From the NCBI RefSeq assembly GCF_003049665.1, contig NZ_PYWM01000003.1, positions 1 through 64,000 of the forward strand: a stretch of DNA of 64,000 nt, written 5' to 3'. The stretch is from Lysinibacillus mangiferihumi. Its GTDB lineage: Bacteria; Bacillota; Bacilli; Bacillales_A; Planococcaceae. Positions 1-64,000 of this stretch are shown here, in pieces. Below the pieces are notes generated by a model. That model saw only the letters and a list, made by a program, of their open reading frames with translations, was not told where the DNA came from and did not search any database. Position 1 is the first letter of the stretch. Each line of letters begins with the position of its first letter. Made by a program: the position numbers and the translations under genes.

Positions 1-127
1 AGGGCTGAAAAGTCTGCAAGTTCGTTACGAAACTTTGCGTTACTCATCTTAATTGAACCGCCGTATACGGAACCGTACGTACGGTGGTGTGAGAGGTCGG
101 GAGTTAATCACTCCCTCCTACTCGATT
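1..127 (+). mobile_element. 3' end of a group II intron (domains V and VI), truncated by the window edge
   Basis: Positions 55-90 fold as a group II intron domain V: arms ACCGCCGTATACG and CGTACGTACGGTGGT closed by a GAAC loop, with the diagnostic two-nucleotide bulge on the 3' arm. Positions 91-125 fold as domain VI: GAGAGG...GGGAG pairs with CTCCC...CCTACTC, leaving an unpaired A near 120 as the likely branch point, 7 nt from a 3' end at about 126. The intron-encoded reverse transcriptase/maturase would lie left of the window. The element ends about 320 bp upstream of xseA, where nusB-folD would be expected in Bacillus synteny. The exact 3' boundary is uncertain by 1-2 nt. Confidence 0.8.
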
Positions 128-156
128 AGTACATCGTGTGTGGATAGAATGATTTT

Positions 157-254
157 GAAACGCCACAAAATCTGTGCAAAACGCCACTAAATCAGAGAGA
201 ATCGCCACATAATTAAAATAAAACGCCACTAAACTAGTTTGAATCGCCACTAAA
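157..254 (-). repeat. 21-bp phased intergenic repeat array A, five units
   Basis: The hexamer CGCCAC starts at 161, 182, 203, 224 and 245, exactly 21 bp apart. Read on the minus strand the units are 14-nt cores of the form TTTAGTGGCGATTC or TTTAGTGGCGTTTT, separated by 7-nt spacers that differ from one another. Core ends run TTTC, TTTT, ATTC, TTTT, ATTC from unit 1 to 5, so the last four alternate. No open frame runs through it. The array begins 30 bp after the intron end. It is far too short-spaced for CRISPR. Function unknown. Confidence 0.9.
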
Positions 255-388
255 ACGGACACATAGTAGCCACTTTCATCCGAGCCAAGTTTGGAATAAA
301 TATGTTACAGTAATGTTTTCATATAGGATGAAAGACAGATGTTTTTTCTTATGAAACTGTATTTTTACACGTCAGACGCGCCAAAAAA

Positions 389-397
389 TGTTATGAT
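389..397 (+). promoter_or_regulatory. probable extended -10 promoter of xseA
   Basis: TGTTATGAT is an extended -10 element placed about 49 nt before the xseA start. No good -35 is seen at 17 bp. It supports starting xseA at 446, since a start at 410 would sit almost on the predicted transcription start with no ribosome binding site. Confidence 0.45.
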
Positions 398-445
398 AAG
401 TGTAGTTTTGTGAAAAACTTGATTTTAGTAAAGGAGCCGAAAATA

Positions 446-1798
446 ATGTCATCAGCTTCTTATTTAACTGTAAAAGCGTTAACGAAATATATTAAACGAA
501 AATTCGATGCAGATCCACATCTTCGTGAAGTTTATGTCAAAGGGGAGTTATCCAATGTTAAAGTACACCAATCGGGGCATATTTACTTTACGTTAAAAGA
601 TGATGGAGCACGGATTGCAGCAACGATGTTTAAAACTGCCGCAACAAAATTAGCATTCGAGCCAAAAGAGGGTATGCAAGTATTTATCCGAGGGGATGTA
701 AACGTTTACGAAGGCTATGGTACATATCAATTATATGTGCAGGAAATGCAACCAGATGGAATCGGAAGCCTGTTTGTTGCTTTTAATCAACTGAAAGAAC
801 AGCTTCAAAAAGAAGGGCTTTTTAAACCTGAATGGAAACAGCCAATTCCAAAGTTTCCTGAAAAAATAGGTGTTTTAACATCCACTACTGGAGCCGCGAT
901 TCGAGATATTTGTACAACCTTAAAGCGACGGTATCCGCTTGCTGAAATCTTCATTTATCCAACCCTTGTACAAGGGGCACAAGCAGCACCAAGCATCGTA
1001 CACAATATTGAACGCGCTAATCAAGATGCTGTTTGTGACGTCTTGTTAGTAGGACGGGGTGGAGGATCAATTGAAGATTTATGGGCGTTTAATGAGGAAG
1101 CTGTAGCACGTGCTATTTTCGATAGTCGGATTCCCATTATTAGCGCAGTAGGGCACGAAACGGATACGACGATTGCCGATTATGTAGCAGATTTACGTGC
1201 ACCGACGCCTACTGCTGCCGCTGAAATGGCAGTTCCTGACCAGCAGGAATTGTATCAACGAGTGTTGACTCAAAAATCGCAGCTTCACCAAATCGTGAGG
1301 GCGCAACTTATAACGGAGCGACAACGTCTAAATAAGCTACAACAGTCCTATCCTTTAGCGATGCCAGAAAGATTGTATCGTCCGTTTACCGAACGGTTAG
1401 CACAGCTTGAAACAACTTTACAAAAAGCGATGCAAGTAGATTTGATGAAAAAAGAAGCACAACTTCAAAAATTGCATAGCGCAGTAGAGCAGCAATCACC
1501 AAAAAAAGCGCTCGTTTTTCATCAAAGGGAATTAGAACAGCGCATTCAACAGCTAACACGTTCTGCAACACATTACGTAACAAAGCAAAAACAACAATTT
1601 GAGGCATCAGTAAGAACACTCGAAGCATTAAATCCGCTTGCTATTTTAACAAGAGGATTCACAGTCGCTTATAAAGATGACAAAGTGTTGAAATCGTCTA
1701 CTGACTTAAAGCGGCAAGATCAACTAACATTGGCCTTCCACGATGGGAAAGTAATTGCCGAAGTGACAAATGTCTTGCCAAATAATAAGGAGGAATAG
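446..1798 (+). CDS. xseA: Exodeoxyribonuclease VII large subunit
   Basis: Catalytic subunit of exonuclease VII, which degrades single-stranded DNA to oligonucleotides together with several XseB subunits in the cytoplasm. The 450-residue protein has an N-terminal OB-fold (about 1-105, with the GELSNVKVHQSGHIYFTLKD stretch), the nuclease domain with GRGGGSIEDLWAFNEE and RAPTPTAAAE, and a long helical C-terminal region that binds XseB. The start at 446 is chosen over the upstream ATG at 410 because AAAGGAG lies 9 nt before it. It is the first gene of xseA-xseB-ispA, two bases before xseB. Length and motifs are normal for the family. Confidence 0.97.
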   Translation: MSSASYLTVKALTKYIKRKFDADPHLREVYVKGELSNVKVHQSGHIYFTLKDDGARIAATMFKTAATKLAFEPKEGMQVFIRGDVNVYEGYGTYQLYVQEMQPDGIGSLFVAFNQLKEQLQKEGLFKPEWKQPIPKFPEKIGVLTSTTGAAIRDICTTLKRRYPLAEIFIYPTLVQGAQAAPSIVHNIERANQDAVCDVLLVGRGGGSIEDLWAFNEEAVARAIFDSRIPIISAVGHETDTTIADYVADLRAPTPTAAAEMAVPDQQELYQRVLTQKSQLHQIVRAQLITERQRLNKLQQSYPLAMPERLYRPFTERLAQLETTLQKAMQVDLMKKEAQLQKLHSAVEQQSPKKALVFHQRELEQRIQQLTRSATHYVTKQKQQFEASVRTLEALNPLAILTRGFTVAYKDDKVLKSSTDLKRQDQLTLAFHDGKVIAEVTNVLPNNKEE

Positions 1799-1800
1799 CA

Positions 1801-2034
1801 ATGGCGAAGAAACAACAAACATTCGCAGAAGCAATGACGGCACTTGAAGAAATAGTCCGCCAATTAGAGCAGGGTGATGTGCCATTAGAAAATGCTATTG
1901 ATTTATATAAACAGGGCATGGAGCTTTCACAGTTTTGCCATAGTAAACTACAGCATGCCGAGGAACAGTTAATTTCAATTGTTCAAGAAACAGGTGAAAC
2001 AACAGTATTTGATCCGCTAAAGGGAGAGAACTAG
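1801..2034 (+). CDS. xseB: Exodeoxyribonuclease VII small subunit
   Basis: Small helical partner of XseA; several copies wrap the large subunit's C-terminal helix to form exonuclease VII. The 77-residue protein shows the family pattern, with FAEAMTALEEIVRQLEQGD at about 8-26 followed by LENAIDLYKQGMEL. The AAGGAGG ribosome binding site lies inside the last codons of xseA, and the genes are separated by two bases, so translation is probably coupled. ispA follows after 5 bp. Confidence 0.96.
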   Translation: MAKKQQTFAEAMTALEEIVRQLEQGDVPLENAIDLYKQGMELSQFCHSKLQHAEEQLISIVQETGETTVFDPLKGEN

Positions 2035-2039
2035 TTAAA

Positions 2040-2921
2040 ATGAACGAACAATTAAAACATTTTATTCAGAGCAACACACCACAAGTGGAGGCTGAGATGT
2101 TTGCACTTGTTGAGAAAATTGACGCACCAGCTCATTTAAAAGAGTCGATGCTATATTCATTAAAGGCAGGAGGCAAACGCATTCGCCCACTGTTTGTATT
2201 AGCAGTTTTAGAAATCTACGGTAAAGACCTAAAAGCAGGGCTTACAGTCGGTGCTGTTATTGAAATGATTCATACGTATTCTTTAATTCACGATGATTTA
2301 CCGAGCATGGATAACGATGATTTCCGTCGTGGCAAACCAACTAACCATAAAGTGTTTGGCGATGCCCTTGCAACACTTGCAGGCGATGCGTTAAATACGC
2401 TAGCGTTTGGCATTTTAGCGCGCATGGATCTTTCAGCGGAGCAACGAATAGAACTTGTCAATCTTCTAAGCGTAGCAGCAGGTGCTGAAGGGATGGTTGG
2501 CGGTCAAGTACTGGATATGGAAGGTGAGCAACGCCAACTAAGCCTAACGGAACTAGAACATGTACATGTCAATAAAACAGGTGCACTTTTACGATTTAGT
2601 ATTGAATCGGGTGCAGTATTAGCCAATGCTTCTCAAGAAGACCGAGCTACTTTAAAAGAATATGCGCATCATATTGGGCTGGCATTCCAAATCCAAGACG
2701 ACATATTAGATATTGAAGGCACAACAGAGGAATTAGGCAAAACAGCAGGGAAGGATGTAGCGAGCGATAAAAGCACATATCCTGCATTACTAACATTAGC
2801 TGGAGCCAAAGAAAAACTTGCTGACCATTATCAGCTAGCTATTGCAGCACTGGATAACTTACAAGTAGATGTCAGCTTACTGCGTGAGTTTGCGGCCTAT
2901 ATTGTTCATCGTAAAAACTAA
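2040..2921 (+). CDS. ispA: Farnesyl diphosphate synthase (geranyltranstransferase)
   Basis: Condenses isopentenyl diphosphate with dimethylallyl and geranyl diphosphate to give farnesyl diphosphate, the precursor of undecaprenyl carrier lipid and quinone side chains. The 293-residue all-helical prenyltransferase has both aspartate-rich metal sites: DDLPSMDNDD near residue 85 and QDDILD near 223, plus the KAGGKRIRP substrate motif near 43. It sits in the conserved xseB-ispA-dxs order, which links a prenyl chain enzyme to the first step of the MEP pathway. The ribosome binding site AAGGGAGAG is about 10 nt before the ATG. Confidence 0.96.
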   Translation: MNEQLKHFIQSNTPQVEAEMFALVEKIDAPAHLKESMLYSLKAGGKRIRPLFVLAVLEIYGKDLKAGLTVGAVIEMIHTYSLIHDDLPSMDNDDFRRGKPTNHKVFGDALATLAGDALNTLAFGILARMDLSAEQRIELVNLLSVAAGAEGMVGGQVLDMEGEQRQLSLTELEHVHVNKTGALLRFSIESGAVLANASQEDRATLKEYAHHIGLAFQIQDDILDIEGTTEELGKTAGKDVASDKSTYPALLTLAGAKEKLADHYQLAIAALDNLQVDVSLLREFAAYIVHRKN

Positions 2922-2971
2922 GAGAAAAAATGGGCGTTAAAGGGAAAGAATATGCTAGAATAGGTGAGGAC

Positions 2972-2989
2972 GTTTGCCAAGAGGCAAAC
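2972..2989. promoter_or_regulatory. small perfect hairpin between ispA and dxs
   Basis: GTTTGCC and GGCAAAC form a perfect 7-bp stem with an AAGA loop, 50 nt after the ispA stop. It is not followed by a U tract, so it is more likely an mRNA processing or stability structure, or a weak pause site, than a terminator. Confidence 0.4.
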
Positions 2990-3005
2990 AATAAAGTGTT
3001 CGTAC

Positions 3006-3034
3006 TTTTAGCATATGGATAACACTGTTATAAT
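3006..3034 (+). promoter_or_regulatory. possible internal promoter of dxs
   Basis: A consensus TATAAT at 3029-3034 lies about 52 nt before the chosen dxs start. The hexamer 17 bp upstream, TTTTAG at 3006-3011, is a poor -35. Confidence 0.4.
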
Positions 3035-3085
3035 GGTGGAAACACGATTGCGGTGAATAATTTATTGAAAAGGTGTGTGAGAAAG

Positions 3086-4987
3086 GTGGATTTAAACAAG
3101 ATTTCTAGTCCATCCTTTTTAAAAAACTTAGATAAGAGAGAGCTTGAACAACTTGCAAAAGAAATTCGAACTTTCTTAATTGAAAAATGTTCTGTCACAG
3201 GTGGTCATATCGGCCCGAACCTGGGTGTTGTGGAGCTGACAATTATGCTTCATAAAATGTTTGACAGTCCAAAAGATAAGTTTTTATGGGATGTTGGCCA
3301 CCAAGCTTACGTGCATAAAATTTTGACAGGTCGTGCGAGTCAATTTGACACTTTGCGTCAGTTCAAAGGGCTTTGTGGTTTTCCAAAGCTTGTGGAGAGT
3401 GAACATGATGAATGGGAAACGGGTCATAGCTCGACATCGTTGTCAGCAGCCATGGGTATGGCAGCAGCACGTGATATTAAAAACGAAAAAAACTTCGTCG
3501 TACCGATTATTGGGGACGGAGCTTTAACTGGCGGTATGGCTCTTGAGGCATTAAATCATATAGGGCATGCAAAAACTAATATGATTGTCATCTTAAATGA
3601 CAACGAAATGTCCATTGCACCGAATGTTGGCGCATTACACAGCGTATTAGGTCGCTTGCGAACTGCCAAAGAATATTCAAAAGCCAAAGAAGAATTAGAA
3701 TCGTTAATTAATAAAATTCCGCTTTTAGGTGGGAAGCTAGCTTCAACTGCTGAACGCTTGAAAGATAGTTTGAAATATCTAGTCGTTTCTGGTGTCTTCT
3801 TTGAGGAATTAGGCTTTAAATATTTAGGACCAATTGATGGTCACGACTTTGAGGCGCTTGAAACTACTTTATCCTATGCTAAAAAAGTAAAAGGCCCAGT
3901 GCTTGTGCATGTCATTACGAAAAAAGGAAAAGGCTACAAACCAGCGGAAGACGATACAATCGGGAATTGGCATGGGACAGGTCCATATAAAATGGAGACC
4001 GGTGCCTTTGTTAAATCTGAAACAAAAGGTCCTGCGTGGAGTAGTTTAATCGCTGAAACCGTTCGTAAAATTGCACATGAAGATGAACGCATTGTGACGA
4101 TTACGCCAGCGATGCCTGTTGGCTCAAAATTACAAGGGATTCAAAAAGACTTTCCTAAACGCTTTTTTGATGTCGGCATAGCTGAACAACATGCCGCAAC
4201 GATGGCTGCAGGTCTTGCTACTCAAAAAATGAAGCCGTTTTTAGCGATTTATTCAACATTTTTACAGCGTGCATATGACCAAGTTCTACATGATATTGCG
4301 CGTCCAAATTTAAACGTTTTCATTGGGATTGATCGTGCTGGCTTAGTTGGTGCAGATGGTGAAACACACCAAGGTGTCTTTGATATAGCATTCCTTCGCC
4401 ATATTCCCAACATGACGATCATGATGCCAAAGGATGAGAATGAAGGTCAACATATGGTGAAAACAGCCATTGATTATAACGGGGGACCGATTGCCCTTCG
4501 TTATCCACGTGGAAATGGGATTGGTGTCCCGCTCGATGAGGAGCTTATGACTTTACCAATAGGCAGTTGGGAAGTGCTACGTGAGGGGAAAGATGCGACG
4601 ATATTAACATTCGGCACAACTATTCCAATGGCAATGGAAGCAGCGCATATGCTCGCGCAACAAGGCGTAGAAATTGAAGTGGTGAATGCTCGCTTTATTA
4701 AGCCGATGGATGAAGATATGCTGCATCGTATATTTACTAGCAATAAACCAGTGCTAACGATTGAAGAAGCGGTATTACAGGGGGGCTTTGGTAGTGGTGT
4801 CTTAGAATTTGCGCACGACCATAGTTATTTCACTGCAATTATTGATCGAATGGGCATTCCAGATCAATTTATTGAGCATGGAAACGTAGACCAACTGCTA
4901 GCGGAAATCCATATGACAGCAGAAGATACAGTAGCACGCATGCAAGTGTTACTACAACAAAAACAGCAAGTAGGTTTGAACAAATAA
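3086..4987 (+). CDS. dxs: 1-deoxy-D-xylulose-5-phosphate synthase
   Basis: Thiamine-diphosphate enzyme joining pyruvate and glyceraldehyde 3-phosphate, the first committed step of the MEP isoprenoid pathway. The protein has the transketolase order: N-terminal TPP-binding domain with GDGALTGG followed by [10 protein letters not shown], a central pyrimidine domain with [13 protein letters not shown] and [10 protein letters not shown], and a C-terminal transketolase domain. The GTG at 3086 (633 residues, beginning [12 protein letters not shown]) is preferred over a GTG at 3053. Family proteins align from that point, and AAAAGGTG lies about 11 nt upstream. The stop overlaps the tlyA start by one base (TAATG). 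Confidence 0.95.
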
Positions 4988-5805
4988 TGACAAAACAACC
5001 GAAAGAACGTGTAGACATTTTACTTGTAGAGCGTGGGCTTTGTGAGACGCGCGAGAAGGCAAAACGGTCCATTATGGCGGGCCTTGTCTTTTCTAATGAA
5101 ATACGCATCGACAAAGCAGGAGAAAAAATTGCAATCGATGCACCGCTGCAAGTAAAAGGTTCGGATTTAAAATATGTGAGCCGTGGTGGCTTGAAACTAG
5201 AAAAAGCTTTGCAAATTTTTGATATGTCTGTAGAAGGGAAGCTGATGCTTGATATCGGCTCCTCTACAGGCGGTTTTACAGATTGTGCATTACAAAATGG
5301 TGCTCGACATTGTTATGCCTTAGATGTTGGCTCTAATCAGCTTGCGTGGAAAATTCGTTCAGATGAACGTGTAACGGTTATGGAAAAAACGAATTTCCGC
5401 TATACAACAGCGGCAGATTTGACGGAAGGTTTACCTGAGTTTGCTACAATCGATGTGAGTTTTATTTCACTATCATTGATTTTACCGGTGCTAAAAACGG
5501 TTTTAATGCCAGGTGGGGATGTCATGGCACTTGTTAAACCACAGTTTGAAGCAGGTAAAGAGAATGTTGGTAAAAAGGGTATCGTCCGTGATAAAAAAGT
5601 CCATCTTGATGTTCTAGAAAAAACCGCTGCTATGGCAACGGAAGTCGGCTTTGTTGTGAAGGATGCTTCTTTTTCGCCGATTACTGGCGGTGAGGGGAAT
5701 ATTGAATTTTTATTCCATTTAGTGAATCCTATAGGGGATGAAAGTATTCCACCATATACAGCTTTTAATGCACTCGTTGAAGAAGCGCATAGTGCACTAA
5801 AATAA
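4987..5805 (+). CDS. tlyA: TlyA family rRNA (cytidine-2'-O)-methyltransferase
   Basis: Predicted SAM-dependent RNA methyltransferase of the TlyA/YqxC family; family members 2'-O-methylate cytidines of 16S and/or 23S rRNA. The 272-residue protein has an N-terminal S4 RNA-binding domain (about 6-60, RVDILLVERGLCETREKAKR) and an FtsJ-like Rossmann domain with the SAM motif DIGSSTGGFTDCAL near 84 and the conserved DVSFISL near 155. It overlaps dxs by one base, and argR follows after a terminator. The rRNA target in this organism cannot be read from sequence. Confidence 0.93.
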   Translation: MTKQPKERVDILLVERGLCETREKAKRSIMAGLVFSNEIRIDKAGEKIAIDAPLQVKGSDLKYVSRGGLKLEKALQIFDMSVEGKLMLDIGSSTGGFTDCALQNGARHCYALDVGSNQLAWKIRSDERVTVMEKTNFRYTTAADLTEGLPEFATIDVSFISLSLILPVLKTVLMPGGDVMALVKPQFEAGKENVGKKGIVRDKKVHLDVLEKTAAMATEVGFVVKDASFSPITGGEGNIEFLFHLVNPIGDESIPPYTAFNALVEEAHSALK

Positions 5806-5836
5806 CACGTGCTCATTAAGTAGAGCCGTGTTTTTT
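5804..5836 (+). terminator. rho-independent terminator after tlyA
   Basis: AACACG and GCTC pair with GAGC and CGTGTT around an 8-nt loop, with one bulged base, followed by a T-rich tail. It ends the dxs-tlyA unit. Confidence 0.7.
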
Positions 5837-5906
5837 CTTGTGCTTTTATGCTGAAAATGGTAGTGTAATTATACAAATATTTAACTATTTATAAGAGGTG
5901 AACGAT

Positions 5907-6356
5907 ATGAATAAAGGGCAAAGACATATACGGATTCGTGATATTATTGCAAATCATGAAATTGAAACACAAGATGATTTAGTCGATTTTTTAAAGGATG
6001 CAGGCTATAATGTGACACAAGCAACGGTCTCACGTGATATTAAAGAACTGCACTTAGTAAAAGTACCTTTGCAGGATGGACGCTATAAATATAGCTTACC
6101 CGCAGACCAACGATTCAATCCAGTACAAAAATTACATCGTGCATTAGCGGATGCTTTTGTGAGCATTGACGGAGCATCGCATTTCTTAGTAATGAAAGCA
6201 CTCCCAGGTAATGCGAATGCTATTGCGTCATTACTGGATCATTTAGATTGGCCTGAAATTTTAGGTACGATTTCAGGGGATGATACTATTTTAATTATTT
6301 GTCGCGATGAAGCCGAGCGAGAAAATACAAAAAATCGCTTATTGGACATGCTATAA
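5907..6356 (+). CDS. argR: Arginine repressor ArgR/AhrC
   Basis: Arginine-sensing hexameric regulator that represses arginine biosynthesis and activates its catabolism. The N-terminal winged helix contains [15 protein letters not shown] near residue 37. The C-terminal domain has the arginine-binding and oligomerisation motifs [12 protein letters not shown] and [14 protein letters not shown]. The ATG at 5907 gives the usual [14 protein letters not shown] start and 149 residues, with AAGAGGTG 7 nt upstream; the GTG at 5898 overlaps that ribosome binding site. A likely target in this window is the GNAT-argJ pair near 58154, although no clear ARG box was recognised there. Confidence 0.96.
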
Positions 6357-6436
6357 GAGTGAAACGAAAATCGATGGTTAACAGTTGCTTGCCCGTTTTT
6401 TAAAAAAGCGGTCATTTTGCATCTGATAGCAGAAGT

Positions 6437-6442
6437 TATAAT
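6437..6442 (+). promoter_or_regulatory. -10 element upstream of recN
   Basis: Consensus TATAAT lies 33 nt before the recN start. The best upstream hexamer, TTGCAT at 6417-6422, is only 14 bp away, so the -35 is unclear. No LexA-type GAAC-N4-GTTC dyad is visible here. Confidence 0.45.
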
Positions 6443-6474
6443 AGCAGTTGAATTTAATTCAGAGGTGACAATTT

Positions 6475-8166
6475 GTGTTAAGAGAGCTTAGTATTCGAAA
6501 TTTTGCCATCATTGAGGATTTAACGGTTAGTTTTTCGGATGGTTTAACTGTACTAACAGGAGAAACTGGTGCTGGGAAATCCATTATTATTGATGCGGTA
6601 CATTTACTTGCTGGTGGTAGAGGTAATTCAGAATTTATTCGTCATGGTGCTAAAAAAGCTGAATTAGGCGGGTTGTTTCAAATATCAAGTACTGCACATC
6701 CTGTATATAAGAAACTAGAGGAAGCAGGCATTGAAATAGAAGAAGATTCTATTATTTTACGCCGCGATCTAAATGACTCTGGCAAAAGTGTTTGTCGGGT
6801 AAATGGCAAATTGGTACCTTTATCGGTTTTACGAGATATTGGTGCAAGTCTAATTGATATACATGGTCAGCATGAAAATCAAGAACTAATGGATGAAAAA
6901 CAACATATTCATTTATTGGATCAATTTGCAGAAGCGCAACTATCACCGATTCTTGAACAATACAGTATTCAATATAACGAATATCGGGCATTAAAAAAAG
7001 AATTAGCCTCCATTTCTATTGATGAGCAGTTAATGGCACAACGCATTGATTTGTACCAATTCCAAATGAAAGAATTGGAAGATGCAAATTTAAAGCTTGG
7101 TGAAGAAGATGAGCTGTTAGATGAACGTCGTCGTCTAATGAATTTTAATAAAATTTTCGAACGTTCGAGTGCTGCCTATGAAGCAATTCAGGGAGAGACA
7201 AAAGGGCTTGACTGGATCGGTACAGCGATGGGCGCATTAGATGATGCGGCGGTCATCGATGAACAGTTTAAAGAGGCATCTGAGTCGGTAACAACTGCTT
7301 TTTACGCTTTACAGGATGCCGCCTATCAGGTGAAAAATGTATTAGATGAGTTAGAATTCGATCCTGCGCGATTAAATGAAGTTGAGCAACGCTTGGCACT
7401 TTTCCAAAACTTAAAGCGCAAATATGGCTCCACTGTTGAAGAAATGCTCGCCTATTATGAGAAGATTAAAACAGAGCTTAGTGAGCTTTTGAATCGTGAT
7501 GAAATATTGCAATTAAAAGAACGAAAAGTACTTGAAATGGAAGTAGTATTAAGTGAACTTACTGAAAAACTTTCGCATGTTCGAAAAGCAGCAGCCAATG
7601 ATTTAAGCGAGGCTATCATGGCAGAGCTACGTGAATTACATATGGAAAAAGCAAAATTTATTGTAAATTTTGATGCTTTACCTTACTTTGATGTCAATGG
7701 TAAAGACCAAGTGATCTTTTATATTTCAACGAATGTCGGGGAACCACCGAAATCTTTACCGAAAATTGCTTCAGGTGGGGAATTGTCGCGTATGATGTTA
7801 GCATTAAAAACGATTTTTTCTTCTTCCAATGGTGTAACATCCATTATTTTTGACGAAGTGGATACTGGCGTAAGTGGTCGTGTAGCGCAAGCAATCGCTG
7901 AAAAAATTGCAGCCATTTCTGTTAATTCTCAAGTTCTGTGTATTTCGCATTTACCTCAAGTGGCGGCGATGGCTGACCATCATTACTTCATTAAAAAAGA
8001 GGTTGAACATGATCGGACATTTACTTCTTTAGCAGAAATCGATACAGATGCTCGTATTGAAGAAGTGAGCAGAATGATGTCAGGTGCAGAAATTACCGAT
8101 TTGACTTTACAGCATGCGACAGAATTGTTAAAAATGGCTAATGAGCGAAAAAAACAAATGCGCTAA
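6475..8166 (+). CDS. recN: DNA repair protein RecN
   Basis: SMC-like ATPase that acts early in double-strand break repair, gathering DNA ends before recombination. The 563-residue protein shows the split ABC-ATPase head: Walker A GETGAGKS near residue 30, then a long coiled coil (about 150-370), then the signature SGGELSRMMLALK near 438 and Walker B IIFDEVDTGVSG near 463. It starts with GTG preceded by AGAGGTGAC. Position between argR and spoIVB is the conserved Bacillales order. Length is normal. Confidence 0.96.
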   Translation: MLRELSIRNFAIIEDLTVSFSDGLTVLTGETGAGKSIIIDAVHLLAGGRGNSEFIRHGAKKAELGGLFQISSTAHPVYKKLEEAGIEIEEDSIILRRDLNDSGKSVCRVNGKLVPLSVLRDIGASLIDIHGQHENQELMDEKQHIHLLDQFAEAQLSPILEQYSIQYNEYRALKKELASISIDEQLMAQRIDLYQFQMKELEDANLKLGEEDELLDERRRLMNFNKIFERSSAAYEAIQGETKGLDWIGTAMGALDDAAVIDEQFKEASESVTTAFYALQDAAYQVKNVLDELEFDPARLNEVEQRLALFQNLKRKYGSTVEEMLAYYEKIKTELSELLNRDEILQLKERKVLEMEVVLSELTEKLSHVRKAAANDLSEAIMAELRELHMEKAKFIVNFDALPYFDVNGKDQVIFYISTNVGEPPKSLPKIASGGELSRMMLALKTIFSSSNGVTSIIFDEVDTGVSGRVAQAIAEKIAAISVNSQVLCISHLPQVAAMADHHYFIKKEVEHDRTFTSLAEIDTDARIEEVSRMMSGAEITDLTLQHATELLKMANERKKQMR

Positions 8167-8180
8167 ATTAATAAGAAAAT

Positions 8181-8212
8181 CCAGAGGCAGTCCAATGTTT
8201 CTGGGTTTTTTT
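8181..8212 (+). terminator. terminator after recN
   Basis: CCAGA pairs with TCTGG across a 14-nt loop, followed by GTTTTTTT. The stem is short but the U tract is strong, and it separates recN from the separately expressed sporulation gene. Confidence 0.6.
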
Positions 8213-8293
8213 CATTTTGCACAAATATTTACCGCTTATAAGAACCGCACAACAACACATAGTATAAAGACAAAAATCAAAAGGAGGTGTCGT

Positions 8294-9241
8294 ATGAATC
8301 GTCGTTGGCGTCAATTTGTCATTTTGCCTATGCTCATCGTTTTGTTATTTATGCCCATTCAGGCTTTTGCGGCCAAAAAATTAATACCGATGGGTGAAGC
8401 AATTGGAATTCAACTTCAGTTATCACATGTCTTTGTTGCTCATGATGTGTTGTTAGCTTCCAATCAATGGATGAAAGGAGGCGCCGTTATCGAAAAAATA
8501 AATGATACAACGGTAAAAACACTCGCTGATGCCAAGCAAGCCATTGCTCGCCATGGGCTACAAAAATGGACGATAAAAAGTGAAGGAAAAGCAGTAACAG
8601 TTGACTTACAAAAACAAGAAGCAGAACATGTCATCTCTTTTTTAAAGGATGAAACAGATGGAGTAGGGACATTGACATACATTGATCCAGAGACATTAAA
8701 TTACGGAGCATTAGGCCACCAGATTGTCGACTCAACTCTCCAAGAAGCACCTGTCTTCCGAGCAGGCTCCATTTTCTTAGCATCCATTCATCAAATCCGT
8801 AAAAGCCTACCTGGTCAACCCGGCTATAAAATTTCCTCCATTGAAAAACATCAGGAACGATTAGGGAGTATTGATAAAAATACGGTTTATGGAATTTTTG
8901 GCCGATGGGAAGATAGCTATCAACAAAGATTGCCCAAAGCCATCGAAATTATGCATGCAAAAGATATAAAATTGGGGAAGGCTGAAATTTATACAGCTAT
9001 TGAAGGAAGTAAAGTCGAAACATTTTCCATTGAAATTACAAAAGTTGAAAATGAACGGCTTGAATTTATCGTTTCTGACGAAAAGCTTATTGAAAAAACA
9101 GGTGGCATTTTACAAGGTATGAGTGGTAGTCCCATCATACAGGATGGTCGTTTCGTTGGCGCTGTCACACATATGTTTGTTGAGGAACCGAAAAAAGGGG
9201 CTGCTATTACAGTGGCAGAAATGTTAAGAAAATCTTCATGA
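8294..9241 (+). CDS. spoIVB: SpoIVB serine peptidase, sporulation signalling
   Basis: Secreted S55-family serine peptidase made in the forespore. In B. subtilis it cleaves SpoIVFA in the intermembrane space and so triggers pro-sigmaK processing. The 315-residue protein begins with a membrane-anchor/signal segment (about 8-26), then a short PDZ-like part (about 50-105) and the peptidase domain with GALGHQIVD (catalytic His, near 142) and GMSGSP (catalytic Ser, near 277-279). AAGGAGGTG lies just before the ATG at 8294. The open frame extends into recN, but that part is not coding. It is clearly shorter than the 426-residue B. subtilis protein, mainly N-terminally. Confidence 0.93.
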   Translation: MNRRWRQFVILPMLIVLLFMPIQAFAAKKLIPMGEAIGIQLQLSHVFVAHDVLLASNQWMKGGAVIEKINDTTVKTLADAKQAIARHGLQKWTIKSEGKAVTVDLQKQEAEHVISFLKDETDGVGTLTYIDPETLNYGALGHQIVDSTLQEAPVFRAGSIFLASIHQIRKSLPGQPGYKISSIEKHQERLGSIDKNTVYGIFGRWEDSYQQRLPKAIEIMHAKDIKLGKAEIYTAIEGSKVETFSIEITKVENERLEFIVSDEKLIEKTGGILQGMSGSPIIQDGRFVGAVTHMFVEEPKKGAAITVAEMLRKSS

Positions 9242-9248
9242 ATGGGAT

Positions 9249-9277
9249 GGAGCTGCCTTTGGTAGCTCCGTTCTTTC
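9249..9277 (+). terminator. terminator after spoIVB
   Basis: GGAGCTGCC pairs with GGTAGCTCC around a TTT loop, with one wobble pair, followed by GTTCTTTC. It lies 8 nt after the spoIVB stop. Confidence 0.75.
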
Positions 9278-9403
9278 ATGGAGAAAATAGGATATTTTAG
9301 CTCTTTCCCTAAGTATTTCATGGCTTTTGTGAACACTTTAGCGATACTTAAAAAAAAGTGTAGTTTTATCAGCATTTTTTCACTAAAATAAGTGATAAGT
9401 GTA

Positions 9404-9532
9404 TTCGACAATTTGCTGTTACATATCGTAACTTGTCGAGAAAAAAAGAAAGTATCGGACTACATACTCATTTTTGGAAATTGAAAAGGTTTTTAACCCA
9501 AAAATGTCGAAAATTCCACAGTGTGTCAAAAA
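9404..9532 (+). promoter_or_regulatory. cluster of Spo0A-box-like sites upstream of spo0A
   Basis: Four matches to the 0A box (TTGTCGAAA) precede spo0A: 9404-9411 (minus strand, TTGTCGAA), 9433-9441 (TTGTCGAGA), 9505-9512 (TGTCGAAA) and 9524-9532 (TGTCAAAAA). Their density fits autoregulation of spo0A by phosphorylated Spo0A, as known in B. subtilis. Confidence 0.65.
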
Positions 9533-9538
9533 GACATT

Positions 9539-9564
9539 AGGGGTAACGGTTTTATGCTTTGAAT
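9539..9564 (+). promoter_or_regulatory. candidate sigmaH promoter of spo0A
   Basis: AGGGGTA at 9539 and TTTGAAT at 9558, separated by 12 bp, match the sigmaH pattern RnAGGAWWW with RnnGAAT. The element lies 33 bp before the spo0A start, just downstream of the 0A boxes, as in the sporulation promoter of B. subtilis spo0A. Confidence 0.5.
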
Positions 9565-9596
9565 AGTCAAAGCAAAGTCCAGAAGGAGGAATGGAA

Positions 9597-10388
9597 ATGA
9601 CAAAGGTAAAAGTGGCGATAGCAGATGATAATCGAGAATTATTAAAAACAATGGAGCATTATTTTCAAGGACATCCCGAAATTGAAATAATTGCAACGGC
9701 CTCGAATGGGAAAGTATGTCTTCAAATGCTTGAAGAATACACACCTGATATTTTATTACTGGATATAATTATGCCTCATCTAGATGGATTAGCAGTATTG
9801 GAAGCGATGTATCAAAATGATCGTATGTCTTCGATACAAGTCATTATGCTCACAGCATTTGGTCAAGAAGATGTAATGAAACAGGCAGTGGATTTAGGAG
9901 CATCGTACTTTATGCTAAAACCATTTGAATTCGACCAGCTTGTCCAAAAAATATTACATTGTGCTGGCCAAAAGGCTTCTATACCGAAAAAGGCGAGTGT
10001 ATTACAGCCGACAACTCCTCAAAAATTAAATCAGCATCAGCTTGATAGCACCATTACAGCGATTATTAAAGAAATTGGCGTACCTGCTCATATTAAAGGT
10101 TACTCATATTTACGGGAAGCGATACAAATGGTGTTTGAAGATATCGAGTTATTAGGGTCTGTGACGAAAATTCTTTATCCAGAAATTGCAAAGAAATTCA
10201 ACACAACACCGTCACGTGTAGAACGTGCGATTCGTCATGCCATTGAAGTCGCATGGAATCGTGGCAATTACGAGTCCATTTCGTCGATGTTTGGCTACAC
10301 AGTGCACCACTTAAAGTCGAAGCCGACAAATAGCGAATTCATCGCCATGATTGCAGACAAGATTCGTATAGATATGATGGCGAGTTAA
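9597..10388 (+). CDS. spo0A: Stage 0 sporulation response regulator Spo0A
   Basis: Master regulator of entry into sporulation, activated by phosphorelay. The 263-residue protein has the receiver domain (1-120) with the acid pocket D10-D11, phosphoacceptor D56 in LLLDIIMP, T86 and K108. After a variable linker comes the DNA-binding domain with the recognition helix [16 protein letters not shown]. The ATG at 9597 is preferred because the AAGGAGG site lies about 7 nt before it; the ATG at 9591 touches that site. It sits behind several 0A-like boxes and a sigmaH-like promoter. It is the last gene of the conserved block before the ugp insertion. Confidence 0.98.
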
Positions 10389-10478
10389 TTAACAGTTATA
10401 ACAGTTTACAGGACTTATTTAGAGAGATTCTTTAAAAATTTATAAAGTAGCTATAACAGTCATTACATTAAATTATGA

Positions 10479-10531
10479 AACACATTCATTTTTGGGATAT
10501 CCCATTTATGGAGGTGTTTTTTTTTTTTTTT
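10479..10531 (+). terminator. long terminator after spo0A with a 15-T run
   Basis: A 19-bp imperfect stem (AACAC...TGGGA with TCCCA...GTGTT) with a 2-nt tip is followed by 15 consecutive T residues at 10517-10531. It ends spo0A transcription about 90 bp after the stop and isolates the ugp operon. The homopolymer length may vary between strains or sequencing runs. Confidence 0.8.
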
Positions 10532-10617
10532 GCGAGATTTTGGCAAGAAACAAGTAATTAAAACGATACATATGCAAAAAAAGACGTTTTCAGGCAGATT
10601 TTAAAAATATTAATGCT

Positions 10618-10657
10618 TTATAAATAATGTTAATTTTTCGTTATAAATCTGTTAAAA
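10618..10657 (+). promoter_or_regulatory. candidate PhoP box upstream of ugpC
   Basis: TTATAA (10618), TTAATT (10630), TTATAA (10641) and TTAAAA (10652) repeat at 12, 11 and 11 bp. The PhoP box of B. subtilis is a direct repeat of TTWACA at about 11 bp spacing, just upstream of the -35. The C of the consensus is absent and the region is AT-rich, so this is tentative. Phosphate control would suit an ugp operon. Confidence 0.35.
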
Positions 10658-10667
10658 TCCTTATTTT

Positions 10668-10695
10668 TTGAAAAATATATGTTTTAAAATAATAG
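10668..10695 (+). promoter_or_regulatory. sigmaA-type promoter of the ugp operon
   Basis: TTGAAA at 10668 and TAATAG at 10690 with 16 bp between. The start codon is 25 bp downstream and AAGGAGG precedes it. Confidence 0.45.
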
Positions 10696-10719
10696 CGAGA
10701 AAAAATAAGGAGGTTAGAT

Positions 10720-11844
10720 ATGAGCCAAATTGAATTAGTTAAGATTTCAAAGATATACCAAAAAAAGCAAGCTGTATTGAATGAAATCGATTTAACAATT
10801 AACGAAGGTGAGTTCTTTGTCCTTGTTGGACCTTCTGGGTCTGGAAAGAGTACGTTACTTAGAATGATTGCAGGCCTTGAGGAAATTTCTGAAGGTATAT
10901 TGAAAATGAATGGCAAAATAGTAAATCATATTCCACCAAAAGATCGGAATTTATCAATGGTTTTCCAAAATTATGCCTTATATCCGCATCTTTCTGTAGA
11001 ACAAAACATTCTCTTTGGTTTACAGGCAAAAAAATTGAAGAAACAAGAGCGACAAAGAAGATTATATGAAGCTGCGGAAATGATGGGATTAATTGAATTG
11101 TTGGAACGTAAACCAAGAGAGTTATCCGGAGGTCAAAGGCAACGTGTAGCATTAGCGAGAGCGATTGTAAGTCAATCACCACTATGTTTAATGGATGAAC
11201 CACTTTCAAATTTGGATGCAAAGTTGCGTGCGAATATGCGTGTTGAAATTCGTAGATTGCAAAAAAAGTTAGGAATGACAATGATTTATGTTACCCATGA
11301 CCAAGTAGAAGCAATGACAATGGGAGACAGAATAATGGTCTTAAACGATGGGAAAATTCAACAAGTTGGAAAACCAATTACGCTTTATAACGAACCAGCT
11401 AATTTATTTGTTGCTTCTTTTATCGGTTCTCCAAAAATGAATTTGGGAAAAGCGATTCTTTCAGAAGATGGCAAGCAATTAGTAGTTGAAGGTCAACTTC
11501 ATCTTGACATAAGTTCTATATTTGGTGAGGAACTACCGACAAATAGACAGTTAACGATTGGCATTCGAGCTGAGCATCTACTACCAGGAACAATTGAAAA
11601 CATAAACTATCTTTTGGAAGCGGTGAATGTAGAACAATTAGGGAATGAAACATCAATAGCATTTGAGGTTGGTGCCGAGTTATGGACGGCTAGGTGGTCT
11701 GGACAATGGTTCATCAAAGTAGGGCAAAAAGTGCCAGTACAAATATTGCCCGAAAATCTATTATTCTTTGATTCGGAAACGGGCAATTTAATTCACTCAG
11801 TTTCTAAAGGTAGAATGCAAGAGGTTTTAACAACATGCGTATGA
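10720..11844 (+). CDS. ugpC: ABC transporter ATP-binding protein, UgpC/MsmX type
   Basis: Energises import of a carbohydrate or glycerol-3-phosphate through the UgpA-UgpE permeases. The 374-residue protein has Walker A GPSGSGKST near 37, the signature LSGGQRQRVALARA near 132, Walker B LCLMDEPLSNLD near 154 and the H-loop YVTHDQVEAM, followed by a C-terminal TOBE/OB regulatory region (about 240-360) typical of the MalK/UgpC branch. It is the first gene of ugpCAEB and overlaps ugpA by 10 bp. Assignment to ugp rather than another sugar system rests on the binding protein encoded at the end of the operon. Confidence 0.88.
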   Translation: MSQIELVKISKIYQKKQAVLNEIDLTINEGEFFVLVGPSGSGKSTLLRMIAGLEEISEGILKMNGKIVNHIPPKDRNLSMVFQNYALYPHLSVEQNILFGLQAKKLKKQERQRRLYEAAEMMGLIELLERKPRELSGGQRQRVALARAIVSQSPLCLMDEPLSNLDAKLRANMRVEIRRLQKKLGMTMIYVTHDQVEAMTMGDRIMVLNDGKIQQVGKPITLYNEPANLFVASFIGSPKMNLGKAILSEDGKQLVVEGQLHLDISSIFGEELPTNRQLTIGIRAEHLLPGTIENINYLLEAVNVEQLGNETSIAFEVGAELWTARWSGQWFIKVGQKVPVQILPENLLFFDSETGNLIHSVSKGRMQEVLTTCV

Positions 11845-12782
11845 CGAATTCTACTACTAATAATACAAGTAATACCCATCTTCTAGAAATAGAGCAAGTT
11901 AAAAAGAAAATCCGAATGAACAACTTTTATAAAGGGATGTTGTTTTTATTACCTTCTATTATGTTGTTTAGTGTTTTCTTGTTTTATCCTCTGTTTCGGA
12001 CTATCTATTTAAGCTTTTTCTTAACGAAAGCAAGCGGTGATACGACTATATTTGTTGGGCTCGAAAACTATGTGAATATGTTCGCCTCACCTCTTTTTTT
12101 GAAAAGCATGAAATCTACGTTTTTATTTGTCTTCTATACGGTGCCCACTACCATCCTTATTAGTTTGTTCCTTGCTGTAATAGCCAATGAAAAACTAAAA
12201 GGAATTGGCTTTTTTCGAACGATATTTTCCTCCACTATGGGCGTATCCGTTGCCGCGGCTTCTGTATTATGGTTGTATCTGTTTAATCCGACGGTGGGAT
12301 TATTCAACCAAATACTCGATATCTTTGGGTTTGAAGCGATTGGTTGGCTAACAGATCCAAAATGGGCACTTCTTTCTGTCTCTGCTACTACAATTTGGAT
12401 GAACATAGGTTTTACCTTTTTAATTTTATTAAGTGGGTTGCAATCGATTGATTCATCTTTATATGAAAGTGCTGATATCGAAGGGGCAGGTTACTTCTAT
12501 AAATTACGCAGAATAACTATTCCAATGCTGTCGCCCACGTTATTTTTTGTAATTACTGTAACAATTATTAATGCATTTCAATCGTTTGGGCAAATTGATA
12601 TCTTAACACAGGGTGGACCAGTAAATGAAACGAATTTACTTGTTTACTCGATTTATCGAGAGGCTTTTGTAAATTATAGGTTTGGTTCAGCAAGTGCACA
12701 AGCCATTGTATTGTTCGTTTTAATCTTATTCATGACATACTTACAATTTAAGCTAGGTGAAAGGAAGGTTCATTACCAATGA
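11835..12782 (+). CDS. ugpA: ABC transporter permease, UgpA type
   Basis: Membrane permease of the MalF/UgpA family, forming the channel with UgpE. The 315-residue protein has a hydrophilic N-terminus (about 1-34), then six predicted membrane segments. The cytoplasmic EAA loop, ESADIEGAGYFYKLRRITIP, docks to the ATPase. The ATG overlaps ugpC by 10 bp and AAGAGG lies about 10 nt upstream; its stop overlaps the ugpE start by 4 bp (ATGA). An alternative ATG two codons later is possible. Confidence 0.87.
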   Translation: MRMTNSTTNNTSNTHLLEIEQVKKKIRMNNFYKGMLFLLPSIMLFSVFLFYPLFRTIYLSFFLTKASGDTTIFVGLENYVNMFASPLFLKSMKSTFLFVFYTVPTTILISLFLAVIANEKLKGIGFFRTIFSSTMGVSVAAASVLWLYLFNPTVGLFNQILDIFGFEAIGWLTDPKWALLSVSATTIWMNIGFTFLILLSGLQSIDSSLYESADIEGAGYFYKLRRITIPMLSPTLFFVITVTIINAFQSFGQIDILTQGGPVNETNLLVYSIYREAFVNYRFGSASAQAIVLFVLILFMTYLQFKLGERKVHYQ

Positions 12783-13594
12783 CAATGTCTACCAGCAGAA
12801 AAGTCATTTTTTATGTCATTCTCATCCTTTCAGCTTTACTGTTAGCTGGACCTATGATTTTGGCATTCGTGCTGAGCTTGATGACCAATCAAGATATTTT
12901 AACCGGTAACATACCGACTGCACTCACCGTTGACAATTATATTCGAGCATTTGAACGTTCACCTTTACTTAGTTATTTAATAAATAGCTTATTAGTGTCT
13001 ATTGTTATTATGCTTGGACAACTACTGTTATCGAGTTTAGCAGCTTATGCCTTTGTGTTTTTAGAGTTTAAAGGGAGAGATATATTATTCTATATTTTTA
13101 TTGCAACTTTGATGGTTCCATTTGAGGTTTCGGTTATTCCTAATTTTCATTTAATCCGTGATTTAGGTTGGATTGATTCTTATGCAGGGTTGACTATCCC
13201 TTTCTTTGCAACAGCTTTTGGAACCTTCTTACTTAGACAAAACTTTAAACAAATACCTAAGGAATTAAGAGAGGCAAGTCAAATTGCTGGTATAGGTGAT
13301 GTTAAGTATTATCTAACAGTCGTATTACCTGTTGCAAAGTCTAGTTTAGTGACATTCGGGATATATGGTTTTTTATCCACGTGGAACATGTACTTATGGC
13401 CACTTTTAGCCACAACAAATGACAAGGTACGTACTGTACAAATCGGTTTGAAGCAATTACAGACCCAAGAGCAGGTAAATGAATGGGGTGTCATCATGGC
13501 AGGCGCAGTGATTGTCATTATTCCAACATTAATCTTACTGTTCTTTGGACAAAAGAAGCTTCAAAAAGGTCTAACGGAAGGTGCATTGAAGTAA
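12779..13594 (+). CDS. ugpE: ABC transporter permease, UgpE type
   Basis: Second membrane permease of the importer, MalG/UgpE family, 271 residues with six predicted membrane segments. The EAA motif is LREASQIAGIGDVKYYLTVV, followed by a proline as in the family. It overlaps ugpA by 4 bp, so the two are probably translated in a coupled way. Its end is followed by 38 bp and then the binding-protein gene. Confidence 0.87.
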   Translation: MTMSTSRKVIFYVILILSALLLAGPMILAFVLSLMTNQDILTGNIPTALTVDNYIRAFERSPLLSYLINSLLVSIVIMLGQLLLSSLAAYAFVFLEFKGRDILFYIFIATLMVPFEVSVIPNFHLIRDLGWIDSYAGLTIPFFATAFGTFLLRQNFKQIPKELREASQIAGIGDVKYYLTVVLPVAKSSLVTFGIYGFLSTWNMYLWPLLATTNDKVRTVQIGLKQLQTQEQVNEWGVIMAGAVIVIIPTLILLFFGQKKLQKGLTEGALK

Positions 13595-13632
13595 TCGAAA
13601 TTATTTAAATCCCTTAAAAAAGGAGAAATAAG

Positions 13633-14985
13633 ATGAGAAAATTATTTACATTTCTTACACTTGGAATTGTTGTATTGTTGTCAGCGTGTAGTTCAGAAGA
13701 TAATTCTACACAAGGGCAAGAAGGAGACAAGCCAACGTCTACTGAAAATACACAGATGCAAGAGGTAACGTTTTGGCACTCGATGGGTGGAGCTGCCCAA
13801 GAATCGTTAAATAAAATTGTAGGAGATTTTAATAAATCGCAAGATAAAATTCATGTTAACGCGCTCTACCAAGGAACTTATGATGAATCGTTAACAAAGT
13901 TTAATGCAGTTGCTGGTTCAGATAGTGCACCGACAGTCATTCAAACATTTGAAATAGGTACAAAGGCGATGATTAACAGTGGACAAATTCTTCCTATTCA
14001 AGAGCTAATTGATGCAGACGGATATGATATGAGTGGATTAGAAGAAAATATTACAAAGTATTATTCGTTAGATGGGAAGTTCTATTCAATGCCCTTTAAT
14101 TCTTCCACTCCAGTTATGTATTACAATAAAGATGCATTTAAAGCGGCAGGACTAAATCCAGATGCGCCACCAAAAACATTTGAGGAAGTAGCAGAAGCAA
14201 GTAAAGCAATCGTTGAATCTAATCCAAAAATGAAAGGTTTTGCATTACAAGCATACGGTTGGTTATGGGAGCAATTATTAGCCAACCAAGGCGCGTTATT
14301 ATTAAATAATGACAATGGACGAAAAGAGACGCCTACGGAAATCGGTTGGTCGGAAGAAGAGGGCAAATCAATCCTCAACTGGGTGAAGAATATGGTTGAT
14401 GATGGGACATTTGCTAATTATGGTACAAATTATGATAACATGATGGCTGGATTTTTGGCAGGGGATGTATCGATGTTTTTACAATCTTCTGCTAGTTCAG
14501 GGGATATTATTGACAATGCTCCATTTGAAGTAGGTATTGCTTATTTGCCTTATCCAGCAAATAAAGTTCGTCAAGGCGTTGTTATTGGGGGGGCTAGTCT
14601 CTGGATGATTGCTGATAAACCAGAGGCTGAGCAAAAAGCCGCTTGGGAATTTATGAAATATTTACAAACTCCAAAAGTTCAAGCAGAGTGGCATGTAGAA
14701 ACAGGATACTTTGCCATTAATCCATCTGCATATCAAGAACAAATCGTGAAAGATGCTTGGGCTAAAAAACCCCAATTACAAGTTACAGTAGATCAGCTAC
14801 AAGATACAAAAGCTTCATATGCAACACAAGGTGCGTTAATGGATATGCTTCCAGAAGGTCGTAAAATTATAGAAACGGCTCTTGAAACGATTTATAATGG
14901 CGGTGATGTTAATCAAGCACATCGTTCTGCTATTGAGCAATTTAATGCTGCCATCAAACAGGCCAATGCTGCAAGAGGCGAATAA
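13633..14985 (+). CDS. ugpB: ABC transporter substrate-binding lipoprotein, UgpB-like
   Basis: Extracellular binding protein that delivers substrate to UgpAE. Residues 1-18 form a lipoprotein signal with lipobox VLLSAC, so Cys19 is lipidated; an acidic, Ser/Thr-rich linker follows. The mature protein carries stretches typical of E. coli UgpB: VTFWHSMGGAAQESL, TVIQTFEIGT, MPFNSSTPVMYYNKDAF and GGASLWMI. These support glycerol-3-phosphate or glycerophosphodiester binding rather than a sugar. A glycerophosphodiester phosphodiesterase gene lies 3 kb downstream. 450 residues, normal length. Confidence 0.85.
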   Translation: MRKLFTFLTLGIVVLLSACSSEDNSTQGQEGDKPTSTENTQMQEVTFWHSMGGAAQESLNKIVGDFNKSQDKIHVNALYQGTYDESLTKFNAVAGSDSAPTVIQTFEIGTKAMINSGQILPIQELIDADGYDMSGLEENITKYYSLDGKFYSMPFNSSTPVMYYNKDAFKAAGLNPDAPPKTFEEVAEASKAIVESNPKMKGFALQAYGWLWEQLLANQGALLLNNDNGRKETPTEIGWSEEEGKSILNWVKNMVDDGTFANYGTNYDNMMAGFLAGDVSMFLQSSASSGDIIDNAPFEVGIAYLPYPANKVRQGVVIGGASLWMIADKPEAEQKAAWEFMKYLQTPKVQAEWHVETGYFAINPSAYQEQIVKDAWAKKPQLQVTVDQLQDTKASYATQGALMDMLPEGRKIIETALETIYNGGDVNQAHRSAIEQFNAAIKQANAARGE

Positions 14986-15096
14986 TTCATACATCACTAA
15001 TTGTGAACATTGCTTGTAATTCATCCATAGCGCGAGAGCATACGAGATTATTGTTTCTGTTTAGGTTGGTCGTGGCGCTTCACAGTGAAAAACATA

Positions 15097-15145
15097 ACGC
15101 CTTTTTAGACAGTTTACACGTACTGTTTAAAGAGGCGTCTTTTAT
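15097..15145 (+). terminator. terminator of the ugp operon
   Basis: A 17-bp imperfect stem, ACGCCTTTTTAGACAGT with ACTGTTTAAAGAGGCGT, and an 8-nt loop are followed by CTTTTATAT. The stretch from 14986 to 15096 shows nothing else recognisable. Confidence 0.75.
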
Positions 15146-15286
15146 ATGCCGAAAATTTTATACTATTTTCGTCGTTAGATAAAAAATGAAAAGGGATATC
15201 CAATCATCAATAAAAGATGAATGGTATTATTGTTACAAAATGTAATATATACTATATAAAGCTTGAAAAATTGGAGGGGAATAAAC

Positions 15287-15664
15287 ATGGGGTTATTTGA
15301 TGGGATAATGGGCAATGCAAGTGAAGTCAACTTGGATAAATTGCAGGAAGAAATGAAAGAGATATTAATACCGAATGAGACCATTCAAAATGCGTATAAA
15401 ATTATTAGAGATACGTTTATTTTTACGAATAAGCGGTTAATTTTAATCGATAAACAAGGGGTAACGGGTAAGAAAACCGAATATCATTCAATTCCTTACA
15501 AAAATATTTTACATTTTTCAGTGGAAACGGCAGGCACATTTGATTTGGATGCAGAACTGAAAATTTGGATTTCAGGCAGCCAAGTGCCGATACAGAAAAA
15601 TTTTAATAAATCGACTAACATTTATAAAGTGCAAAGTGTTTTAGCAGAATATGTGTTAGGTTAG
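15287..15664 (+). CDS. Small bacterial PH-domain protein (YozO-like)
   Basis: A 125-residue cytoplasmic protein that is almost entirely one bacterial pleckstrin-homology domain: FIFTNKRLILIDKQGVTGKK near 49, IPYKNILHFSVETAGTFDLD near 76, then the C-terminal helix. It begins MGLFDGIMGNASEV like B. subtilis YozO, recalled from memory. Function of the family is unknown; no catalytic residues are expected. The start at 15287 is chosen over 15263 because GGAGGGG lies 8 nt before it. It is a single gene with its own terminator. Confidence 0.8.
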   Translation: MGLFDGIMGNASEVNLDKLQEEMKEILIPNETIQNAYKIIRDTFIFTNKRLILIDKQGVTGKKTEYHSIPYKNILHFSVETAGTFDLDAELKIWISGSQVPIQKNFNKSTNIYKVQSVLAEYVLG

Positions 15665-15675
15665 TATTCAATGGG

Positions 15676-15711
15676 CGGTTAACAGGGTTAAAGCTGTTAA
15701 TCGTTTTTTTG
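15676..15711 (+). terminator. terminator after the PH-domain gene
   Basis: CGGTTAACAG and CTGTTAATCG form a 10-bp stem with one wobble pair around an 8-nt loop, followed by seven T residues. Confidence 0.75.
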
Positions 15712-15745
15712 CCTTTATGGCTATAATAGGGACGGGGGATTATAA

Positions 15746-15946
15746 ATGAAAAGCGTAAATTTTCAACTTGACCATCATAACTCATTAGAAATAACACAAA
15801 TTAATGAGCAGTTATATGAGATGCGACTGAGCGTTAATGGAAGCATAAGTATTTTCTATTTAACGCGTGAACAATTATGCACGGATAGCAGAATTGAAGC
15901 ATTTCAAGATAGATTAAGCAGTGACTTATTTACAGATAATAAATGA
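15746..15946 (+). CDS. Hypothetical small protein
   Basis: A 66-residue protein of unknown function, acidic overall, without signal peptide or membrane segment. It alternates charged and hydrophobic residues in a way that suggests a small alpha/beta fold. ACGGGGGA lies about 9 nt before the ATG, and the gene follows a terminator by 35 bp, both of which support a real gene. No family was recognised. Confidence 0.6.
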   Translation: MKSVNFQLDHHNSLEITQINEQLYEMRLSVNGSISIFYLTREQLCTDSRIEAFQDRLSSDLFTDNK

Positions 15947-16367
15947 CTAAAAGCCCAGAGTCTTTATGTAGGATACTTAAGTAAATTTGCAAATAAATAG
16001 TAAGTTAAAACGGTACTTTATGCAGTAATGTTCTACTTTAAGAAGTTTTTTAGTAGACAAGACCTAATGCAAAAAAATTAAAATGAGGATTTATGTGAAT
16101 ATAGCTATTTCTTTTTCAAAGTGTTCATAAAAATAACCTAAAAATTTACTGGGTTTTTATGCAATAATAACATTTCCACTTTTGCAACGAAGGAAAACAT
16201 GCTTTTTTATAGTATATATCGTCTATTTTTTAGAGGAAAAAGGTTTGTGCTGTGCACAGAGCTTACTGATAAAGTAGGGGTATTTTCTTTATGAGTAGTG
16301 ACAATTGTCTCTAAACAAATGTAAATAGATTGTATATACTTACATATAGAGGGAAGGAGGAGGTAGC
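15947..16367. other. 421-bp gene-free AT-rich interval
   Basis: No supported gene or RNA. A 10-bp perfect palindrome CTGTGCACAG sits at 16250-16259, and an AAGGAGGAGG ribosome binding site for the next gene at about 16354. No clear terminator for the preceding small gene or consensus promoter was found. Confidence 0.5.
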
Positions 16368-17939
16368 GTGATTCTAGTTCGAAATGATAACTTCGAAATA
16401 TCGGAAGAAAACGGGAAGGTATTTATGCTTACATACAGCGCTGGGTTTCCATTAAAAGAATTTGATGGCGTCTTACGTAGTCATCCACGACTAAAGTTAT
16501 CTAATTTTTCTATATTAAAAACTGTACTAGCGACAGAAAGCACAAGTCCTGTTGAGATTGGACGCTGGCTTCCAAATGTGGAAGCTGAAATTGCTCGAGA
16601 TAAAATGTCTGCCTCTATATTTATATATGAAACAGCTGATTATATTCAAAAGAATAAAGAAAAATTAACTGAACAAATTTTGGAAACATTAGCGGACCAA
16701 GGCATTATTTATGGCATTTTAGACTTTGATATTTCAAAGGTTGAACCTGGCAAAGCGTTTTTAATTGCGCAAGGAACGTCACCTGTGGCAGGTACGGATG
16801 CACAAATTACATATTTACCTAAACCTGAAAGAAAACCTGTCATTCGTGAAGATGGGAAAGCCGATTACTACGACATGAATTTTATTTCAGAAATTTCAGA
16901 AGGCTCTTGGCTCGGTGAGAAAATTCCTGCAACGATGGGCAAGCCTGGTCAAAATGTACTCGGTGAAATGATTGCGGCAGCACCTGGTCGTGATTTTCCT
17001 ATTCGATATGACAAAAAATCAGCGTATGAAGTAGAAGAAGATGGTAAAATCGTCATTCGTTCGAAAATAGCGGGTGTGTTAGATGATGTCAAAGGTGCGA
17101 TTGGTGTAAATCGCCATCTACCAATTCATGGAGATGTAGGCGTTGAGACGGGGAATTTAGAGTTTAATGGCTCTTTAAGCATTAAGGGAACCGTTACAAC
17201 TGGCTATACTGTTATTGCAACAGGAGATATTTCCATTGAAGGTGCGGAAGGTGTAAGCGGCGCAAAACTAATTAAATCAATCGAAGGTGATGTATACATT
17301 CGAGGCGGTATTTTTGGTTTAGGTTCAACACTCGTTGAAGCCGGTGGTAATATTTTCGTGAAGCATGTCAATGAAGCTATTTTAGTCGCAGATGATAGTA
17401 TTCATATCGGTTTTTATTCACTTGGATCACAACTTACTGCCCATTCCATTTTTGTCGATGAGCGCAGAGGAAAAATCATTGGTGGGCGTGCTGTTGCAAA
17501 AAATACAATTGTTACAGCCATTTCGGGAAACCGTTTAGAGCGGAGAACGGATTTAATCATTGAAAGTGTCAATAAACAGGAAAGTTATGCAATGATGCAA
17601 GACAAAGCAACACAGCTAAAGCAATTGCAATCCGATATTTCAGAGCGTGAAGCGAAGATTACAAGTTTACTACCGCTGCTTAAGCAAATGTCTACACAGC
17701 AAATTGCTGCCTTTGAAGAAACAAAGCAAAGCTTATCAAAGTTAAAAGCAGAAGCGGTGACGCTAGATCGTGAAATTAAGTTAATGATGGATGAAATGCG
17801 TCATGCTGGAAAAGAAGAAATCATTGTTACAAAGGAAGCCTATCCTGGTACCTATATTCAAATTGGCAAAAAGTCCTCGTTGTTAAATAAAATGACGAAC
17901 GGAAAATTTTTACTGGAGTTTGGTGAGCTGAATGTATAA
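16368..17939 (+). CDS. FapA family protein (formerly DUF342)
   Basis: A 523-residue cytoplasmic protein of the FapA/DUF342 family. An N-terminal mixed domain (about 1-180) precedes a glycine-rich repetitive region (about 225-385: IHGDVGVETGNLEFNGSLSI and similar strands) that should form a right-handed beta-helix. A C-terminal coiled coil (about 400-480, rich in K, E and Q) and a short beta tail follow. Some family members affect flagellar assembly or polymer-forming structures, but the role here is unknown. It starts with GTG behind a strong AAGGAGGAGG. The stop overlaps the next gene by 8 bp, so the two are probably co-translated. Confidence 0.85.
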   Translation: MILVRNDNFEISEENGKVFMLTYSAGFPLKEFDGVLRSHPRLKLSNFSILKTVLATESTSPVEIGRWLPNVEAEIARDKMSASIFIYETADYIQKNKEKLTEQILETLADQGIIYGILDFDISKVEPGKAFLIAQGTSPVAGTDAQITYLPKPERKPVIREDGKADYYDMNFISEISEGSWLGEKIPATMGKPGQNVLGEMIAAAPGRDFPIRYDKKSAYEVEEDGKIVIRSKIAGVLDDVKGAIGVNRHLPIHGDVGVETGNLEFNGSLSIKGTVTTGYTVIATGDISIEGAEGVSGAKLIKSIEGDVYIRGGIFGLGSTLVEAGGNIFVKHVNEAILVADDSIHIGFYSLGSQLTAHSIFVDERRGKIIGGRAVAKNTIVTAISGNRLERRTDLIIESVNKQESYAMMQDKATQLKQLQSDISEREAKITSLLPLLKQMSTQQIAAFEETKQSLSKLKAEAVTLDREIKLMMDEMRHAGKEEIIVTKEAYPGTYIQIGKKSSLLNKMTNGKFLLEFGELNV

Positions 17940-18660
17940 TGAATCATTCATCCCTGTGTTTGCGCATCGCGGGGCGTCTGCTTATGCGCTAGAAAATAGT
18001 TTCAAAGCGTTTGAAAAAGCATTAGAGCTAGGTGCCAATGGGATTGAGTTAGATATTCAGCTATCAAAAGAAGGGATACCTGTTGTTTACCATGATCCGC
18101 AATTATCAAGATTAGTAGGCAGTAATAAGCTAGTGAATGATTGCACAATAGCGGAATTGCAGAGCTTTAAATTAGGGAAGCCGTGGAGAAGGTTTTTTTC
18201 ATCGTATAGAATTCCGACATTTGAAGCGGTTTTAGCATGGGCAAATAAACACCAACTCCCACTGAATATTGAATTAAAATCGACCATTCTTGACAATCAA
18301 GATGCGCTCGTTCAACTGCTTCAAGGGCTTAAATTACCAGCAGGTAGCCATTTTTCATCGTTTCATTATGAGCTGTTAGAGGTTGTGAAACGTCATGCGC
18401 CACAGCATGAAACAGCGCTAATCGCCACAAAAAAATTAAAATGGGATTTGCTGAGTGATTATAAGGCAATTGATTGTGTTCATATGCATAAAAAGTATTA
18501 TAAACCCCGCTATTTAGAGGCATGTGTAGCTAGTGCTAAGACATGTCGCTTTTATGCGATTGATGGCAGTGAAAAGTTTTTGACGAATCCACATACATCC
18601 GTAGTAGGGTGGATTACGGATTTTCCGGATAAAGTTATCCATGTACAGCTACGTCAATAA
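17932..18660 (+). CDS. Glycerophosphodiester phosphodiesterase
   Basis: Hydrolyses glycerophosphodiesters to glycerol 3-phosphate and an alcohol. The 242-residue protein is a TIM-barrel GDPD with FAHRGASAYALENSFKAF near 8 (catalytic His and Glu), the metal ligands in IELDIQLSKEGIPVVYHDP, and NIELKS near 109. There is no signal peptide, so it acts in the cytoplasm. A GDPD gene next to a DUF2627 gene and the bkd genes is conserved order with B. subtilis yqiK-yqzF. It overlaps the FapA-like gene by 8 bp. The ugp importer upstream could supply its substrates. Confidence 0.92.
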   Translation: MYNESFIPVFAHRGASAYALENSFKAFEKALELGANGIELDIQLSKEGIPVVYHDPQLSRLVGSNKLVNDCTIAELQSFKLGKPWRRFFSSYRIPTFEAVLAWANKHQLPLNIELKSTILDNQDALVQLLQGLKLPAGSHFSSFHYELLEVVKRHAPQHETALIATKKLKWDLLSDYKAIDCVHMHKKYYKPRYLEACVASAKTCRFYAIDGSEKFLTNPHTSVVGWITDFPDKVIHVQLRQ

Positions 18661-18716
18661 AAATAGCTATCCAGTAAGTCACAAAGTTCTGTGGCCTATT
18701 TGGATAGCTATTTTTA
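18657..18716. terminator. bidirectional terminator between converging genes
   Basis: AAAAATAGCTATCCA and TGGATAGCTATTTTT form a perfect 15-bp stem around a 27-nt loop, T-rich on both sides. It serves the phosphodiesterase gene (plus) and the DUF2627 gene (minus). Confidence 0.85.
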
Positions 18717-18950
18717 TTTTTTTTGGAAGCGCGGAGCCACTTTTCCTTTTTTTCGATCGCGGTGTAGTAAAAAGCCTGCGAAAAAGCCAAAGCCGACAAC
18801 AAAGAAAATGATGCCAACAACAAATTGCAGCCATAAAAATGGGAAAGGTGAGATGAGCTTACCGAATAATGTATCACGCATAAATTTAATGCCACCTGCG
18901 GCCATTAGACCTGGAATTAGCATGACAATAAACGCAGCAAAACGAGCCAT
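18714..18950 (-). CDS. DUF2627 membrane protein (YqzF-like)
   Basis: A 78-residue protein with two predicted membrane helices (about 3-22 and 38-62) and a basic C-terminal tail (HRDRKKGKVAPRFQKK). It matches the DUF2627/YqzF family, which lies beside the bkd genes in many Bacillales; function unknown. GAGGAGGG lies 9 nt before the ATG on the minus strand. It is divergent from bcd and shares a 310-bp regulatory interval with it. Confidence 0.85.
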   Translation of the reverse strand: MARFAAFIVMLIPGLMAAGGIKFMRDTLFGKLISPFPFLWLQFVVGIIFFVVGFGFFAGFLLHRDRKKGKVAPRFQKK

Positions 18951-19075
18951 ACATGTCCCTCCTCATACCTAACTTTAATTGTACCTGTGGATAATGGAAT
19001 GTCAAGAAAGCCTATGAATCTAAGGAGTCTGGTAAAAGCGCAGGAAGAAGCTCAAAAACTAGTAATTCGTAACTG

Positions 19076-19090
19076 AATTTTTAGAAAATT
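19076..19090. promoter_or_regulatory. CodY-box-like site upstream of bcd
   Basis: AATTTTTAGAAAATT differs at one position from the CodY consensus AATTTTCWGAAAATT and is extended by G/C to a 17-bp dyad. CodY senses branched-chain amino acids and GTP and is known to control bkd genes in B. subtilis, so repression of this cluster is likely. Confidence 0.6.
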
Positions 19091-19119
19091 CTTACTTAGT
19101 AGGAAAAGTGTAATAATAG

Positions 19120-19148
19120 TTGCGAAATTGTGAATTTGTCAGTATTGT
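19120..19148 (+). promoter_or_regulatory. candidate sigmaA promoter of bcd
   Basis: TTGCGA and TATTGT with 17 bp between, 113 bp before the bcd start. An alternative, TTCTTA-N16-TAATAA at 19089-19116, would overlap the CodY-like box. Neither is strong. Confidence 0.35.
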
Positions 19149-19260
19149 AAAATTAAATGGAGCGATATTATCCATTGCAAAACAGTTTTATCATTTTTTT
19201 AAAATTTGATTGGGATGGGCATTAGGGGTTGCACTTTCCAAAGCAAAGGGGCGAGTTTTC

Positions 19261-20355
19261 ATGGAAATCTTCAAGTATATGGAAAAGTATGATTATGAAC
19301 AATTGGTATTTTGCCAAGACAAAGCATCTGGGTTAAAAGCGATTATCGCTATCCATGACACAACACTTGGGCCAGCATTAGGTGGTGCTCGTATGTGGAC
19401 CTACGCGACAGAAGAAAATGCGATTGAGGATGCATTAAGATTAGCACGCGGGATGACATATAAAAATGCAGCTGCTGGTTTAAACCTTGGCGGTGGAAAA
19501 ACGGTCATTATTGGGGACCCATTTAAAGATAAAAACGAAGAAATGTTCCGTGCTTTAGGTCGTTTCATTCAAGGACTAAACGGTCGCTATATTACAGCTG
19601 AGGATGTTGGTACAACCGTAACAGATATGGATTTAATCCACGAGGAAACAAATTACGTTACAGGTATTTCGCCAGCGTTTGGTTCATCGGGTAATCCTTC
19701 ACCAGTAACTGCTTATGGCGTTTATCGTGGCATGAAAGCAGCGGCGAAAGAAGCATTTGGTACGGATATGCTAGAAGGTCGTACTATATCGGTACAAGGG
19801 CTAGGAAACGTTGCTTACAAGCTTTGCGAATATTTACATAATGAAGGTGCAAAACTTGTAGTAACAGATATTAACCAAGCGGCTATTGATCGTGTTGTCA
19901 ATGATTTTGGCGCTACAGCAGTTGCACCTGATGAAATCTATTCACAAGAAGTTGATATTTTCTCACCGTGTGCACTTGGCGCAATTTTAAATGATGAAAC
20001 GATTCCGCAATTAAAAGCAAAAGTTATCGCTGGTTCTGCTAATAACCAACTACAAGATTCACGACATGGAGATTATTTACACGAGCTAGGCATTGTTTAT
20101 GCACCTGACTATGTTATTAATGCAGGTGGTGTAATCAATGTCGCAGACGAATTATACGGCTATAATCGTGAACGCGCGATGAAACGTGTAGATGGTATTT
20201 ACGATAGTATTGAAAAGATCTTTGAAATTTCCAAACGTGATAGTATTCCAACATATGTTGCGGCAAATCGTTTGGCAGAAGAACGTATTGCTCGCGTAGC
20301 GAAATCGCGTAGCCAGTTCTTAAAAAATGAAAAAAATATTTTGAACGGCCGTTAA
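19261..20355 (+). CDS. bcd: Branched-chain amino acid (leucine) dehydrogenase
   Basis: NAD-dependent deamination of leucine, valine and isoleucine to their 2-oxo acids, the first step of the catabolic route encoded downstream. The 364-residue protein has the Glu/Leu/Phe/Val dehydrogenase fold with the catalytic-lysine motif [15 protein letters not shown] near 75 and the NAD-binding GLGNVAYKL near 180. The start at 19261 ([17 protein letters not shown]) matches the family; the open frame upstream to 19210 lacks a ribosome binding site, whereas AAGGGGCG precedes 19261. ptb and buk, neighbours of bcd in B. subtilis, are not here. Confidence 0.96.
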
Positions 20356-20374
20356 CAACGTCTATTCGCTAAAG

Positions 20375-20396
20375 AGAAGTCGCATTGTCGACTTCT
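20375..20396 (+). terminator. hairpin after bcd
   Basis: AGAAGTCG and CGACTTCT form a perfect 8-bp stem with a CATTGT loop, 19 nt after the bcd stop, followed by TCTGTTT. The weak U tract suggests partial termination within the bcd-lpdV interval. Confidence 0.5.
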
Positions 20397-20594
20397 TCTG
20401 TTTAAATAGTAGTAAATAAATGTCTAGGCTAATAGATTCGTCATTACAATAAATGACGTACACCTTTCATTGCAATGTCTTTAAGATAGAGATTGTTGCC
20501 TGTGGCGATACAGCGCTTTTCCTCGATGGATTGCACTATGACGCCAGTTAGGAGAGAGAGGCTTTAGCACTTTTCTCATAAGGAGGAATAACAT

Positions 20595-22022
20595 ATGGCT
20601 CAAAATTATGATGTTGTTATTTTAGGGGGAGGGACAGGTGGCTACGTTGCAGCAATTCGTGCGGCACAATTAGGCTTAAAAACAGCTATTGTGGAACGTG
20701 AACGACTTGGTGGTACTTGTCTACATAAAGGCTGTATTCCGAGTAAAGCATTACTTCGAAGTGCTGAAGTATATCGTATGGCCAATAAAACCGCGAGTGA
20801 ATTTGGCGTAGACATTACAGGTGTTACCTTGCAATTCAATAAGGTGCAAGCGCGCAAACAAGCAATAGTAGAGCAATTAAGCCAAGGTGTGAATACACTG
20901 ATGAAAAAAGGCAAAATTGATGTCTATGAAGGAACAGGTCGAATTTTAGGTCCATCTATTTTCTCACCAATGCCAGGTACTATATCAGTAGAGATGCGCA
21001 ATGGTGAGGAAAATGAAATGCTTGTTCCTACCAATGTTGTCATTGCAACAGGATCGAAGCCACGAGGAATGGCAGGATTAACGGTTGATGGGAAGTATGT
21101 CATGAATTCTGACCATGCATTGCAAATGGAAGAATTACCGACTTCATTATTGATTGTTGGTGGTGGTGTAATCGGCATCGAGTGGGCATCTATGCTTTGT
21201 GATTTTGGAGTAGCTGTAACTGTAATTGAATACGGTTCTACGATTTTACCAGCTGAGGATGCAGATATTGTAAAAGAAGTGACAAAACAGCTTGAAAATC
21301 GTGGTGTGCGCATTGTGACGAATGCTCGGTTAAATACAGATAGCTTTAAAATAGAAAATGATAACGTTTACATTTCGGCGAAGCTTCAGGATAATGAGGA
21401 GCGATTTGAAGCAGAGAAATTATTACTTTGTGTTGGACGTGAAGCAAATATACATGGCATTGGTTTAGAAAATACCGATATTGAAATCGACAACGGCTTT
21501 ATTCAAGTACGCGATTCTTATCAAACAAAGGAATCACATATGTATGCTATTGGAGATGTGATTGGTGGTTTACAATTGGCGCACGTTGCCTCACATGAAG
21601 GCTTGTCCGCTATTGAACATATTGCGACAGGAAAAGTAGCGCCGTTAGATGTTTTGCAAGTACCGAAATGTGTCTATTCCTTCCCAGAAGTGGCTAGTAT
21701 CGGTTTAACGGAAAGTGCTGCTCGCGAAAAAGGGCATGTATTAAAAATTGGTAAATTTCCGTTTAAAGCAATAGGTAAGGCGCTTGTTAATGGAGAATCA
21801 GATGGTTTTGTTAAAATAATAGCCGATGAAAAAACGGACGATATTTTGGGTATTCATATGGTAGGGCCGCATGTGACGGATTTAATAGGAGAAGCTTCAT
21901 TAGCGAAATTATTAGATGCAACTCCTTGGGAAATTAGTCAAGCAATCCATCCACATCCATCATTAAATGAAGTATTAGTGGAGTCAGCTTTAGCTGTCGA
22001 TAAGCGAGCTATTCATTTTTAA
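20595..22022 (+). CDS. lpdV: Dihydrolipoamide dehydrogenase, E3 of the branched-chain complex
   Basis: FAD enzyme that reoxidises the lipoyl groups of E2, passing electrons to NAD. The 475-residue protein has FAD motif ILGGGTGGYVAAIRAA, the redox disulfide GGTCLHKGCIPSKALL near 41-56, the NAD site IVGGGVIGIEWASM near 183, and the C-terminal HPHPSLNE with the active-site His. AAGGAGG lies 8 nt before the ATG. It precedes the E1 genes, as in B. subtilis. The 239-bp gap after bcd leaves room for its own promoter. Confidence 0.95.
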   Translation: MAQNYDVVILGGGTGGYVAAIRAAQLGLKTAIVERERLGGTCLHKGCIPSKALLRSAEVYRMANKTASEFGVDITGVTLQFNKVQARKQAIVEQLSQGVNTLMKKGKIDVYEGTGRILGPSIFSPMPGTISVEMRNGEENEMLVPTNVVIATGSKPRGMAGLTVDGKYVMNSDHALQMEELPTSLLIVGGGVIGIEWASMLCDFGVAVTVIEYGSTILPAEDADIVKEVTKQLENRGVRIVTNARLNTDSFKIENDNVYISAKLQDNEERFEAEKLLLCVGREANIHGIGLENTDIEIDNGFIQVRDSYQTKESHMYAIGDVIGGLQLAHVASHEGLSAIEHIATGKVAPLDVLQVPKCVYSFPEVASIGLTESAAREKGHVLKIGKFPFKAIGKALVNGESDGFVKIIADEKTDDILGIHMVGPHVTDLIGEASLAKLLDATPWEISQAIHPHPSLNEVLVESALAVDKRAIHF

Positions 22023-22148
22023 TGCGTTTATAGACATTTCGCCGAATTGTAACAAATAAAAAGACCGACGTAAATTGTGATACTAAAGGAGCTTGTGCGC
22101 AAAATACAGGCACTTTAGCACGTTTTCTAATGCGAAAGGGGTGTTCAT

Positions 22149-23165
22149 ATGCAAGACGTTCAACTGAAACATGAAGATTTAGGGTTAACGAATGAAGAAG
22201 TCCTTGCTATGTTCGAAACGATGTTAATGGCAAGAAGATTAGATGAGCGCATGTGGTTATTAAACCGTTCAGGTAAAATTCCATTTGTAATTTCTTGTCA
22301 GGGACAGGAGGCTGCACAAGTTGGAGCAGCATTTGCGCTAGATAAAAATAAAGATTATATTGCACCGTATTATCGAGATATGGGCGTAGTTTTACATTTT
22401 GGTATGACGCCAAAAGAGCTGATGTTATCAGCATTTGCAAAGGCTGAAGATCCAAACTCTGGCGGCCGCCAAATGCCTGGGCATTTTGGGCAAAAGAAAA
22501 ACCGCATTTTGACTGGTTCTTCACCCGTAACAACACAAGTACCGCATGCTGTTGGGGTGGCGCTTGCGGGGCGCTTGCAAAAGGAGGATTTCATCGCCTT
22601 TGTTACGTTAGGAGAAGGTTCTTCCAACCAAGGTGATTTCCATGAAGGGGCGAATTTTGCTGGTGTGCATAAACTACCCGTAATTATAATGGTAGAAAAC
22701 AATCAATATGCGATTTCAGTACCAGTGGAACGTCAGTTAGGTTGTGCAAAAGTATCCGATCGTGGTATTGGCTATGGCATGCCAGGCGTAACAGTAGACG
22801 GCAAATGTCCACTACAAGTTTATAAGGTTGTCAAAGAGGCGGCAGAACGCGCTCGTAGCGGTGAAGGGCCAAGTTTAATAGAAACGGTGACATTCCGTTT
22901 AACTGCACACTCTTCGGATGATGATGATCGTCAATACCGTACAGCTGAAGATATCGCGGAAGGCAAAGCGAAGGATCCGATTGTATTGTTTGAGAAGTAT
23001 TTACAAGATGCTGGCATTATGACGGAATCTCTTCGTACTGAAATAGAGGAGCGTGTGATGGCCGAAGTAAATGAAGCGACGGACTATGCAGAGGCAGCTC
23101 CTTACGCTATACCAGAGGATGCCTTGAAGTACGTATATGCACCAGTGGACGGAGGTGACGTGTAA
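22149..23165 (+). CDS. bkdAA: Branched-chain 2-oxoacid dehydrogenase E1 alpha subunit
   Basis: With BkdAB, forms the thiamine-diphosphate E1 that decarboxylates branched-chain 2-oxo acids and transfers the acyl group to E2. The 338-residue protein carries the TPP motif GEGSSNQGDFHEGANFAGVH near 156 and the phosphate-loop region TVTFRLTAHSSDDD near 250. AAAGGGGTG lies 9 nt before the ATG. The stop overlaps the bkdAB start by one base. A stretch just upstream, CTTTAGCACGTTTTCT, resembles one before lpdV and may be a shared leader motif. Confidence 0.95.
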   Translation: MQDVQLKHEDLGLTNEEVLAMFETMLMARRLDERMWLLNRSGKIPFVISCQGQEAAQVGAAFALDKNKDYIAPYYRDMGVVLHFGMTPKELMLSAFAKAEDPNSGGRQMPGHFGQKKNRILTGSSPVTTQVPHAVGVALAGRLQKEDFIAFVTLGEGSSNQGDFHEGANFAGVHKLPVIIMVENNQYAISVPVERQLGCAKVSDRGIGYGMPGVTVDGKCPLQVYKVVKEAAERARSGEGPSLIETVTFRLTAHSSDDDDRQYRTAEDIAEGKAKDPIVLFEKYLQDAGIMTESLRTEIEERVMAEVNEATDYAEAAPYAIPEDALKYVYAPVDGGDV

Positions 23166-24148
23166 TGGCAGTAATGTCTTATATTGATGCGATTACATTA
23201 GCGATGAAGGAAGAAATGGAACGAGATGAACGAGTTTTCATTTTAGGAGAGGACGTTGGTCGTAAAGGTGGCGTTTTCAAAGCAACGACTGGTCTTTATG
23301 AGCAGTTTGGGGAGTATCGTGTGTTAGATACACCGCTTGCGGAAAGTGCGATTGCAGGAGTTGGTATTGGCGCGGCAATGTACGGCATGCGTCCAATTGC
23401 TGAAATGCAGTTTGCAGACTTTATTATGCCTGCTGTGAACCAAATTGTATCGGAAGCTGCGAAAATCCGTTATCGCTCCAATAATGACTGGACTTGTCCA
23501 ATTGTAGTCCGTGCTCCTTTTGGTGGTGGGATTCACGGAGCGCTTTACCATTCACAATCGGTAGAAGCACTTTTTGCTGGAACACCCGGTTTGAAAATTG
23601 TTATTCCTTCCACTCCGTATGATGCGAAAGGCTTGTTAAAGGCAGCAATTCGTGATGAAGATCCGGTATTATTCTTTGAACATAAGCGTGCGTATCGCCT
23701 AATCAAAGGGGAAGTCCCATTAGACGATTATACATTACCAATCGGCAAGGCAGATGTGAAGCGAGAAGGGGAAGACGTTACGGTCATTACGTATGGTCTA
23801 GCCGTTCATTTCGCTTTACAGGCAGCCGAGCGTTTAGCGGCAGATGGCATCTCTGTCCATATTTTAGATTTACGTACAGTGTATCCGTTAGATAAAGAAG
23901 CCATTATTGAAGCGGCAAGTAAAACAGGAAAAGTATTGCTTGTAACAGAAGATAACAAGGAAGGCAGTATTATAAGTGAGGTTGCGGCCATTATCGCAGA
24001 ACATTGCTTATTTGACCTTGATGCGCCTATTCAACGTTTAGCTGGACCAGATGTACCTGCAATGCCATATGCGCCTACAATGGAAAAGTTTTTCATGATA
24101 AATCCTGAAAAAGTAGAGCGGGCATTGAGAGATTTAGCTGCATTCTAA
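23165..24148 (+). CDS. bkdAB: Branched-chain 2-oxoacid dehydrogenase E1 beta subunit
   Basis: Second half of the E1 heterotetramer. The 327-residue transketolase-like protein shows ILGEDVGRKGGVFKATTGL near 26, ESAIAGVGIGAAMYGMRPIA near 59, RAPFGGGIHGALYHSQS near 112 and the C-terminal DLRTVYPLDKE. Start and stop are tightly coupled to bkdAA (TAATG). The next gene, bkdB, follows after a 194-bp interval with a structured leader, so E2 may be separately controlled. Confidence 0.95.
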   Translation: MAVMSYIDAITLAMKEEMERDERVFILGEDVGRKGGVFKATTGLYEQFGEYRVLDTPLAESAIAGVGIGAAMYGMRPIAEMQFADFIMPAVNQIVSEAAKIRYRSNNDWTCPIVVRAPFGGGIHGALYHSQSVEALFAGTPGLKIVIPSTPYDAKGLLKAAIRDEDPVLFFEHKRAYRLIKGEVPLDDYTLPIGKADVKREGEDVTVITYGLAVHFALQAAERLAADGISVHILDLRTVYPLDKEAIIEAASKTGKVLLVTEDNKEGSIISEVAAIIAEHCLFDLDAPIQRLAGPDVPAMPYAPTMEKFFMINPEKVERALRDLAAF

Positions 24149-24247
24149 AAATCTCCTATCTCATGTAAGAAAAGGAGATGCATATCTAATTGGTAGTCTC
24201 TTTTGAGTAGGCTTAAAGGCTTGCGAAAAAAAGTTGAAGCTTCTCAA

Positions 24248-24311
24248 CTAGTTGCCTCGAATTTTGCAATGGCATGCTGTACATGGACAATTCAAAATTT
24301 GGGTTGACTAG
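24248..24311 (+). promoter_or_regulatory. structured leader before bkdB
   Basis: Nested pairings: CTAGT (24248) with ACTAG (24307), and AATTTTG (24260) with CAAAATT (24293), with a CATG-rich tip. The structure ends 31 nt before bkdB. There is no U tract, so it is not a plain terminator. It may be an mRNA processing or regulatory structure. Confidence 0.35.
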
Positions 24312-24342
24312 ATGGGGGCGTAATTGATGGGAGGAAAAGATA

Positions 24343-25686
24343 ATGGCGATTCAAAGCATTACGATGCCACAGCTCGGTGAAAGCGTAACAGAAGGTACAA
24401 TCGAAAAATGGCTCGTACAACCAGGTGATACAGTAAAAAAATATGATCCATTAGCAGAAGTTGTGACGGATAAAGTAAATGCAGAAATCCCATCTTCTTT
24501 TGAAGGGGTCATTACAGAACTACTTGCAGAAGAAGGGCAAACGTTACCAGTTGGAGCAGTGGTTTGTTCCATTGAAATCGCAGGTGACGGTGAAGTGCCA
24601 GCGTCTCCACCTGTGAAAAAGTCAACAGTAAGTGCTGCAATATTAAATGCAGGGATTCAGAAAAAACAAGAGTCTCCGAAGGAAGTTACTGCACCTATTG
24701 CATCAGCAAATTCAGTGAGACAGCAAAAAAACCGCTATTCGCCTGCTGTACTTAGACTGGCGCAAGAACATGATATTCCACTTGAGCAAGTTGTTGGTAC
24801 AGGAGAGGGTGGCCGTATTACACGAAAAGATCTACAACAACTCATTGACGCAGGAAATATACCAACGCCACAGGATGTAACACCTTCTGAGCCAGTTGCA
24901 GTTGCAACAACGGCTAGTAGCCAACCTGTTGCCGCTGTCGAAACACCAACAAAACCAATCGCATCCTCGCCAGTGTTGCAAACAGGCGACATTGAAATTC
25001 CGGTAACGAATGTACGCCGTGCCATTGCGAATAATATGGTACGTAGTGCTCAAGAAGTCCCACATGCTTGGATGATGATGGAAGTTGATGTAACGGATTT
25101 AGTGGCTTATCGGGATAGTATAAAGATGGACTTTAAGCAAAAGGAAGGTTTTAATATTACCTACTTTACGTTCTTTGTAAAGGCCGTTGCACAAGCTTTA
25201 AAAGAGTTCCCAATGATGAACTCTATGTGGGCGGGTGATAAAATTATCCAAAAACATGACATAAATATTTCCATTGCGGTAGCAACAGACGATGCACTTT
25301 TTGTCCCTGTTATAAAACACGCTGATGAAAAGTCCATTAAAGGGATTGCTAAAGAAATTCACGAGCTTGCCCAAAAAGTACGCACAGGAAAACTGACAAT
25401 GGACAATATGCAGGGCGGTACTTTTACAGTTAATAATACGGGTGCTTTCGGTTCTGTGCAGTCGATGGGCATTATTAATTATCCGCAAGCTGCCATCTTA
25501 CAAGTGGAAAGTATTGTAAAAAAACCAGTTGTTTTACCTGGTGGAATGTTTGCAGCACGCGATATCGTAAATTTATGTTTATCTTTAGATCATCGTGTAT
25601 TAGATGGATTAGTTTGTGGTAAATTCCTAAATAGAGTAAAAGAAATACTCGAAAATACAAATAAATCTTCGACGTCAGTCTACTGA
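24343..25686 (+). CDS. bkdB: Branched-chain 2-oxoacid dehydrogenase E2 (lipoamide acyltransferase)
   Basis: Core acyltransferase that moves the acyl group from E1 to CoA. The 447-residue protein has a lipoyl domain (1-77, lipoylated Lys in EVVTDKVNAEIP), a Pro/Ala-rich linker, the E1/E3-binding domain (NRYSPAVLRLAQEHDI and GTGEGGRITRKDL, about 127-170), a second linker, and the catalytic domain ending in LDHRVLDG with the active-site His. GGAGGAAAAG precedes the ATG. One lipoyl domain is usual for Firmicutes. It closes the bkd group and is followed by a strong terminator. Confidence 0.95.
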   Translation: MAIQSITMPQLGESVTEGTIEKWLVQPGDTVKKYDPLAEVVTDKVNAEIPSSFEGVITELLAEEGQTLPVGAVVCSIEIAGDGEVPASPPVKKSTVSAAILNAGIQKKQESPKEVTAPIASANSVRQQKNRYSPAVLRLAQEHDIPLEQVVGTGEGGRITRKDLQQLIDAGNIPTPQDVTPSEPVAVATTASSQPVAAVETPTKPIASSPVLQTGDIEIPVTNVRRAIANNMVRSAQEVPHAWMMMEVDVTDLVAYRDSIKMDFKQKEGFNITYFTFFVKAVAQALKEFPMMNSMWAGDKIIQKHDINISIAVATDDALFVPVIKHADEKSIKGIAKEIHELAQKVRTGKLTMDNMQGGTFTVNNTGAFGSVQSMGIINYPQAAILQVESIVKKPVVLPGGMFAARDIVNLCLSLDHRVLDGLVCGKFLNRVKEILENTNKSSTSVY

Positions 25687-25693
25687 TGACTTG

Positions 25694-25731
25694 TCGGAAA
25701 CCTGTTGTATAACGGTTTCCGATTTTTTTTT
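25694..25731 (+). terminator. terminator of the bkd genes
   Basis: TCGGAAACC and GGTTTCCGA form a perfect 9-bp stem around an 11-nt loop, followed by nine T residues. It separates bkdB from mutA. Confidence 0.9.
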
Positions 25732-25806
25732 GCTTTTCGAGTCGCAATTTGTCATGTAGAATAACAAATAGAAACTACTAAGGGGGGAAGCTGATTAAGC
25801 GTCCGC

Positions 25807-27510
25807 ATGTCAAACAACATGAAAAATATTGAATTTGAAAAGCCGTCCTATTCAGAATGGCAAGATGCAGCAATCAAAGCTTTAAAAGGGAAACCATTCG
25901 AGTCTCTTTTAACGAAAACAAGTGAGGGTGTTACTTTAGAACCACTTTACACACAAGAAAGTTTAGTAGCAAAACTTGGAGATGAACTAGACAAACAAGT
26001 TGCCACAATCCGTTCCCTGCAAAATAGTCAAGTATTTCGTGTGGCACAGCAAGTTTATGCAGAAACAAGTGAAGCATTTTTTGCTCAACTTGATGATAGT
26101 TTAGCTCGTGGTAATGAGATTGTGACAATTGATAGCCGTGTAAACTTTGAATGGTCTGAAGAAATATTGGCACAACTAGCTCCTTATTTCTCTGAATATT
26201 CGTTTAAAATAACGGTAAAAGACGAGAATGATCCATTGTTAGCGGTATTTGACAACATCACAAATGAACAGCGTGAAACTGTGAATGGGTATATTGTAGC
26301 TAAAAACCCTATCAAGCTTGAAGGATTGCCAAATGTACGAACGATTAGTGCAAACACAGTAACTTACCATAATGAAGGCGCTAATGCCGTACAAGAATTA
26401 GCTTATGCACTTGCTATTGCAGCAAAATATGCAGAGCAAGAAGAAAACTTTGAAGCTTTTGCACAAAAATTTTATGTTTCATTTGCGATTGATACACAAT
26501 TCTTCACAGAAATTGCGAAGTTACGTGCATTTAAAGTACTTTGGAAAGCGTTCTCATCTGCTTATGGTGTGGAAGAGAATGTGAAAATTCCAACACTTGC
26601 GGAAACTTCTCTACGAAGCTTCTCGAAATTGGATGTTTACGTAAATTTACTACGTGCAGCAAATGAAGCGCTTTCTGGATTAATTGGCGGTGCGGATGTA
26701 TTTACAGTTCACCCACATGATGCATTAACGAAGCCTACAGAACAATCCGTTCGTATTGCTCGAAATGTATCTTTAGTGTTAAAAGAAGAAACAAATGTTT
26801 TAAAAATAACAGATCCTGCCGGTGGTTCATACTTCATTGAATCATTAACAGCGGACTTCGTAAAAGAAGCTTGGGCATTATTCTTAGAAATTGAAGCTGC
26901 TGGTGGAATGGACGCGTATGCGGCATCCGGTAAATTAGCAGAAGCATTAGAAGTATCTTACCAAGCGCGAATTAAAGCGGCACAAACACGCAAACAATCG
27001 GTTATCGGTACGAATATTTATGCTAATCCAGCAGATGTACTTGAAAGTGAAACGAACCCATTATTTGCAGATGTGAAGCGTATTTCGATTCCGTTTGAGC
27101 AACTGCGAGCACAAATGACTGCTGCCAATGTGAAAACAGGCATTCTAGCATTAGGTTCACTAAAAAGTTCAAAACCTCGTGCAGACTTTGTATCTGGTTT
27201 TTTAAACACTGTTGGTCTAGTACCAGAAAAAAGCGAACCAGTAGCAACAGTTGAGGAAGCGCTCGCTTGGCTAAATACAACAGAAGCAAAATATGTTGTT
27301 ATTGCAGGCAATGACGATACTACAAAAGAATTAGTACCAGCGATTTTAGCTAAAAAACCAGCAAACGTAATTGTAGACGTTGCAGGTAAATTTAAAGACG
27401 AAGAAGAAGCTTGGTTAGCAAATGGCTTAAACGGCTTTATTTTCGCAGGACAGAACATCATTGAAAAATTAAATTCAGTGTTCGCTAGCATGAAGGAGGT
27501 CCAACGATGA
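25807..27510 (+). CDS. mutA: Methylmalonyl-CoA mutase small (beta) subunit
   Basis: Non-catalytic subunit of the heterodimeric B12 mutase that interconverts (R)-methylmalonyl-CoA and succinyl-CoA. The 567-residue protein follows the MutB fold (TIM barrel about 20-390, including [15 protein letters not shown]) but its C-terminal flavodoxin-like region lacks the DxHxxG cobalamin motif, as expected. The AAGGGGGGAAG site is about 16 nt before the ATG at 25807, an unusually long spacing, but an in-frame TGA at 25792 rules out an earlier start. It overlaps mutB by 4 bp. Confidence 0.93.
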
Positions 27511-29660
27511 GCAAGCCTAATTTTAGTGCAATTGAAATCGAAAACGTATTATCAACTGAAGCTCCTGCGGCGTCAGATGAAAAATTCATGACAAATGAAG
27601 GTATTGAAATTAAAGATATTTATACAAAAGATGACATTAAAGATGTGAAACATTTACATGATGTAGCTGGTATAGCACCGAATACACGTGGACCATACCC
27701 TACTATGTATGTTGCGCGTCCTTGGACAGTTCGTCAGTATGCAGGTTTCTCTACTGCTGAAGAATCAAATGCCTTTTATAAACGTAACCTTGCAATGGGT
27801 CAAAAAGGGCTTTCAGTTGCCTTTGACTTAGCAACGCACCGTGGTTATGATTCAGACCACCCACGCGTTACAGGTGATGTTGGTAAAGCTGGGGTTGCCA
27901 TTGACTCTGTCGAAGATATGAAAATTTTATTTGATCAAATTCCGTTAGACCAAATGTCTGTATCTATGACGATGAATGGTGCTGTACTGCCAGTACTTGC
28001 CTTCTACATCGTTGCTGCTGAAGAGCAAGGGGTAACACCAGACCAGCTAGCTGGAACAATTCAAAATGATATTTTAAAAGAATACATGGTGCGTAACACA
28101 TATATTTATCCACCTGCAATGTCGATGAAAATTATTGCGGACATCTTTGAATATACTGCGAAATTCATGCCGAAATTTAACTCTATTTCTATTTCGGGCT
28201 ACCATATTCAAGAAGCAGGTGCAACAAACGATATTGAACTTGCCTACACGCTAGCCGACGGACTTGAGTATGTTCGTACAGGGTTAAAAGCGGGTATTGA
28301 TATCGATGCCTTTGCACCACGTTTATCATTCTTCTGGGCAATTGGTATGAACTATTACATGGAAGTGGCAAAAATGCGTGCTGCACGCCGTATTTGGGCG
28401 CAAATGATGTCTACGTTCAATCCAAAAAATCCAAAGACATTAGCATTACGTACACACTCACAAACTTCTGGATGGTCTTTAACAGAGCAAGATCCATTCA
28501 ATAACGTGACGCGTACATTAATCGAAGCCAATGCTTCATCAATGGGGCATACGCAATCTCTTCATACGAACGCACTTGACGAAGCAATTGCTTTACCAAC
28601 AGATTTCTCTGCACGTATTGCACGTAATACGCAGTTATTCTTACAAGAAGAAACAGCCATGACAAAAGTGATTGATCCATGGGGTGGTTCATATTATGTT
28701 GAAAAACTAACAGATGAAATCACTGAATCTGCTTGGGCGTTAATCGAAGAAATTGAAGAGCTTGGTGGTATGGCAAAAGCGATTGAAACAGGTCTTCCAA
28801 AGATGAAGGTTGAAGAAGCTGCGGCGAAACGTCAGGCGAAAATTGACTCGAAATCAGAAACAATCGTTGGTGTGAACAAATATCGTCTGGACAAAGAAGA
28901 GCCAATCGACATTCTTGATATCGACAATACACTAGTACGTCAAAAGCAAATTGAGCGTTTAGATGCTATGAAAGCAGCTCGTGATGAGGCAGAAGTACAA
29001 AAACATCTTGCACGCTTAACGAAAGCTGCACAAGATGGTGAGGAAAACCTACTTGCAGTAGCGGTAGATGCAGCGCGTGCTCGTGCATCACTGGGAGAAA
29101 TTTCTGATGCAATCGAAGTTGTATCTGGTCGTCATAAAGCCATCATCCGTTCCATTTCAGGCGTTTATTCTGCTAACTTCTCTGATGAAGAACAAATTAC
29201 TGAAGTGAAAAATATGACAGATGAGTTCCTTGAAAATGAAGGTCGTCGCCCACGTATTTTAGTTGCGAAAATGGGACAAGACGGACATGACCGAGGTGCA
29301 AAAGTCATTGCAACTGGCTATGCTGACTTAGGGTTTGACGTAGATATTTCACCACTATTCATGACACCTGAAGAAACTGCGCAAATGGCTGTTGAAAATG
29401 ACGTACATTGTATCGGCGTATCGTCATTAGCAGCAGGTCACAAAACTTTAGTACCTGCCCTGGTTTCTGAACTGAAAAAACTTGGGCGTGAAGATATTAT
29501 CATTATCGTTGGCGGCGTTATTCCAGCACAAGATTATGAATTCCTTTATGAAGCAGGTGCTGTGGCGATCTTTGGTCCTGGTACAGTGATACCTGTATCT
29601 GCCATTAAAATTATTGAGGAAATCTATAAACGTTTAGGTTACGAGGAAGTGTCTAAATAA
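27507..29660 (+). CDS. mutB: Methylmalonyl-CoA mutase large (alpha) subunit
   Basis: Catalytic adenosylcobalamin-dependent subunit producing succinyl-CoA from methylmalonyl-CoA. The 717-residue protein has the substrate barrel ([20 protein letters not shown] near 69, [18 protein letters not shown] near 152, [16 protein letters not shown] near 312) and a C-terminal B12 domain with [10 protein letters not shown] near 594, where the His coordinates cobalt. AAGGAGG lies inside the end of mutA and the genes overlap by ATGA. Full length. It links the end of valine, isoleucine and odd-chain catabolism to the citric acid cycle. Confidence 0.96.
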
Positions 29661-30757
29661 TGGACAAAAACAAAGGGATGCAGGAAAGTGCTCTATTTGT
29701 CATGGGTGGCGTGGAAGCATCTCACGACGGTATGCAGTATGGTGTACCGAAAAAATTCCGAAAGAAAAAGGCGGACAACCTTAATATACAGAAGCTTGCA
29801 CAAGATGTACGTGCAGGCTCACGTGTACAGTTGTCAAAAGCCATTACGCTCATTGAAAGTTCGAATAGTACCCATAAAGCACAGGCTCAGGAGTTATTAC
29901 AGGAACTTTTACCGCATACAGGCAACAGTGTTCGTATAGGGATTACGGGAGTACCAGGGGCTGGTAAAAGCTCTTTCATTGAAGCTTTCGGAACGATGTT
30001 ATGTGAGATGGGTAAAAAAGTAGCGGTCCTTGCAATAGACCCGAGTTCTTCATTATCAGGGGGCAGTATTTTAGGCGATAAAACGCGCATGGAAGAACTG
30101 GTGAAAAAGCCGAATGCATTCGTTCGTCCATCACCGTCTGCTGGTACCCTAGGGGGTGTCCATAAGAAGACGCGCGAAACGATGCTTGTATGTGAAGCAG
30201 CGGGCTACGATGTCATTTTAATTGAGACAGTTGGTGTTGGACAGAGTGAAACATACGTCCGCGGTATGGTCGATTTCTTCCTGTTGCTCGTGTTAACAGG
30301 TGCAGGAGATGAGCTTCAAGGTATGAAAAAGGGCATCATGGAATTGGCGGATGCAATTGTTGTGCATAAAGCGGATGGTGACAATGTTCGACTAGCGAAA
30401 AAAACCGTTTCCGAATACAAGCAAATATTGCATTTCCTTCAACCTGCAACACCAGGTTGGATGTCTACTGCCATGCCAGTTAGTTCGTGGGAGAAAAAGG
30501 GACTGGATAAAGTGTGGGATACAATCGGTGAATTTAGGCAGACGGTAGAAGCAAATAACTATTGGTCTATCCGACGTCAAAATCAAACGAGAGATTGGTT
30601 CCAATCTATGATTACAGATCATTTAATTGATGCATTTTATGGAGACCCAAATCGCAAGGAACAAGTGCAGTTACTAGAGCGCCAAATCCTCAATGGGCAA
30701 CTAACAGTAACGCAAGGTGTAGATCGTTTATTTAGCGATGAGCAATCACAGAAATAA
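29660..30757 (+). CDS. meaB: MeaB/ArgK-type GTPase, mutase chaperone
   Basis: G3E-family GTPase that protects methylmalonyl-CoA mutase and gates cofactor loading; older annotations call it ArgK or LAO transport ATPase. The 365-residue protein has the P-loop GVPGAGKSSFIEAFG near 99, AIDPSSSLSGGSILGDKTRM near 126, ETVGVGQSE near 190 and the NKxD-like VVHKADGD near 236. It begins within the mutB stop (TAATG), so it is made with the mutase. Confidence 0.95.
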   Translation: MDKNKGMQESALFVMGGVEASHDGMQYGVPKKFRKKKADNLNIQKLAQDVRAGSRVQLSKAITLIESSNSTHKAQAQELLQELLPHTGNSVRIGITGVPGAGKSSFIEAFGTMLCEMGKKVAVLAIDPSSSLSGGSILGDKTRMEELVKKPNAFVRPSPSAGTLGGVHKKTRETMLVCEAAGYDVILIETVGVGQSETYVRGMVDFFLLLVLTGAGDELQGMKKGIMELADAIVVHKADGDNVRLAKKTVSEYKQILHFLQPATPGWMSTAMPVSSWEKKGLDKVWDTIGEFRQTVEANNYWSIRRQNQTRDWFQSMITDHLIDAFYGDPNRKEQVQLLERQILNGQLTVTQGVDRLFSDEQSQK

Positions 30758-30892
30758 TGTACGCTTTTATATGAGCATGTAGGTGCACAAAAGCATCACT
30801 TACTGCTATGATAGGAGATGTATGAGCGCTTTCAACCTAAAGTTATGCAAAGCAAATGAAGACAGCGCGAAATTGAAAGGAGCTATCGCTTT

Positions 30893-31333
30893 ATGAATAT
30901 GGATTACGATTTATTTATGCAAGAAATTTTAAAAACAGCACGTGCAGAAATTGAGGCTGCAGGATACGAGCAATTACGCACGCCTGAAGCTGTTGAAGAG
31001 GCGTTTGCTCGTCCAGGTACAACATTAGTTATGGTCAATTCAGTATGTGGCTGTGCAGGGGGCATTGCTCGTCCAGCAGCAGCGCAATGTGTGCATTACG
31101 ATAAAAGACCAGATCATTTAGTTACTGTCTTTGCAGGTCAAGATAAAGAAGCGACAGCAGCTGCTCGTTATCACTTCGGTGAAGACCACTTACCATCTTC
31201 TCCATCATTTGTTCTTTTAAAAGATGGACAAGTCGTAGCAGAAGTGGGTCGCTATGAAATCGAAGGCCATGATCCAATGTCAGTAGTGACAAACTTACAA
31301 GCAAATTTTGAAGAATATTGTGAAGAGCTATAA
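30893..31333 (+). CDS. brxB: Bacilliredoxin BrxB (YqiW family)
   Basis: Thioredoxin-fold protein that removes bacillithiol from S-bacillithiolated proteins after oxidative stress. The 146-residue protein carries the family CGC active site in [18 protein letters not shown] near 52-54 and [20 protein letters not shown]. The N-terminus [12 protein letters not shown] and the genomic position (before yqjA, as yqiW in B. subtilis) favour BrxB over BrxA. AAAGGAG lies 10 nt before the ATG. Single gene with its own terminator. Confidence 0.92.
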
Positions 31334-31382
31334 AGTTTATTAACACCTACATGGTGCGCTCAACATAAGTTTAGCTTTTATT

Positions 31383-31424
31383 GATTTGACTAAAGTGACT
31401 AGTGCACTTTAGTCAAATCCTTTT
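31383..31424 (+). terminator. terminator after brxB
   Basis: GATTTGACTAAAGTG and CACTTTAGTCAAATC are a perfect 15-bp inverted repeat with a 7-nt loop, followed by CTTTT. The stem is strong and the U tract is short. Confidence 0.7.
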
Positions 31425-31542
31425 GGAATTTTTGTAATATTGGCTAAATATATGTGCAACACAATAAAAGTTTAAATAGATAAGATGAGCTTCTAATGAA
31501 TAACTATTCGTTATGAATGCTGCAGGATGGGAGGCAGTCGAC

Positions 31543-32520
31543 TTGAAGAAATTTTCAATCGGCTATCGTACATTAAAAACAGCAGTCGGAGCAGCAATCG
31601 CCATTGCGATTGCGCAGTATTTTGAATTGGCTTCATATGCTTCAGCCGGTATTCTAACGATTCTATGTGTGCAGCCAACAAAGAAAAAATCCCTTCATGC
31701 TGCTTATACTCGCTTTGTCGCAAGCATTATTGGTATGCTGTATGCATTTTTGAGCTTTGAGCTATTTTCTTATCACCCGTTAACATTGGCAGGAATGCTT
31801 GTATTGTTTATACCGACGATTGTTTCGTTAAAGGTAGCAGATGGCTTTGTATCAAGTGCGGTGATTATTATGCATATTTACGCAGCTAAGGGCTTTTCGT
31901 ATGATTTGGTAACGAATGAGTTAGCCTTGATGGCTATTGGTTATGGTACGGGAATCGCCATTAATATGTATATGCCAGACATTCAAAAGGAATTAAATTA
32001 CTATAGAGTTAAAATAGAGGAACTTTACAGTAAGATTTTTTTAGAAATTGCCAGCTATTTAAGACAAGGTGATACGTTATGGGATGGACAAGAACTGATT
32101 CAAGCAGTCAAAACGTTGAATGATGCAAAATCATTAGCCTTTAAAGATGTAGAAAATCATTTTACTCGTAGACAAAATGACTATTATGTCTATTTCGATA
32201 TGCGTGAGCAACAGCTTGAAATTATTGAACGAGTTCTCCCGAAAATAACGGCATTACCTGTTATAGTACAAGAGGCGGAAATTGTGGCAGACTTTGTCCA
32301 AGACCTTGGGGAGCATGTCCATTCAGGAAATACGGCAGGTCGTTATAGAGAAAAATTAGAGTTAGCGAAGAGAGATTTTGCGAAACTACCTTTACCTACA
32401 AACCATCAAGAGTTTATTGCGCAAGCAGCGCTTTATCAATTCATTGAAGAAATGGATCGGTATTTAGAAATAAAGCAATCATTTAAGGGTTTAAAGGTAG
32501 AAAGAAAGCGCCCACAGTAG
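31543..32520 (+). CDS. yqjA: YqjA-like membrane protein, putative aromatic acid exporter family
   Basis: A 325-residue membrane protein with about four N-terminal membrane segments (roughly 10-130) and a helical cytoplasmic C-terminal domain, the architecture of the YqjA/putative aromatic acid exporter family. YASAGILTILCVQPTKKKSL near 30-50 closely resembles B. subtilis YqjA. The substrate is unknown. TTG at 31543 is chosen because GGGAGG lies 8 nt upstream and the protein then begins LKKFSIGYRTLKTA, as in homologues; the ATG at 31513 precedes that site. Its end overlaps a hairpin shared with the converging small gene. Confidence 0.8.
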   Translation: MKKFSIGYRTLKTAVGAAIAIAIAQYFELASYASAGILTILCVQPTKKKSLHAAYTRFVASIIGMLYAFLSFELFSYHPLTLAGMLVLFIPTIVSLKVADGFVSSAVIIMHIYAAKGFSYDLVTNELALMAIGYGTGIAINMYMPDIQKELNYYRVKIEELYSKIFLEIASYLRQGDTLWDGQELIQAVKTLNDAKSLAFKDVENHFTRRQNDYYVYFDMREQQLEIIERVLPKITALPVIVQEAEIVADFVQDLGEHVHSGNTAGRYREKLELAKRDFAKLPLPTNHQEFIAQAALYQFIEEMDRYLEIKQSFKGLKVERKRPQ

Positions 32521-32532
32521 CGTGGACGCTTT
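32505..32532. terminator. hairpin at the yqjA 3' end
   Basis: AAAGCGCCCAC pairs with GTGGACGCTTT, apart from one mismatch, around the yqjA stop codon. It lies between converging genes. U tracts are poor on both sides, so termination may be weak. Confidence 0.5.
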
Positions 32533-32540
32533 GCATTTTC

Positions 32541-32636
32541 TTAAACTAGCATTGATAAACCGAATGCAAGAGATGAGATGACCATGATGGCAATCATGGC
32601 ATAAACAACGACTTTTTGAAATTTTTTATTACTCAT
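32541..32636 (-). CDS. prli42: 31-residue membrane miniprotein resembling stressosome anchor Prli42
   Basis: On the minus strand AAGGAGCG precedes an ATG that opens 31 codons: a basic start MSNKKFQKVVVYAM, then one membrane helix IAIMVISSLAFGLSMLV, then stop. Size, basic N-terminus with K/Q residues and single helix match Prli42, the membrane peptide that anchors the RsbR stressosome in Listeria and is conserved in Bacillales. The identification rests on remembered similarity. It converges on yqjA and diverges from mce. No other stressosome gene is in the window. Confidence 0.7.
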   Translation of the reverse strand: MSNKKFQKVVVYAMIAIMVISSLAFGLSMLV

Positions 32637-32761
32637 ATGCTCGTTCGCTCCTTCTTTTCTTATAAATAGTTTAGCAAATCTGAAAAATTTCTCAAGTAGT
32701 AGAGTTTTGACAAAAAAATCTGTAAAATAGGTTATGTACCATAACAGAAGGAGATGTCACC

Positions 32762-33175
32762 ATGGAGAGAGTAGACCATATTGGGATTGCAGTGCGCGAT
32801 CTAGATGAACGCATTACATATTATACAGAAACTTTAGGTTTAAAGTTGCTGAAAGTGGAAGAGGTTGAATCTCAACAGGTTCGTGTTGCTTTTATTGACG
32901 CTGGCAATGTGAAAATTGAGTTACTTGAACCGATGAGCGACAAAAGCGCTATTCACGGATTCATCGAAAAACGTGGCGAAGGCATTCACCATGTTGCATT
33001 CGGTGTAACAGGAATTCGTGAACGTATGGCAGAACTTCGTGAAAAAGGCGTGCGTCTTTTGTCGGAAGAGCCAGGACCAGGTGCAGGTGGCGCAGAGGTT
33101 GCTTTCATGCATCCTAAATCATCTTTCGGTGTGTTATATGAATTATGCGATAAAAGTGGAAAAGGGGAAAAGTGA
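32762..33175 (+). CDS. mce: Methylmalonyl-CoA epimerase
   Basis: Interconverts (S)- and (R)-methylmalonyl-CoA, linking the carboxylase product to the mutase. The 137-residue VOC-fold metalloenzyme has paired modules: VDHIGIAVRDLDERITYYTE near 4 (first His ligand), ELLEPM near 47, GIHHVAFGV near 75 (His ligand) and YELCDKSG at the end (Glu ligand). GAAGGAGATG precedes the ATG. Its stop overlaps the carboxylase start, so the two are translationally coupled. Confidence 0.94.
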   Translation: MERVDHIGIAVRDLDERITYYTETLGLKLLKVEEVESQQVRVAFIDAGNVKIELLEPMSDKSAIHGFIEKRGEGIHHVAFGVTGIRERMAELREKGVRLLSEEPGPGAGGAEVAFMHPKSSFGVLYELCDKSGKGEK

Positions 33176-34728
33176 TTAGTATGGATATGTTCGACAAAAT
33201 TAATGACTTATATGATCGTAAGACGGTAATTGAGCTTGGCGGTGGCTATGAACGCATCGAAAAGCAACATGATAAAGGTAAATTAACAGCTCGTGAGCGT
33301 ATTGAATTATTACTAGACGAAGGTACGTTTTTCGAGATTAACCCATTCATTACACACCGTACAGTAGACTTCGGTATGGACAAAATGGAAGGCCCTGGCG
33401 ATGGTGTAGTAACAGGCTTTGGTAAAATTAACGGACGTCCAGTTTACTTATTCTCTCAAGATTTCACTGTTTTTGGTGGAGCGCTTGGTGAAATGCACGC
33501 TAAAAAAATGGCGACAGTAATGGATCTAGCAGCTAAAAACGGCACACCGTTTATCGGTATTAACGATTCAGGTGGCGCGCGTATTCAAGAGGGTGTTCTT
33601 TCTCTTGATGGTTACGGACATATCTTCTACCGTAATGCGATTTACTCTGGAGTAATTCCACAAATCTCTGTTATTATGGGACCTTGTGCAGGTGGAGCTG
33701 TTTATTCTCCAGCTATCACAGACTTTATCTTAATGGTTGATAAAACATCTCAAATGTTTATTACTGGACCAAAAGTAATTGAAACAGTAACAGGTGAAAA
33801 AATCTCTGCTGAAGACCTAGGTGGTTCAAAAGTAAACAATGCAGTAAGTGGTAACGCTCACTTCCGTGCACCATCTGAAGAAGCGGCAATCAATCAAATT
33901 AAACAATTATTAAGCTATTTACCACAAAATAATAAAGAAAAAGCACCACGTCAACCACGACCAGAAGGTGACGATTACCGTCCAGAAATCGTGGATACTG
34001 TGCCAATCGAAACAACGCGCCCATACGATGTGCGTAAAGTTGTAGAACAAGTAGTGGACGAAGGTTCATTCATGGAAGTTCACTCAGAATTTGCGAAAAA
34101 TGTCGTAGTTGGTTTTGCACGTATTGCTGGTGAATCTGTAGGTCTTGTATGTAACCAACCAAAAGTATTAGCTGGTGGTCTTGATATCGATTCTTCAGAT
34201 AAGGCAGCTCGTTTCATTCGTACTTGTGATGCTTATAATGTGCCAATTATCACATTTGAAGACGTTTCTGGTTTCTTCCCAGGCGTAAAACAAGAGCACG
34301 GTGGTATTATCCGTCATGGTGCGAAAATCCTTTATGCATACTCTGAAGCAACTGTACCAAAAATTACAGTTATTCTACGTAAAGCATATGGTGGTGCGTA
34401 CGTTGCACTTAACTCTAAATCAATCGGTGCTGACTTAGTATTCTCTTGGCCAAACGCTGAAATCGCAGTAATGGGTGCAGCAGGTGCAGCAAATATTATC
34501 TTTGCTCGTGAAATTGCGAAGTCTGAAGATCCAGAAGCAACTCGTGCAGCAAAAATTGAAGAGTACAAAGAGAAATTCGCAAATCCTTATGTTGCGGCAT
34601 CTCGTGGTATGGTAGACGATGTTATTGATCCTCGTGATACGCGTATCAAACTTATTCAAGCTCTAGATATGTTGTCAAACAAGCACGAAACACGTCCAGA
34701 GAAAAAACACGGAAACATTCCACTATAA
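33172..34728 (+). CDS. Acyl-CoA carboxylase beta subunit (propionyl-CoA carboxylase or methylmalonyl-CoA decarboxylase alpha type)
   Basis: Carboxyltransferase subunit of about 518 residues with two crotonase-like halves. Features include GKLTARERIELLLDEGTFFE near 39, SQDFTVFGGALGEMHAKKM near 99, the first oxyanion region GPCAGGAVYSPAITDF near 167 and the second GGAYVALNSKSIGADL near 406. It corresponds to B. subtilis YqjD. With biotinylated partner subunits it would carboxylate propionyl-CoA; none is encoded nearby, so it must borrow a biotin carboxylase/carrier or act in another complex. GTG at 33172 overlaps the mce stop (GTGA); ATG at 33181 is an alternative. Confidence 0.9.
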   Translation: MISMDMFDKINDLYDRKTVIELGGGYERIEKQHDKGKLTARERIELLLDEGTFFEINPFITHRTVDFGMDKMEGPGDGVVTGFGKINGRPVYLFSQDFTVFGGALGEMHAKKMATVMDLAAKNGTPFIGINDSGGARIQEGVLSLDGYGHIFYRNAIYSGVIPQISVIMGPCAGGAVYSPAITDFILMVDKTSQMFITGPKVIETVTGEKISAEDLGGSKVNNAVSGNAHFRAPSEEAAINQIKQLLSYLPQNNKEKAPRQPRPEGDDYRPEIVDTVPIETTRPYDVRKVVEQVVDEGSFMEVHSEFAKNVVVGFARIAGESVGLVCNQPKVLAGGLDIDSSDKAARFIRTCDAYNVPIITFEDVSGFFPGVKQEHGGIIRHGAKILYAYSEATVPKITVILRKAYGGAYVALNSKSIGADLVFSWPNAEIAVMGAAGAANIIFAREIAKSEDPEATRAAKIEEYKEKFANPYVAASRGMVDDVIDPRDTRIKLIQALDMLSNKHETRPEKKHGNIPL

Positions 34729-34735
34729 GTTGGAC

Positions 34736-34768
34736 AAACCCAGTAGCCAGTTGGCTGCTGGGTTTTTT
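34736..34768 (+). terminator. terminator after the carboxylase gene
   Basis: AAACCCAGTAGCCA pairs with TGGCTGCTGGGTTT, one wobble pair, followed by a run of T. The tip is very tight. Confidence 0.85.
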
Positions 34769-34862
34769 AGATGGAACGACTAAAAAATATATTGAAAAAA
34801 TGACAGATAATTGAAACATTATGGCGACTCACCCGTACAAATAGGTAAGGGAGTTGAGATGA

Positions 34863-35816
34863 ATGGAGTGGCAACAATTACAGTCTGAGCAGGAAAAACT
34901 TCATGCCCAGCTAAGAAATGTTAATAGATTAAGTGAAAAAAAGCTTTTAATTGAAGGACAAATCGAGCATGCAAGGCAGGAAATTTCCAAACATTCTATA
35001 GAACTCAATCAAATTCGAATCAAACTTGATAAGCTCGAAGGCTTTTCATTTATGAATATGATTCGAACTTGGACAGGGCAACAAGATGAGCTAAGAGCGG
35101 AGAAAGTCGATAAAGCAGCAATTTTGGAATTGAAAAGCAATGAAGCCAAAAAAATGCTATATGATTTAACAATCGACCTGGAGCAAGTGAATCACATGCT
35201 CACCCAATCGAATGAAAAACCATTGCAACAAGCGCTAAGTCGTCTACAAGAAAAAAAGCAAAGCTATCTTCAACTACACGAGCCTGAATATGCGCACAAA
35301 TTGGAACAGCTTGCGAATGAAGAAGTGATGACGAAGCAGTTAATTTTTGAGATAACTGAAGCAGAGGAAGCGGGGGATATTGCGCTAACTAAATTAGGTC
35401 AGGCAGCAGCATCACTGCATTCAGCGAGCGGATTTTCCACATGGGATACGTTTTTTGGAGGTGGCATTATTGCCACACATTTAAAACATGATGCGCTTGA
35501 TAAAACCGAAAGCTATCTTCATAATGCCCAAATTGCCTTGCAACGTTTTCATAATGAATTGCTTGATGTCCAAGATTTGTCTACCCAGTCTTTGCATGTT
35601 GAGGCAGATGGATTTGTAAAATTTGCGGATTATTTCTTTGATGATATTTTTTCTGCTTGGTCAGTCCATTCAAAAATATCAACAGCAAGAGAGCAAGTAT
35701 CCCGTGTACAAGATGACGTACATAATACAATTAGACGTTTACAGGAAAAACATCATAAAGCAGTAGCTCATTTAGAAGAATTACAGAAGGAAAAAAAGGC
35801 GATTTTACAAATTTAA
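34863..35816 (+). CDS. Hypothetical coiled-coil protein
   Basis: A 317-residue soluble protein not recognised as any family. It is rich in Glu, Gln, Lys and Leu, with heptad-like helices over about 1-60, 75-155 and 265-317. Between them (about 165-255) is a more globular part containing GFSTWDTFFGGGIIATHLKH. No signal peptide or catalytic motif is seen. GGGAG lies about 10 nt before the ATG. It stands alone between two terminators. A structural or scaffold role is plausible but unproven. Confidence 0.75.
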   Translation: MEWQQLQSEQEKLHAQLRNVNRLSEKKLLIEGQIEHARQEISKHSIELNQIRIKLDKLEGFSFMNMIRTWTGQQDELRAEKVDKAAILELKSNEAKKMLYDLTIDLEQVNHMLTQSNEKPLQQALSRLQEKKQSYLQLHEPEYAHKLEQLANEEVMTKQLIFEITEAEEAGDIALTKLGQAAASLHSASGFSTWDTFFGGGIIATHLKHDALDKTESYLHNAQIALQRFHNELLDVQDLSTQSLHVEADGFVKFADYFFDDIFSAWSVHSKISTAREQVSRVQDDVHNTIRRLQEKHHKAVAHLEELQKEKKAILQI

Positions 35817-35838
35817 CAGCGAAACCGAGTCAAAAGAG

Positions 35839-35880
35839 AAAAAGTGTTAGATTGCTTGTGAGCAATCTAACACTTTTTTT
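35839..35880. terminator. repeated terminator element, copy 1
   Basis: AAAGTGTTAGATTGCT and AGCAATCTAACACTTT form a perfect 16-bp stem with a TGTG tip, followed by T7 and GCTG. Near-identical elements occur at 57871 and 62927; the arms and flanks (GAGAAAAAGTGTTAGATTG, CACTTTTTTGCTG) are conserved while only the loop varies. Confidence 0.9.
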
Positions 35881-36057
35881 GCTGTGAACGCTAGGGCGCT
35901 TGCTAAAGGGTTACCAACGATTCATGGATTGCTACGGAATTAAAAGACAAAATAAAGAAGTTACTACTAGCGTATTATTCCAACTCTTCAGTCATTGTGC
36001 TAAACTAATACTTATATTATGACGTGGAAAACACGTAAATCAAGGGAGTCTTACAAC

Positions 36058-37179
36058 ATGACAAGTCGTTTAGTAGAAGAGTTTTTTGAGCTCGTACAAA
36101 TCGATTCAGAAACAAAACATGAACAATTAATTGCGCCGGTATTAATCGACAAATTAACAGCACTTGGTTTTACAGTAGTGCAAGATGATGCACATACTCG
36201 AAATGGTCATGGAGCTGGCAATATTATTGCGACATTAAAAGGTTCATTAGACATTGAGCCAATCTATTTTACTTCTCATATGGATACAGTTGTACCAGGA
36301 AAGGGCATTAAACCGTCTCTACGTGAAGATGGTTACATCGTTTCTGATGGCACAACGATTTTAGGCGCAGACGATAAAGCGGGTCTAGCAGCGATGTTTG
36401 AAATGGTAAAACGCTTAAAAGAACAGCAAATTGAACATGGTGATATCGAGTTCATCATTACAGCAGGAGAAGAAAGCGGACTTGTGGGGGCGAAAGAATT
36501 GGACCCTTCAATTATTCGTGCAAAATACGGCTTTGCGGTAGATAGTGATGGCAAAGTAGGTGGAATCGTGACAGCAGCGCCATTCCAAGCGAAAATTTTT
36601 GCTAAAATCATCGGCAAAACAGCGCATGCAGGCGTTGCTCCTGAAAAAGGTGTGTCAGCGATTACAGTTGCGTCAAAATGTATTGCACAAATGAAGCTTG
36701 GGCGTTTGGACGAAGAAACAACAGCTAATATTGGTCGCTTTGAAGGCGGTCAAGCAACGAATATAGTGTGCGATGAAGTAACGATTTTAGCAGAAGCACG
36801 TTCTATTGATAAGACAAAACTTGACGCTCAAACGAAACATATGCAAGATACGTTTGAACAAGTTGCCGCTGCAATGGGGGCACGTGCAGAGATAGAAGTG
36901 AAACTAATGTATCCTGGTTTCCGTGTTACAGAGTCAGACAAAGTGGTTCAAGTAGCAATGGCAGCAGCCCGCAACATTGACCGCACGCCACAACTAGGTA
37001 TATCTGGTGGCGGATCAGATGCCAATATTATTGCAGGCTTTGGTATCCCTACTGTGAACTTGTCAGTAGGCTATGAAGATATTCATACAACAAATGAAAA
37101 GATTCCTGTAGAAGAATTAGAAAAACTAGCAGATTTACTTGTGGAAATTGTGAAAGAGTCAGCTAAACACGAGCGCTAA
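36058..37179 (+). CDS. M20 family metallopeptidase (tripeptidase T-like, YqjE)
   Basis: Zinc-dependent cytoplasmic aminopeptidase of the PepT branch, 373 residues. Metal and catalytic motifs are FTSHMDTVVPG near 80, GADDKAGLAA near 111 and TAGEESGLVGAKEL near 145. A dimerisation domain (about 180-290, KTAHAGVAPEKGVSAI) and a final metal His in EDIHTTNE follow. The ATG at 36058 is used because AAGGGAG precedes it; the frame open from 36019 lacks one. It matches B. subtilis yqjE in order, after the carboxylase gene. Confidence 0.9.
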   Translation: MTSRLVEEFFELVQIDSETKHEQLIAPVLIDKLTALGFTVVQDDAHTRNGHGAGNIIATLKGSLDIEPIYFTSHMDTVVPGKGIKPSLREDGYIVSDGTTILGADDKAGLAAMFEMVKRLKEQQIEHGDIEFIITAGEESGLVGAKELDPSIIRAKYGFAVDSDGKVGGIVTAAPFQAKIFAKIIGKTAHAGVAPEKGVSAITVASKCIAQMKLGRLDEETTANIGRFEGGQATNIVCDEVTILAEARSIDKTKLDAQTKHMQDTFEQVAAAMGARAEIEVKLMYPGFRVTESDKVVQVAMAAARNIDRTPQLGISGGGSDANIIAGFGIPTVNLSVGYEDIHTTNEKIPVEELEKLADLLVEIVKESAKHER

Positions 37180-37197
37180 AAAGAAGGAAGTGACCTA

Positions 37198-37686
37198 ATG
37201 GAAAGTGTCAAGGCAGTAGTTTTCGCTTGTGGTACAGAAGAATATGCAGTACCGGTGGAGCAAGCAATCTCAATTGAAAAATTAGAGCAAATAACGCCCA
37301 TTCCACATTTACCAAATTATTTATTAGGTTTTACAAGAAATCGAGGAGAGCTAATTCCTGTATTGGATTTTGAACGTATTCTCTATAATCGTTCATCAAA
37401 TGCGGCTACAGCACGTATTATTGTCCTCAATACGGATGTCGTGAACTACGGCTTGCTCGTAACAGAGGCACGTGAAATTCTTGATTTAGATGATTCCATT
37501 TTAAAGCAAATGGGGCTTGTTAATTATTCCAAAACACGTTACTTTACGGCAGTGGCCAATTTAGAAAACCGTATGATTACGTATGTAGATCCTAAAATTC
37601 TTGTAAATTCTTTAGATGGCATTCGAGAAATTATCAATTATTTGCACAAAATGCTGGAAAATGAAAAAGAAAACGTAGAAGCATAA
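37198..37686 (+). CDS. cheW: CheW-like chemotaxis coupling protein
   Basis: A 162-residue single CheW domain: VVFACGTEEYAVPVEQ, ITPIPHLPNYLLGFTRNRGELIPVLD near 34-59, and a C-terminal helix. CheW proteins couple chemoreceptors to the CheA kinase. There is no receiver domain, so it is not CheV. No other chemotaxis gene is nearby, so this may be an orphan coupler. AAGGAAGTGA lies about 6 nt before the ATG, 18 bp after the peptidase gene, which may be co-transcribed with it. Confidence 0.85.
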   Translation: MESVKAVVFACGTEEYAVPVEQAISIEKLEQITPIPHLPNYLLGFTRNRGELIPVLDFERILYNRSSNAATARIIVLNTDVVNYGLLVTEAREILDLDDSILKQMGLVNYSKTRYFTAVANLENRMITYVDPKILVNSLDGIREIINYLHKMLENEKENVEA

Positions 37687-37713
37687 GTTTTGACAAACAA
37701 AAGGAATAACATA

Positions 37714-37743
37714 AAAACCCCCTCCAATGTTGGAGGGGGTTTT
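37714..37743. terminator. bidirectional terminator
   Basis: AAAACCCCCTCCAA and TTGGAGGGGGTTTT form a perfect 14-bp stem with a 2-nt tip between the converging cheW and nspC genes. Confidence 0.9.
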
Positions 37744-37751
37744 CATTTGGA

Positions 37752-38891
37752 TTAAGAAAGTCGACCGCTATAGTCTTCAAACTTAAATTCACGAATGACT
37801 TTAATACCTTCTTCATCGTTATATGAAACGATAGATGGTAGGTTGACACCGTTAAACATATGGTTTTTAACCATCGAGTAGTGTGCCATATCTGTAAAGA
37901 CAAGACGATCGCCTGGTTTTAGAGGTTCTTCAAATGAGTAATCACCGATAACATCACCTGCAAGGCATGTAAGTCCACCAAGGCGATATGTGTAAGCTAG
38001 CTCATTGGCTTGACCTGACCCGATAATCATCGGACGGTAAGGCATTTCAAGTACGTCTGGCATATGACAAGTTGCCGATGTATCTAAAATAGCTAAGTCC
38101 ATGCCGTTTTTCTGAATATCAAGAACCGTTGCGACTAAGTAACCTGTATTTAGTGCTACTGCTTCACCAGGCTCTAAATACACAAGGAGATTGTACTTAT
38201 CTTGAATATAATTAATGATATTCACTAGTTTTTCTACATCATAATCTTCACGCGTGATATGGTGACCACCGCCGAAGTTTAGCCATTTCATTTGGTGTAA
38301 AACATCACCAAATTTTTCTTCGACTTTTTCAATTATGCGCTCTAATGTATCTGAGTTTTGTTCACACATCGCATGGAAGTGTAAGCCATCAATACCGTCA
38401 AGCTGAGATTTGTCGAAATTAGCTAATGTTGTACCAAGACGAGAGTTCGTATAGCAAGGATCGTAAAGTGCTGTTTCAATTTCAGAGTACTCAGGATTAA
38501 CACGAATACCACATTCAATTGTTTTGCCAGCAGCTTTTACTTTATCCTTGTACTGTGCCCATTGGTTGAAAGAGTTAAAGACGATGTGATCAACATAGCC
38601 AAGAAGCTCGTCCATTTCATGTTCTACATAAGCAGGTGCATAGACATGAACTTCTTTGCCCATTTTTTCATAGCCAAGACGGGCTTCGAAAAGTGAGCTT
38701 GATGTAATCCCAGCTAAGTATTCACCAACTAAAGGGAATGTTGAATGCATAGAAAACCCTTTTAGAGCAAGTAAAATACGGCAGCCCGTACGATCTTGTA
38801 TCGACTTTAAAAGCTCAAGATTTTTTGTTAATAGTCGTTCATCCACTACATAAGAAGGTGATGGAACTTTTGTGAAATCAATTGGTTTCAT
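37752..38891 (-). CDS. nspC: Carboxynorspermidine/carboxyspermidine decarboxylase
   Basis: PLP enzyme removing the carboxyl group from carboxynorspermidine or carboxyspermidine, the last step of the alternative spermidine route. The 379-residue alanine-racemase-fold protein has the PLP lysine in LLALKGFSMHSTFPLV near 42, HFHAMCEQNSD near 172, FGGGHHITREDYD near 205 and EPGEAVALNTGYLVATVLDI near 243. Its ATG overlaps the upstream dehydrogenase gene by 4 bp, so the pair forms an operon. The substrate chain length (nor or not) cannot be decided from sequence. Confidence 0.93.
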   Translation of the reverse strand: MKPIDFTKVPSPSYVVDERLLTKNLELLKSIQDRTGCRILLALKGFSMHSTFPLVGEYLAGITSSSLFEARLGYEKMGKEVHVYAPAYVEHEMDELLGYVDHIVFNSFNQWAQYKDKVKAAGKTIECGIRVNPEYSEIETALYDPCYTNSRLGTTLANFDKSQLDGIDGLHFHAMCEQNSDTLERIIEKVEEKFGDVLHQMKWLNFGGGHHITREDYDVEKLVNIINYIQDKYNLLVYLEPGEAVALNTGYLVATVLDIQKNGMDLAILDTSATCHMPDVLEMPYRPMIIGSGQANELAYTYRLGGLTCLAGDVIGDYSFEEPLKPGDRLVFTDMAHYSMVKNHMFNGVNLPSIVSYNDEEGIKVIREFKFEDYSGRLS

Positions 38892-40117
38892 CGGCTACTT
38901 TCCTTCGCTTCGATCTCTAAGTCAAGTAATTCTGGGTTATGGCTTTCTTGCCATGGTAGACCCCATTTGTTTAATGCATCCATAAATGGATCTGGATCGA
39001 ATTCTTCTACGTTCCAGACACCTGGTTTTTGCCATTGACCGTTCATAACAAGCATTGCACCGATCATTGCTGGTACGCCAGTTGTGTAAGAAATCGCTTG
39101 AGAACCAACTTCGTTATAGCACGCTTCGTGGTCACATACGTTATACACGTAGTACGTTTTTTCCTTGCCATCTTTTAAACCACGGATGATACAGCCGATA
39201 TTTGTTTTACCTTTTGTACGTGGTCCTAATGATGCTGGATCTGGTAATACGGCTTTCAAGAAGTGGATTGGCTGAATCATTTGCCCTTCGAATTCGATTG
39301 GTTCAATTGAAGTCATGCCTACATTCTCTAATACTTTTAAATGTGTTAAGTATTTTTCAGAGAATGTCATCCAGAATCGAATTTGCTTTAGACCTTTAAT
39401 GTTTTTAGCAATTGATTCTAATTCTTCATGGTATAGCAGGTAAATATCTTTTGGCCCGATTTCTGGTAAGTTATACACTTCTTTTTTCTCAAGTGGTGCT
39501 GTTTCAATCCACTCGCCTTCTTTCCAGTAACGACCATTCGCTGTAATTTCGCGAATATTGATTTCTGGATTGAAGTTTGTTGCGAAATGATAACCGTGGT
39601 CACCAGCATTGGCATCTACGATATCGATATAGTGGATTTCGTCGAATTCATGTTTTTGAGCATGTGCTGTGAAAACGCCTGTTACACCAGGGTCAAAACC
39701 ACTACCAAGTAATGCCGTTAAGCCAGCTTTTTCAAACTTCTCTTTATAAGCCCATTGCCATTTATATTCAAATTTTGCCGTTTCAGGTGGCTCGTAGTTT
39801 GCAGTATCCACATAGTGCACACCTGTCGCTAAGCAAGCATCCATAATCGTTAAGTCCTGATAAGGTAACGCTACGTTAATGACAACATCTGGTCCGAAAC
39901 TTTTAATAAGTTCGATTAATTCATCTGTATTGTCAGCGTCTACCTGTGCAGTATGAATCTTTGTTTTTCCGCCGTCTAGTTTTTCTTTTAGAGCGTCACA
40001 TTTTGAAACAGTTCTACTTGCGATACAAATTTCCTCAAATACGTCCGAATTTTGAACACACTTGTGTACCACAACACTGGCTACTCCGCCAGCTCCTATA
40101 ATCAATGCTTTACCCAA
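38888..40117 (-). CDS. Carboxynorspermidine synthase/saccharopine dehydrogenase family protein
   Basis: NADPH-dependent reductive condensation of aspartate semialdehyde with a diamine to give a carboxy-polyamine, the step before NspC. The 409-residue protein starts KALIIGAGGVASVVVHKC, an N-terminal Rossmann nucleotide site, and has the GSGFDPGVTGVFTAHAQKH region near 130 typical of this saccharopine dehydrogenase branch. TTG at 40117 is chosen because a GGGGG site lies 7-8 nt upstream; the frame extends to 40189 without a ribosome binding site and across the promoter. Pairing with nspC makes a lysine saccharopine role unlikely. Confidence 0.88.
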   Translation of the reverse strand: MGKALIIGAGGVASVVVHKCVQNSDVFEEICIASRTVSKCDALKEKLDGGKTKIHTAQVDADNTDELIELIKSFGPDVVINVALPYQDLTIMDACLATGVHYVDTANYEPPETAKFEYKWQWAYKEKFEKAGLTALLGSGFDPGVTGVFTAHAQKHEFDEIHYIDIVDANAGDHGYHFATNFNPEINIREITANGRYWKEGEWIETAPLEKKEVYNLPEIGPKDIYLLYHEELESIAKNIKGLKQIRFWMTFSEKYLTHLKVLENVGMTSIEPIEFEGQMIQPIHFLKAVLPDPASLGPRTKGKTNIGCIIRGLKDGKEKTYYVYNVCDHEACYNEVGSQAISYTTGVPAMIGAMLVMNGQWQKPGVWNVEEFDPDPFMDALNKWGLPWQESHNPELLDLEIEAKESSR

Positions 40118-40161
40118 TTGTCTACCCCCAAGTTCATATAAAGTATTGTCAAACAAGCTGA

Positions 40162-40190
40162 TTATACAGAAAATTGATTTACTACTCAAT
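40162..40190 (-). promoter_or_regulatory. sigmaA promoter of the nspC operon
   Basis: On the minus strand TTGAGT, 17 bp, TATAAT. It gives a leader of roughly 40 nt before the TTG start at 40117. Confidence 0.75.
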
Positions 40191-40284
40191 CATTGTTTTT
40201 AAATTTCTACAAAAAATTTTTTATTTCAACATTTATTAGCCGTAATTAGAGGGGGATACCCCGATAGCTGAGCACCTAACGCGT

Positions 40285-40393
40285 AAAAATCCACTGCGTA
40301 TTATGGCCTGCACGACATAGGTTACAAATACGCTCATAGTTGAGTTATTGGGTTATGCTTTAGCGTAGATAGCAGAAGTCTCCATGGATTTTT
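40285..40393. repeat. 109-bp nested inverted-repeat element
   Basis: AAAAATCCA (40285) pairs with TGGATTTTT (40385), and inside it GCGTATT (40296) pairs with AATACGC (40327). A further hairpin, GGGG-ATA-CCCC, lies just outside to the left, near 40254. No open frame. It abuts the first copy of the ACTTG...TGGCACT repeat. It could be a MITE-like element or a structured transcript. Confidence 0.45.
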
Positions 40394-40450
40394 ACTTGGT
40401 AGTCATGCATCTTAAATTGTTTGAAAATTGTTTGAGTGACTGGCACTCAA
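40391..40450. repeat. dispersed TTTACTTG...AATTGTTTGAGTGACTGGCACT repeat, copy 1
   Basis: Contains TTTACTTG at 40391 and AATTGTTTGAGTGACTGGCA plus CTCA at 40426-40448. GAGTGACTGGCACTC is itself a near-palindrome. Copies 2 and 3 lie at 41805 and 41882 on the same strand, flanking the small membrane gene and the TPR gene. Confidence 0.7.
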
Positions 40451-40635
40451 AGGTGGGGTTCTGCATCGCCCCATAAATAAAAAATAATGATTAACAGCGT
40501 ACTTAATAATCCCATCACGAGGCCATAGGTGCTGAAGGCCACTTGCACTTGACTTTGCACAGCATAAATAAAAATGGCTCCAAGTGTTAATAAATTGCCC
40601 ATAATAAGTAATAACAGATGAAAACGTTTATTCAT
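40447..40635 (-). CDS. Hypothetical two-helix membrane protein
   Basis: A 62-residue protein with a short basic start (MNKRF), a first hydrophobic helix (about 6-25), a short polar turn and a second helix (about 35-54), ending GDAEPHL. AGGAGGGG lies about 7 nt before the ATG, good evidence of translation. No family was recognised. The last codons overlap the edge of the repeat at 40391-40450. Confidence 0.65.
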   Translation of the reverse strand: MNKRFHLLLLIMGNLLTLGAIFIYAVQSQVQVAFSTYGLVMGLLSTLLIIIFYLWGDAEPHL

Positions 40636-41010
40636 AGCAAGCCCCTCCTAAAATAAAATTTACTTGCCCCAAAGATGAAAATATTTTACTTCAATTATCT
40701 CATAATTCAGAAAAAATATCCAAATAATAACTATTATTATGTGAAAAAGTTTGAAAGATGGAGGGATTTATCTAAATTTCGTATGGAAATAATGGTTATT
40801 TTTCTATGAATGATGAATGGTGCTTTTTGAAGCTGACGTTGCAATGCGCTTGAAACAGATTATTTTTCATGGTGTTGCAAGTAGGCTGACATTATTTATA
40901 TTAAAAAAACAGCATAAGAATGCATTGTTTTTATGATTATTGCTGTTTTTCGCTCTAAAGATGGTAAACTACCAATAAGAAAGCTCTTTGGTGAAGGTGA
41001 GGATTTTATC
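40636..41010. other. 375-bp interval between divergent genes
   Basis: Mostly AT-rich without a supported gene. It contains an AATAATA/TATTATT inverted repeat near 40725-40740 and a longer one, AAAAACAGCA (about 40907) with TGCTGTTTTT (about 40941). A possible promoter for the TPR gene is TTGCTG (40940) with TAAACT (40965), at a long 19-bp spacing. Confidence 0.4.
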
Positions 41011-41751
41011 GTGATCAATCAATTTAATGAACAAGTACAACAAATAAATGAATTATTTGTCAGTGGACAAGTGAAAGAAAGCTATACCTTGGCGAAGGCA
41101 TTATTAAAGAACGAATCATTTGAAGCAGATGATTCTTATCCTATTATTCAACAGCATGTGGCACTTTTAGAGGCTAATGGCTATGCTACTATGCCAGTCC
41201 ACACTGCAGATAATGTGAAGCAAAGTGTCGAACGTGCGGATGGATCGTATCCAGAGCGTGATGTCCTTAGTGCCTATATTGGCAGTCAGGACGATGAGCA
41301 ATTTGGTCGAGTGGTAGATGAATTATTAGCGGGGTCTATCGAAGCGCAAGCAAATGCTTACTATACAATGGCTGAATATTTTGTACTTGCAAAAGAGCCT
41401 GATAAAGCAATGGTACAATATGCGGAAGCGATTAAATTACAACCGAATATAGCACTGTATTGGGGAGCATTTGCGCAATTTATTAATCATATTGAAGCAA
41501 GCCCGTATTTGGCACTACGTCTTATTGAAGAGGCGATTCAACTAGATGGCATGAATGCTCGTTGGTATTATATTCAAGGGAATATATTTTTCCAGTTAGT
41601 TGCAGCTACCAAAAATTTAAGTTACTTACCGGCACTAGAGGAAGCTTGGTCGAAAGCCAAAAAACGCTGCTCTGCTAAGCAAGTGGCATTAAAGGTGGAC
41701 ATTGCTAAGTCAGAGGATTTATTAACACAGTGGAAGAAACAAATGCTATAA
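41011..41751 (+). CDS. TPR-repeat protein of unknown function
   Basis: A 246-residue soluble helical protein. ANAYYTMAEYFVLAKEPDKA and the following segment form a clear TPR pair near 115-150, and less regular helical repeats lie on both sides (about 5-60 and 155-215). Such proteins mediate protein contacts; the partner is unknown. The frame is open from 40933, but GTG at 41011 is preferred: GGTGAGG lies about 9 nt before it and the upstream part covers the promoter. It stands between copies of a dispersed repeat. Confidence 0.7.
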   Translation: MINQFNEQVQQINELFVSGQVKESYTLAKALLKNESFEADDSYPIIQQHVALLEANGYATMPVHTADNVKQSVERADGSYPERDVLSAYIGSQDDEQFGRVVDELLAGSIEAQANAYYTMAEYFVLAKEPDKAMVQYAEAIKLQPNIALYWGAFAQFINHIEASPYLALRLIEEAIQLDGMNARWYYIQGNIFFQLVAATKNLSYLPALEEAWSKAKKRCSAKQVALKVDIAKSEDLLTQWKKQML

Positions 41752-41804
41752 GGACGAGCTTTTTTTAATAATCTATCATAGTATTTCACGGGCGTTTATG
41801 CAGA

Positions 41805-41848
41805 GTTTACTTGTATATTTATGAATTGTTTGAGTGACTGGCACTTAG
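41805..41848. repeat. dispersed TTTACTTG...TGGCACT repeat, copy 2
   Basis: TTTACTTGTATATTTATGAA then TTGTTTGAGTGACTGGCACT. It is 78 bp upstream of copy 3 and shares almost the whole unit with it. Confidence 0.75.
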
Positions 41849-41881
41849 TAAATATGTGTTGCGACGGGAGTTTTAGTAGAT

Positions 41882-41924
41882 ATTTACTTGTATATTTATA
41901 AATTGTTTGAGTGGCAGGCACTAT
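41882..41924. repeat. dispersed TTTACTTG...AGGCACT repeat, copy 3
   Basis: TTTACTTGTATATTTATAAA then TTGTTTGAGTGGCAGGCACT. Two changes from copy 2 fall in the GTGACTGGCAC core. Confidence 0.75.
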
Positions 41925-42002
41925 ATTTCTGTATTTTTATGCTAGAATAGGATTATAAACGGACGTAAGAAGCTTATTTTATTGCATGAAAGAAGTGTTT
42001 GT

Positions 42003-42635
42003 TTGAGTTTATATGTTGCGTATGTATTAGTAGGGCTTGCTATAGCAATGCCTGTAGGTGCCATCACGGTCGAAATGACCAAGCAGGGGCTAAAAAATGG
42101 CTTTATGCATGGCTGGGCAGTAGGGCTTGGCGGTATGACGGTTGATGTAGTATTAGTTTTTGCTCTGTATATGGGGCTTGCTTCTATATTAGCTATGCCG
42201 CTAATTCAGCTGCCTATGTGGATTATTGGCGCCGGCTTCTTGTTTTTACTTGGGTTAGATTCTATTAAAAATGCCGATCAAGACATTACGCTAGCGGGTG
42301 AAAAGGTAACAAAATCATTTTTCGCATCGTATCGCAACGGGCTTTTGGTAGCCATTTCGCCAGGAAACCTTGTTTTTTGGGTAAATGTATTCGGTGTAGT
42401 TCTAGCAAAATCGTATGACAAAGGAGAGTCAGCAAGTTTCCTAGTAATAGCTGCTGGTATACTTAGCGGTATTATACTGCACGACATAGGTTTGATGACC
42501 ATTGTTTCGGTTACACGTAAGGCGATGAGTCGAAAAATGATTAAAACCCTGACAATGATATCAGGCGTGTTATTGATTGGTTTCGCAGGTTACTTTATTT
42601 ATGAATTTATTCAAGGAATTAAAATGTACAGATAA
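42003..42635 (+). CDS. LysE/RhtB family exporter
   Basis: Inner-membrane exporter of amino acids or related metabolites, about 210 residues with six predicted helices. The N-terminal GLAIAMPVGAITVEMTKQGL is the LysE signature (AxxPGP-like) with amphipathic follow-up, and NGLLVAISPGNLVFWVNVFG near 115 is the internal repeat. TTG at 42003 is preferred (GAAAGAAGTG 5 nt upstream); TTG at 41982 is an alternative. The substrate is unknown. It converges on the next gene across a shared terminator. Confidence 0.8.
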   Translation: MSLYVAYVLVGLAIAMPVGAITVEMTKQGLKNGFMHGWAVGLGGMTVDVVLVFALYMGLASILAMPLIQLPMWIIGAGFLFLLGLDSIKNADQDITLAGEKVTKSFFASYRNGLLVAISPGNLVFWVNVFGVVLAKSYDKGESASFLVIAAGILSGIILHDIGLMTIVSVTRKAMSRKMIKTLTMISGVLLIGFAGYFIYEFIQGIKMYR

Positions 42636-42640
42636 TCGAC

Positions 42641-42676
42641 AAAAGGCATTGAGAAGTAGATTCTCAATGCCTTTTT
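42641..42676. terminator. bidirectional terminator
   Basis: AAAAGGCATTGAGAA and TTCTCAATGCCTTTT form a perfect 15-bp stem with a GTAGA loop between converging genes. Confidence 0.9.
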
Positions 42677-42691
42677 AGGTTGTCATCATCG

Positions 42692-43738
42692 TTATGCTGG
42701 AATTGTGCGATGTTCCTCAATGCAAGCGATTATTTCTTCCGCTACTTGATGTGCCAAAGTGAGTTCAGAAGTAAAGCCTACACAAGAACAATTCATCTCA
42801 CCTAAAATATAGCAATCTTCGCCTGCCTCATTTGTATCTAGCATAAAATCGGCTGTCCAAATAAGTGGTAAATCATAATTACCTAATAAGTTGGTAACGA
42901 GTGGTAACTGTGTTAAGAAGTTTTGTACAAGTTGTTCCCAATCCTCTGGTTTATCGTAGCGATATTGCGCACCAGAGAAAAGTGTAGCACTAAAGGCATC
43001 TTCAGTATCGGCTGGTTTTTTATGTACCACGTGAACTGGTTTGTCACGCAACATAAATAAGCGGATTTCGCCTTCAGTAATACGAGGAAGGAAACGCATA
43101 TCAATTAACATTCCATTTGTGCCAGTAATGTACTGCTCACAAAACGTCATAAATGCACCTAGCTCCCAATACTCTACATGATTATCTTTTGCTTCAGTAC
43201 ATTTAATTTTGGCATCAAGAGGTACTTCTGTTATGCCAGCAGCAAGGGGCTCTACTAATTTTACTCGCCAAATACCTTCGCCAGTTGAACCTCGATTTTG
43301 CTTTAAGACACGTTCCGTCAGTGCAAGGGAAGTAGGGAATTGTGCTTTAAATGCCTCAATCGTGTAATAAGCAAATGTATCATCTGGTACTAAATTAGTG
43401 GACACTAATTTCGATAATACATCTTTCGAACCGTAGCCAATCATTGCATCAGGATGCGGCATGCCAATAACACCTGCTGCACATAACTCTCGTAGCATCT
43501 CGAAATATTCTTCCTCATGTTCTAAATTACCAGGATTAATGCGAGATACATAGGCAACGCCATTTTCCTTCACATAATCAAAAATTTCGTCCTTTTTTGT
43601 TATATCAAAAAACATTACTTGCGCATCTTGTCCGCGTTGTTTAAGTGCATTGACCATCGGCATTGTATCAAGTCTGTAGCCGTCAGGTCCCTTGTCAGTG
43701 CCGCCTTGTACTTCGAAGAAAATAACTTTTTTATTCAT
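42692..43738 (-). CDS. Cj0069-like, probable ATP-grasp family protein
   Basis: A 348-residue cytoplasmic protein. The N-terminus KKVIFFEVQGGTDKGPDGYR and the VLKQNRGSTGEGIWRV segment near 150-166 resemble a glycine-rich ATP-grasp loop. The C-terminus carries an acidic/asparagine motif YILGEMNCSCVGF near 315. This matches proteins annotated as Cj0069 family, whose reaction is unknown; ligation of a carboxylate to an amine is inferred from the fold only. ATG at 43738 is used because AAGGAGG precedes it; the frame upstream to 43783 does not look coding. Confidence 0.6.
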   Translation of the reverse strand: MNKKVIFFEVQGGTDKGPDGYRLDTMPMVNALKQRGQDAQVMFFDITKKDEIFDYVKENGVAYVSRINPGNLEHEEEYFEMLRELCAAGVIGMPHPDAMIGYGSKDVLSKLVSTNLVPDDTFAYYTIEAFKAQFPTSLALTERVLKQNRGSTGEGIWRVKLVEPLAAGITEVPLDAKIKCTEAKDNHVEYWELGAFMTFCEQYITGTNGMLIDMRFLPRITEGEIRLFMLRDKPVHVVHKKPADTEDAFSATLFSGAQYRYDKPEDWEQLVQNFLTQLPLVTNLLGNYDLPLIWTADFMLDTNEAGEDCYILGEMNCSCVGFTSELTLAHQVAEEIIACIEEHRTIPA

Positions 43739-43927
43739 ATATAGCCTCCTTAACTTCTTGATATTTTTTAGTATACTGGACAAACAAGGAGAAAAGATAT
43801 ACGAAATATGTAAATTTTATATATAATTTCATGGTGAAAATGTTATCGTATAGTAGTTTACGACTAATTATTTTTTGAATAATCAAATTTCAAAGTTATT
43901 TACTAATAAACTGGATTTAAATTACAA

Positions 43928-44845
43928 CTATAAGTTTTTCTTCTGAAACACCGTAAGATATAAAATCATACATAGAATCAGTAATGTGCCAATCATTTGG
44001 AAGCCTCCAAAAGGAATTTGCAACCAAAGAACACTTGTAATCACAGCCATTAAAGGTTCCAAACTACCAAGTAAGCTTGTTTCTTTTGGGGATAGGTAAT
44101 GCAAACTGGCAATATAAAACCAAAATGCAAGCATCGTACCAAAAATAATGATAAAGAAAAAATAAGCAGTAGTCGCAAGTGTCCAAGTCGATAGCTCAAT
44201 GTGCCAAGGTTGATAGAATATGCTCATTGTGACACCCCCAATGAGCATCGCCCAACCGACAACAAGTAAAGAATGGAATTGTTGTAAAAGCGGTACGGCA
44301 TACAATGTATAAAAAGCGACAGCCAGACCGGATAACACACCCCAAAATACACTCATAAATGGAACTGAAAGTGTGGAAAATGAACCGTTTGTCAGCAATA
44401 AAGTCGTACCGATGAGTGTAAGTGATACAGCAATGCCATCTTGTTTGGTTAGTTTACTGTATTTTTTAATAATATAGTAACTGATAATGAAAAGTGGCGC
44501 TAAATACTGTAATAAAGTCGCTACAGCAGAATTACCGATTGCAATGGACATCATATATGTATATTGCACAGCAAGCATACCCAGTAGACTAAAGAGAATT
44601 TGTCTTAATGCATCTTGCTTTGTTCGCCACATAACAAAAATGGATTGGTGACGATGTGTTATTTTGTAAATGGCAATTAACAAGATACCGGCAACAAGCA
44701 GTCTGCTCGATACGAGCCAACCAACTTCAATATGTTCTTGCTGGAATAGTTTTTGCGCAACTGTTCCGCCAATTCCCCAAAAACTTGCCCCGAGAATGAC
44801 AAGCATAAAACCAAAAGCACGGTTTTTATTATGTTGTTGATTCAT
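43928..44845 (-). CDS. EamA/DMT family transporter
   Basis: A 305-residue membrane protein with ten predicted helices arranged as two EamA repeats: FMLVILGASFWGIGGTVAQK at about 13-32 opens the first, and PFMSVFWGVLSGLAVAFYTL near 162 the second. Family members export amino acids, cofactors or purines; the substrate is unknown. AGGAGATG precedes the ATG. It diverges from an AraC regulator, which is probably its activator, and the interval between them holds two identical 14-bp direct repeats. Confidence 0.85.
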   Translation of the reverse strand: MNQQHNKNRAFGFMLVILGASFWGIGGTVAQKLFQQEHIEVGWLVSSRLLVAGILLIAIYKITHRHQSIFVMWRTKQDALRQILFSLLGMLAVQYTYMMSIAIGNSAVATLLQYLAPLFIISYYIIKKYSKLTKQDGIAVSLTLIGTTLLLTNGSFSTLSVPFMSVFWGVLSGLAVAFYTLYAVPLLQQFHSLLVVGWAMLIGGVTMSIFYQPWHIELSTWTLATTAYFFFIIIFGTMLAFWFYIASLHYLSPKETSLLGSLEPLMAVITSVLWLQIPFGGFQMIGTLLILCMILYLTVFQKKNL

Positions 44846-44860
44846 TTTATAGCATCTCCT

Positions 44861-44937
44861 AAACTATCAATATAAAAAAATAGTATATAATTTTCATTGT
44901 AAAAAATATCGTATTAACGGTTTAAACTATCAATATA
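44861..44937. promoter_or_regulatory. paired AraC-type operators between the EamA and AraC genes
   Basis: AAACTATCAATATA occurs at 44861-44874 and again at 44924-44937, exactly 63 bp apart, about six helical turns. The second copy continues into the palindrome TCAATATATTGA. Same-face direct repeats are what an AraC dimer would bind. Confidence 0.6.
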
Positions 44938-44951
44938 TTGAGGTGTTTGCA

Positions 44952-45848
44952 TTGACATTGACGCATATTAAAGTAGCGAAAGATTTACAAGAATTAACGA
45001 TACATGGTTCGAATGCATTTCCAATTGCTTTATACGAAACGACATTACAAGTAGATCGGCTGGATTTTTTGCCATTACATTGGCATAAAGAAATACAGTT
45101 CGTCTATGTCAAAAGTGGACGTGTCAACTATCGTGTAGGTGCGGACATCATACTGCTTGAGGCGGGAGAAGGGTTATTTGTCAATGCAGCATGTTTACAT
45201 GAAGCGAAACCAAATGAGGTGGACCAGTCGTTGCTGTTTTGTATAAATGTTGATCCGAAATTTTTAGGCGGACATGAAGGGAGTGTGTTGACATCTAAAT
45301 ATGTGCAACCATATGTAACCAATAATAGACTACCATTTGTTAAGCTTTCAGGTGAGCTAGCACAAGCTGTAGAATGTGTTGCCCAATTATTAAAGGAACG
45401 AAATGCCTTTTTTGAATTTCAGGTGTGGAGGGCATTGTTATCGATTTGGGAGGTTATTTTAATGCAATCGAAGCTTACTGAGGAAACGATACATGCTTCT
45501 ATGATCGTGCAACATGAGCGTGCAAAAGAAATGCTTGACTACATTCATCGTCATTATCAAGAAAAAATAACCCTGGAAAAATTAGCTGCACATGTGTTTA
45601 TCAGCAAGGCAGAATGCAGTCGTTTTTTTAAAAAAGTAGTCGGTATGACACCATTTACGTATCTATTACATTACCGTTTAAGAAAAAGTATGGAATTGTT
45701 GCGCGATAGTGACAAACCCATCACGTTTATTGCATCAGACACAGGCTTTAGTACAGTTAGTTACTATATTGAGCGCTTTAAAGCATATACGGGTTATTCA
45801 CCACATGCGTATCGTAAAAGATTTTTAGTTGAACAGAGCAATACGTAG
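44952..45848 (+). CDS. AraC family transcriptional regulator
   Basis: A 298-residue regulator with an N-terminal cupin sensor (about 20-100, LPLHWHKEIQFVYVKSGRVN and an EAGEGLFVNAACLHE strand) and a C-terminal double helix-turn-helix (about 190-290, LEKLAAHVFISKAECSRFFK then FIASDTGFSTVSYYIERFKA). TTG at 44952 is chosen because GAGGTG lies 8 nt upstream; the GTG at 44943 is part of that site. It is divergent from the EamA exporter and probably regulates it. The effector is unknown. Confidence 0.87.
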   Translation: MTLTHIKVAKDLQELTIHGSNAFPIALYETTLQVDRLDFLPLHWHKEIQFVYVKSGRVNYRVGADIILLEAGEGLFVNAACLHEAKPNEVDQSLLFCINVDPKFLGGHEGSVLTSKYVQPYVTNNRLPFVKLSGELAQAVECVAQLLKERNAFFEFQVWRALLSIWEVILMQSKLTEETIHASMIVQHERAKEMLDYIHRHYQEKITLEKLAAHVFISKAECSRFFKKVVGMTPFTYLLHYRLRKSMELLRDSDKPITFIASDTGFSTVSYYIERFKAYTGYSPHAYRKRFLVEQSNT

Positions 45849-45916
45849 TGTTCGGAGAAAAGTGAATATTTCATGACATGCGCATACATAATAAACTTTG
45901 CTTTCCTTGTAAATTG

Positions 45917-45977
45917 TTTACAAATGATGCACTCTATTTTAAAATGAACTTAATAGTAAAGTTAACTTAACTATTAA
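45917..45977 (+). promoter_or_regulatory. promoter and MarR operator
   Basis: TTTACA (45917), 17 bp, TAAAAT (45940), then a 28-bp dyad at 45950-45977 with TTAATAGT and ACTATTAA arms centred on GTTAAC; 26 of 28 positions are symmetric. It covers the predicted transcription start, a classic position for MarR autorepression. Confidence 0.75.
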
Positions 45978-46000
45978 CCTAACTTAAAGGATGATTTTGT

Positions 46001-46465
46001 ATGGACCAACATGATGACGCATTATATAACCTCGTACAGGAAATTAACGATGCGATTTATTCGATGGATAGCCATTTTATAAAAGTCCATCAGCATTTAG
46101 TAACAGATGATTTGTCTACAAAGCAAATGATACTTATGGATTATATCCATAAAAATAAAAGTGTAACCATTGGACAAATTGCTCACTATTTGAATATTAC
46201 TTCAAGTGCTGTTGGTCAACTCGTGAGTAAACTTGAAGAACAACGATATGTAATCCGACAAATTAACCCCAAAAATCGCCGTGAAATTTTTGTCCACTTA
46301 GATATAGCGGGTAATCAGTATTTCAAGCGGGAAGAAGAAATAAAGCGCTATATTATTGCCAAGTATTACTCGAAACTTGAACGATCAGAATTAGTCCAAT
46401 TGAAGGAGATTATTCAAAAATTAAATAACATTGTTTTGAAAGAAGGCATGGTAGAGGAAATATGA
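46001..46465 (+). CDS. MarR family transcriptional regulator
   Basis: A 154-residue winged-helix repressor: KQMILMDYIHKNKSVTIGQI near 45, the recognition segment ITSSAVGQLVSKLEEQRYVI near 70, wing PKNRREIFVHL near 96, and dimerisation helices at both ends. The upstream 28-bp dyad is its probable operator. It is likely co-transcribed with the membrane protein gene 53 bp downstream, which may be the function it controls. Ligand unknown. Confidence 0.88.
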   Translation: MDQHDDALYNLVQEINDAIYSMDSHFIKVHQHLVTDDLSTKQMILMDYIHKNKSVTIGQIAHYLNITSSAVGQLVSKLEEQRYVIRQINPKNRREIFVHLDIAGNQYFKREEEIKRYIIAKYYSKLERSELVQLKEIIQKLNNIVLKEGMVEEI

Positions 46466-46518
46466 AAAGAGTGATGTCATTACGTGTAGCAGTCTAATAC
46501 TTAAAGGGGAGATTCGAA

Positions 46519-47562
46519 ATGATGGTCTTAAAAAAGAAACAAAACATCTGGATGGCGTTTTTAGTCGTTGTATTAGTTAGCAACTACTCGCTTTATAATA
46601 CAGGATTAGGCATGTCCATTTTACCAACAGAAACAGCGGGCGTTGTATTTGGCTCATTACTCGACTTTATCATCGTAATACCAGTGCTATTTATGCTGTA
46701 TAAACGAAAGTTTTCTATTAAGTATGCGATTGTTTTGGCCGCAACAGGTTGTATTGCTGCACGCTTCATTATTCCAATGGATCATTTGCAGCCGTATGTG
46801 GCGGTGACATGGGCTGGATTTGCAATTGAAGGGGTACTTATCGTGACCGAACTATTATTTGTTACAACGTTAGTATATTACTTACCTAAAATTATAGCAG
46901 ATGTGCGGGCAAGTTCTTTACCTGACATTTTTTCTTTTCCACAAGCAGTTGAAAAACATGCTCCAAAGTATCGGATTATACAGATGCTGTGTACAGATTT
47001 ACTCGTTCTTTACTACGGATTTGCAAGTTGGAAGCGAAAAGAACGGGCGGGATTAACGTTACATAAAAACTCTAGCTATATCGCCTTTCAGATGATGATG
47101 ATTCATGCCATCGTGATAGAGACTATTGGTATCCACTGGTGGCTTCATGAGAAATCCATGCTATTATCCATCTTATTACTCATCATAAATATTTACTCTG
47201 TCTTATTTTTTATAGCTGATATGCAGGCAATTCGCTTAAATCCTATTTACGCAACCTCTGACTCATTATATCTATCTTTAGGTTTAATGAAACGCACGAC
47301 CATTCGCTTCGATGCGATTGAAAAAGTGGAAGAAAACCCAGAACTGTTAAAAGAAAAATTATCGAAAGATACAATCGATTTTATTGCACGTGACTTTGGA
47401 GAAGCCTATCCTCACATGATATTGCAGATGAAAGAACCGGTAGAAGTAACGTTTATGTTAGGTCTGAAAAAGCGTTATAACAAAGTGGCAATCAAAGTCG
47501 ATCAAGCACAGGAATTAAGAGACCTATTACGCCGAGGTATGGAGGAAAATAAAGGGGAATAG
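46519..47562 (+). CDS. Hypothetical membrane protein, partner of the MarR regulator
   Basis: A 347-residue protein with about seven predicted membrane helices in residues 8-240 and a soluble C-terminal part (about 245-347) that alternates beta strands and short helices, possibly PH-like (SLYLSLGLMKRTTIRFDAIE). I do not recognise a functional family. AAAGGGGAG lies 8 nt before the ATG ATG pair; either Met may be used. It follows marR without a terminator and ends at a strong hairpin. Confidence 0.7.
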   Translation: MMVLKKKQNIWMAFLVVVLVSNYSLYNTGLGMSILPTETAGVVFGSLLDFIIVIPVLFMLYKRKFSIKYAIVLAATGCIAARFIIPMDHLQPYVAVTWAGFAIEGVLIVTELLFVTTLVYYLPKIIADVRASSLPDIFSFPQAVEKHAPKYRIIQMLCTDLLVLYYGFASWKRKERAGLTLHKNSSYIAFQMMMIHAIVIETIGIHWWLHEKSMLLSILLLIINIYSVLFFIADMQAIRLNPIYATSDSLYLSLGLMKRTTIRFDAIEKVEENPELLKEKLSKDTIDFIARDFGEAYPHMILQMKEPVEVTFMLGLKKRYNKVAIKVDQAQELRDLLRRGMEENKGE

Positions 47563-47572
47563 GAAACAAATA

Positions 47573-47600
47573 AAGCCTTGCACAACGATGTGCGAGGCTT
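47573..47600 (+). terminator. terminator after the membrane protein gene
   Basis: AAGCCTTGCACA and TGTGCGAGGCTT pair over 12 bp with one wobble, around an ACGA loop. The tail GTTGTGTTGTT is only partly U-rich. Confidence 0.65.
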
Positions 47601-47703
47601 GTTGTGTTGTTACTCTAAAAAATGTTTCGTTTTTAAATACACCTTTATCTATTGCCCGATTAATTCCTTTCCTCTACATGCAAGGGGCAAGAGAACACGA
47701 CTG

Positions 47704-48228
47704 TTATTTTTTACTAGGAAAAATGACATAAGAAAGGCTAATGACGGCATCGATTATTAAAACAATCCCCCAAATTTTCATTACTTGTAGTAGGGAAGAC
47801 GTATCGGTATGTTGACCAATAAATACAATCATCGCATACAATAAACTAGTACTAATGATGTAGGCGAGAACATGTAAACCGAGCATTTTTACTTCATGGA
47901 TTCCTTTCGCCAATCCTGTTAACCGCTGTTTTTCTATCGTGATTTTTAAAAACCATTGTTGAAACTTTTCATCTGCCCATGTAATCATGGTCTTCCCATA
48001 GGCAATCGAGACACCTATATAGATAGCGGCAATACCATGAGAAGCGGATGCTGGCGTACCAGCTTTTAAGTCCAGAGCAGTTAGTAAGATTAATAGGAGG
48101 TCTATAACAGGTGTAAGGGCAAAAAAGAAAATGCTTAGTTTTGGCTTGTTAAAACGGTATCTACAAACCAAAGCTATTAATATGACAATCCAAAATGCTA
48201 TTTCTGCAGCGATAATCCAAGCAATCAT
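47704..48228 (-). CDS. Hypothetical membrane protein
   Basis: A 174-residue protein with five or so predicted helices (about 3-22, 30-50, 62-80, 110-135, 150-168), and a basic end FPSKK. GGAGGG lies about 6 nt before the ATG. No family with known function was recognised. It is divergent from a TetR regulator and shares an operator region with it, suggesting it is the regulated gene, perhaps a stress or efflux accessory protein. Confidence 0.7.
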   Translation of the reverse strand: MIAWIIAAEIAFWIVILIALVCRYRFNKPKLSIFFFALTPVIDLLLILLTALDLKAGTPASASHGIAAIYIGVSIAYGKTMITWADEKFQQWFLKITIEKQRLTGLAKGIHEVKMLGLHVLAYIISTSLLYAMIVFIGQHTDTSSLLQVMKIWGIVLIIDAVISLSYVIFPSKK

Positions 48229-48246
48229 AAAAACCCTCCATTATTT

Positions 48247-48302
48247 TGATACGGTTGTATTAAATAAAATTACCATAAAGTTTTAAATAATACAAATGTA
48301 TT
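48247..48302. promoter_or_regulatory. two dyads between the membrane protein and TetR genes
   Basis: GATAC-GGTT-GTAT with flanks (48247-48262) and AATACA-AA-TGTATT (48289-48302). Their centres are about 41 bp apart, close to four helical turns. Both share ATAC/GTAT half-sites, as expected for TetR operators. Confidence 0.5.
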
Positions 48303-48311
48303 AAAATAGTC

Positions 48312-48317
48312 TATAAT
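48312..48317 (+). promoter_or_regulatory. -10 element implying a leaderless tetR mRNA
   Basis: TATAAT ends only 6 nt before the ATG at 48324, so the expected transcription start is at or within the start codon. No ribosome binding site is present. The -35 is weak (AATACA at 17 bp). Confidence 0.5.
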
Positions 48318-48323
48318 TGAAGT

Positions 48324-48902
48324 ATGCCGAAAATAGTGAATCATGAAGAAAGAAAAGCGAGTATCGCGAAAGCCACGTGGAATGTAATTGCTAGGGATGG
48401 ACTTAGAGGTGCTACAGTACGTTCAATTGCAAAGGAGGCAAATTTATCATTAGGTGCTGTTCGTTACTATTTTAACACGCATGAGGAATTAATCGTATTT
48501 GCGATGGAGTTAGTAGAGCAGCAAGTAAATGAGCGTATTGCCCAGCATTTACAAAAGCCACTACCGATTAAGCAAATTATTGTAGCAGTACTTTTGGAGC
48601 TCGTGCCAATCTCTGAACAACATATTATTGAAATGCAAGTTTGGCTAGAATTTGTTTCTTATAAGGTGCGAAGCGGAGAACCGTCAGAAGAAAATATATT
48701 GAGCGGTATTGAAAAGATATTTGCTTATTTACAACAACAAAATTTACTGCAAGATGGACTAGTACTACACGATGAAATTGTCCATTTACATGCATTTATT
48801 GATGGTCTTGCCCTGCATGTTTTAATGGGCTTAGTACCAATGGATAAAGTGCGACTTCAATGTTTAATTGAAAAAGAAATAGATAAAGTATTAAAACTAT
48901 AA
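48324..48902 (+). CDS. TetR family transcriptional regulator
   Basis: A 192-residue regulator with the N-terminal helix-turn-helix GLRGATVRSIAKEANLSLGA near 26 followed by VRYYFNTHEELIVFAMELVE, and an all-helical ligand domain (about 60-192). The start ATG at 48324 has no ribosome binding site but directly follows a TATAAT box, consistent with a leaderless transcript. It diverges from a small membrane protein gene and is flanked by dyads that it probably binds. Confidence 0.87.
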   Translation: MPKIVNHEERKASIAKATWNVIARDGLRGATVRSIAKEANLSLGAVRYYFNTHEELIVFAMELVEQQVNERIAQHLQKPLPIKQIIVAVLLELVPISEQHIIEMQVWLEFVSYKVRSGEPSEENILSGIEKIFAYLQQQNLLQDGLVLHDEIVHLHAFIDGLALHVLMGLVPMDKVRLQCLIEKEIDKVLKL

Positions 48903-48911
48903 ATCAAGTGT

Positions 48912-48944
48912 ATTGCCCATCTAGTGTTAATCTAGATGGGCAAT
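48912..48944. terminator. bidirectional terminator
   Basis: ATTGCCCATCTAG and CTAGATGGGCAAT form a perfect 13-bp stem with a 7-nt loop, followed on the plus side by TGCTTTT. It overlaps the last codons of the converging gene. Confidence 0.8.
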
Positions 48945-49391
48945 TGCTTTTAGTATGTCTTCACTAACAGCATCCCAAAATTGACGTTGTACGGCGTCGC
49001 AATACGTATAAAGGTGTTTACTTTGCACATGCTCATAAATTTCCTCTATTGCTTCCTTGTGGAAAGATAGACGATGATTCATTGTTTGACGTTCTTCCTC
49101 GATACACAATAACTTATAAATATCCGTCAGTCGTTCAAACTTTGCACACTTTTGTTTCGTATCCTCATATTGAACTTGATGAAACCTTCCTATGGCCGTA
49201 TGCATTGAGATTTTTTCTCGATGTTCTGCTTGCAATGTTCGATATTCTTCTTGCCGAATAGCTACACGATACCAAAATTCATAACGCAACGGTAAATCTC
49301 TTATTTCGTAAGTAAGCAAAGTATTTAAAATACTGCTCATTTGTTCATATGTATCTAGCTTTTTATCTGTCTCCTTAAATAGTCCAAACAT
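48927..49391 (-). CDS. Hypothetical protein
   Basis: A 154-residue soluble, probably all-helical protein of unknown function. It is rich in Glu, Gln, His, Tyr and Arg, with a central helix containing RQEEYRTLQAEHREKISMHT. No signal peptide or membrane segment. A GGGGGGTGG ribosome binding site precedes the ATG. It lies alone between the TetR gene and the divergent biotin operon. Confidence 0.65.
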   Translation of the reverse strand: MFGLFKETDKKLDTYEQMSSILNTLLTYEIRDLPLRYEFWYRVAIRQEEYRTLQAEHREKISMHTAIGRFHQVQYEDTKQKCAKFERLTDIYKLLCIEEERQTMNHRLSFHKEAIEEIYEHVQSKHLYTYCDAVQRQFWDAVSEDILKAIAHLD

Positions 49392-49575
49392 TTTGCCACC
49401 CCCCTGTTTTGATTAATACTACAACCTATGATAAAAACCCTTTAATATTTCTTGGGAAATAATACAACGTTGATAAAACGGGGTGAATCACCGATCAATC
49501 GAGTGAAATTTAGGATAGAATACCCTCGGAAAAAGCATTATCTGAATCATTTATGTAAAAATGCAAAAAAAGGCA

Positions 49576-49625
49576 TTTACAAAAGGAAAAAGAATGTGTT
49601 AACTTAAAAACTATAGTTGGTTAAC
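49576..49625 (+). promoter_or_regulatory. biotin operon promoter with BirA operator
   Basis: TTTACA (49576), 17 bp, TTAACT (49599). Two GTTAAC half-sites at 49598 and 49620 separated by 16 bp match the BirA operator pattern of Firmicutes (TTGTTAAC-N14-16-GTTAAC). The left half overlaps the -10, so biotinyl-AMP-bound BirA would block transcription. Confidence 0.75.
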
Positions 49626-49645
49626 TTAAAGAGGGGGAGGTACAG

Positions 49646-50350
49646 TTGCAACACTTTTGGGTTGTTGGAACAGATACAGATGTTGGAAAAACATTTGTCA
49701 CCACATTATTAATGCGTAATTTGCAAAAACAGGGCGTACGTGTAACGCCTTATAAACCAGTGCAAACTGGTGAAGTGTATGATGGTGAACAAGCCTATTA
49801 CTTCGACACAGCGATGTATGAAAAATATTCCTTGCAATTGCTAGACAGAGAGAATTTAAATGGCTATTCATTTAAAGAGGCTGCATCGCCACATTTTGCG
49901 GCTCAACTGGAGGGGCAGCAAATTGACACACAGCAGTTATTAAAGCAAATGCAGCTTTTACAGCAAACATGGGATGTTGTTATTTGTGAAGGAGCGGGTG
50001 GGCTCTTTGTGCCATTAGATGCATGTGGCGAAACGACATTGTTGGATGTCATTGTTGAAAGTAAACTACCCGTTGTCGTGGTTACACGAACAGCACTAGG
50101 AACAATTAACCACACGCTCTTAACGTTAGAGGCATTGACTACACGGGAAATTGAAGTGCTTGGTCTTGTATTTAACGGTGATATGGGGAGCAGGATGGAG
50201 CAAGATAATATTCAAACGATTTTACAGTATTATACATTGCCCTTTATGACGATACCAAAGCTGGAAGAGCTGTCGGACATTAGTGAGTATACAATTACGG
50301 GCACATCATTGTTTGAAAGGCTGATTAGACGTGAAACAAGTATTAACTGA
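49646..50350 (+). CDS. bioD: Dethiobiotin synthetase
   Basis: ATP-dependent closure of the ureido ring, making dethiobiotin from 7,8-diaminopelargonate and CO2. The 234-residue P-loop protein has [18 protein letters not shown] near 5-22, KPVQTG near 38 and [12 protein letters not shown] near 114. It starts with TTG preceded by GGGGGAGG. It is first in bioDAYB and overlaps bioA by 20 bp. Confidence 0.95.
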
Positions 50351-51698
50351 ACTACAAGAAAAAGATTTACAACATGTCTGGCATCCTTGCTCACAAATGA
50401 AAGATTATGAGGCTTTTCCACCAATCGTTATTAAAAAAGGCCAAGGTGTATGGCTGTATGATGAACATAATCAACGCTATCTAGATGCGGTATCTTCATG
50501 GTGGGTAAATTTATTTGGACATGCCAATCCACGTATTAGCCAAGCATTAAGTGAACAAGCATTTACGTTGGAGCATACAATTTTTGCGAATTTTTCACAT
50601 GAGCCAGCGATTAAACTCGCACAAAAATTAGTAGCTTTAACACCACAAAGTTTACAAAAAGTATTTTTTGCAGATAATGGTTCATCTGCTATAGAAGTCG
50701 CTTTAAAAATGAGTTTTCAATATCATATGCAAACGGGGAAAACGCAAAAAAAACGCTTTTTGGCATTAACGGATGCCTACCATGGTGAAACATTAGGTGC
50801 TTTATCCGTCGGTGGGGTAGATCTTTATAACGAAGTGTATCAACCACTGTTACTGGATACGGTACGAGCACAAGGCCCAGATTGTTTCCGTTGTCCATTT
50901 AAGCATCATCCGGATAGTTGCCATGCCCAATGTATTAGTTTTGTAGAGGATCAGTTGCGCATGCATCATCAGGAAATTACAGCGGTCATTATTGAGCCAC
51001 TAATTCAAGCGGCAGCAGGGATGAAAATGTATCCAGCTATTTATTTGCGACGTTTACGTGAACTATGTACGCAATATGATGTGCATCTAATTGCAGACGA
51101 AATTGCTGTAGGTTTTGGGCGCACAGGTACACTTTTTGCCTGTGAGCAGGCTAATATCTCTCCGGATTTTATGTGTTTATCAAAAGGTTTAACAGGTGGG
51201 TATTTACCACTGTCTGTCGTAATGACGACGAATGAAGTATATCAGGCATTTTATGATGATTATGCCACGATGAAGGCGTTTTTACATTCACATAGTTACA
51301 CAGGGAATACACTTGCCTGCCGTGTTGCTCTAGAGGTATTGGCGATATTTGAAGAGGAACAGTATATAGACGTTGTGCAAGACAAAGGTGAACGCATGCG
51401 AAAGCTAGCCTTGGAGGCTTTTAGTGATTTACCTTTTGTTGGTGAATATCGGCAAGTTGGGTTTGTCGGGGCGATTGAACTAGTGGCGAATCGCGATACC
51501 AAAGAGCCATTACCGAGTGAGGAGCGCATCGGCTATCAAATATACAAAAGAGCTTTAGCCAAAGGTTTACTTATTCGTCCACTTGGGAATGTTTTGTATT
51601 TCATGCCACCATATATTATAACGGACGACGAAATGCAATTTATGATTCAAACAACCAAAGATACAATTGTTCAATTTTTTGAAGAGCGGGAGGGATGA
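50331..51698 (+). CDS. bioA: Adenosylmethionine-8-amino-7-oxononanoate aminotransferase
   Basis: PLP enzyme converting 8-amino-7-oxononanoate to 7,8-diaminopelargonate, with S-adenosylmethionine (or lysine in some Bacillus forms) as amino donor. The 455-residue class III aminotransferase has [17 protein letters not shown] near 14, [16 protein letters not shown] near 49, [13 protein letters not shown] near 112, [11 protein letters not shown] near 257 and the PLP lysine in [14 protein letters not shown] near 284. GTG start inside bioD. Confidence 0.95.
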
Positions 51699-51702
51699 GG
51701 GC

Positions 51703-52293
51703 ATGTTGAAACGACAATCAACGTTATCACTTGTGATGATTGCGATGTTTGCTGCATTAACAGCCGTGGGTGCCTTTATTAAAATTCCATTACCGCTCGT
51801 GCCGTTTACATTACAAATTGTCTTTGTCTTTTTAGCGGGCTGCTTACTCGGTGGTCGCAATGGATTTCAAAGTCAGCTAGTTTACATAGGAATAGGTTTA
51901 GTTGGCTTGCCAGTTTTTACACAAGGTGGAGGCATTACATATGTATTGCAGCCGACTTTTGGTTACTTAATAGGATTTGCTCTTGCTGCATTAGTAATCG
52001 GCTATATGATTGATCGAGTAGAATCACCAACGAAAAAGCATTTCATTGTTGCCAATATTATAGGGCTTATCATTATTTATGCAGTCGCCGTACCTTATTT
52101 ATATGTAGCTTTAAATTTATGGTTAAACATGAAATCAAGTTGGTCTCATGTATTTTTAGTAGGCTTTGTCAATAGTATTGTTGCAGACTTTTGCTTAGCA
52201 ATTGCTTCTGCCCTTTTAGCTGAACGTCTATACAAAGTATTTCGTTCCGCTAGAGCTATAAAACTTGTGCAAATTGAAAAGGAGAATGTTTAG
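51703..52293 (+). CDS. bioY: Biotin transporter BioY (ECF S component)
   Basis: Membrane biotin-binding component that works with the shared energy-coupling factor module. The 196-residue protein has six predicted helices with the family segments GAFIKIPLPLVPFTLQIVFV near 22-41 and GLPVFTQGGGITYVLQPTFG near 68. ATG at 51703 is chosen because GGGAGGG precedes it; the open frame from 51667 lies inside bioA. Placed in the biotin operon, so uptake and synthesis are co-regulated. Confidence 0.94.
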   Translation: MLKRQSTLSLVMIAMFAALTAVGAFIKIPLPLVPFTLQIVFVFLAGCLLGGRNGFQSQLVYIGIGLVGLPVFTQGGGITYVLQPTFGYLIGFALAALVIGYMIDRVESPTKKHFIVANIIGLIIIYAVAVPYLYVALNLWLNMKSSWSHVFLVGFVNSIVADFCLAIASALLAERLYKVFRSARAIKLVQIEKENV

Positions 52294-53291
52294 TGAATTG
52301 GTTACAATTAGCAGATGAAGTGATTGCAGGCAAGGTAATTAGCGATGATGAGGCACTTGCCATTTTAAATAGTGATGATGATGATATTTTAAAGCTAATG
52401 GACGGCGCATTTGCCATTCGTAAGCACTATTACGGTAAAAAAGTAAAGTTAAATATGATTATGAATGCTAAAAGTGGCTATTGCCCAGAGGATTGTGGCT
52501 ATTGCTCGCAGTCATCTAAATCAACCGCTCCTATTGAGAAATATCCGTTCATTACAAAAGAGGAAATATTGGCGGGGGCAAAGCGTGCATTTGAAAATAA
52601 AATTGGTACGTATTGCATCGTCGCAAGCGGACGTGGGCCGACTCGTAAAGATGTCAATGTAGTGAGTGAAGCCGTTGAAGAAATTAAAGCAAAATATGGC
52701 TTAAAAGTTTGCGCTTGCTTAGGTTTACTAAAAGAAGAACAAGCACAACAATTAAAAGAAGCGGGTGTTGATCGCTACAATCATAACTTAAATACATCAG
52801 AGCGTCACCATTCCTATATTACGACGACGCACACATATGAGGATCGTGTTAATACCGTTGAGGTTGTAAAGAAACATGGTATTTCCCCATGTTCTGGAGC
52901 CATTATTGGGATGAAAGAAACGAAAATGGATGTCGTGGAAATTGCACGCGCATTGCATCAGTTGGACGCGGATTCAATTCCAGTTAACTTCTTACATGCA
53001 ATTGATGGGACGAAACTTGAAGGAACACAGGACTTAAATCCTCGCTATTGCTTAAAAGTATTAGCGTTATTCCGCTACATGAATCCTTCGAAGGAAATTA
53101 GAATTTCCGGTGGTCGCGAAGTCAATTTAGGATTCCTTCAGCCATTTGGACTGTATGCAGCAAATAGTATTTTTGTTGGGGATTACTTGACTACTGAAGG
53201 ACAAGAAGCCAATAGCGATTATCGTATGCTTGAAGATTTGGGCTTTGAAATCGAGCTGACACAAAAGCAAGAAGAAGCATTTTGTTCTTAA
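52293..53291 (+). CDS. bioB: Biotin synthase
   Basis: Radical SAM enzyme that inserts sulfur into dethiobiotin. The 332-residue protein has the [4Fe-4S] motif YCPEDCGYCSQS near 64-75 (Cys-x3-Cys-x2-Cys), further [2Fe-2S] ligands CSGAIIGMKET downstream, and the RISGGREVNLGFLQPFGLYA signature near 270. The GTG start overlaps the bioY stop. bioF, bioC, bioH or bioW are not in this window, so earlier pathway steps must be encoded elsewhere or be missing. Confidence 0.96.
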   Translation: MNWLQLADEVIAGKVISDDEALAILNSDDDDILKLMDGAFAIRKHYYGKKVKLNMIMNAKSGYCPEDCGYCSQSSKSTAPIEKYPFITKEEILAGAKRAFENKIGTYCIVASGRGPTRKDVNVVSEAVEEIKAKYGLKVCACLGLLKEEQAQQLKEAGVDRYNHNLNTSERHHSYITTTHTYEDRVNTVEVVKKHGISPCSGAIIGMKETKMDVVEIARALHQLDADSIPVNFLHAIDGTKLEGTQDLNPRYCLKVLALFRYMNPSKEIRISGGREVNLGFLQPFGLYAANSIFVGDYLTTEGQEANSDYRMLEDLGFEIELTQKQEEAFCS

Positions 53292-53348
53292 TTCATTAAT
53301 AACAATCATTATGAAATAAAATCTACTACTACACAATATGATTACCTA

Positions 53349-53393
53349 AAAACCGTTTGAGCGTCGTGGAAAAAGCGCACAGACGGTTTTTTG
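53349..53393 (+). terminator. terminator of the biotin operon
   Basis: AAAACCGT and ACGGTTTT close a hairpin with a larger internal loop, followed by T residues. From 53394 to 53560 no gene was seen. Confidence 0.65.
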
Positions 53394-53474
53394 GTCGATA
53401 AAAGAGAAGGAGAAAGGTAAATAAATGGTTCCGATAATATACCTATAAAATGATGGTTTTCACAAAATGTTCAA

Positions 53475-53488
53475 TGAAAGCGTTTTGA
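53475..53488 (+). promoter_or_regulatory. cre-like site upstream of the 40-codon gene
   Basis: TGAAAGCGTTTTGA matches the CcpA cre consensus TGNAARCGNWWWCA at 13 of 14 positions. It lies 160 bp before the small gene. A possible promoter, TTGTAT (53588) with TATATT (53612), lies between. Confidence 0.35.
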
Positions 53489-53647
53489 AATTGAACAGTT
53501 TGTGAAGGGCTTCACATAAAGCTTTATTTTTTAAAAAAAGAGCGTAAAATGAAAATTAGCAAGAGTTGTTATAAGACAGTTTGTTCTTTGTATCACATGT
53601 TAGGTGATTGTTATATTACAAAAATAATAGGTAAGGGAGAGGTTAAG

Positions 53648-53770
53648 ATGTGGGTTATTACAGTTTTTGAGAAAAAAAATGTGCGTATTTTTGAATATAC
53701 AAACAAAAATGAGGCAACAGCCGCATTAGCAAAATTTAAGAAAAATGCCGTATTAACATATACAAAATAA
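53648..53770 (+). CDS. Small conserved-type 40-residue protein
   Basis: A 40-residue soluble protein beginning MWVITVFEKKNVRIFEYTNK, then an amphipathic helix NEATAALAKFKKNA and a final strand VLTYTK, a beta-beta-alpha-beta pattern. Similar 40-residue proteins occur in other Bacillales as far as I recall, with no known function. AAGGGAGAGG lies about 5 nt before the ATG. The upstream frame to 53549 has no ribosome binding site and is not counted. Confidence 0.65.
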   Translation: MWVITVFEKKNVRIFEYTNKNEATAALAKFKKNAVLTYTK

Positions 53771-53797
53771 TACTTGTTTCGGTTTAAATCTAAAAAT

Positions 53798-53837
53798 AAC
53801 CCCTCATTGTACAATATAACGTACAATGAGGGGTTTT
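53798..53837. terminator. bidirectional terminator with operator-like loop
   Basis: AACCCCTCATTGTAC and GTACAATGAGGGGTT are a perfect 15-bp stem, followed by TTG. The loop plus adjacent stem reads ATTGTACAATATAACG, a 16-mer that recurs inverted at 54516-54531 in the regulatory region of the same LysE gene. Confidence 0.85.
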
Positions 53838-53838
53838 G

Positions 53839-54435
53839 TTAATGAAAAAGTATGGAGAAAGCACTGAAAACTAATAAAATTGCCATGAAAATATTGAATG
53901 GTTGATGATACTGTAAAAGTACTTTTCGAAAGGTAGAGCCAAATAGAGCCCAGCTAAATGTACTGATAATCCCGACAAACCCTAAAAATAATGCAAATAA
54001 AAGGTAACTCATATAGGAAGTGTAATACGGCAAAATATAGGTCGCAACGACCGTAATGCCAAACAAAATTCCTTTTGGATTGACGAACTGTAGAAAGGCT
54101 CCAAGTAGTAAAAGGTTTCGTTTATGCTCCTCTAGATGGTTAGGATTCGAATCTACGTGGTCTTTGGTTGTCGCAATTTTAAAAGCTAAATACAACATAT
54201 AGCCTACCCCTAAAATCGTTAGTGGTAATGTAATAATGGGCATAATTTGACTAACAGCAAAATTAAAAAAACTACTTAAAGCGGTTATTGTAAAGAAGCC
54301 AATGCCCACACCGAGACAAAACTGCATCGTTTTTTTAAATCCATATTGGTTGGCATAGGCCATTGCCATAATGTTGTTCGGCCCGGGTGTAAAGCTTGTA
54401 ATGATAACGAATACTAAAAAGGATATGTAAGGCAT
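53839..54435 (-). CDS. LysE family translocator
   Basis: A 198-residue six-helix exporter with the family N-terminus SFTPGPNNIMAMAYANQYGF near 14 and the internal FLQFVNPKGILFGITVVATY near 113. Probably exports an amino acid or derivative. It is divergent from an XRE-cupin regulator, a common arrangement for LysE-type exporters. AGGAGG lies 9 nt before the ATG on the minus strand. Both ends of the gene carry related ATTGTACAATATAACG motifs. Confidence 0.87.
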   Translation of the reverse strand: MPYISFLVFVIITSFTPGPNNIMAMAYANQYGFKKTMQFCLGVGIGFFTITALSSFFNFAVSQIMPIITLPLTILGVGYMLYLAFKIATTKDHVDSNPNHLEEHKRNLLLLGAFLQFVNPKGILFGITVVATYILPYYTSYMSYLLFALFLGFVGIISTFSWALFGSTFRKVLLQYHQPFNIFMAILLVFSAFSILFH

Positions 54436-54453
54436 TTTAGACCTCCTTGTTAT

Positions 54454-54531
54454 TTGTACGTTATATCGTCCTAAATAAACTATATAACGTCCTGTTTTTT
54501 ATTATACATAAAGGTCGTTATATTGTACAAT
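54454..54531. promoter_or_regulatory. multiple CGTTATAT operators between LysE and XRE genes
   Basis: Three related sites: TTGTACGTTATAT (54454), ACTATATAACGTCC (54479, opposite orientation) and CGTTATATTGTACAAT (54516). A fourth lies in the terminator loop at 53806. They are the likely binding sites of the divergently encoded regulator. Confidence 0.6.
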
Positions 54532-54550
54532 TTTTTAAGGGGTGCTTGAT

Positions 54551-55111
54551 TTGGAGGAAATTCATTTAATTTTTGCAAGGAATTTAAAAGCGATTCGCGA
54601 AAAAGAAAAACTTAGTTTAGAAAAAGTGTCTCAGCTATGTGGCGTTAGTAAAACGATGATTGGGCAAATTGAAAGAGGCGAGTCTAGTCCAACGCTTACA
54701 ACTATCTGGAAAATCGCAACAGGTTTAAAGGTTTCCTTTACGGCTCTTATCCATCAGCCGCAGTCGGAAACAGAAGTCGTGCTGAAAAAGGATATACCAG
54801 TATTATCAGAAGATAATGGGAAATATAGAGTGTATCCAAATTTTCCATTTCAAGAAGATAGTCGTTTTGAAATCTATACAATAGAGATTGATCAGGGTGG
54901 TCAATTAAGCGCAGAGGGTCATAAAGAAGGCACAGAGGAATTTATTACTGTTTTTGCAGGGGAACTAATGATTTGTGTCAATGACCATAACTACACTTTA
55001 AAAAGTGGTGATTCCATCCGATTTAAAGCAGACAGACCGCATGACTATCGTAATGCAGGTGATACATTAACGAAGTTAGGCATGACCATCTATTATCCGA
55101 ATGAAAGATAA
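54551..55111 (+). CDS. XRE family regulator with C-terminal cupin domain
   Basis: A 186-residue regulator: helix-turn-helix (about 8-62, LSLEKVSQLCGVSKTMIGQI) and a cupin ligand domain (about 110-182, EFITVFAGELMICVNDHNYT and DRPHDYRNAG). TTG at 54551 is chosen because AAGGGGTG lies about 6 nt upstream; the GTG at 54542 is part of that site. Divergent from the LysE exporter, it probably controls that gene and itself through the CGTTATAT sites. Confidence 0.87.
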   Translation: MEEIHLIFARNLKAIREKEKLSLEKVSQLCGVSKTMIGQIERGESSPTLTTIWKIATGLKVSFTALIHQPQSETEVVLKKDIPVLSEDNGKYRVYPNFPFQEDSRFEIYTIEIDQGGQLSAEGHKEGTEEFITVFAGELMICVNDHNYTLKSGDSIRFKADRPHDYRNAGDTLTKLGMTIYYPNER

Positions 55112-55153
55112 AAATCGGATGTGCGCTTATGGATAGCGCTCATCCGATTTTTT
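55109..55153. terminator. bidirectional terminator
   Basis: AAAAATCGGATG with CATCCGATTTTT, and inside it GCGC with GCGC around a 9-nt loop, between converging genes. Confidence 0.85.
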
Positions 55154-55157
55154 TAAC

Positions 55158-56321
55158 TTATAAAATGCTGCCTAAACGTTTAATGCCTTCACGAATAATG
55201 TCAGGTGTTGCATTTGTATAGTTCAGACGCATCGTGTTTACACCTGTTTTTGACGTATAGAAGGGATCGCCAGGAACGAAAGCGACCTTTTGTTCCATTG
55301 CTTTATTAAAGACGTCCAATGCTGCAGCACCGTTAGTCATTGTCGCCCAAATGAACATCCCACCATCTGGACGAGTGTATTCAACATGTGCAGGGAAGAA
55401 TTCCTGCATCGCACCTAGCATTGCATCAGATTGATTTTTATATAAAGCAATGATTTTTTTTACGTGTTCTGTATAATCATTATTTGCTAAGTAATCATAA
55501 ATCACATATTGTGAGAAAATGTTTGTGTGTAGGTCAGTTGCTTGTTTTGCTGTTTCAATATGTTTCATTAACACTTTATTTTTCGTAATAATAAAGCCAA
55601 GGCGCATACCTGGTGTAACTGTTTTAGAGAAAGAACCTAGTAAAATACTATTTTCGAGTTTTCCGGCACCGATATAAGGAAGTGGTTCACCTTGGAAGCG
55701 TAGTTCTCCATATGGATCATCTTCAATTAATGCTACGTCGTATTTAGCAATAATGTCATATATTTGTTGACGTTTTTCTTTTGAATACGTAAGACCCGTT
55801 GGATTTTGGAAGTTAGGTACTGTATAGATGAATTTCACGTTTGGCTGCTGTAAAGCATTCTCTAATTCTTCTAAATTAAGGCCATCGTTTTCAAGGGTTA
55901 CGCCATAGAAATTAGGCTCACTTAATGTGAAGGCTTGAATCGCGCCTAAATAGCCTGGTTCCTCAATGACAATGCCATCCCCTTTATTAATAAGTACTTT
56001 ACCAATTAGTTCAAGCGCTTGCTGTGAACCAGTTGTAATCAATATATCATCTGCGCTAATATCTAACCCATGAACACGTTTGTATTTAGCTGCGATGTAT
56101 TCACGTAAAGGTGCATAGCCTTGTGTAGATGAATATTGGAATAATCGACTGCCATTTTCACTAATCGCATGGTCAACAGATGCTTTTAATGCATCGATTG
56201 GGAAAGAGATGGGGTTTGGTAGCCCACCTGCAAAGGAAATGACATCCTCGGCATCCGTTACTTTTAAAATATTACGGATGAATGAAGATGGTGTGTTTAA
56301 GATTCTTTCAGAATATTGCAT
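55158..56321 (-). CDS. PLP-dependent aminotransferase, 2-aminoadipate aminotransferase-like
   Basis: A 387-residue class I/II aminotransferase of the MocR/LysN-like branch without an N-terminal DNA-binding domain. Key parts are ISFAGGLPNPISFP near 28, TTGSQQALELIGKVL near 96, YTVPNFQNPTGLTYS near 170 and the PLP lysine in LLGSFSKTVTPGMRLGF near 229, with the C-terminal MRLNYTN (arginine ligand). The amino donor is unknown; aromatic, branched-chain or aminoadipate is possible. ATG at 56321 (GGGACCG upstream) is chosen over an upstream frame that crosses operators. Confidence 0.87.
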   Translation of the reverse strand: MQYSERILNTPSSFIRNILKVTDAEDVISFAGGLPNPISFPIDALKASVDHAISENGSRLFQYSSTQGYAPLREYIAAKYKRVHGLDISADDILITTGSQQALELIGKVLINKGDGIVIEEPGYLGAIQAFTLSEPNFYGVTLENDGLNLEELENALQQPNVKFIYTVPNFQNPTGLTYSKEKRQQIYDIIAKYDVALIEDDPYGELRFQGEPLPYIGAGKLENSILLGSFSKTVTPGMRLGFIITKNKVLMKHIETAKQATDLHTNIFSQYVIYDYLANNDYTEHVKKIIALYKNQSDAMLGAMQEFFPAHVEYTRPDGGMFIWATMTNGAAALDVFNKAMEQKVAFVPGDPFYTSKTGVNTMRLNYTNATPDIIREGIKRLGSIL

Positions 56322-56373
56322 AATTTTATCGGTCCCTTTTTCTGATTTTTTAAAAATTATAGCATTGTAATCA

Positions 56374-56425
56374 TTTGCATACAATATTATGATTGTATGC
56401 AAGACAATTATATATTGTATGCAAA
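56374..56425. promoter_or_regulatory. three MocR-type operator half-sites
   Basis: ATTGTATGCAAA at 56374-56385 (inverted), ATTGTATGCAA at 56392-56402 and ATTGTATGCAAA at 56414-56425 (direct, 22 bp after the second). One inverted and two direct half-sites is a pattern described for MocR/GabR-type regulators. Confidence 0.7.
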
Positions 56426-56447
56426 GCCAAAAGAAAGGGGTTAAAGC

Positions 56448-57851
56448 ATGCCATTTAACTCATTTGATGAATACCCAATGAGCTGGAAGCCCAATATAAG
56501 CAATATCTCAGCGCCAATTTATATCGCAATTGCAGAGCAGTTAGAACAGGATATTAAGGAAGGTGTTTTATTGCCAGGGACTAAGTTGCCACCACAACGC
56601 GAACTGGCTGATTTTTTAGATGTCAATTTAAGTACAATTACAAGAGCGTTTAAGCTGTGCGGACAAAAGGGACTAATTTATGCCTCGATTGGGAGTGGTA
56701 CATTTGTTTCTTCTGATGCAGCGGCAAATAAAATTTTATTACCGACAAGTAATGCTGGTCATTTAATCGAGTTAGGTTCGGTCTTACCAGATGCTTATGC
56801 GAATGAAGAAATAACACGTTATATGAAGAAAATGCTGAATGATTCTAATGTCAGCAAGTTATTTCAATATGGTCGACCAGAAGGGAATGCATGGCAAACT
56901 GAAGCAGCAGCAAAACTTTTAGAAAAAGTTGGATTTCAAACGGATCAACCAATATTGCTTGGTGCAGGAGGTCAAAATGCAATTGTCGGCACATTAGCCG
57001 CTTTATTTCATCCAGGAGATCGTATTGGAACAGATCCCATTACATATGCAGGAATCAAAACGGCTGCTAATATGCTTGGTATTCAACTAGTAGCCATTCA
57101 GCAAAAAAATGGAGAGATGACAAAAGAAGGACTATTGTATGCTTGTAAAAATGAACATATTAAAGGTCTTTATGTGATTCCAGATTTTCATAACCCTACA
57201 ACCCATACAATGTCTATGGAAACAAGAAAAATGATAGCAGAAGTGGCTAGGCAAAAGGGATTAATCGTGATAGAGGACGCCATTTATAGCTTTTTGAAGG
57301 AGCAGCCACTAGCGCCAATCGCCTTTTATGCACCGGAAAAGGTAGTGTATATTGCCAGTGTGTCCAAAACGATATCACCTGGTTTAAGGTTATCCTTTAT
57401 TGTGACGCCTAGTGCATTAAGAAAGAAAATTATTGAAACACTATATAATATCAATATTTCGGTATCACCTGTTATGGTGGAGCTTACAGCAAGACTAATT
57501 CAAGATGGTGTTGCGCAAACGATATTAGAGAAACATCGCTTATATGCTAAACAACAAAATGCGCTTGTGAATCAGTATTTAGGGGAATACAATATTTTAG
57601 GTGATGATGAATGCATGTTTAGATGGCTTCTATTGCCGAAAAAATTTACTGGCGTGCAGTTTGAATTACTTGCTTCGAAAGCGGGCGTCCAAGTTTATGC
57701 AGCAGAACGTTTTGCAGTAGGTAATGCCAAACCAATAAATGCCGTTCGATTGGCAATTACGGCACCAGAAAATAGCGCGCAGCTTGAGCAAGCCTTAACG
57801 GTATTAAAGGAATTGCTTGAAAGTGATGGTGACTATGGGTTTGTAGATTAA
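56448..57851 (+). CDS. MocR family regulator (GntR HTH fused to aminotransferase domain)
   Basis: A 467-residue PLP-binding regulator. The N-terminal GntR winged helix is at about 22-90 (LPGTKLPPQRELADFLDVNL and STITRAFKLCGQKGLIYASI). The C-terminal fold-type I aminotransferase domain is at about 110-460, with ILLGAGGQNAIVGTLAALFH near 168 and the PLP lysine in ASVSKTISPGLRLSF near 305. AAAGGGG precedes the ATG. It is divergent from an aminotransferase gene, its probable target. Confidence 0.92.
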   Translation: MPFNSFDEYPMSWKPNISNISAPIYIAIAEQLEQDIKEGVLLPGTKLPPQRELADFLDVNLSTITRAFKLCGQKGLIYASIGSGTFVSSDAAANKILLPTSNAGHLIELGSVLPDAYANEEITRYMKKMLNDSNVSKLFQYGRPEGNAWQTEAAAKLLEKVGFQTDQPILLGAGGQNAIVGTLAALFHPGDRIGTDPITYAGIKTAANMLGIQLVAIQQKNGEMTKEGLLYACKNEHIKGLYVIPDFHNPTTHTMSMETRKMIAEVARQKGLIVIEDAIYSFLKEQPLAPIAFYAPEKVVYIASVSKTISPGLRLSFIVTPSALRKKIIETLYNINISVSPVMVELTARLIQDGVAQTILEKHRLYAKQQNALVNQYLGEYNILGDDECMFRWLLLPKKFTGVQFELLASKAGVQVYAAERFAVGNAKPINAVRLAITAPENSAQLEQALTVLKELLESDGDYGFVD

Positions 57852-57870
57852 CAGTGAATGAGTGGAAGGG

Positions 57871-57904
57871 AAAAGTGTTAGATTGCATGCAATCTAACAC
57901 TTTT
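57871..57904. terminator. repeated terminator element, copy 2
   Basis: A perfect 34-bp palindrome: AAAAGTGTTAGATTGCA and its complement with no extra loop, followed by more T and ACTG. Arms match copies 1 (35839) and 3 (62927). It follows the MocR gene by 20 bp. Confidence 0.9.
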
Positions 57905-57939
57905 TTACTGTTGAGCGAAACAGCGGGGTTTCTCACAGG

Positions 57940-58058
57940 TTTACCCGCGAATCAGGGAGATTTATCCGCGGTTTTTCACAGTTTACCCGCGAATCGGAGA
58001 CATTTACCCGCGTTTTCCAAAGGTTTACCCGCGAATCACAAACTTTTACCCGCGATTC
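57940..58058 (+). repeat. 21-bp phased intergenic repeat array B, six units
   Basis: Fourteen-base cores start at 57940, 57961, 57982, 58003, 58024 and 58045, exactly 21 bp apart. The consensus is TTTACCCGCGAATC in units 1, 3 and 5; units 2, 4 and 6 end GTTT, TTTT or ATTC. Spacers of 7 nt all differ. A degenerate seventh unit may sit at 57919-57932. The 42-bp alternation parallels array A. It lies between the terminator copy 2 and an acetyltransferase gene. Confidence 0.92.
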
Positions 58059-58153
58059 AAATATTCTGTAAATTTTCACAAAAACAAATTGCATTTTAAA
58101 TCAGTTTAGTGCATATTTATAACATATTAATTTTTTGGAAGAAGGAGAAATCT

Positions 58154-58618
58154 ATGAAAATTTATAGTGCTACAACTGCTGATGTTACACCTGTCTATGA
58201 GTTAATCAAAATTTACGCAGATAAAGAGATTGTATTACCTCGTTCCTTATTATCAATTTATCAACAGTTACAGTGTTTGTATGTTGTAAAGGACAATTCT
58301 AAGGTTGTTGGGGTAGCAGGGCTACATGTCTTAGGGCAAGATTTAGCAGAGGTTCGTTCCTTAGTCGTAGATCCAGATTACCAACAAAAAGGAATCGGTC
58401 GAATGTTAGTGGAACATATTATTCAGGAGAGTCCTAAATTAGGGGTGGAAAGATTAATATCCTTAACATATCAAGTAAAGTTTTTTTCAAAACTTGGATT
58501 TCAAATTGTCAAAAGAGATGATTTGCCAGAAAAGGTTTGGACGGATTGCGTGAATTGCCCAAAAATTAATAATTGCGATGAAGTAGCGATGGTTAAATAT
58601 TTAGAAACTGCAGACTAA
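58154..58618 (+). CDS. GNAT acetyltransferase, ArgA-like short N-acetylglutamate synthase candidate
   Basis: A 154-residue single GNAT domain with the acetyl-CoA loop VDPDYQQKGIGRMLVEHII near 76-94, a strand KFFSKLGFQIVKRDDLPEKV near 115, and the C-terminal cysteine pair in DCVNCPKINNCDEVAMVKYL. That ending is typical of short ArgA-type amino-acid acetyltransferases. It lies 22 bp before argJ, so acetylation of glutamate is likely. GAAGGAG precedes the ATG at 58154; the open frame from 58109 lacks one. Confidence 0.75.
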   Translation: MKIYSATTADVTPVYELIKIYADKEIVLPRSLLSIYQQLQCLYVVKDNSKVVGVAGLHVLGQDLAEVRSLVVDPDYQQKGIGRMLVEHIIQESPKLGVERLISLTYQVKFFSKLGFQIVKRDDLPEKVWTDCVNCPKINNCDEVAMVKYLETAD

Positions 58619-58640
58619 AAGTTGAAAGGAGGAAAAGGCA

Positions 58641-59828
58641 ATGCAAGAACTAGGGAAAAAAGAAAATGATATGCAAACATTGATGCCGAAAGGATTTTAT
58701 ACTTGTGTGAAGAACCTCGGTATTAAAGATGAAACGCTAGACTTCACGGTTATTATGTCATCTACTGTAGCAAACGCAGCTGCTATGTTTACGCAAAGTA
58801 GATTTTGTGGTGCGCCTATCCCCATTGGTAAGAAAAATGTAGCGAATGGTAAATTACAATGTTTTGTCATTAATAGTAAAAATGCGAACGTCGCAACAGG
58901 GGAAGAAGGGATTCGCAATGTTCAAGAAATTGTCAACTTGGTCGCACAAGAGTTAGCAATTGCACCTGAAAATATTTTACCTTCTTCAACTGGTGTAATT
59001 GGGCATCAATTACCAATGGAAAAAATAAGAAATGGAATCATCAATCTTAAAGAACAGTTAGTAGAAGGAGGCTTAGAAAAATCAGCCCAAGCAATTATGA
59101 CGACAGATACTTATCCAAAATGTAAAATATGCAAAGTCGGTAATGCTACATTAGTTGGTATTGCAAAAGGTTCTGGCATGATAGAGCCGAATATGGCTAC
59201 GATGTTATCTTACTTTGTGACAGATGCTGAAATTCCCGCCGCAACTTTACAAACAATTTTTAAAGAAGCTGTCAATCAATCATTTAACATGGTCAGTGTT
59301 GATACCGATACGAGTACAAGTGACACAGTAGCCATTATGGCGAATGGATTAGCAGGGAAAGTGGATATCAAGCAATTTACTGAAGCGTTAAATAACATGA
59401 GCATTGACTTGGCAAAAGAAATTGCCCGTGATGGGGAAGGCGCTACAAAATTAGTTGAAGTCACTGTCAATGAGTCATCGAGCTTTGCACAAGCAAAAAA
59501 AGTGGCTAAAAGTATTGTGAATTCGCCACTCGTGAAAACTGCTATTTTTGGAAAAGATGCCAATTGGGGACGTATAGCTATGGCGATAGGTAAATGTGAA
59601 GATGAAGTAGACCTTAATCCTGAAAATATCTCCATCTATTTTGGTGAAACGTTAATTTATCAAGGGAAACCAATCGATACCGTCGATTTATCTGTTATCC
59701 AAGAGTATCTTGAGAATTCTGAAATCCAGATTAAAGTATCGCTCGGCTTAGGCAATGAAGAAGCTACTGTATGGGGTTGTGATTTGTCCTATGACTATGT
59801 GAAAATTAATGGTTCCTATACAACATAA
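58641..59828 (+). CDS. argJ: Bifunctional glutamate N-acetyltransferase/amino-acid acetyltransferase ArgJ
   Basis: Recycles the acetyl group from N-acetylornithine to glutamate in arginine synthesis, and in bifunctional forms also uses acetyl-CoA. The 395-residue precursor has the autocleavage motif near 189-195, GMIEPNMATMLSYF, in which the Thr becomes the N-terminal nucleophile of the beta chain. FGKDANWGRI near 302 and the typical C-terminus are also present. GGAGG lies 8-9 nt before the ATG; the Met at codon 11 is an alternative. No argC, argB or argD follows, unlike the B. subtilis argCJBD order. Confidence 0.93.
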   Translation: MQELGKKENDMQTLMPKGFYTCVKNLGIKDETLDFTVIMSSTVANAAAMFTQSRFCGAPIPIGKKNVANGKLQCFVINSKNANVATGEEGIRNVQEIVNLVAQELAIAPENILPSSTGVIGHQLPMEKIRNGIINLKEQLVEGGLEKSAQAIMTTDTYPKCKICKVGNATLVGIAKGSGMIEPNMATMLSYFVTDAEIPAATLQTIFKEAVNQSFNMVSVDTDTSTSDTVAIMANGLAGKVDIKQFTEALNNMSIDLAKEIARDGEGATKLVEVTVNESSSFAQAKKVAKSIVNSPLVKTAIFGKDANWGRIAMAIGKCEDEVDLNPENISIYFGETLIYQGKPIDTVDLSVIQEYLENSEIQIKVSLGLGNEEATVWGCDLSYDYVKINGSYTT

Positions 59829-59834
59829 AATAAC

Positions 59835-59878
59835 AGTGCAGCTATTGTGCAATCATTGTACAGTACCTGCACTTTTTT
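59835..59878 (+). terminator. terminator after argJ
   Basis: AGTGCAG pairs with CTGCACT, with an inner TTGTGCA/TTGTACA pairing, followed by T6. Confidence 0.7.
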
Positions 59879-59908
59879 GCCGTAAAAAATGCAAATTGGT
59901 GAAAAAAA

Positions 59909-59920
59909 GAACAAAAGTTC
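59909..59920. promoter_or_regulatory. LexA (SOS) box upstream of dinB
   Basis: GAACAAAAGTTC is a perfect GAAC-N4-GTTC dyad, extended by A/T to 14 bp, matching the Bacillus LexA/DinR consensus CGAACATATGTTCG core. It lies about 115 bp before dinB. Confidence 0.75.
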
Positions 59921-60034
59921 TTATATGTGATAAACTATAGAAAAAGTTTAAATTGAAGGATTAGCATGACGAAGAAACGATACATTCTTTCTTTTAAAAA
60001 TGTATGTAGATAATAATTAATGAGGTGAAAGAAA

Positions 60035-61267
60035 ATGCATAAAGGAAGAATTATTTTGCATATTGACCTGAATTGCTTTTATGCCTCAGTGGAACAAATT
60101 TACGATCCCTCATTAAAAGGAAAACCAATCGCCATTGCAGGTAATCCAAAAGAGCGTAGAGGTATCGTGATTACATGTAGCTATGAAGCTAGAAAAAGTG
60201 GTGTTTATACAACGATGAATGTCGGTGAGGCAAGAAGAAAATGTGCCGATTTAATTGTTCTGCCACCGAATTTTGAGCGATATCGAGCAGCTTCAAAAGC
60301 ATTTTTTAACTTATTAAAAGAATATAGTGAAATTCTTCAACCAGTTTCTATTGATGAAGGGTATATGCAATTGCCGATGGTAGAAGGTCAAAATGTAATG
60401 GAACTTATACAAGGCATACAAGACCGCATTTGGAACGAACTCCAATTGCCTTGTTCAATAGGTGTTGCACCTAATAAGTTTTTAGCGAAAATGGCAAGCG
60501 ATATGAAAAAACCGATGGGAATTACCATATTACGTAAGCGTGATGTACCATCTATACTGTGGCCATTGAATGTCATAGAAATGCATGGAATTGGGAAAAG
60601 CACAGCCGAGAAGTTGAAAAAGTTGGGCATACAAACAATTGGTGAATTAGCTGTGACGGATGAACGGCTATTAAAGCAACAATTTGGCATCAATGGTGTT
60701 CGTATGAAACAGAAGGCGAATGGTGAGGATGATCGACCTGTTGATCCCGAGGCAATATATGATACGAAAAGTGTAGGGAACTCGACAACACTTTCGCACG
60801 ATACGACGGATAGAGATGAATTATATAAGCTTATTACTACACTTTCTGAAAAGGTAGCGGATCGATTAAATGCTAAAAAACTTGCTGGCGTCACGGTGAG
60901 TATTTTAATTCGTACAGCTAATTGGAAAACCTATACGCGCAGTAAATCGGTCAACAATGCTATTTATTTAAAAGAAGATATTGTTGAACACGCATGGAGC
61001 CTTTTTCAAAAACATTGGAATGAGGAGCCTGTCCGATTATTAGGCGTAACCATTTCAAATGTCAGCAATTTGAAAGAAATGACACAGCAATTAACATTTT
61101 TTAATTTTGAAGAGCATATCAAAGAGGAGCCAATTTTAAAGGTAGTGGATGAGATAGAAGAACGATTTGGCAAAGGCATCATTAAACGAGGAGCAGATAT
61201 TGCTAAACGATCATCTTTTCAATCACAGACAAGCTTTAGTAAAGATTTTTTAGATGATCTTAAATAA
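60035..61267 (+). CDS. dinB: DNA polymerase IV (DinB/PolY)
   Basis: Y-family translesion polymerase. The 410-residue protein has palm motifs ILHIDLNCFYASVEQIYDPS near 6 and SIDEGYMQL near 105 (catalytic Asp-Glu), SIGVAPNKFLAKMASDMKKP near 145, the helix-hairpin-helix VIEMHGIGKSTAEKLKKLGI near 180, and the little-finger domain (about 240-350). The C-terminus QLTFFNFEEH may be the beta-clamp binding site. A LexA-type box upstream predicts DNA-damage induction. AGGTGAAAG precedes the ATG. Confidence 0.95.
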   Translation: MHKGRIILHIDLNCFYASVEQIYDPSLKGKPIAIAGNPKERRGIVITCSYEARKSGVYTTMNVGEARRKCADLIVLPPNFERYRAASKAFFNLLKEYSEILQPVSIDEGYMQLPMVEGQNVMELIQGIQDRIWNELQLPCSIGVAPNKFLAKMASDMKKPMGITILRKRDVPSILWPLNVIEMHGIGKSTAEKLKKLGIQTIGELAVTDERLLKQQFGINGVRMKQKANGEDDRPVDPEAIYDTKSVGNSTTLSHDTTDRDELYKLITTLSEKVADRLNAKKLAGVTVSILIRTANWKTYTRSKSVNNAIYLKEDIVEHAWSLFQKHWNEEPVRLLGVTISNVSNLKEMTQQLTFFNFEEHIKEEPILKVVDEIEERFGKGIIKRGADIAKRSSFQSQTSFSKDFLDDLK

Positions 61268-61297
61268 GGTGCTTACGTTTTTATGACGTAAGCACCT
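61267..61297. terminator. bidirectional terminator
   Basis: AGGTGCTTACGT and ACGTAAGCACCT are a perfect 12-bp stem with a 7-nt loop, between dinB and the converging acetyltransferase gene. Confidence 0.8.
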
Positions 61298-61307
61298 AGT
61301 TTGCCCT

Positions 61308-61856
61308 TTATTCTTTTGGGTTAATAATTCCGTAAAAAACAATATCTTCAAATGTATTATTTTTATAAATATGATCTTTTAAAGTACCTTCATATCGCAT
61401 ACCACACTTTTCCATAATCTTACCAGAAGCAGGATTTGATTTAAAATAGCGAGCATAAACACGATGATAGTTTTTCTCTGTAAATACAAAATCAATTAGT
61501 GCTTTAGCAGCTTCGGTTGCATAGCCATTGCCCCAATGTTCTTCACCAATCCAATAGGCAATTTCACCATTTTTGTATTGTGGATGATTGGAAATACCGA
61601 TTGCCCCGTACAACTGTCCACTTTGTTTGTCTGTTATAGCAAATTCATACATAGTATCTAGATCATAATGCTTTTCATGATTTGCAATCCATGAGAGTGC
61701 ACATTCTAATGAATAGGGATAAGGTAAATTTAATGTGCTTTTATAGATATTATAATTATTACAATAATTGCTGACTGCTTGTGCATCTGATTCCTGAAAT
61801 AAACGAAGCAATAAGCGCTCTGTTTCTATTGTTTTGGCCGTTTTACTATAGATCAT
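61308..61856 (-). CDS. RimJ/RimL-type GNAT acetyltransferase
   Basis: A 182-residue GNAT protein: TERLLLRLFQESDAQAVSNY near 12, the acetyl-CoA region IAYWIGEEHWGNGYATEAAK near 99, and ARYFKSNPASGKIMEKCGMR near 135. Members acetylate protein N-termini or small amines such as spermidine; the target is unknown. GGGAGG lies about 7 nt before the ATG. Single gene. Confidence 0.87.
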   Translation of the reverse strand: MIYSKTAKTIETERLLLRLFQESDAQAVSNYCNNYNIYKSTLNLPYPYSLECALSWIANHEKHYDLDTMYEFAITDKQSGQLYGAIGISNHPQYKNGEIAYWIGEEHWGNGYATEAAKALIDFVFTEKNYHRVYARYFKSNPASGKIMEKCGMRYEGTLKDHIYKNNTFEDIVFYGIINPKE

Positions 61857-62015
61857 GTTTATCCTCCCATCCTGTTAGTAATTAAAGGTAAAAACTTTTT
61901 TACAGTATATCACATGGAATTGGATTATATGTATATTTTTAGGTGATTTTGTAGCTATCTGAAGCCTGTGTTATTTGTACATAATAAAATATAAAATAAG
62001 TGAATAATTAGGTAA

Positions 62016-62046
62016 CCTATATGGCACATTAACATATAGGAGGTGG
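62016..62046 (+). promoter_or_regulatory. hairpin overlapping the ribosome binding site
   Basis: CCTATATG and CATATAGG pair perfectly around a 9-nt loop. The last three bases of the right arm are the first AGG of the AGGAGGTGG ribosome binding site, so folding would partly mask it. Confidence 0.45.
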
Positions 62047-62053
62047 AAGAAGA

Positions 62054-62299
62054 ATGTCTAAAATTATTGGTGTTGAACAATCATTATCAAATGTAGAAGA
62101 TGCTTTAAAAGCAAAAGGGTATGAAGTGATTCAGCTTCGTAATGAAGCAGATGCAAAAAAATGTGATGCTTGCGTAATTACAGGACAAGATAGAGATGTC
62201 ATGGGCATTAGTGATCCTATTATGGCAGGTCCTATTATCGATGCAGCTGGGCTTTCCGCTGATGAAGTAATACAACGTGTAGATCAATATTTCCATTAA
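62054..62299 (+). CDS. UPF0180 family protein (YkuS-like)
   Basis: An 81-residue soluble protein starting with a short strand, then [20 protein letters not shown], a central [20 protein letters not shown] and a final helix. It fits the UPF0180/YkuS family of unknown function. AGGAGGTGG lies 7-9 nt before the ATG and takes part in a small hairpin. Single gene. Confidence 0.85.
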
Positions 62300-62319
62300 A
62301 GAAAGTGTGCTATTTTTGA

Positions 62320-62368
62320 AGTCCTTCGTGACATCAAAGGTGGCACCTTTTGAATGTCGTATAGGACT
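62320..62368. repeat. 49-nt interrupted palindrome
   Basis: AGTCCT (62320) pairs with AGGACT (62363), then GACAT with ATGTC, then AAAGGTG with CACCTTT, leaving a TCGT/GTAT internal loop and two bulges. No U tract follows, so it is not a normal terminator, although it lies 20 nt after the UPF0180 gene. Confidence 0.6.
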
Positions 62369-62476
62369 AGTGAAGTACTATTGACAATATCTTTATCCTA
62401 TCATTTCCTTTATAATGAACACTAGCTACATACATTTTAAGACCATCATGGGTAGACATAAGGGGAGAAGAATGAA

Positions 62477-62917
62477 ATGGAAATACTTCACGCAACAATG
62501 GATGAATTAGAAGATGTAACAGTGCTATTTGATGAGTATCGGCAGTTTTATGGACTAGAATCGGATATTAGTAGTGCCAAAGCATTTATCCAATTACGGA
62601 TGGCTTTAAAAGAATCCATTATTTTTATTGCTGTGGAAAATGGGAAATCAATAGGGTTTGCACAACTGTACCCAACGTTTTCTTCTATCGCATTACAGCG
62701 TGCCTATATACTAAATGATATTTATGTAACGGATGAAGCGAGGGGCCAAGGGGTAGGCACAGCATTGATGGAAAAAGTGTTTCAATATTGTGGGCAGCAA
62801 TCGGCACGTTATGTGACATTACAAACGGCTGCCGACAATGTACATGCCCGAAAATTATATGAAAATCTGAATATGATACAAGATCAATATTGTAATTATG
62901 TAAAGTATTTTGGTTAG
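62477..62917 (+). CDS. GNAT family N-acetyltransferase
   Basis: A 146-residue GNAT protein with a central strand IIFIAVENGKSIGFAQLYPT near 49 and the acetyl-CoA motif LNDIYVTDEARGQGVGTALM near 80-99, then ARYVTLQTAADNVHARKLYE near 113. Substrate unknown. AAGGGGAGAAG lies about 6 nt before the ATG at 62477. It is followed at once by terminator copy 3. Confidence 0.87.
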   Translation: MEILHATMDELEDVTVLFDEYRQFYGLESDISSAKAFIQLRMALKESIIFIAVENGKSIGFAQLYPTFSSIALQRAYILNDIYVTDEARGQGVGTALMEKVFQYCGQQSARYVTLQTAADNVHARKLYENLNMIQDQYCNYVKYFG

Positions 62918-62926
62918 TAAAAAGAG

Positions 62927-62967
62927 AAAAAGTGTTAGATTGACTGCCATCAATCTAACACTTTTTT
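62927..62967. terminator. repeated terminator element, copy 3
   Basis: AAAAGTGTTAGATTGA and TCAATCTAACACTTTT form a perfect 16-bp stem around CTGCCA, followed by T residues and GCTG. Flanking AGAGAAA and TTGCTG match copy 1. Confidence 0.9.
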
Positions 62968-62975
62968 GCTGCGCC

Positions 62976-63103
62976 GTTGTTGTCCACTTCGGTGGTGCTT
63001 TCCGCTCAGCACAGTAAGCCGCAACCTTCGCTAACGCGCGGAATGCCCGCGTCTTACGCTATGTGGGTTCTTCTCAGGAGACACCGCCTTTGCTACCAAC
63101 AAC
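62976..63103. repeat. 128-bp REP/MITE-like structured element
   Basis: Outer arms GTTGTTG (62976) and CAACAAC (63097), near them GGTGGTG with CACCGCC, and a central GC-rich hairpin TAACGCGCGG/CCGCGTCTTA (63032-63056). It is much more GC-rich than its surroundings. It resembles the non-coding dispersed repeats common in Bacillaceae intergenic regions; only one copy is in the window. 63104-63230 shows no gene. Confidence 0.65.
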
Positions 63104-63230
63104 TAGTTTTTCTTTCTAATTTATTATTCATTGCAAAAGAAATAATAGGGGATATTTTATATATTTTTATCTTAGCAAAAATTTATCAAAAACAACCTCT
63201 TTTGTTTTAAGAAAACGGAAAAAATGAGCT

Positions 63231-64000
63231 TTAATTTATTTCGAGTGTATACGGTTGTGTACTTGCTCGACCATTTGCTTCACTAACTTCAATATAGTAT
63301 GTTCCTGGTTCCAACGCTACGATACCTAGTTCGGCATCATCTGCACCGTAATTATCGATGATTTTCACTGTGCGTCCTTTAGCATCAATAATACGGATGA
63401 CCCCATCCAAACCTTTTTCGGTTAGTAAGGTGAACGTTACATTGCGCTTACTGTGATTGAAAAATTCAAAATAATCTTTATCGCCAAATGGTACATTAGC
63501 ATTTAAATATTGGCTAGCTACCCATTTATCGTCTGTTTTCGTTAGTGAAGATGGTTTTGTAGGTATACCATTGACTAATTTAGAATCCGCATCCTCATCA
63601 TCCTTTTTATGATCAAAGAGCGTTAAAGTATATGGCTGAGTCGAAACTAAACCGTTATCAATTGTATTAACAGCAATAAAGTAACCATAATCTTTTTTAA
63701 CTTTAAATGAAGTATTTAGCGCGGATGTCCCTGCTAAACCGAGCAGCCTTTCAAAAAAGCTTTCACCTTGACCAAATGGAATTTCTGTTTGCATTTCATT
63801 GCCGTCAATTTGCTTATTACCATTAGTATCTTCAATGATAGAGCCCATAAATTTCAAATCTATTTGTAGCTCTCTTGGTAACGACGTTCCCTGCTTATTT
63901 GTATAGGGCTCGGAATTGATGAGAAGACTTAATACTGTATCTTCTCCCAGATGTTTGTAGTAGTAATAATTTGTATCATCATAAAAAACGAGTTTATTTT
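63231..64000 (-). CDS. C-terminal part of a large secreted protein with PPC-like domains (partial)
   Basis: The frame stays open to the right edge, so the gene begins outside the window; 255 residues are visible. A region with Asp/Asn-rich IIEDTNGNKQIDGNE is followed by a beta-sandwich ending YFIAVNTIDNGLVSTQPYTL. A second one (KDYFEFFNHSKRNVTFTLL to GTYYIEVSEANGRASTQPYT) ends the protein. These are pre-peptidase C-terminal (PPC) domains, usual at the ends of secreted subtilisin-like or metallo-peptidases. The catalytic part is not visible, so peptidase identity is an inference. Confidence 0.7.
   Translation of the reverse strand, partial: NKLVFYDDTNYYYYKHLGEDTVLSLLINSEPYTNKQGTSLPRELQIDLKFMGSIIEDTNGNKQIDGNEMQTEIPFGQGESFFERLLGLAGTSALNTSFKVKKDYGYFIAVNTIDNGLVSTQPYTLTLFDHKKDDEDADSKLVNGIPTKPSSLTKTDDKWVASQYLNANVPFGDKDYFEFFNHSKRNVTFTLLTEKGLDGVIRIIDAKGRTVKIIDNYGADDAELGIVALEPGTYYIEVSEANGRASTQPYTLEIN

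What the first reader, a model, noticed from the sequence alone, without database searches (positions are those of the whole stretch)
157..58058. Arrays A and B appear to be two variants of one uncharacterised repeat family
Although 58 kb apart and different in sequence, both fit TTTA-NNN-GCG-WWTY with 14-nt core, 7-nt spacer, 21-bp period, and mostly alternating ATTC/AATC versus TTTT/TTTC core ends. Only the triplet differs between arrays (GTG in A, CCC in B), as if it were an identity code that all units of one array share. That suggests concerted evolution within arrays and a common recognition partner that reads TTTA and GCG on the same DNA face.
Basis: partly seen in the sequence, partly recalled or inferred. 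Interest (0 to 1): 0.85.

Follow-up and report, generated by a model that had tools for sequence, protein, structure and literature searches.

The report
Nuclease-linked, code-matched chromosomal repeat arrays
Short 21-letter DNA repeats scattered between genes of Lysinibacillus and its relatives match, in sequence code, the repeats that flank genes for a little-studied family of DNA-binding nucleases, which points to an apparently undescribed nuclease-and-repeat system in ordinary soil bacteria.

Summary
Arrays A (150-254, minus) and B (57940-58065, plus) belong to a Bacillales family of intergenic 20-21-bp arrays; 63 of 261 genomes of the window's family carry it. The new result is the partner. 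Genes of a ~320-aa protein family (NERD nuclease domain, zinc ribbon, apparent winged helix) have a ~21-bp array within 400 bp at 43 of 50 loci, against 12 of 144 control genes. In the window's own genome one such gene is flanked by GTG units (array A's code), a second, interrupted one by CCC/TCC units (array B's code); codes also match in G020, G024, G027 and G029, not in G026. In one species pair the DNA-binding half of the gene falls to 72-73% identity, contiguous with a 3' array of new code, while the rest of the gene is 90-96%. None of 25 genomes without the protein has the arrays. In eight chromosomes of the window's family arrays run against the replication fork in 75 of 81 cases, but not in two Neobacillus genomes (8 of 14). 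Binding is inferred; function (REPIN/RAYT-like or homing-like spread, or a host role) is open.

The parts
150..254 (-). Array A: 5 units TTTA-GTG-GCG-WWTY + 7-nt spacer, period 21, GTG code
   Evidence: TRF 157-254. Same code as the units beside the uninterrupted NERD gene of this genome, contig C94
57940..58065 (+). Array B: 6 units TTTA-CCC(TCC)-GCG-WWTY + 7-nt spacer, period 21 with 42-bp alternation, CCC code
   Evidence: Same code as the units beside the second, interrupted NERD gene of this genome, contig C94
57874..57901 (.). Palindrome AGTGTTAGATTG..CAATCTAACACT followed by a T run, terminator-like, shortly before array B
   Evidence: seen upstream of several other arrays but also away from arrays, so not a defining part of the element

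Best explanation
Arrays A and B are cognate sites, dispersed over the chromosome, of two paralogous proteins encoded elsewhere in the same genome. Each protein has an N-terminal NERD nuclease-like domain and a C-terminal zinc ribbon plus an apparent winged helix. SHOWN by sequence: most examined genes of this protein family are flanked by ~21-bp arrays; in the genomes where both could be read, the triplet code of the flanking arrays is that of the dispersed arrays, with one exception; no genome without the protein had the arrays; in one species pair the DNA-binding half changes together with the code of the adjoining 3' array; the 15 flanking TTTANNNGCG arrays scored all run antisense to the gene; in the window's family the dispersed arrays are polarised by replication. 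INFERRED: the C-terminal half binds units two helical turns apart and reads the NNN triplet; the NERD domain cuts or nicks at or near arrays in a replication-dependent, strand-specific way; arrays are maintained and spread by that activity, in the manner of a REPIN-RAYT-like or homing-like nuclease-repeat system, with any host benefit secondary. Confidence about 0.9 for the nuclease-array link, 0.7 for direct code-reading by the C-terminal half, 0.35 for the spreading function. The figure below is for the link plus direct recognition.
For: Linkage: 43 of 50 distinct NERD loci have a 20-22-bp array within 400 bp against 12 of 144 control genes, Fisher p about 1e-24; 4 of the 7 misses (L329, L355_15718, L358_357, L344) show units in unit scans. 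Co-occurrence: arrays in 63 of 236 genomes with the protein and 0 of 25 without it at E 1e-15, p = 0.001. Code match: G000 flanking GTG and CCC/TCC, dispersed CCC 32 and GTG 27 units; G027 and G029 GTG/ATG and CCC both flanking and dispersed; G020 flanking TCG, dispersed TCG 24; G024 flanking TCA, dispersed TCA 253. Joint change: between G024 and G031 the coding half before the zinc ribbon is 90-96% identical, the C-terminal half 72-73%, the adjoining 3' array 45-49%, and the sequence beyond 94-99%; the 3' array's code goes from TCA to GCG while the 5' array stays TCA. The helix region reads SQYVAKR or SQYIAKR in the four genes with GCG units beside them (one of these, G021, has mostly GTG) and differs in the seven other orthologs. 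Fixed geometry: 15 of 15 scored flanking arrays antisense to the gene, most of them in one ortholog group. Polarity 52 of 57 in the genus (30 of 31 in convergent or divergent gaps) and 23 of 24 in three other genera. Cores conserved while spacers are near random.
Against: The protein is in 236 of 261 genomes but dispersed TTTANNNGCG arrays in only 63. Arrays persist where the cognate gene is interrupted (CCC gene in G000, GTG gene in G027). G026 does not match: its dispersed arrays are TCG, CTG, CGG and others, its one fetched NERD gene has no TTTANNNGCG units beside it, and its best match (E 2e-78) is outside the close ortholog group. In G024 three further paralogs have no TTTANNNGCG units of a dispersed code beside them. 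Polarity is absent in Neobacillus: 7 of 11 and 1 of 3. In the G024-G031 comparison the 5' array region also diverges (0 to 90% over bins 600-1300), so array divergence alone is not special. In G017, G022 and G031 the DNA-binding half looks GCG-like although flanking units include many TCA. The seed proteins were chosen for lying beside arrays, which biases the linkage count; relatedness was not corrected for. Of five arrays at or near NERD genes placed against the origin by hand, two, both of the CCC group and one of them about 7 kb from the gene, run with the fork.
Confidence: 0.7

Rival explanations
1. Neutral minisatellites: the arrays expand by replication slippage in unconstrained gaps between genes, and the shared core is inherited from old arrays.
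For: Unit number varies between near relatives (array B: 6, 5 and 11 units in G000, G027 and G029); arrays sit in gaps, with a strong hairpin within 110 bp in 35 of 57; 42-bp alternation suits duplication in pairs.
Against: Cores stay intact while spacers are near random; codes match those beside NERD genes; unit number peaks at 5 in Planococcus (11 of 19) and Neobacillus (13 of 23), with a distinct last unit; replication polarity in the window's family.
Confidence: 0.1
2. Host-serving chromosomal sites: the NERD proteins are domesticated and the arrays act as replication-oriented sites, for example polar fork barriers or marks for processing stalled forks.
For: Orientation follows replication and not transcription in the window's family; some arrays are kept at the same place across species; no plasmid or phage record matched the G000 protein at E 1e-10.
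Against: 198 of 261 genomes of the family have no pair; no clustering near the presumed terminus by eye; codes change fast and some paralogs are interrupted; no polarity in Neobacillus.
Confidence: 0.3
3. Defence system: the NERD nuclease acts on foreign DNA, and the chromosomal arrays hold or restrain it.
For: Fast-changing specificity and broken paralogs are usual in conflict systems (general knowledge); weak similarity of the NERD part to MADS6 (E down to 4e-7) and BREX PglW models.
Against: In PADLOC 2 of 4 proteins have weak hits (best E 4e-4, NERD part only) and 2 of 4 none. The two G000 genes lie beside genes that look like ordinary chromosomal ones (names recalled).
Confidence: 0.15
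4. The arrays are operators of an ordinary transcription regulator, and NERD genes are one regulated target.
For: Direct repeats on either side of genes; an apparent winged-helix protein.
Against: Orientation does not follow the flanking genes; arrays are enriched in convergent gaps (22 of 57 against 22 of 153 other gaps); at the thresholds used, no gene family other than NERD recurs within 250 bp of arrays at more than three loci.
Confidence: 0.1

Closest known systems
REP/REPIN elements and their RAYT transposases
   Same: Many short extragenic repeats, mostly between unidirectional or convergent genes; cognate gene flanked by the repeats (abstract and passages of PMC3733652); several repeat types in one genome.
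   Different: REPs are palindromes tagged GTAG or CGTC and RAYTs are tyrosine transposases; here the repeats are non-palindromic direct repeats with 20-21-bp period and the protein is a NERD-domain protein with zinc ribbon and apparent winged helix.
NERD-domain proteins (Pfam PF08378)
   Same: The N-terminal half is a NERD domain above the Pfam cut-off in 5 of 5 proteins tested.
   Different: No link to repeat arrays was found in the searches made; one paper states that the role of NERD in bacteria had, to its authors' knowledge, not been studied before (passages of PMC9040797).
Plasmid iterons
   Same: Direct repeats about two helical turns apart, with a conserved core (general knowledge).
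   Different: Dispersed over the chromosome at many loci, code varies between arrays, partner is a NERD protein with no plasmid match at E 1e-10.
Homing endonucleases and eukaryotic PRDM9 (analogy only, recalled)
   Same: A sequence-specific DNA-binding part that changes fast together with its sites.
   Different: Tandem arrays, bacterial chromosome, NERD domain; no cutting or homing shown.

Membership tests
REPIN-RAYT | palindromic, GTAG- or CGTC-tagged repeat unit | tested here: not met
   Units are non-palindromic direct repeats; mean folding z about -0.2 and -0.3 on the two strands over 60 of 172 arrays, although 10 and 6 of the 60 have z below -2
REPIN-RAYT | cognate gene is a tyrosine (Y1/HUH) transposase | tested here: not met
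   Pfam finds NERD (PF08378) and weak zinc-ribbon and other hits, no Y1 transposase, in 5 proteins
REPIN-RAYT | cognate gene flanked by the same repeats that are dispersed in the genome | tested here: met
   G000, G020, G024, G027, G029; not G026
NERD nuclease family (protein) | NERD domain above the Pfam cut-off | tested here: met
   58 to 80 bits against cut-off 22.1 in 5 of 5; invariant E46, D79, K94 in 37 proteins, consistent with a PD-(D/E)xK-like site (recalled)
NERD nuclease family (protein) | nuclease activity | not testable with these tools
Plasmid iteron system | located at a plasmid origin with a Rep initiator gene | tested here: not met
   arrays lie at many places of chromosomal contigs; no Rep-like family recurs beside them
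CRISPR array | repeats separated by unique spacers of about 30 nt, with cas genes | tested here: not met
   14-nt core, 7-nt spacer; no recurrent neighbour family other than NERD at more than three loci
Known RNA family | match to an Rfam model at gathering score | tested here: not met
   only Rfam match in the window is a group II intron at 56-126

The most novel reading that the evidence does not exclude
A nuclease-repeat drive system: NERD-zinc ribbon-winged helix nucleases with an exchangeable specificity cassette (DNA-binding half plus 3' array) act at tandem 21-bp arrays of their own code in a replication-polarised way and thereby keep, homogenise and spread those arrays through the chromosome, so that each genome carries one or several co-evolving nuclease and code pairs.
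Probability: 0.3. Interest if true: 0.93.

Novelty: categorically new. Interest (0 to 1): 0.86.

Why it matters
If it holds, a common bacterial nuclease-like family whose role is hardly studied gets DNA targets and a readable specificity code, with many natural code variants for learning how its DNA-binding half reads DNA. It would add a second kind of dispersed repeat plus cognate enzyme beside REPIN-RAYT, built from unrelated parts, and it offers a sequence-level handle on why such repeats are polarised by replication in some lineages and not in others.

Tried and rejected
RNA hairpins formed by the units: no average signal over 60 of 172 arrays, though 10 (TTTA strand) and 6 (other strand) of the 60 have z below -2. 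Complementarity between alternating spacers: seen by eye in L113 and not confirmed as general. Phages and plasmids: 2 viral contigs with the pattern; no tblastn match of the G000 protein at E 1e-10 in the plasmid or phage collections. Shared insertion flanks: in G000 and G026 the main shared flank is a terminator-like palindrome that also occurs without arrays; other shared flanks in G024 were not followed. Hairpin on a fixed side of the array: upstream 19, downstream 20 of 57. Array as coding sequence: rejected because spacing changes between 18, 20, 21 and 22. Linkage to other gene families: none at more than three loci within 250 bp. A code scan that missed TCTA and TTTT unit starts was repeated with a wider unit definition.

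Rows dropped or partial. The 57-array polarity table leaves out five loci of the pattern listings that failed the chain filter: G024 2105428, G026 67478, G029 392031 and G029 1311670 run against the fork, G026 3650135 with it; with them the count would be 56 of 62. The listings were cut for G024 (100 of 106 pairs by my count) and G029 (15 of 20). The other-genus loci (G066, G143, G102) were grouped by hand; G111 was left out (by hand 2 of 3 on its dnaA contig against the fork). Lengths of G066 and G102 were taken as 4.0 Mb as rounded by the tool, and the terminus as half-way from dnaA. G027 and G029 are near relatives of each other and of the window's genome; without them the count is 59 of 62. 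The linkage count uses 50 of 56 NERD entries; the 6 dropped are repeats or a second piece of the same gene. The xseA loci on the minus strand were printed from the wrong end, so only the 12 plus-strand relatives show the upstream gap.

Papers: PMC3733652 abstract and passages; PMC9040797 passages; PMC10910872 two passages (NERD only in an abbreviation list); all other titles seen in search listings only. No report linking NERD genes to repeat arrays was seen in searches; the library holds open-licence papers only. Gene names xseA, folD, flagellin, ssb, SNF2-type helicase, MocR-like and argJ-like were recalled from sequence and come from no call, as do the descriptions of iterons, homing endonucleases, PRDM9 and the PD-(D/E)xK motif; the winged helix is read by eye from the alignment.

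Changes made on checking: the broken G000 gene is described as interrupted by an in-frame stop, not as split between frames; the 5' array divergence in the G024-G031 comparison, the G026 mismatch and a fifth dropped locus are now told; the family name Planococcaceae was removed because the genome tool names no family and NCBI places Lysinibacillus in Bacillaceae. Confidence in the best explanation went from 0.72 to 0.70, and in direct code-reading from 0.75 to 0.70, for these reasons.
Full report
Observation. Array A (150-254, minus strand, 5 units) and array B (57940-58065, plus strand, 6 units) are as described: TTTA, a triplet, GCG, an A/T-rich end and a 7-nt spacer, period 21. The motif matches 10 times in the window, 8 in the arrays, against 0.72 expected. 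The window's genome has 37 adjacent unit pairs against 0 for the reversed pattern. In the genus 15 of 32 genomes, and in the family 63 of 261 genomes in 10 of 19 genera, have at least one pair. Viral contigs gave 2 hits.

Anatomy. Over 172 arrays of at least 3 units, weighted per array, the TTTA and GCG positions carry 1.5 to 1.9 bits each, the third triplet base 0.2 and most spacer positions near 0. Unit spacing is mostly 21 (965 steps), then 20 (151) and 18 (36). Two unit types often alternate, giving a 42-bp period. By length, 11 of 19 Planococcus and 13 of 23 Neobacillus arrays have 5 units; the last unit ends GATTC in 16 of 19 of the former and GAATC in 15 of 23 of the latter, and in the Mesobacillus and Cytobacillus group 14 of 15 arrays end in GGCGAACTGG followed by an inverted repeat of it. 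So these look like structured elements rather than plain satellites. Folding shows no average signal over 60 sampled arrays, although 10 and 6 of 60 on the two strands have z below -2.

The code. In the window's genome unit pairs within an array share the triplet in 69% of cases even when spacers match at no more than 2 of 7 positions, against 28% between arrays; in G026 the figures are 26% and 17%, so the rule is not general. Arrays at orthologous places keep their place but can change code between species: CCC in G000 and G029 against YCG in G026 at one locus, GTG in G000 against TCA and CCG in G024 at another. Upstream of the xseA-like gene, where array A lies, G027 has one unit and G020 and G026 have degenerate arrays of other codes; of the nine other relatives whose upstream gap was printed, G023 has a different 21-bp repeat and G017 and G030 other repeats, and no array was seen by eye in the rest.

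The partner. Among 662 reading frames within 2.5 kb of arrays, one family recurred at 10 loci within 0 to 181 bp of arrays in several genera. It is a NERD-domain protein (Pfam E 1e-15 to 1e-22 in 5 of 5) of about 320 aa with a CxxC..CxxC zinc ribbon and an apparent winged helix at the C terminus (a profile search of solved structures gave only weak zinc-ribbon matches). It is a multi-copy family: 236 of 261 genomes at E 1e-15, 1 to 8 copies scored, with 8 the scoring limit. At 43 of 50 distinct NERD loci a 20-22-bp array lies within 400 bp, against 12 of 144 control genes (3 of 30 xseA, 1 of 27 acetyltransferase-like, 8 of 87 other frames). The cores differ between paralogs: TTTATCAGCG, TTTAGCGGCG, TTTATTTGCG, TTTACGTGCG, TACCCGCGGAA, TATTCGCTC and others. 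Arrays of the TTTANNNGCG kind are therefore one part of a broader repertoire. The flanking TTTANNNGCG arrays that passed the filter are antisense to the gene in 15 of 15 cases, most of them in one ortholog group.

The match. In the window's genome, contig C94 carries an uninterrupted NERD gene (8888-9835) with GTG units and, 7.7 kb away, a NERD gene (244-1200) interrupted by an in-frame stop, with CCC and TCC units. These are the codes of array A and array B and of most dispersed units fetched from this genome (CCC 32, GTG 27). G027 and G029 show GTG/ATG and CCC both beside NERD genes and dispersed, G020 TCG and G024 TCA; G020 is a near relative of G000 (97% in xseA) yet both its flanking and its dispersed code differ from those of G000. 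G017, G022, G023 and G031 have TCA, and all but G023 also GCG, beside the gene, and TCA prevails in their listed dispersed arrays, which for G031 and G022 are partial lists. G026 does not fit: TCG and mixed codes dispersed, none beside its one fetched NERD gene, and no close member of the main ortholog group. None of the 25 family genomes without the protein has an array pair, against 63 of 236 with it (p = 0.001, not corrected for relatedness).

Joint change. In the main ortholog group the NERD half of G024 and G031 is 95% identical but the C-terminal half 68%. Along the DNA, identity is 90-96% in the 5' part of the gene, 72-73% in the C-terminal coding part, 45-49% in the 3' array and 94-99% beyond; it is also low over the 5' array (0 to 90% in bins 600 to 1300), so arrays differ on both sides and the special point is the drop inside the coding sequence next to the 3' array. 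The 3' array is TCA in G024 and GCG in G031, while the 5' array is TCA in both. This is what exchange or rapid joint change of a specificity cassette would leave. The helix region agrees among the four genes with GCG units beside them (one mostly GTG) and differs in the seven other orthologs compared.

Polarity. With dnaA as origin 52 of 57 arrays in five chromosomes of the genus have TTTANNNGCG on the strand that runs against the fork, while 260 of 386 reading frames run with the fork; in convergent or divergent gaps 30 of 31 arrays do so. Three genomes of other genera give 23 of 24. Together 75 of 81, or 59 of 62 without G027 and G029; five loci that failed the filter add four against and one with the fork. 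Against this, Neobacillus mesonae gives 7 of 11 and one contig of a second Neobacillus 1 of 3. The orthologs of array B in G027 and G029 are among the exceptions. Arrays are enriched in convergent gaps (22 of 57 against 22 of 153).

Interpretation. Linkage, code match, co-occurrence and joint change together make it likely that the C-terminal half of the NERD protein recognises the arrays. What the nuclease domain does there is open. A selfish, REPIN-like or homing-like mode would account for dispersal, fast code change, interrupted paralogs and strand bias; a host role in fork handling would account for polarity and retention; defence is possible but has little support. Seeds were chosen for lying beside arrays, relatedness was not modelled, and no biochemistry or structure was available.

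Comparison. The closest working analogy is REP/REPIN with RAYT: repeats between unidirectional or convergent genes, cognate gene flanked by them (PMC3733652, abstract and passages). Membership fails on both the repeat (palindrome with GTAG or CGTC tag) and the enzyme (tyrosine transposase). A 2022 paper states that the role of NERD in bacteria had, to its authors' knowledge, never been studied (PMC9040797, passages). Eight literature searches showed no report of NERD genes with repeat arrays.

Noticed in passing
window 56-126: 3' end of a group II intron (Rfam RF00029) lies directly before array A near the contig edge; in G027 the same place has a terminator-like hairpin and no intron in the printed stretch.
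   Followed up: partly
window 35843, 57874 and 62931: A dispersed terminator-like palindrome AGTGTTAGATTG..CAATCTAACACT occurs three times in the window and beside several arrays in G000 and G026.
   Followed up: partly
L042 about 1050-1300 (G023, upstream of the xseA-like gene): A different 21-bp repeat (CCGTCGCTCAAGCGATACAAT type) occupies the gap where G000 has array A.
   Followed up: no
L354 (G000:C94): The two NERD genes bracket genes that look like ssb, an SNF2-type helicase and flagellin (names recalled); a NERD pair 7.6 to 8.5 kb apart is also seen in G017, G020, G024, G027 and G029.
   Followed up: partly
L132, L141, L165, L188, L194, L195 and others: In Mesobacillus, Cytobacillus and related strains 14 of 15 arrays end in a fixed GGCGAACTGG with an inverted repeat after it.
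   Followed up: partly
L357 (G026): The main NERD ortholog was not found in G026, whose dispersed arrays have unusually mixed triplets; possibly decay after loss of the gene.
   Followed up: no
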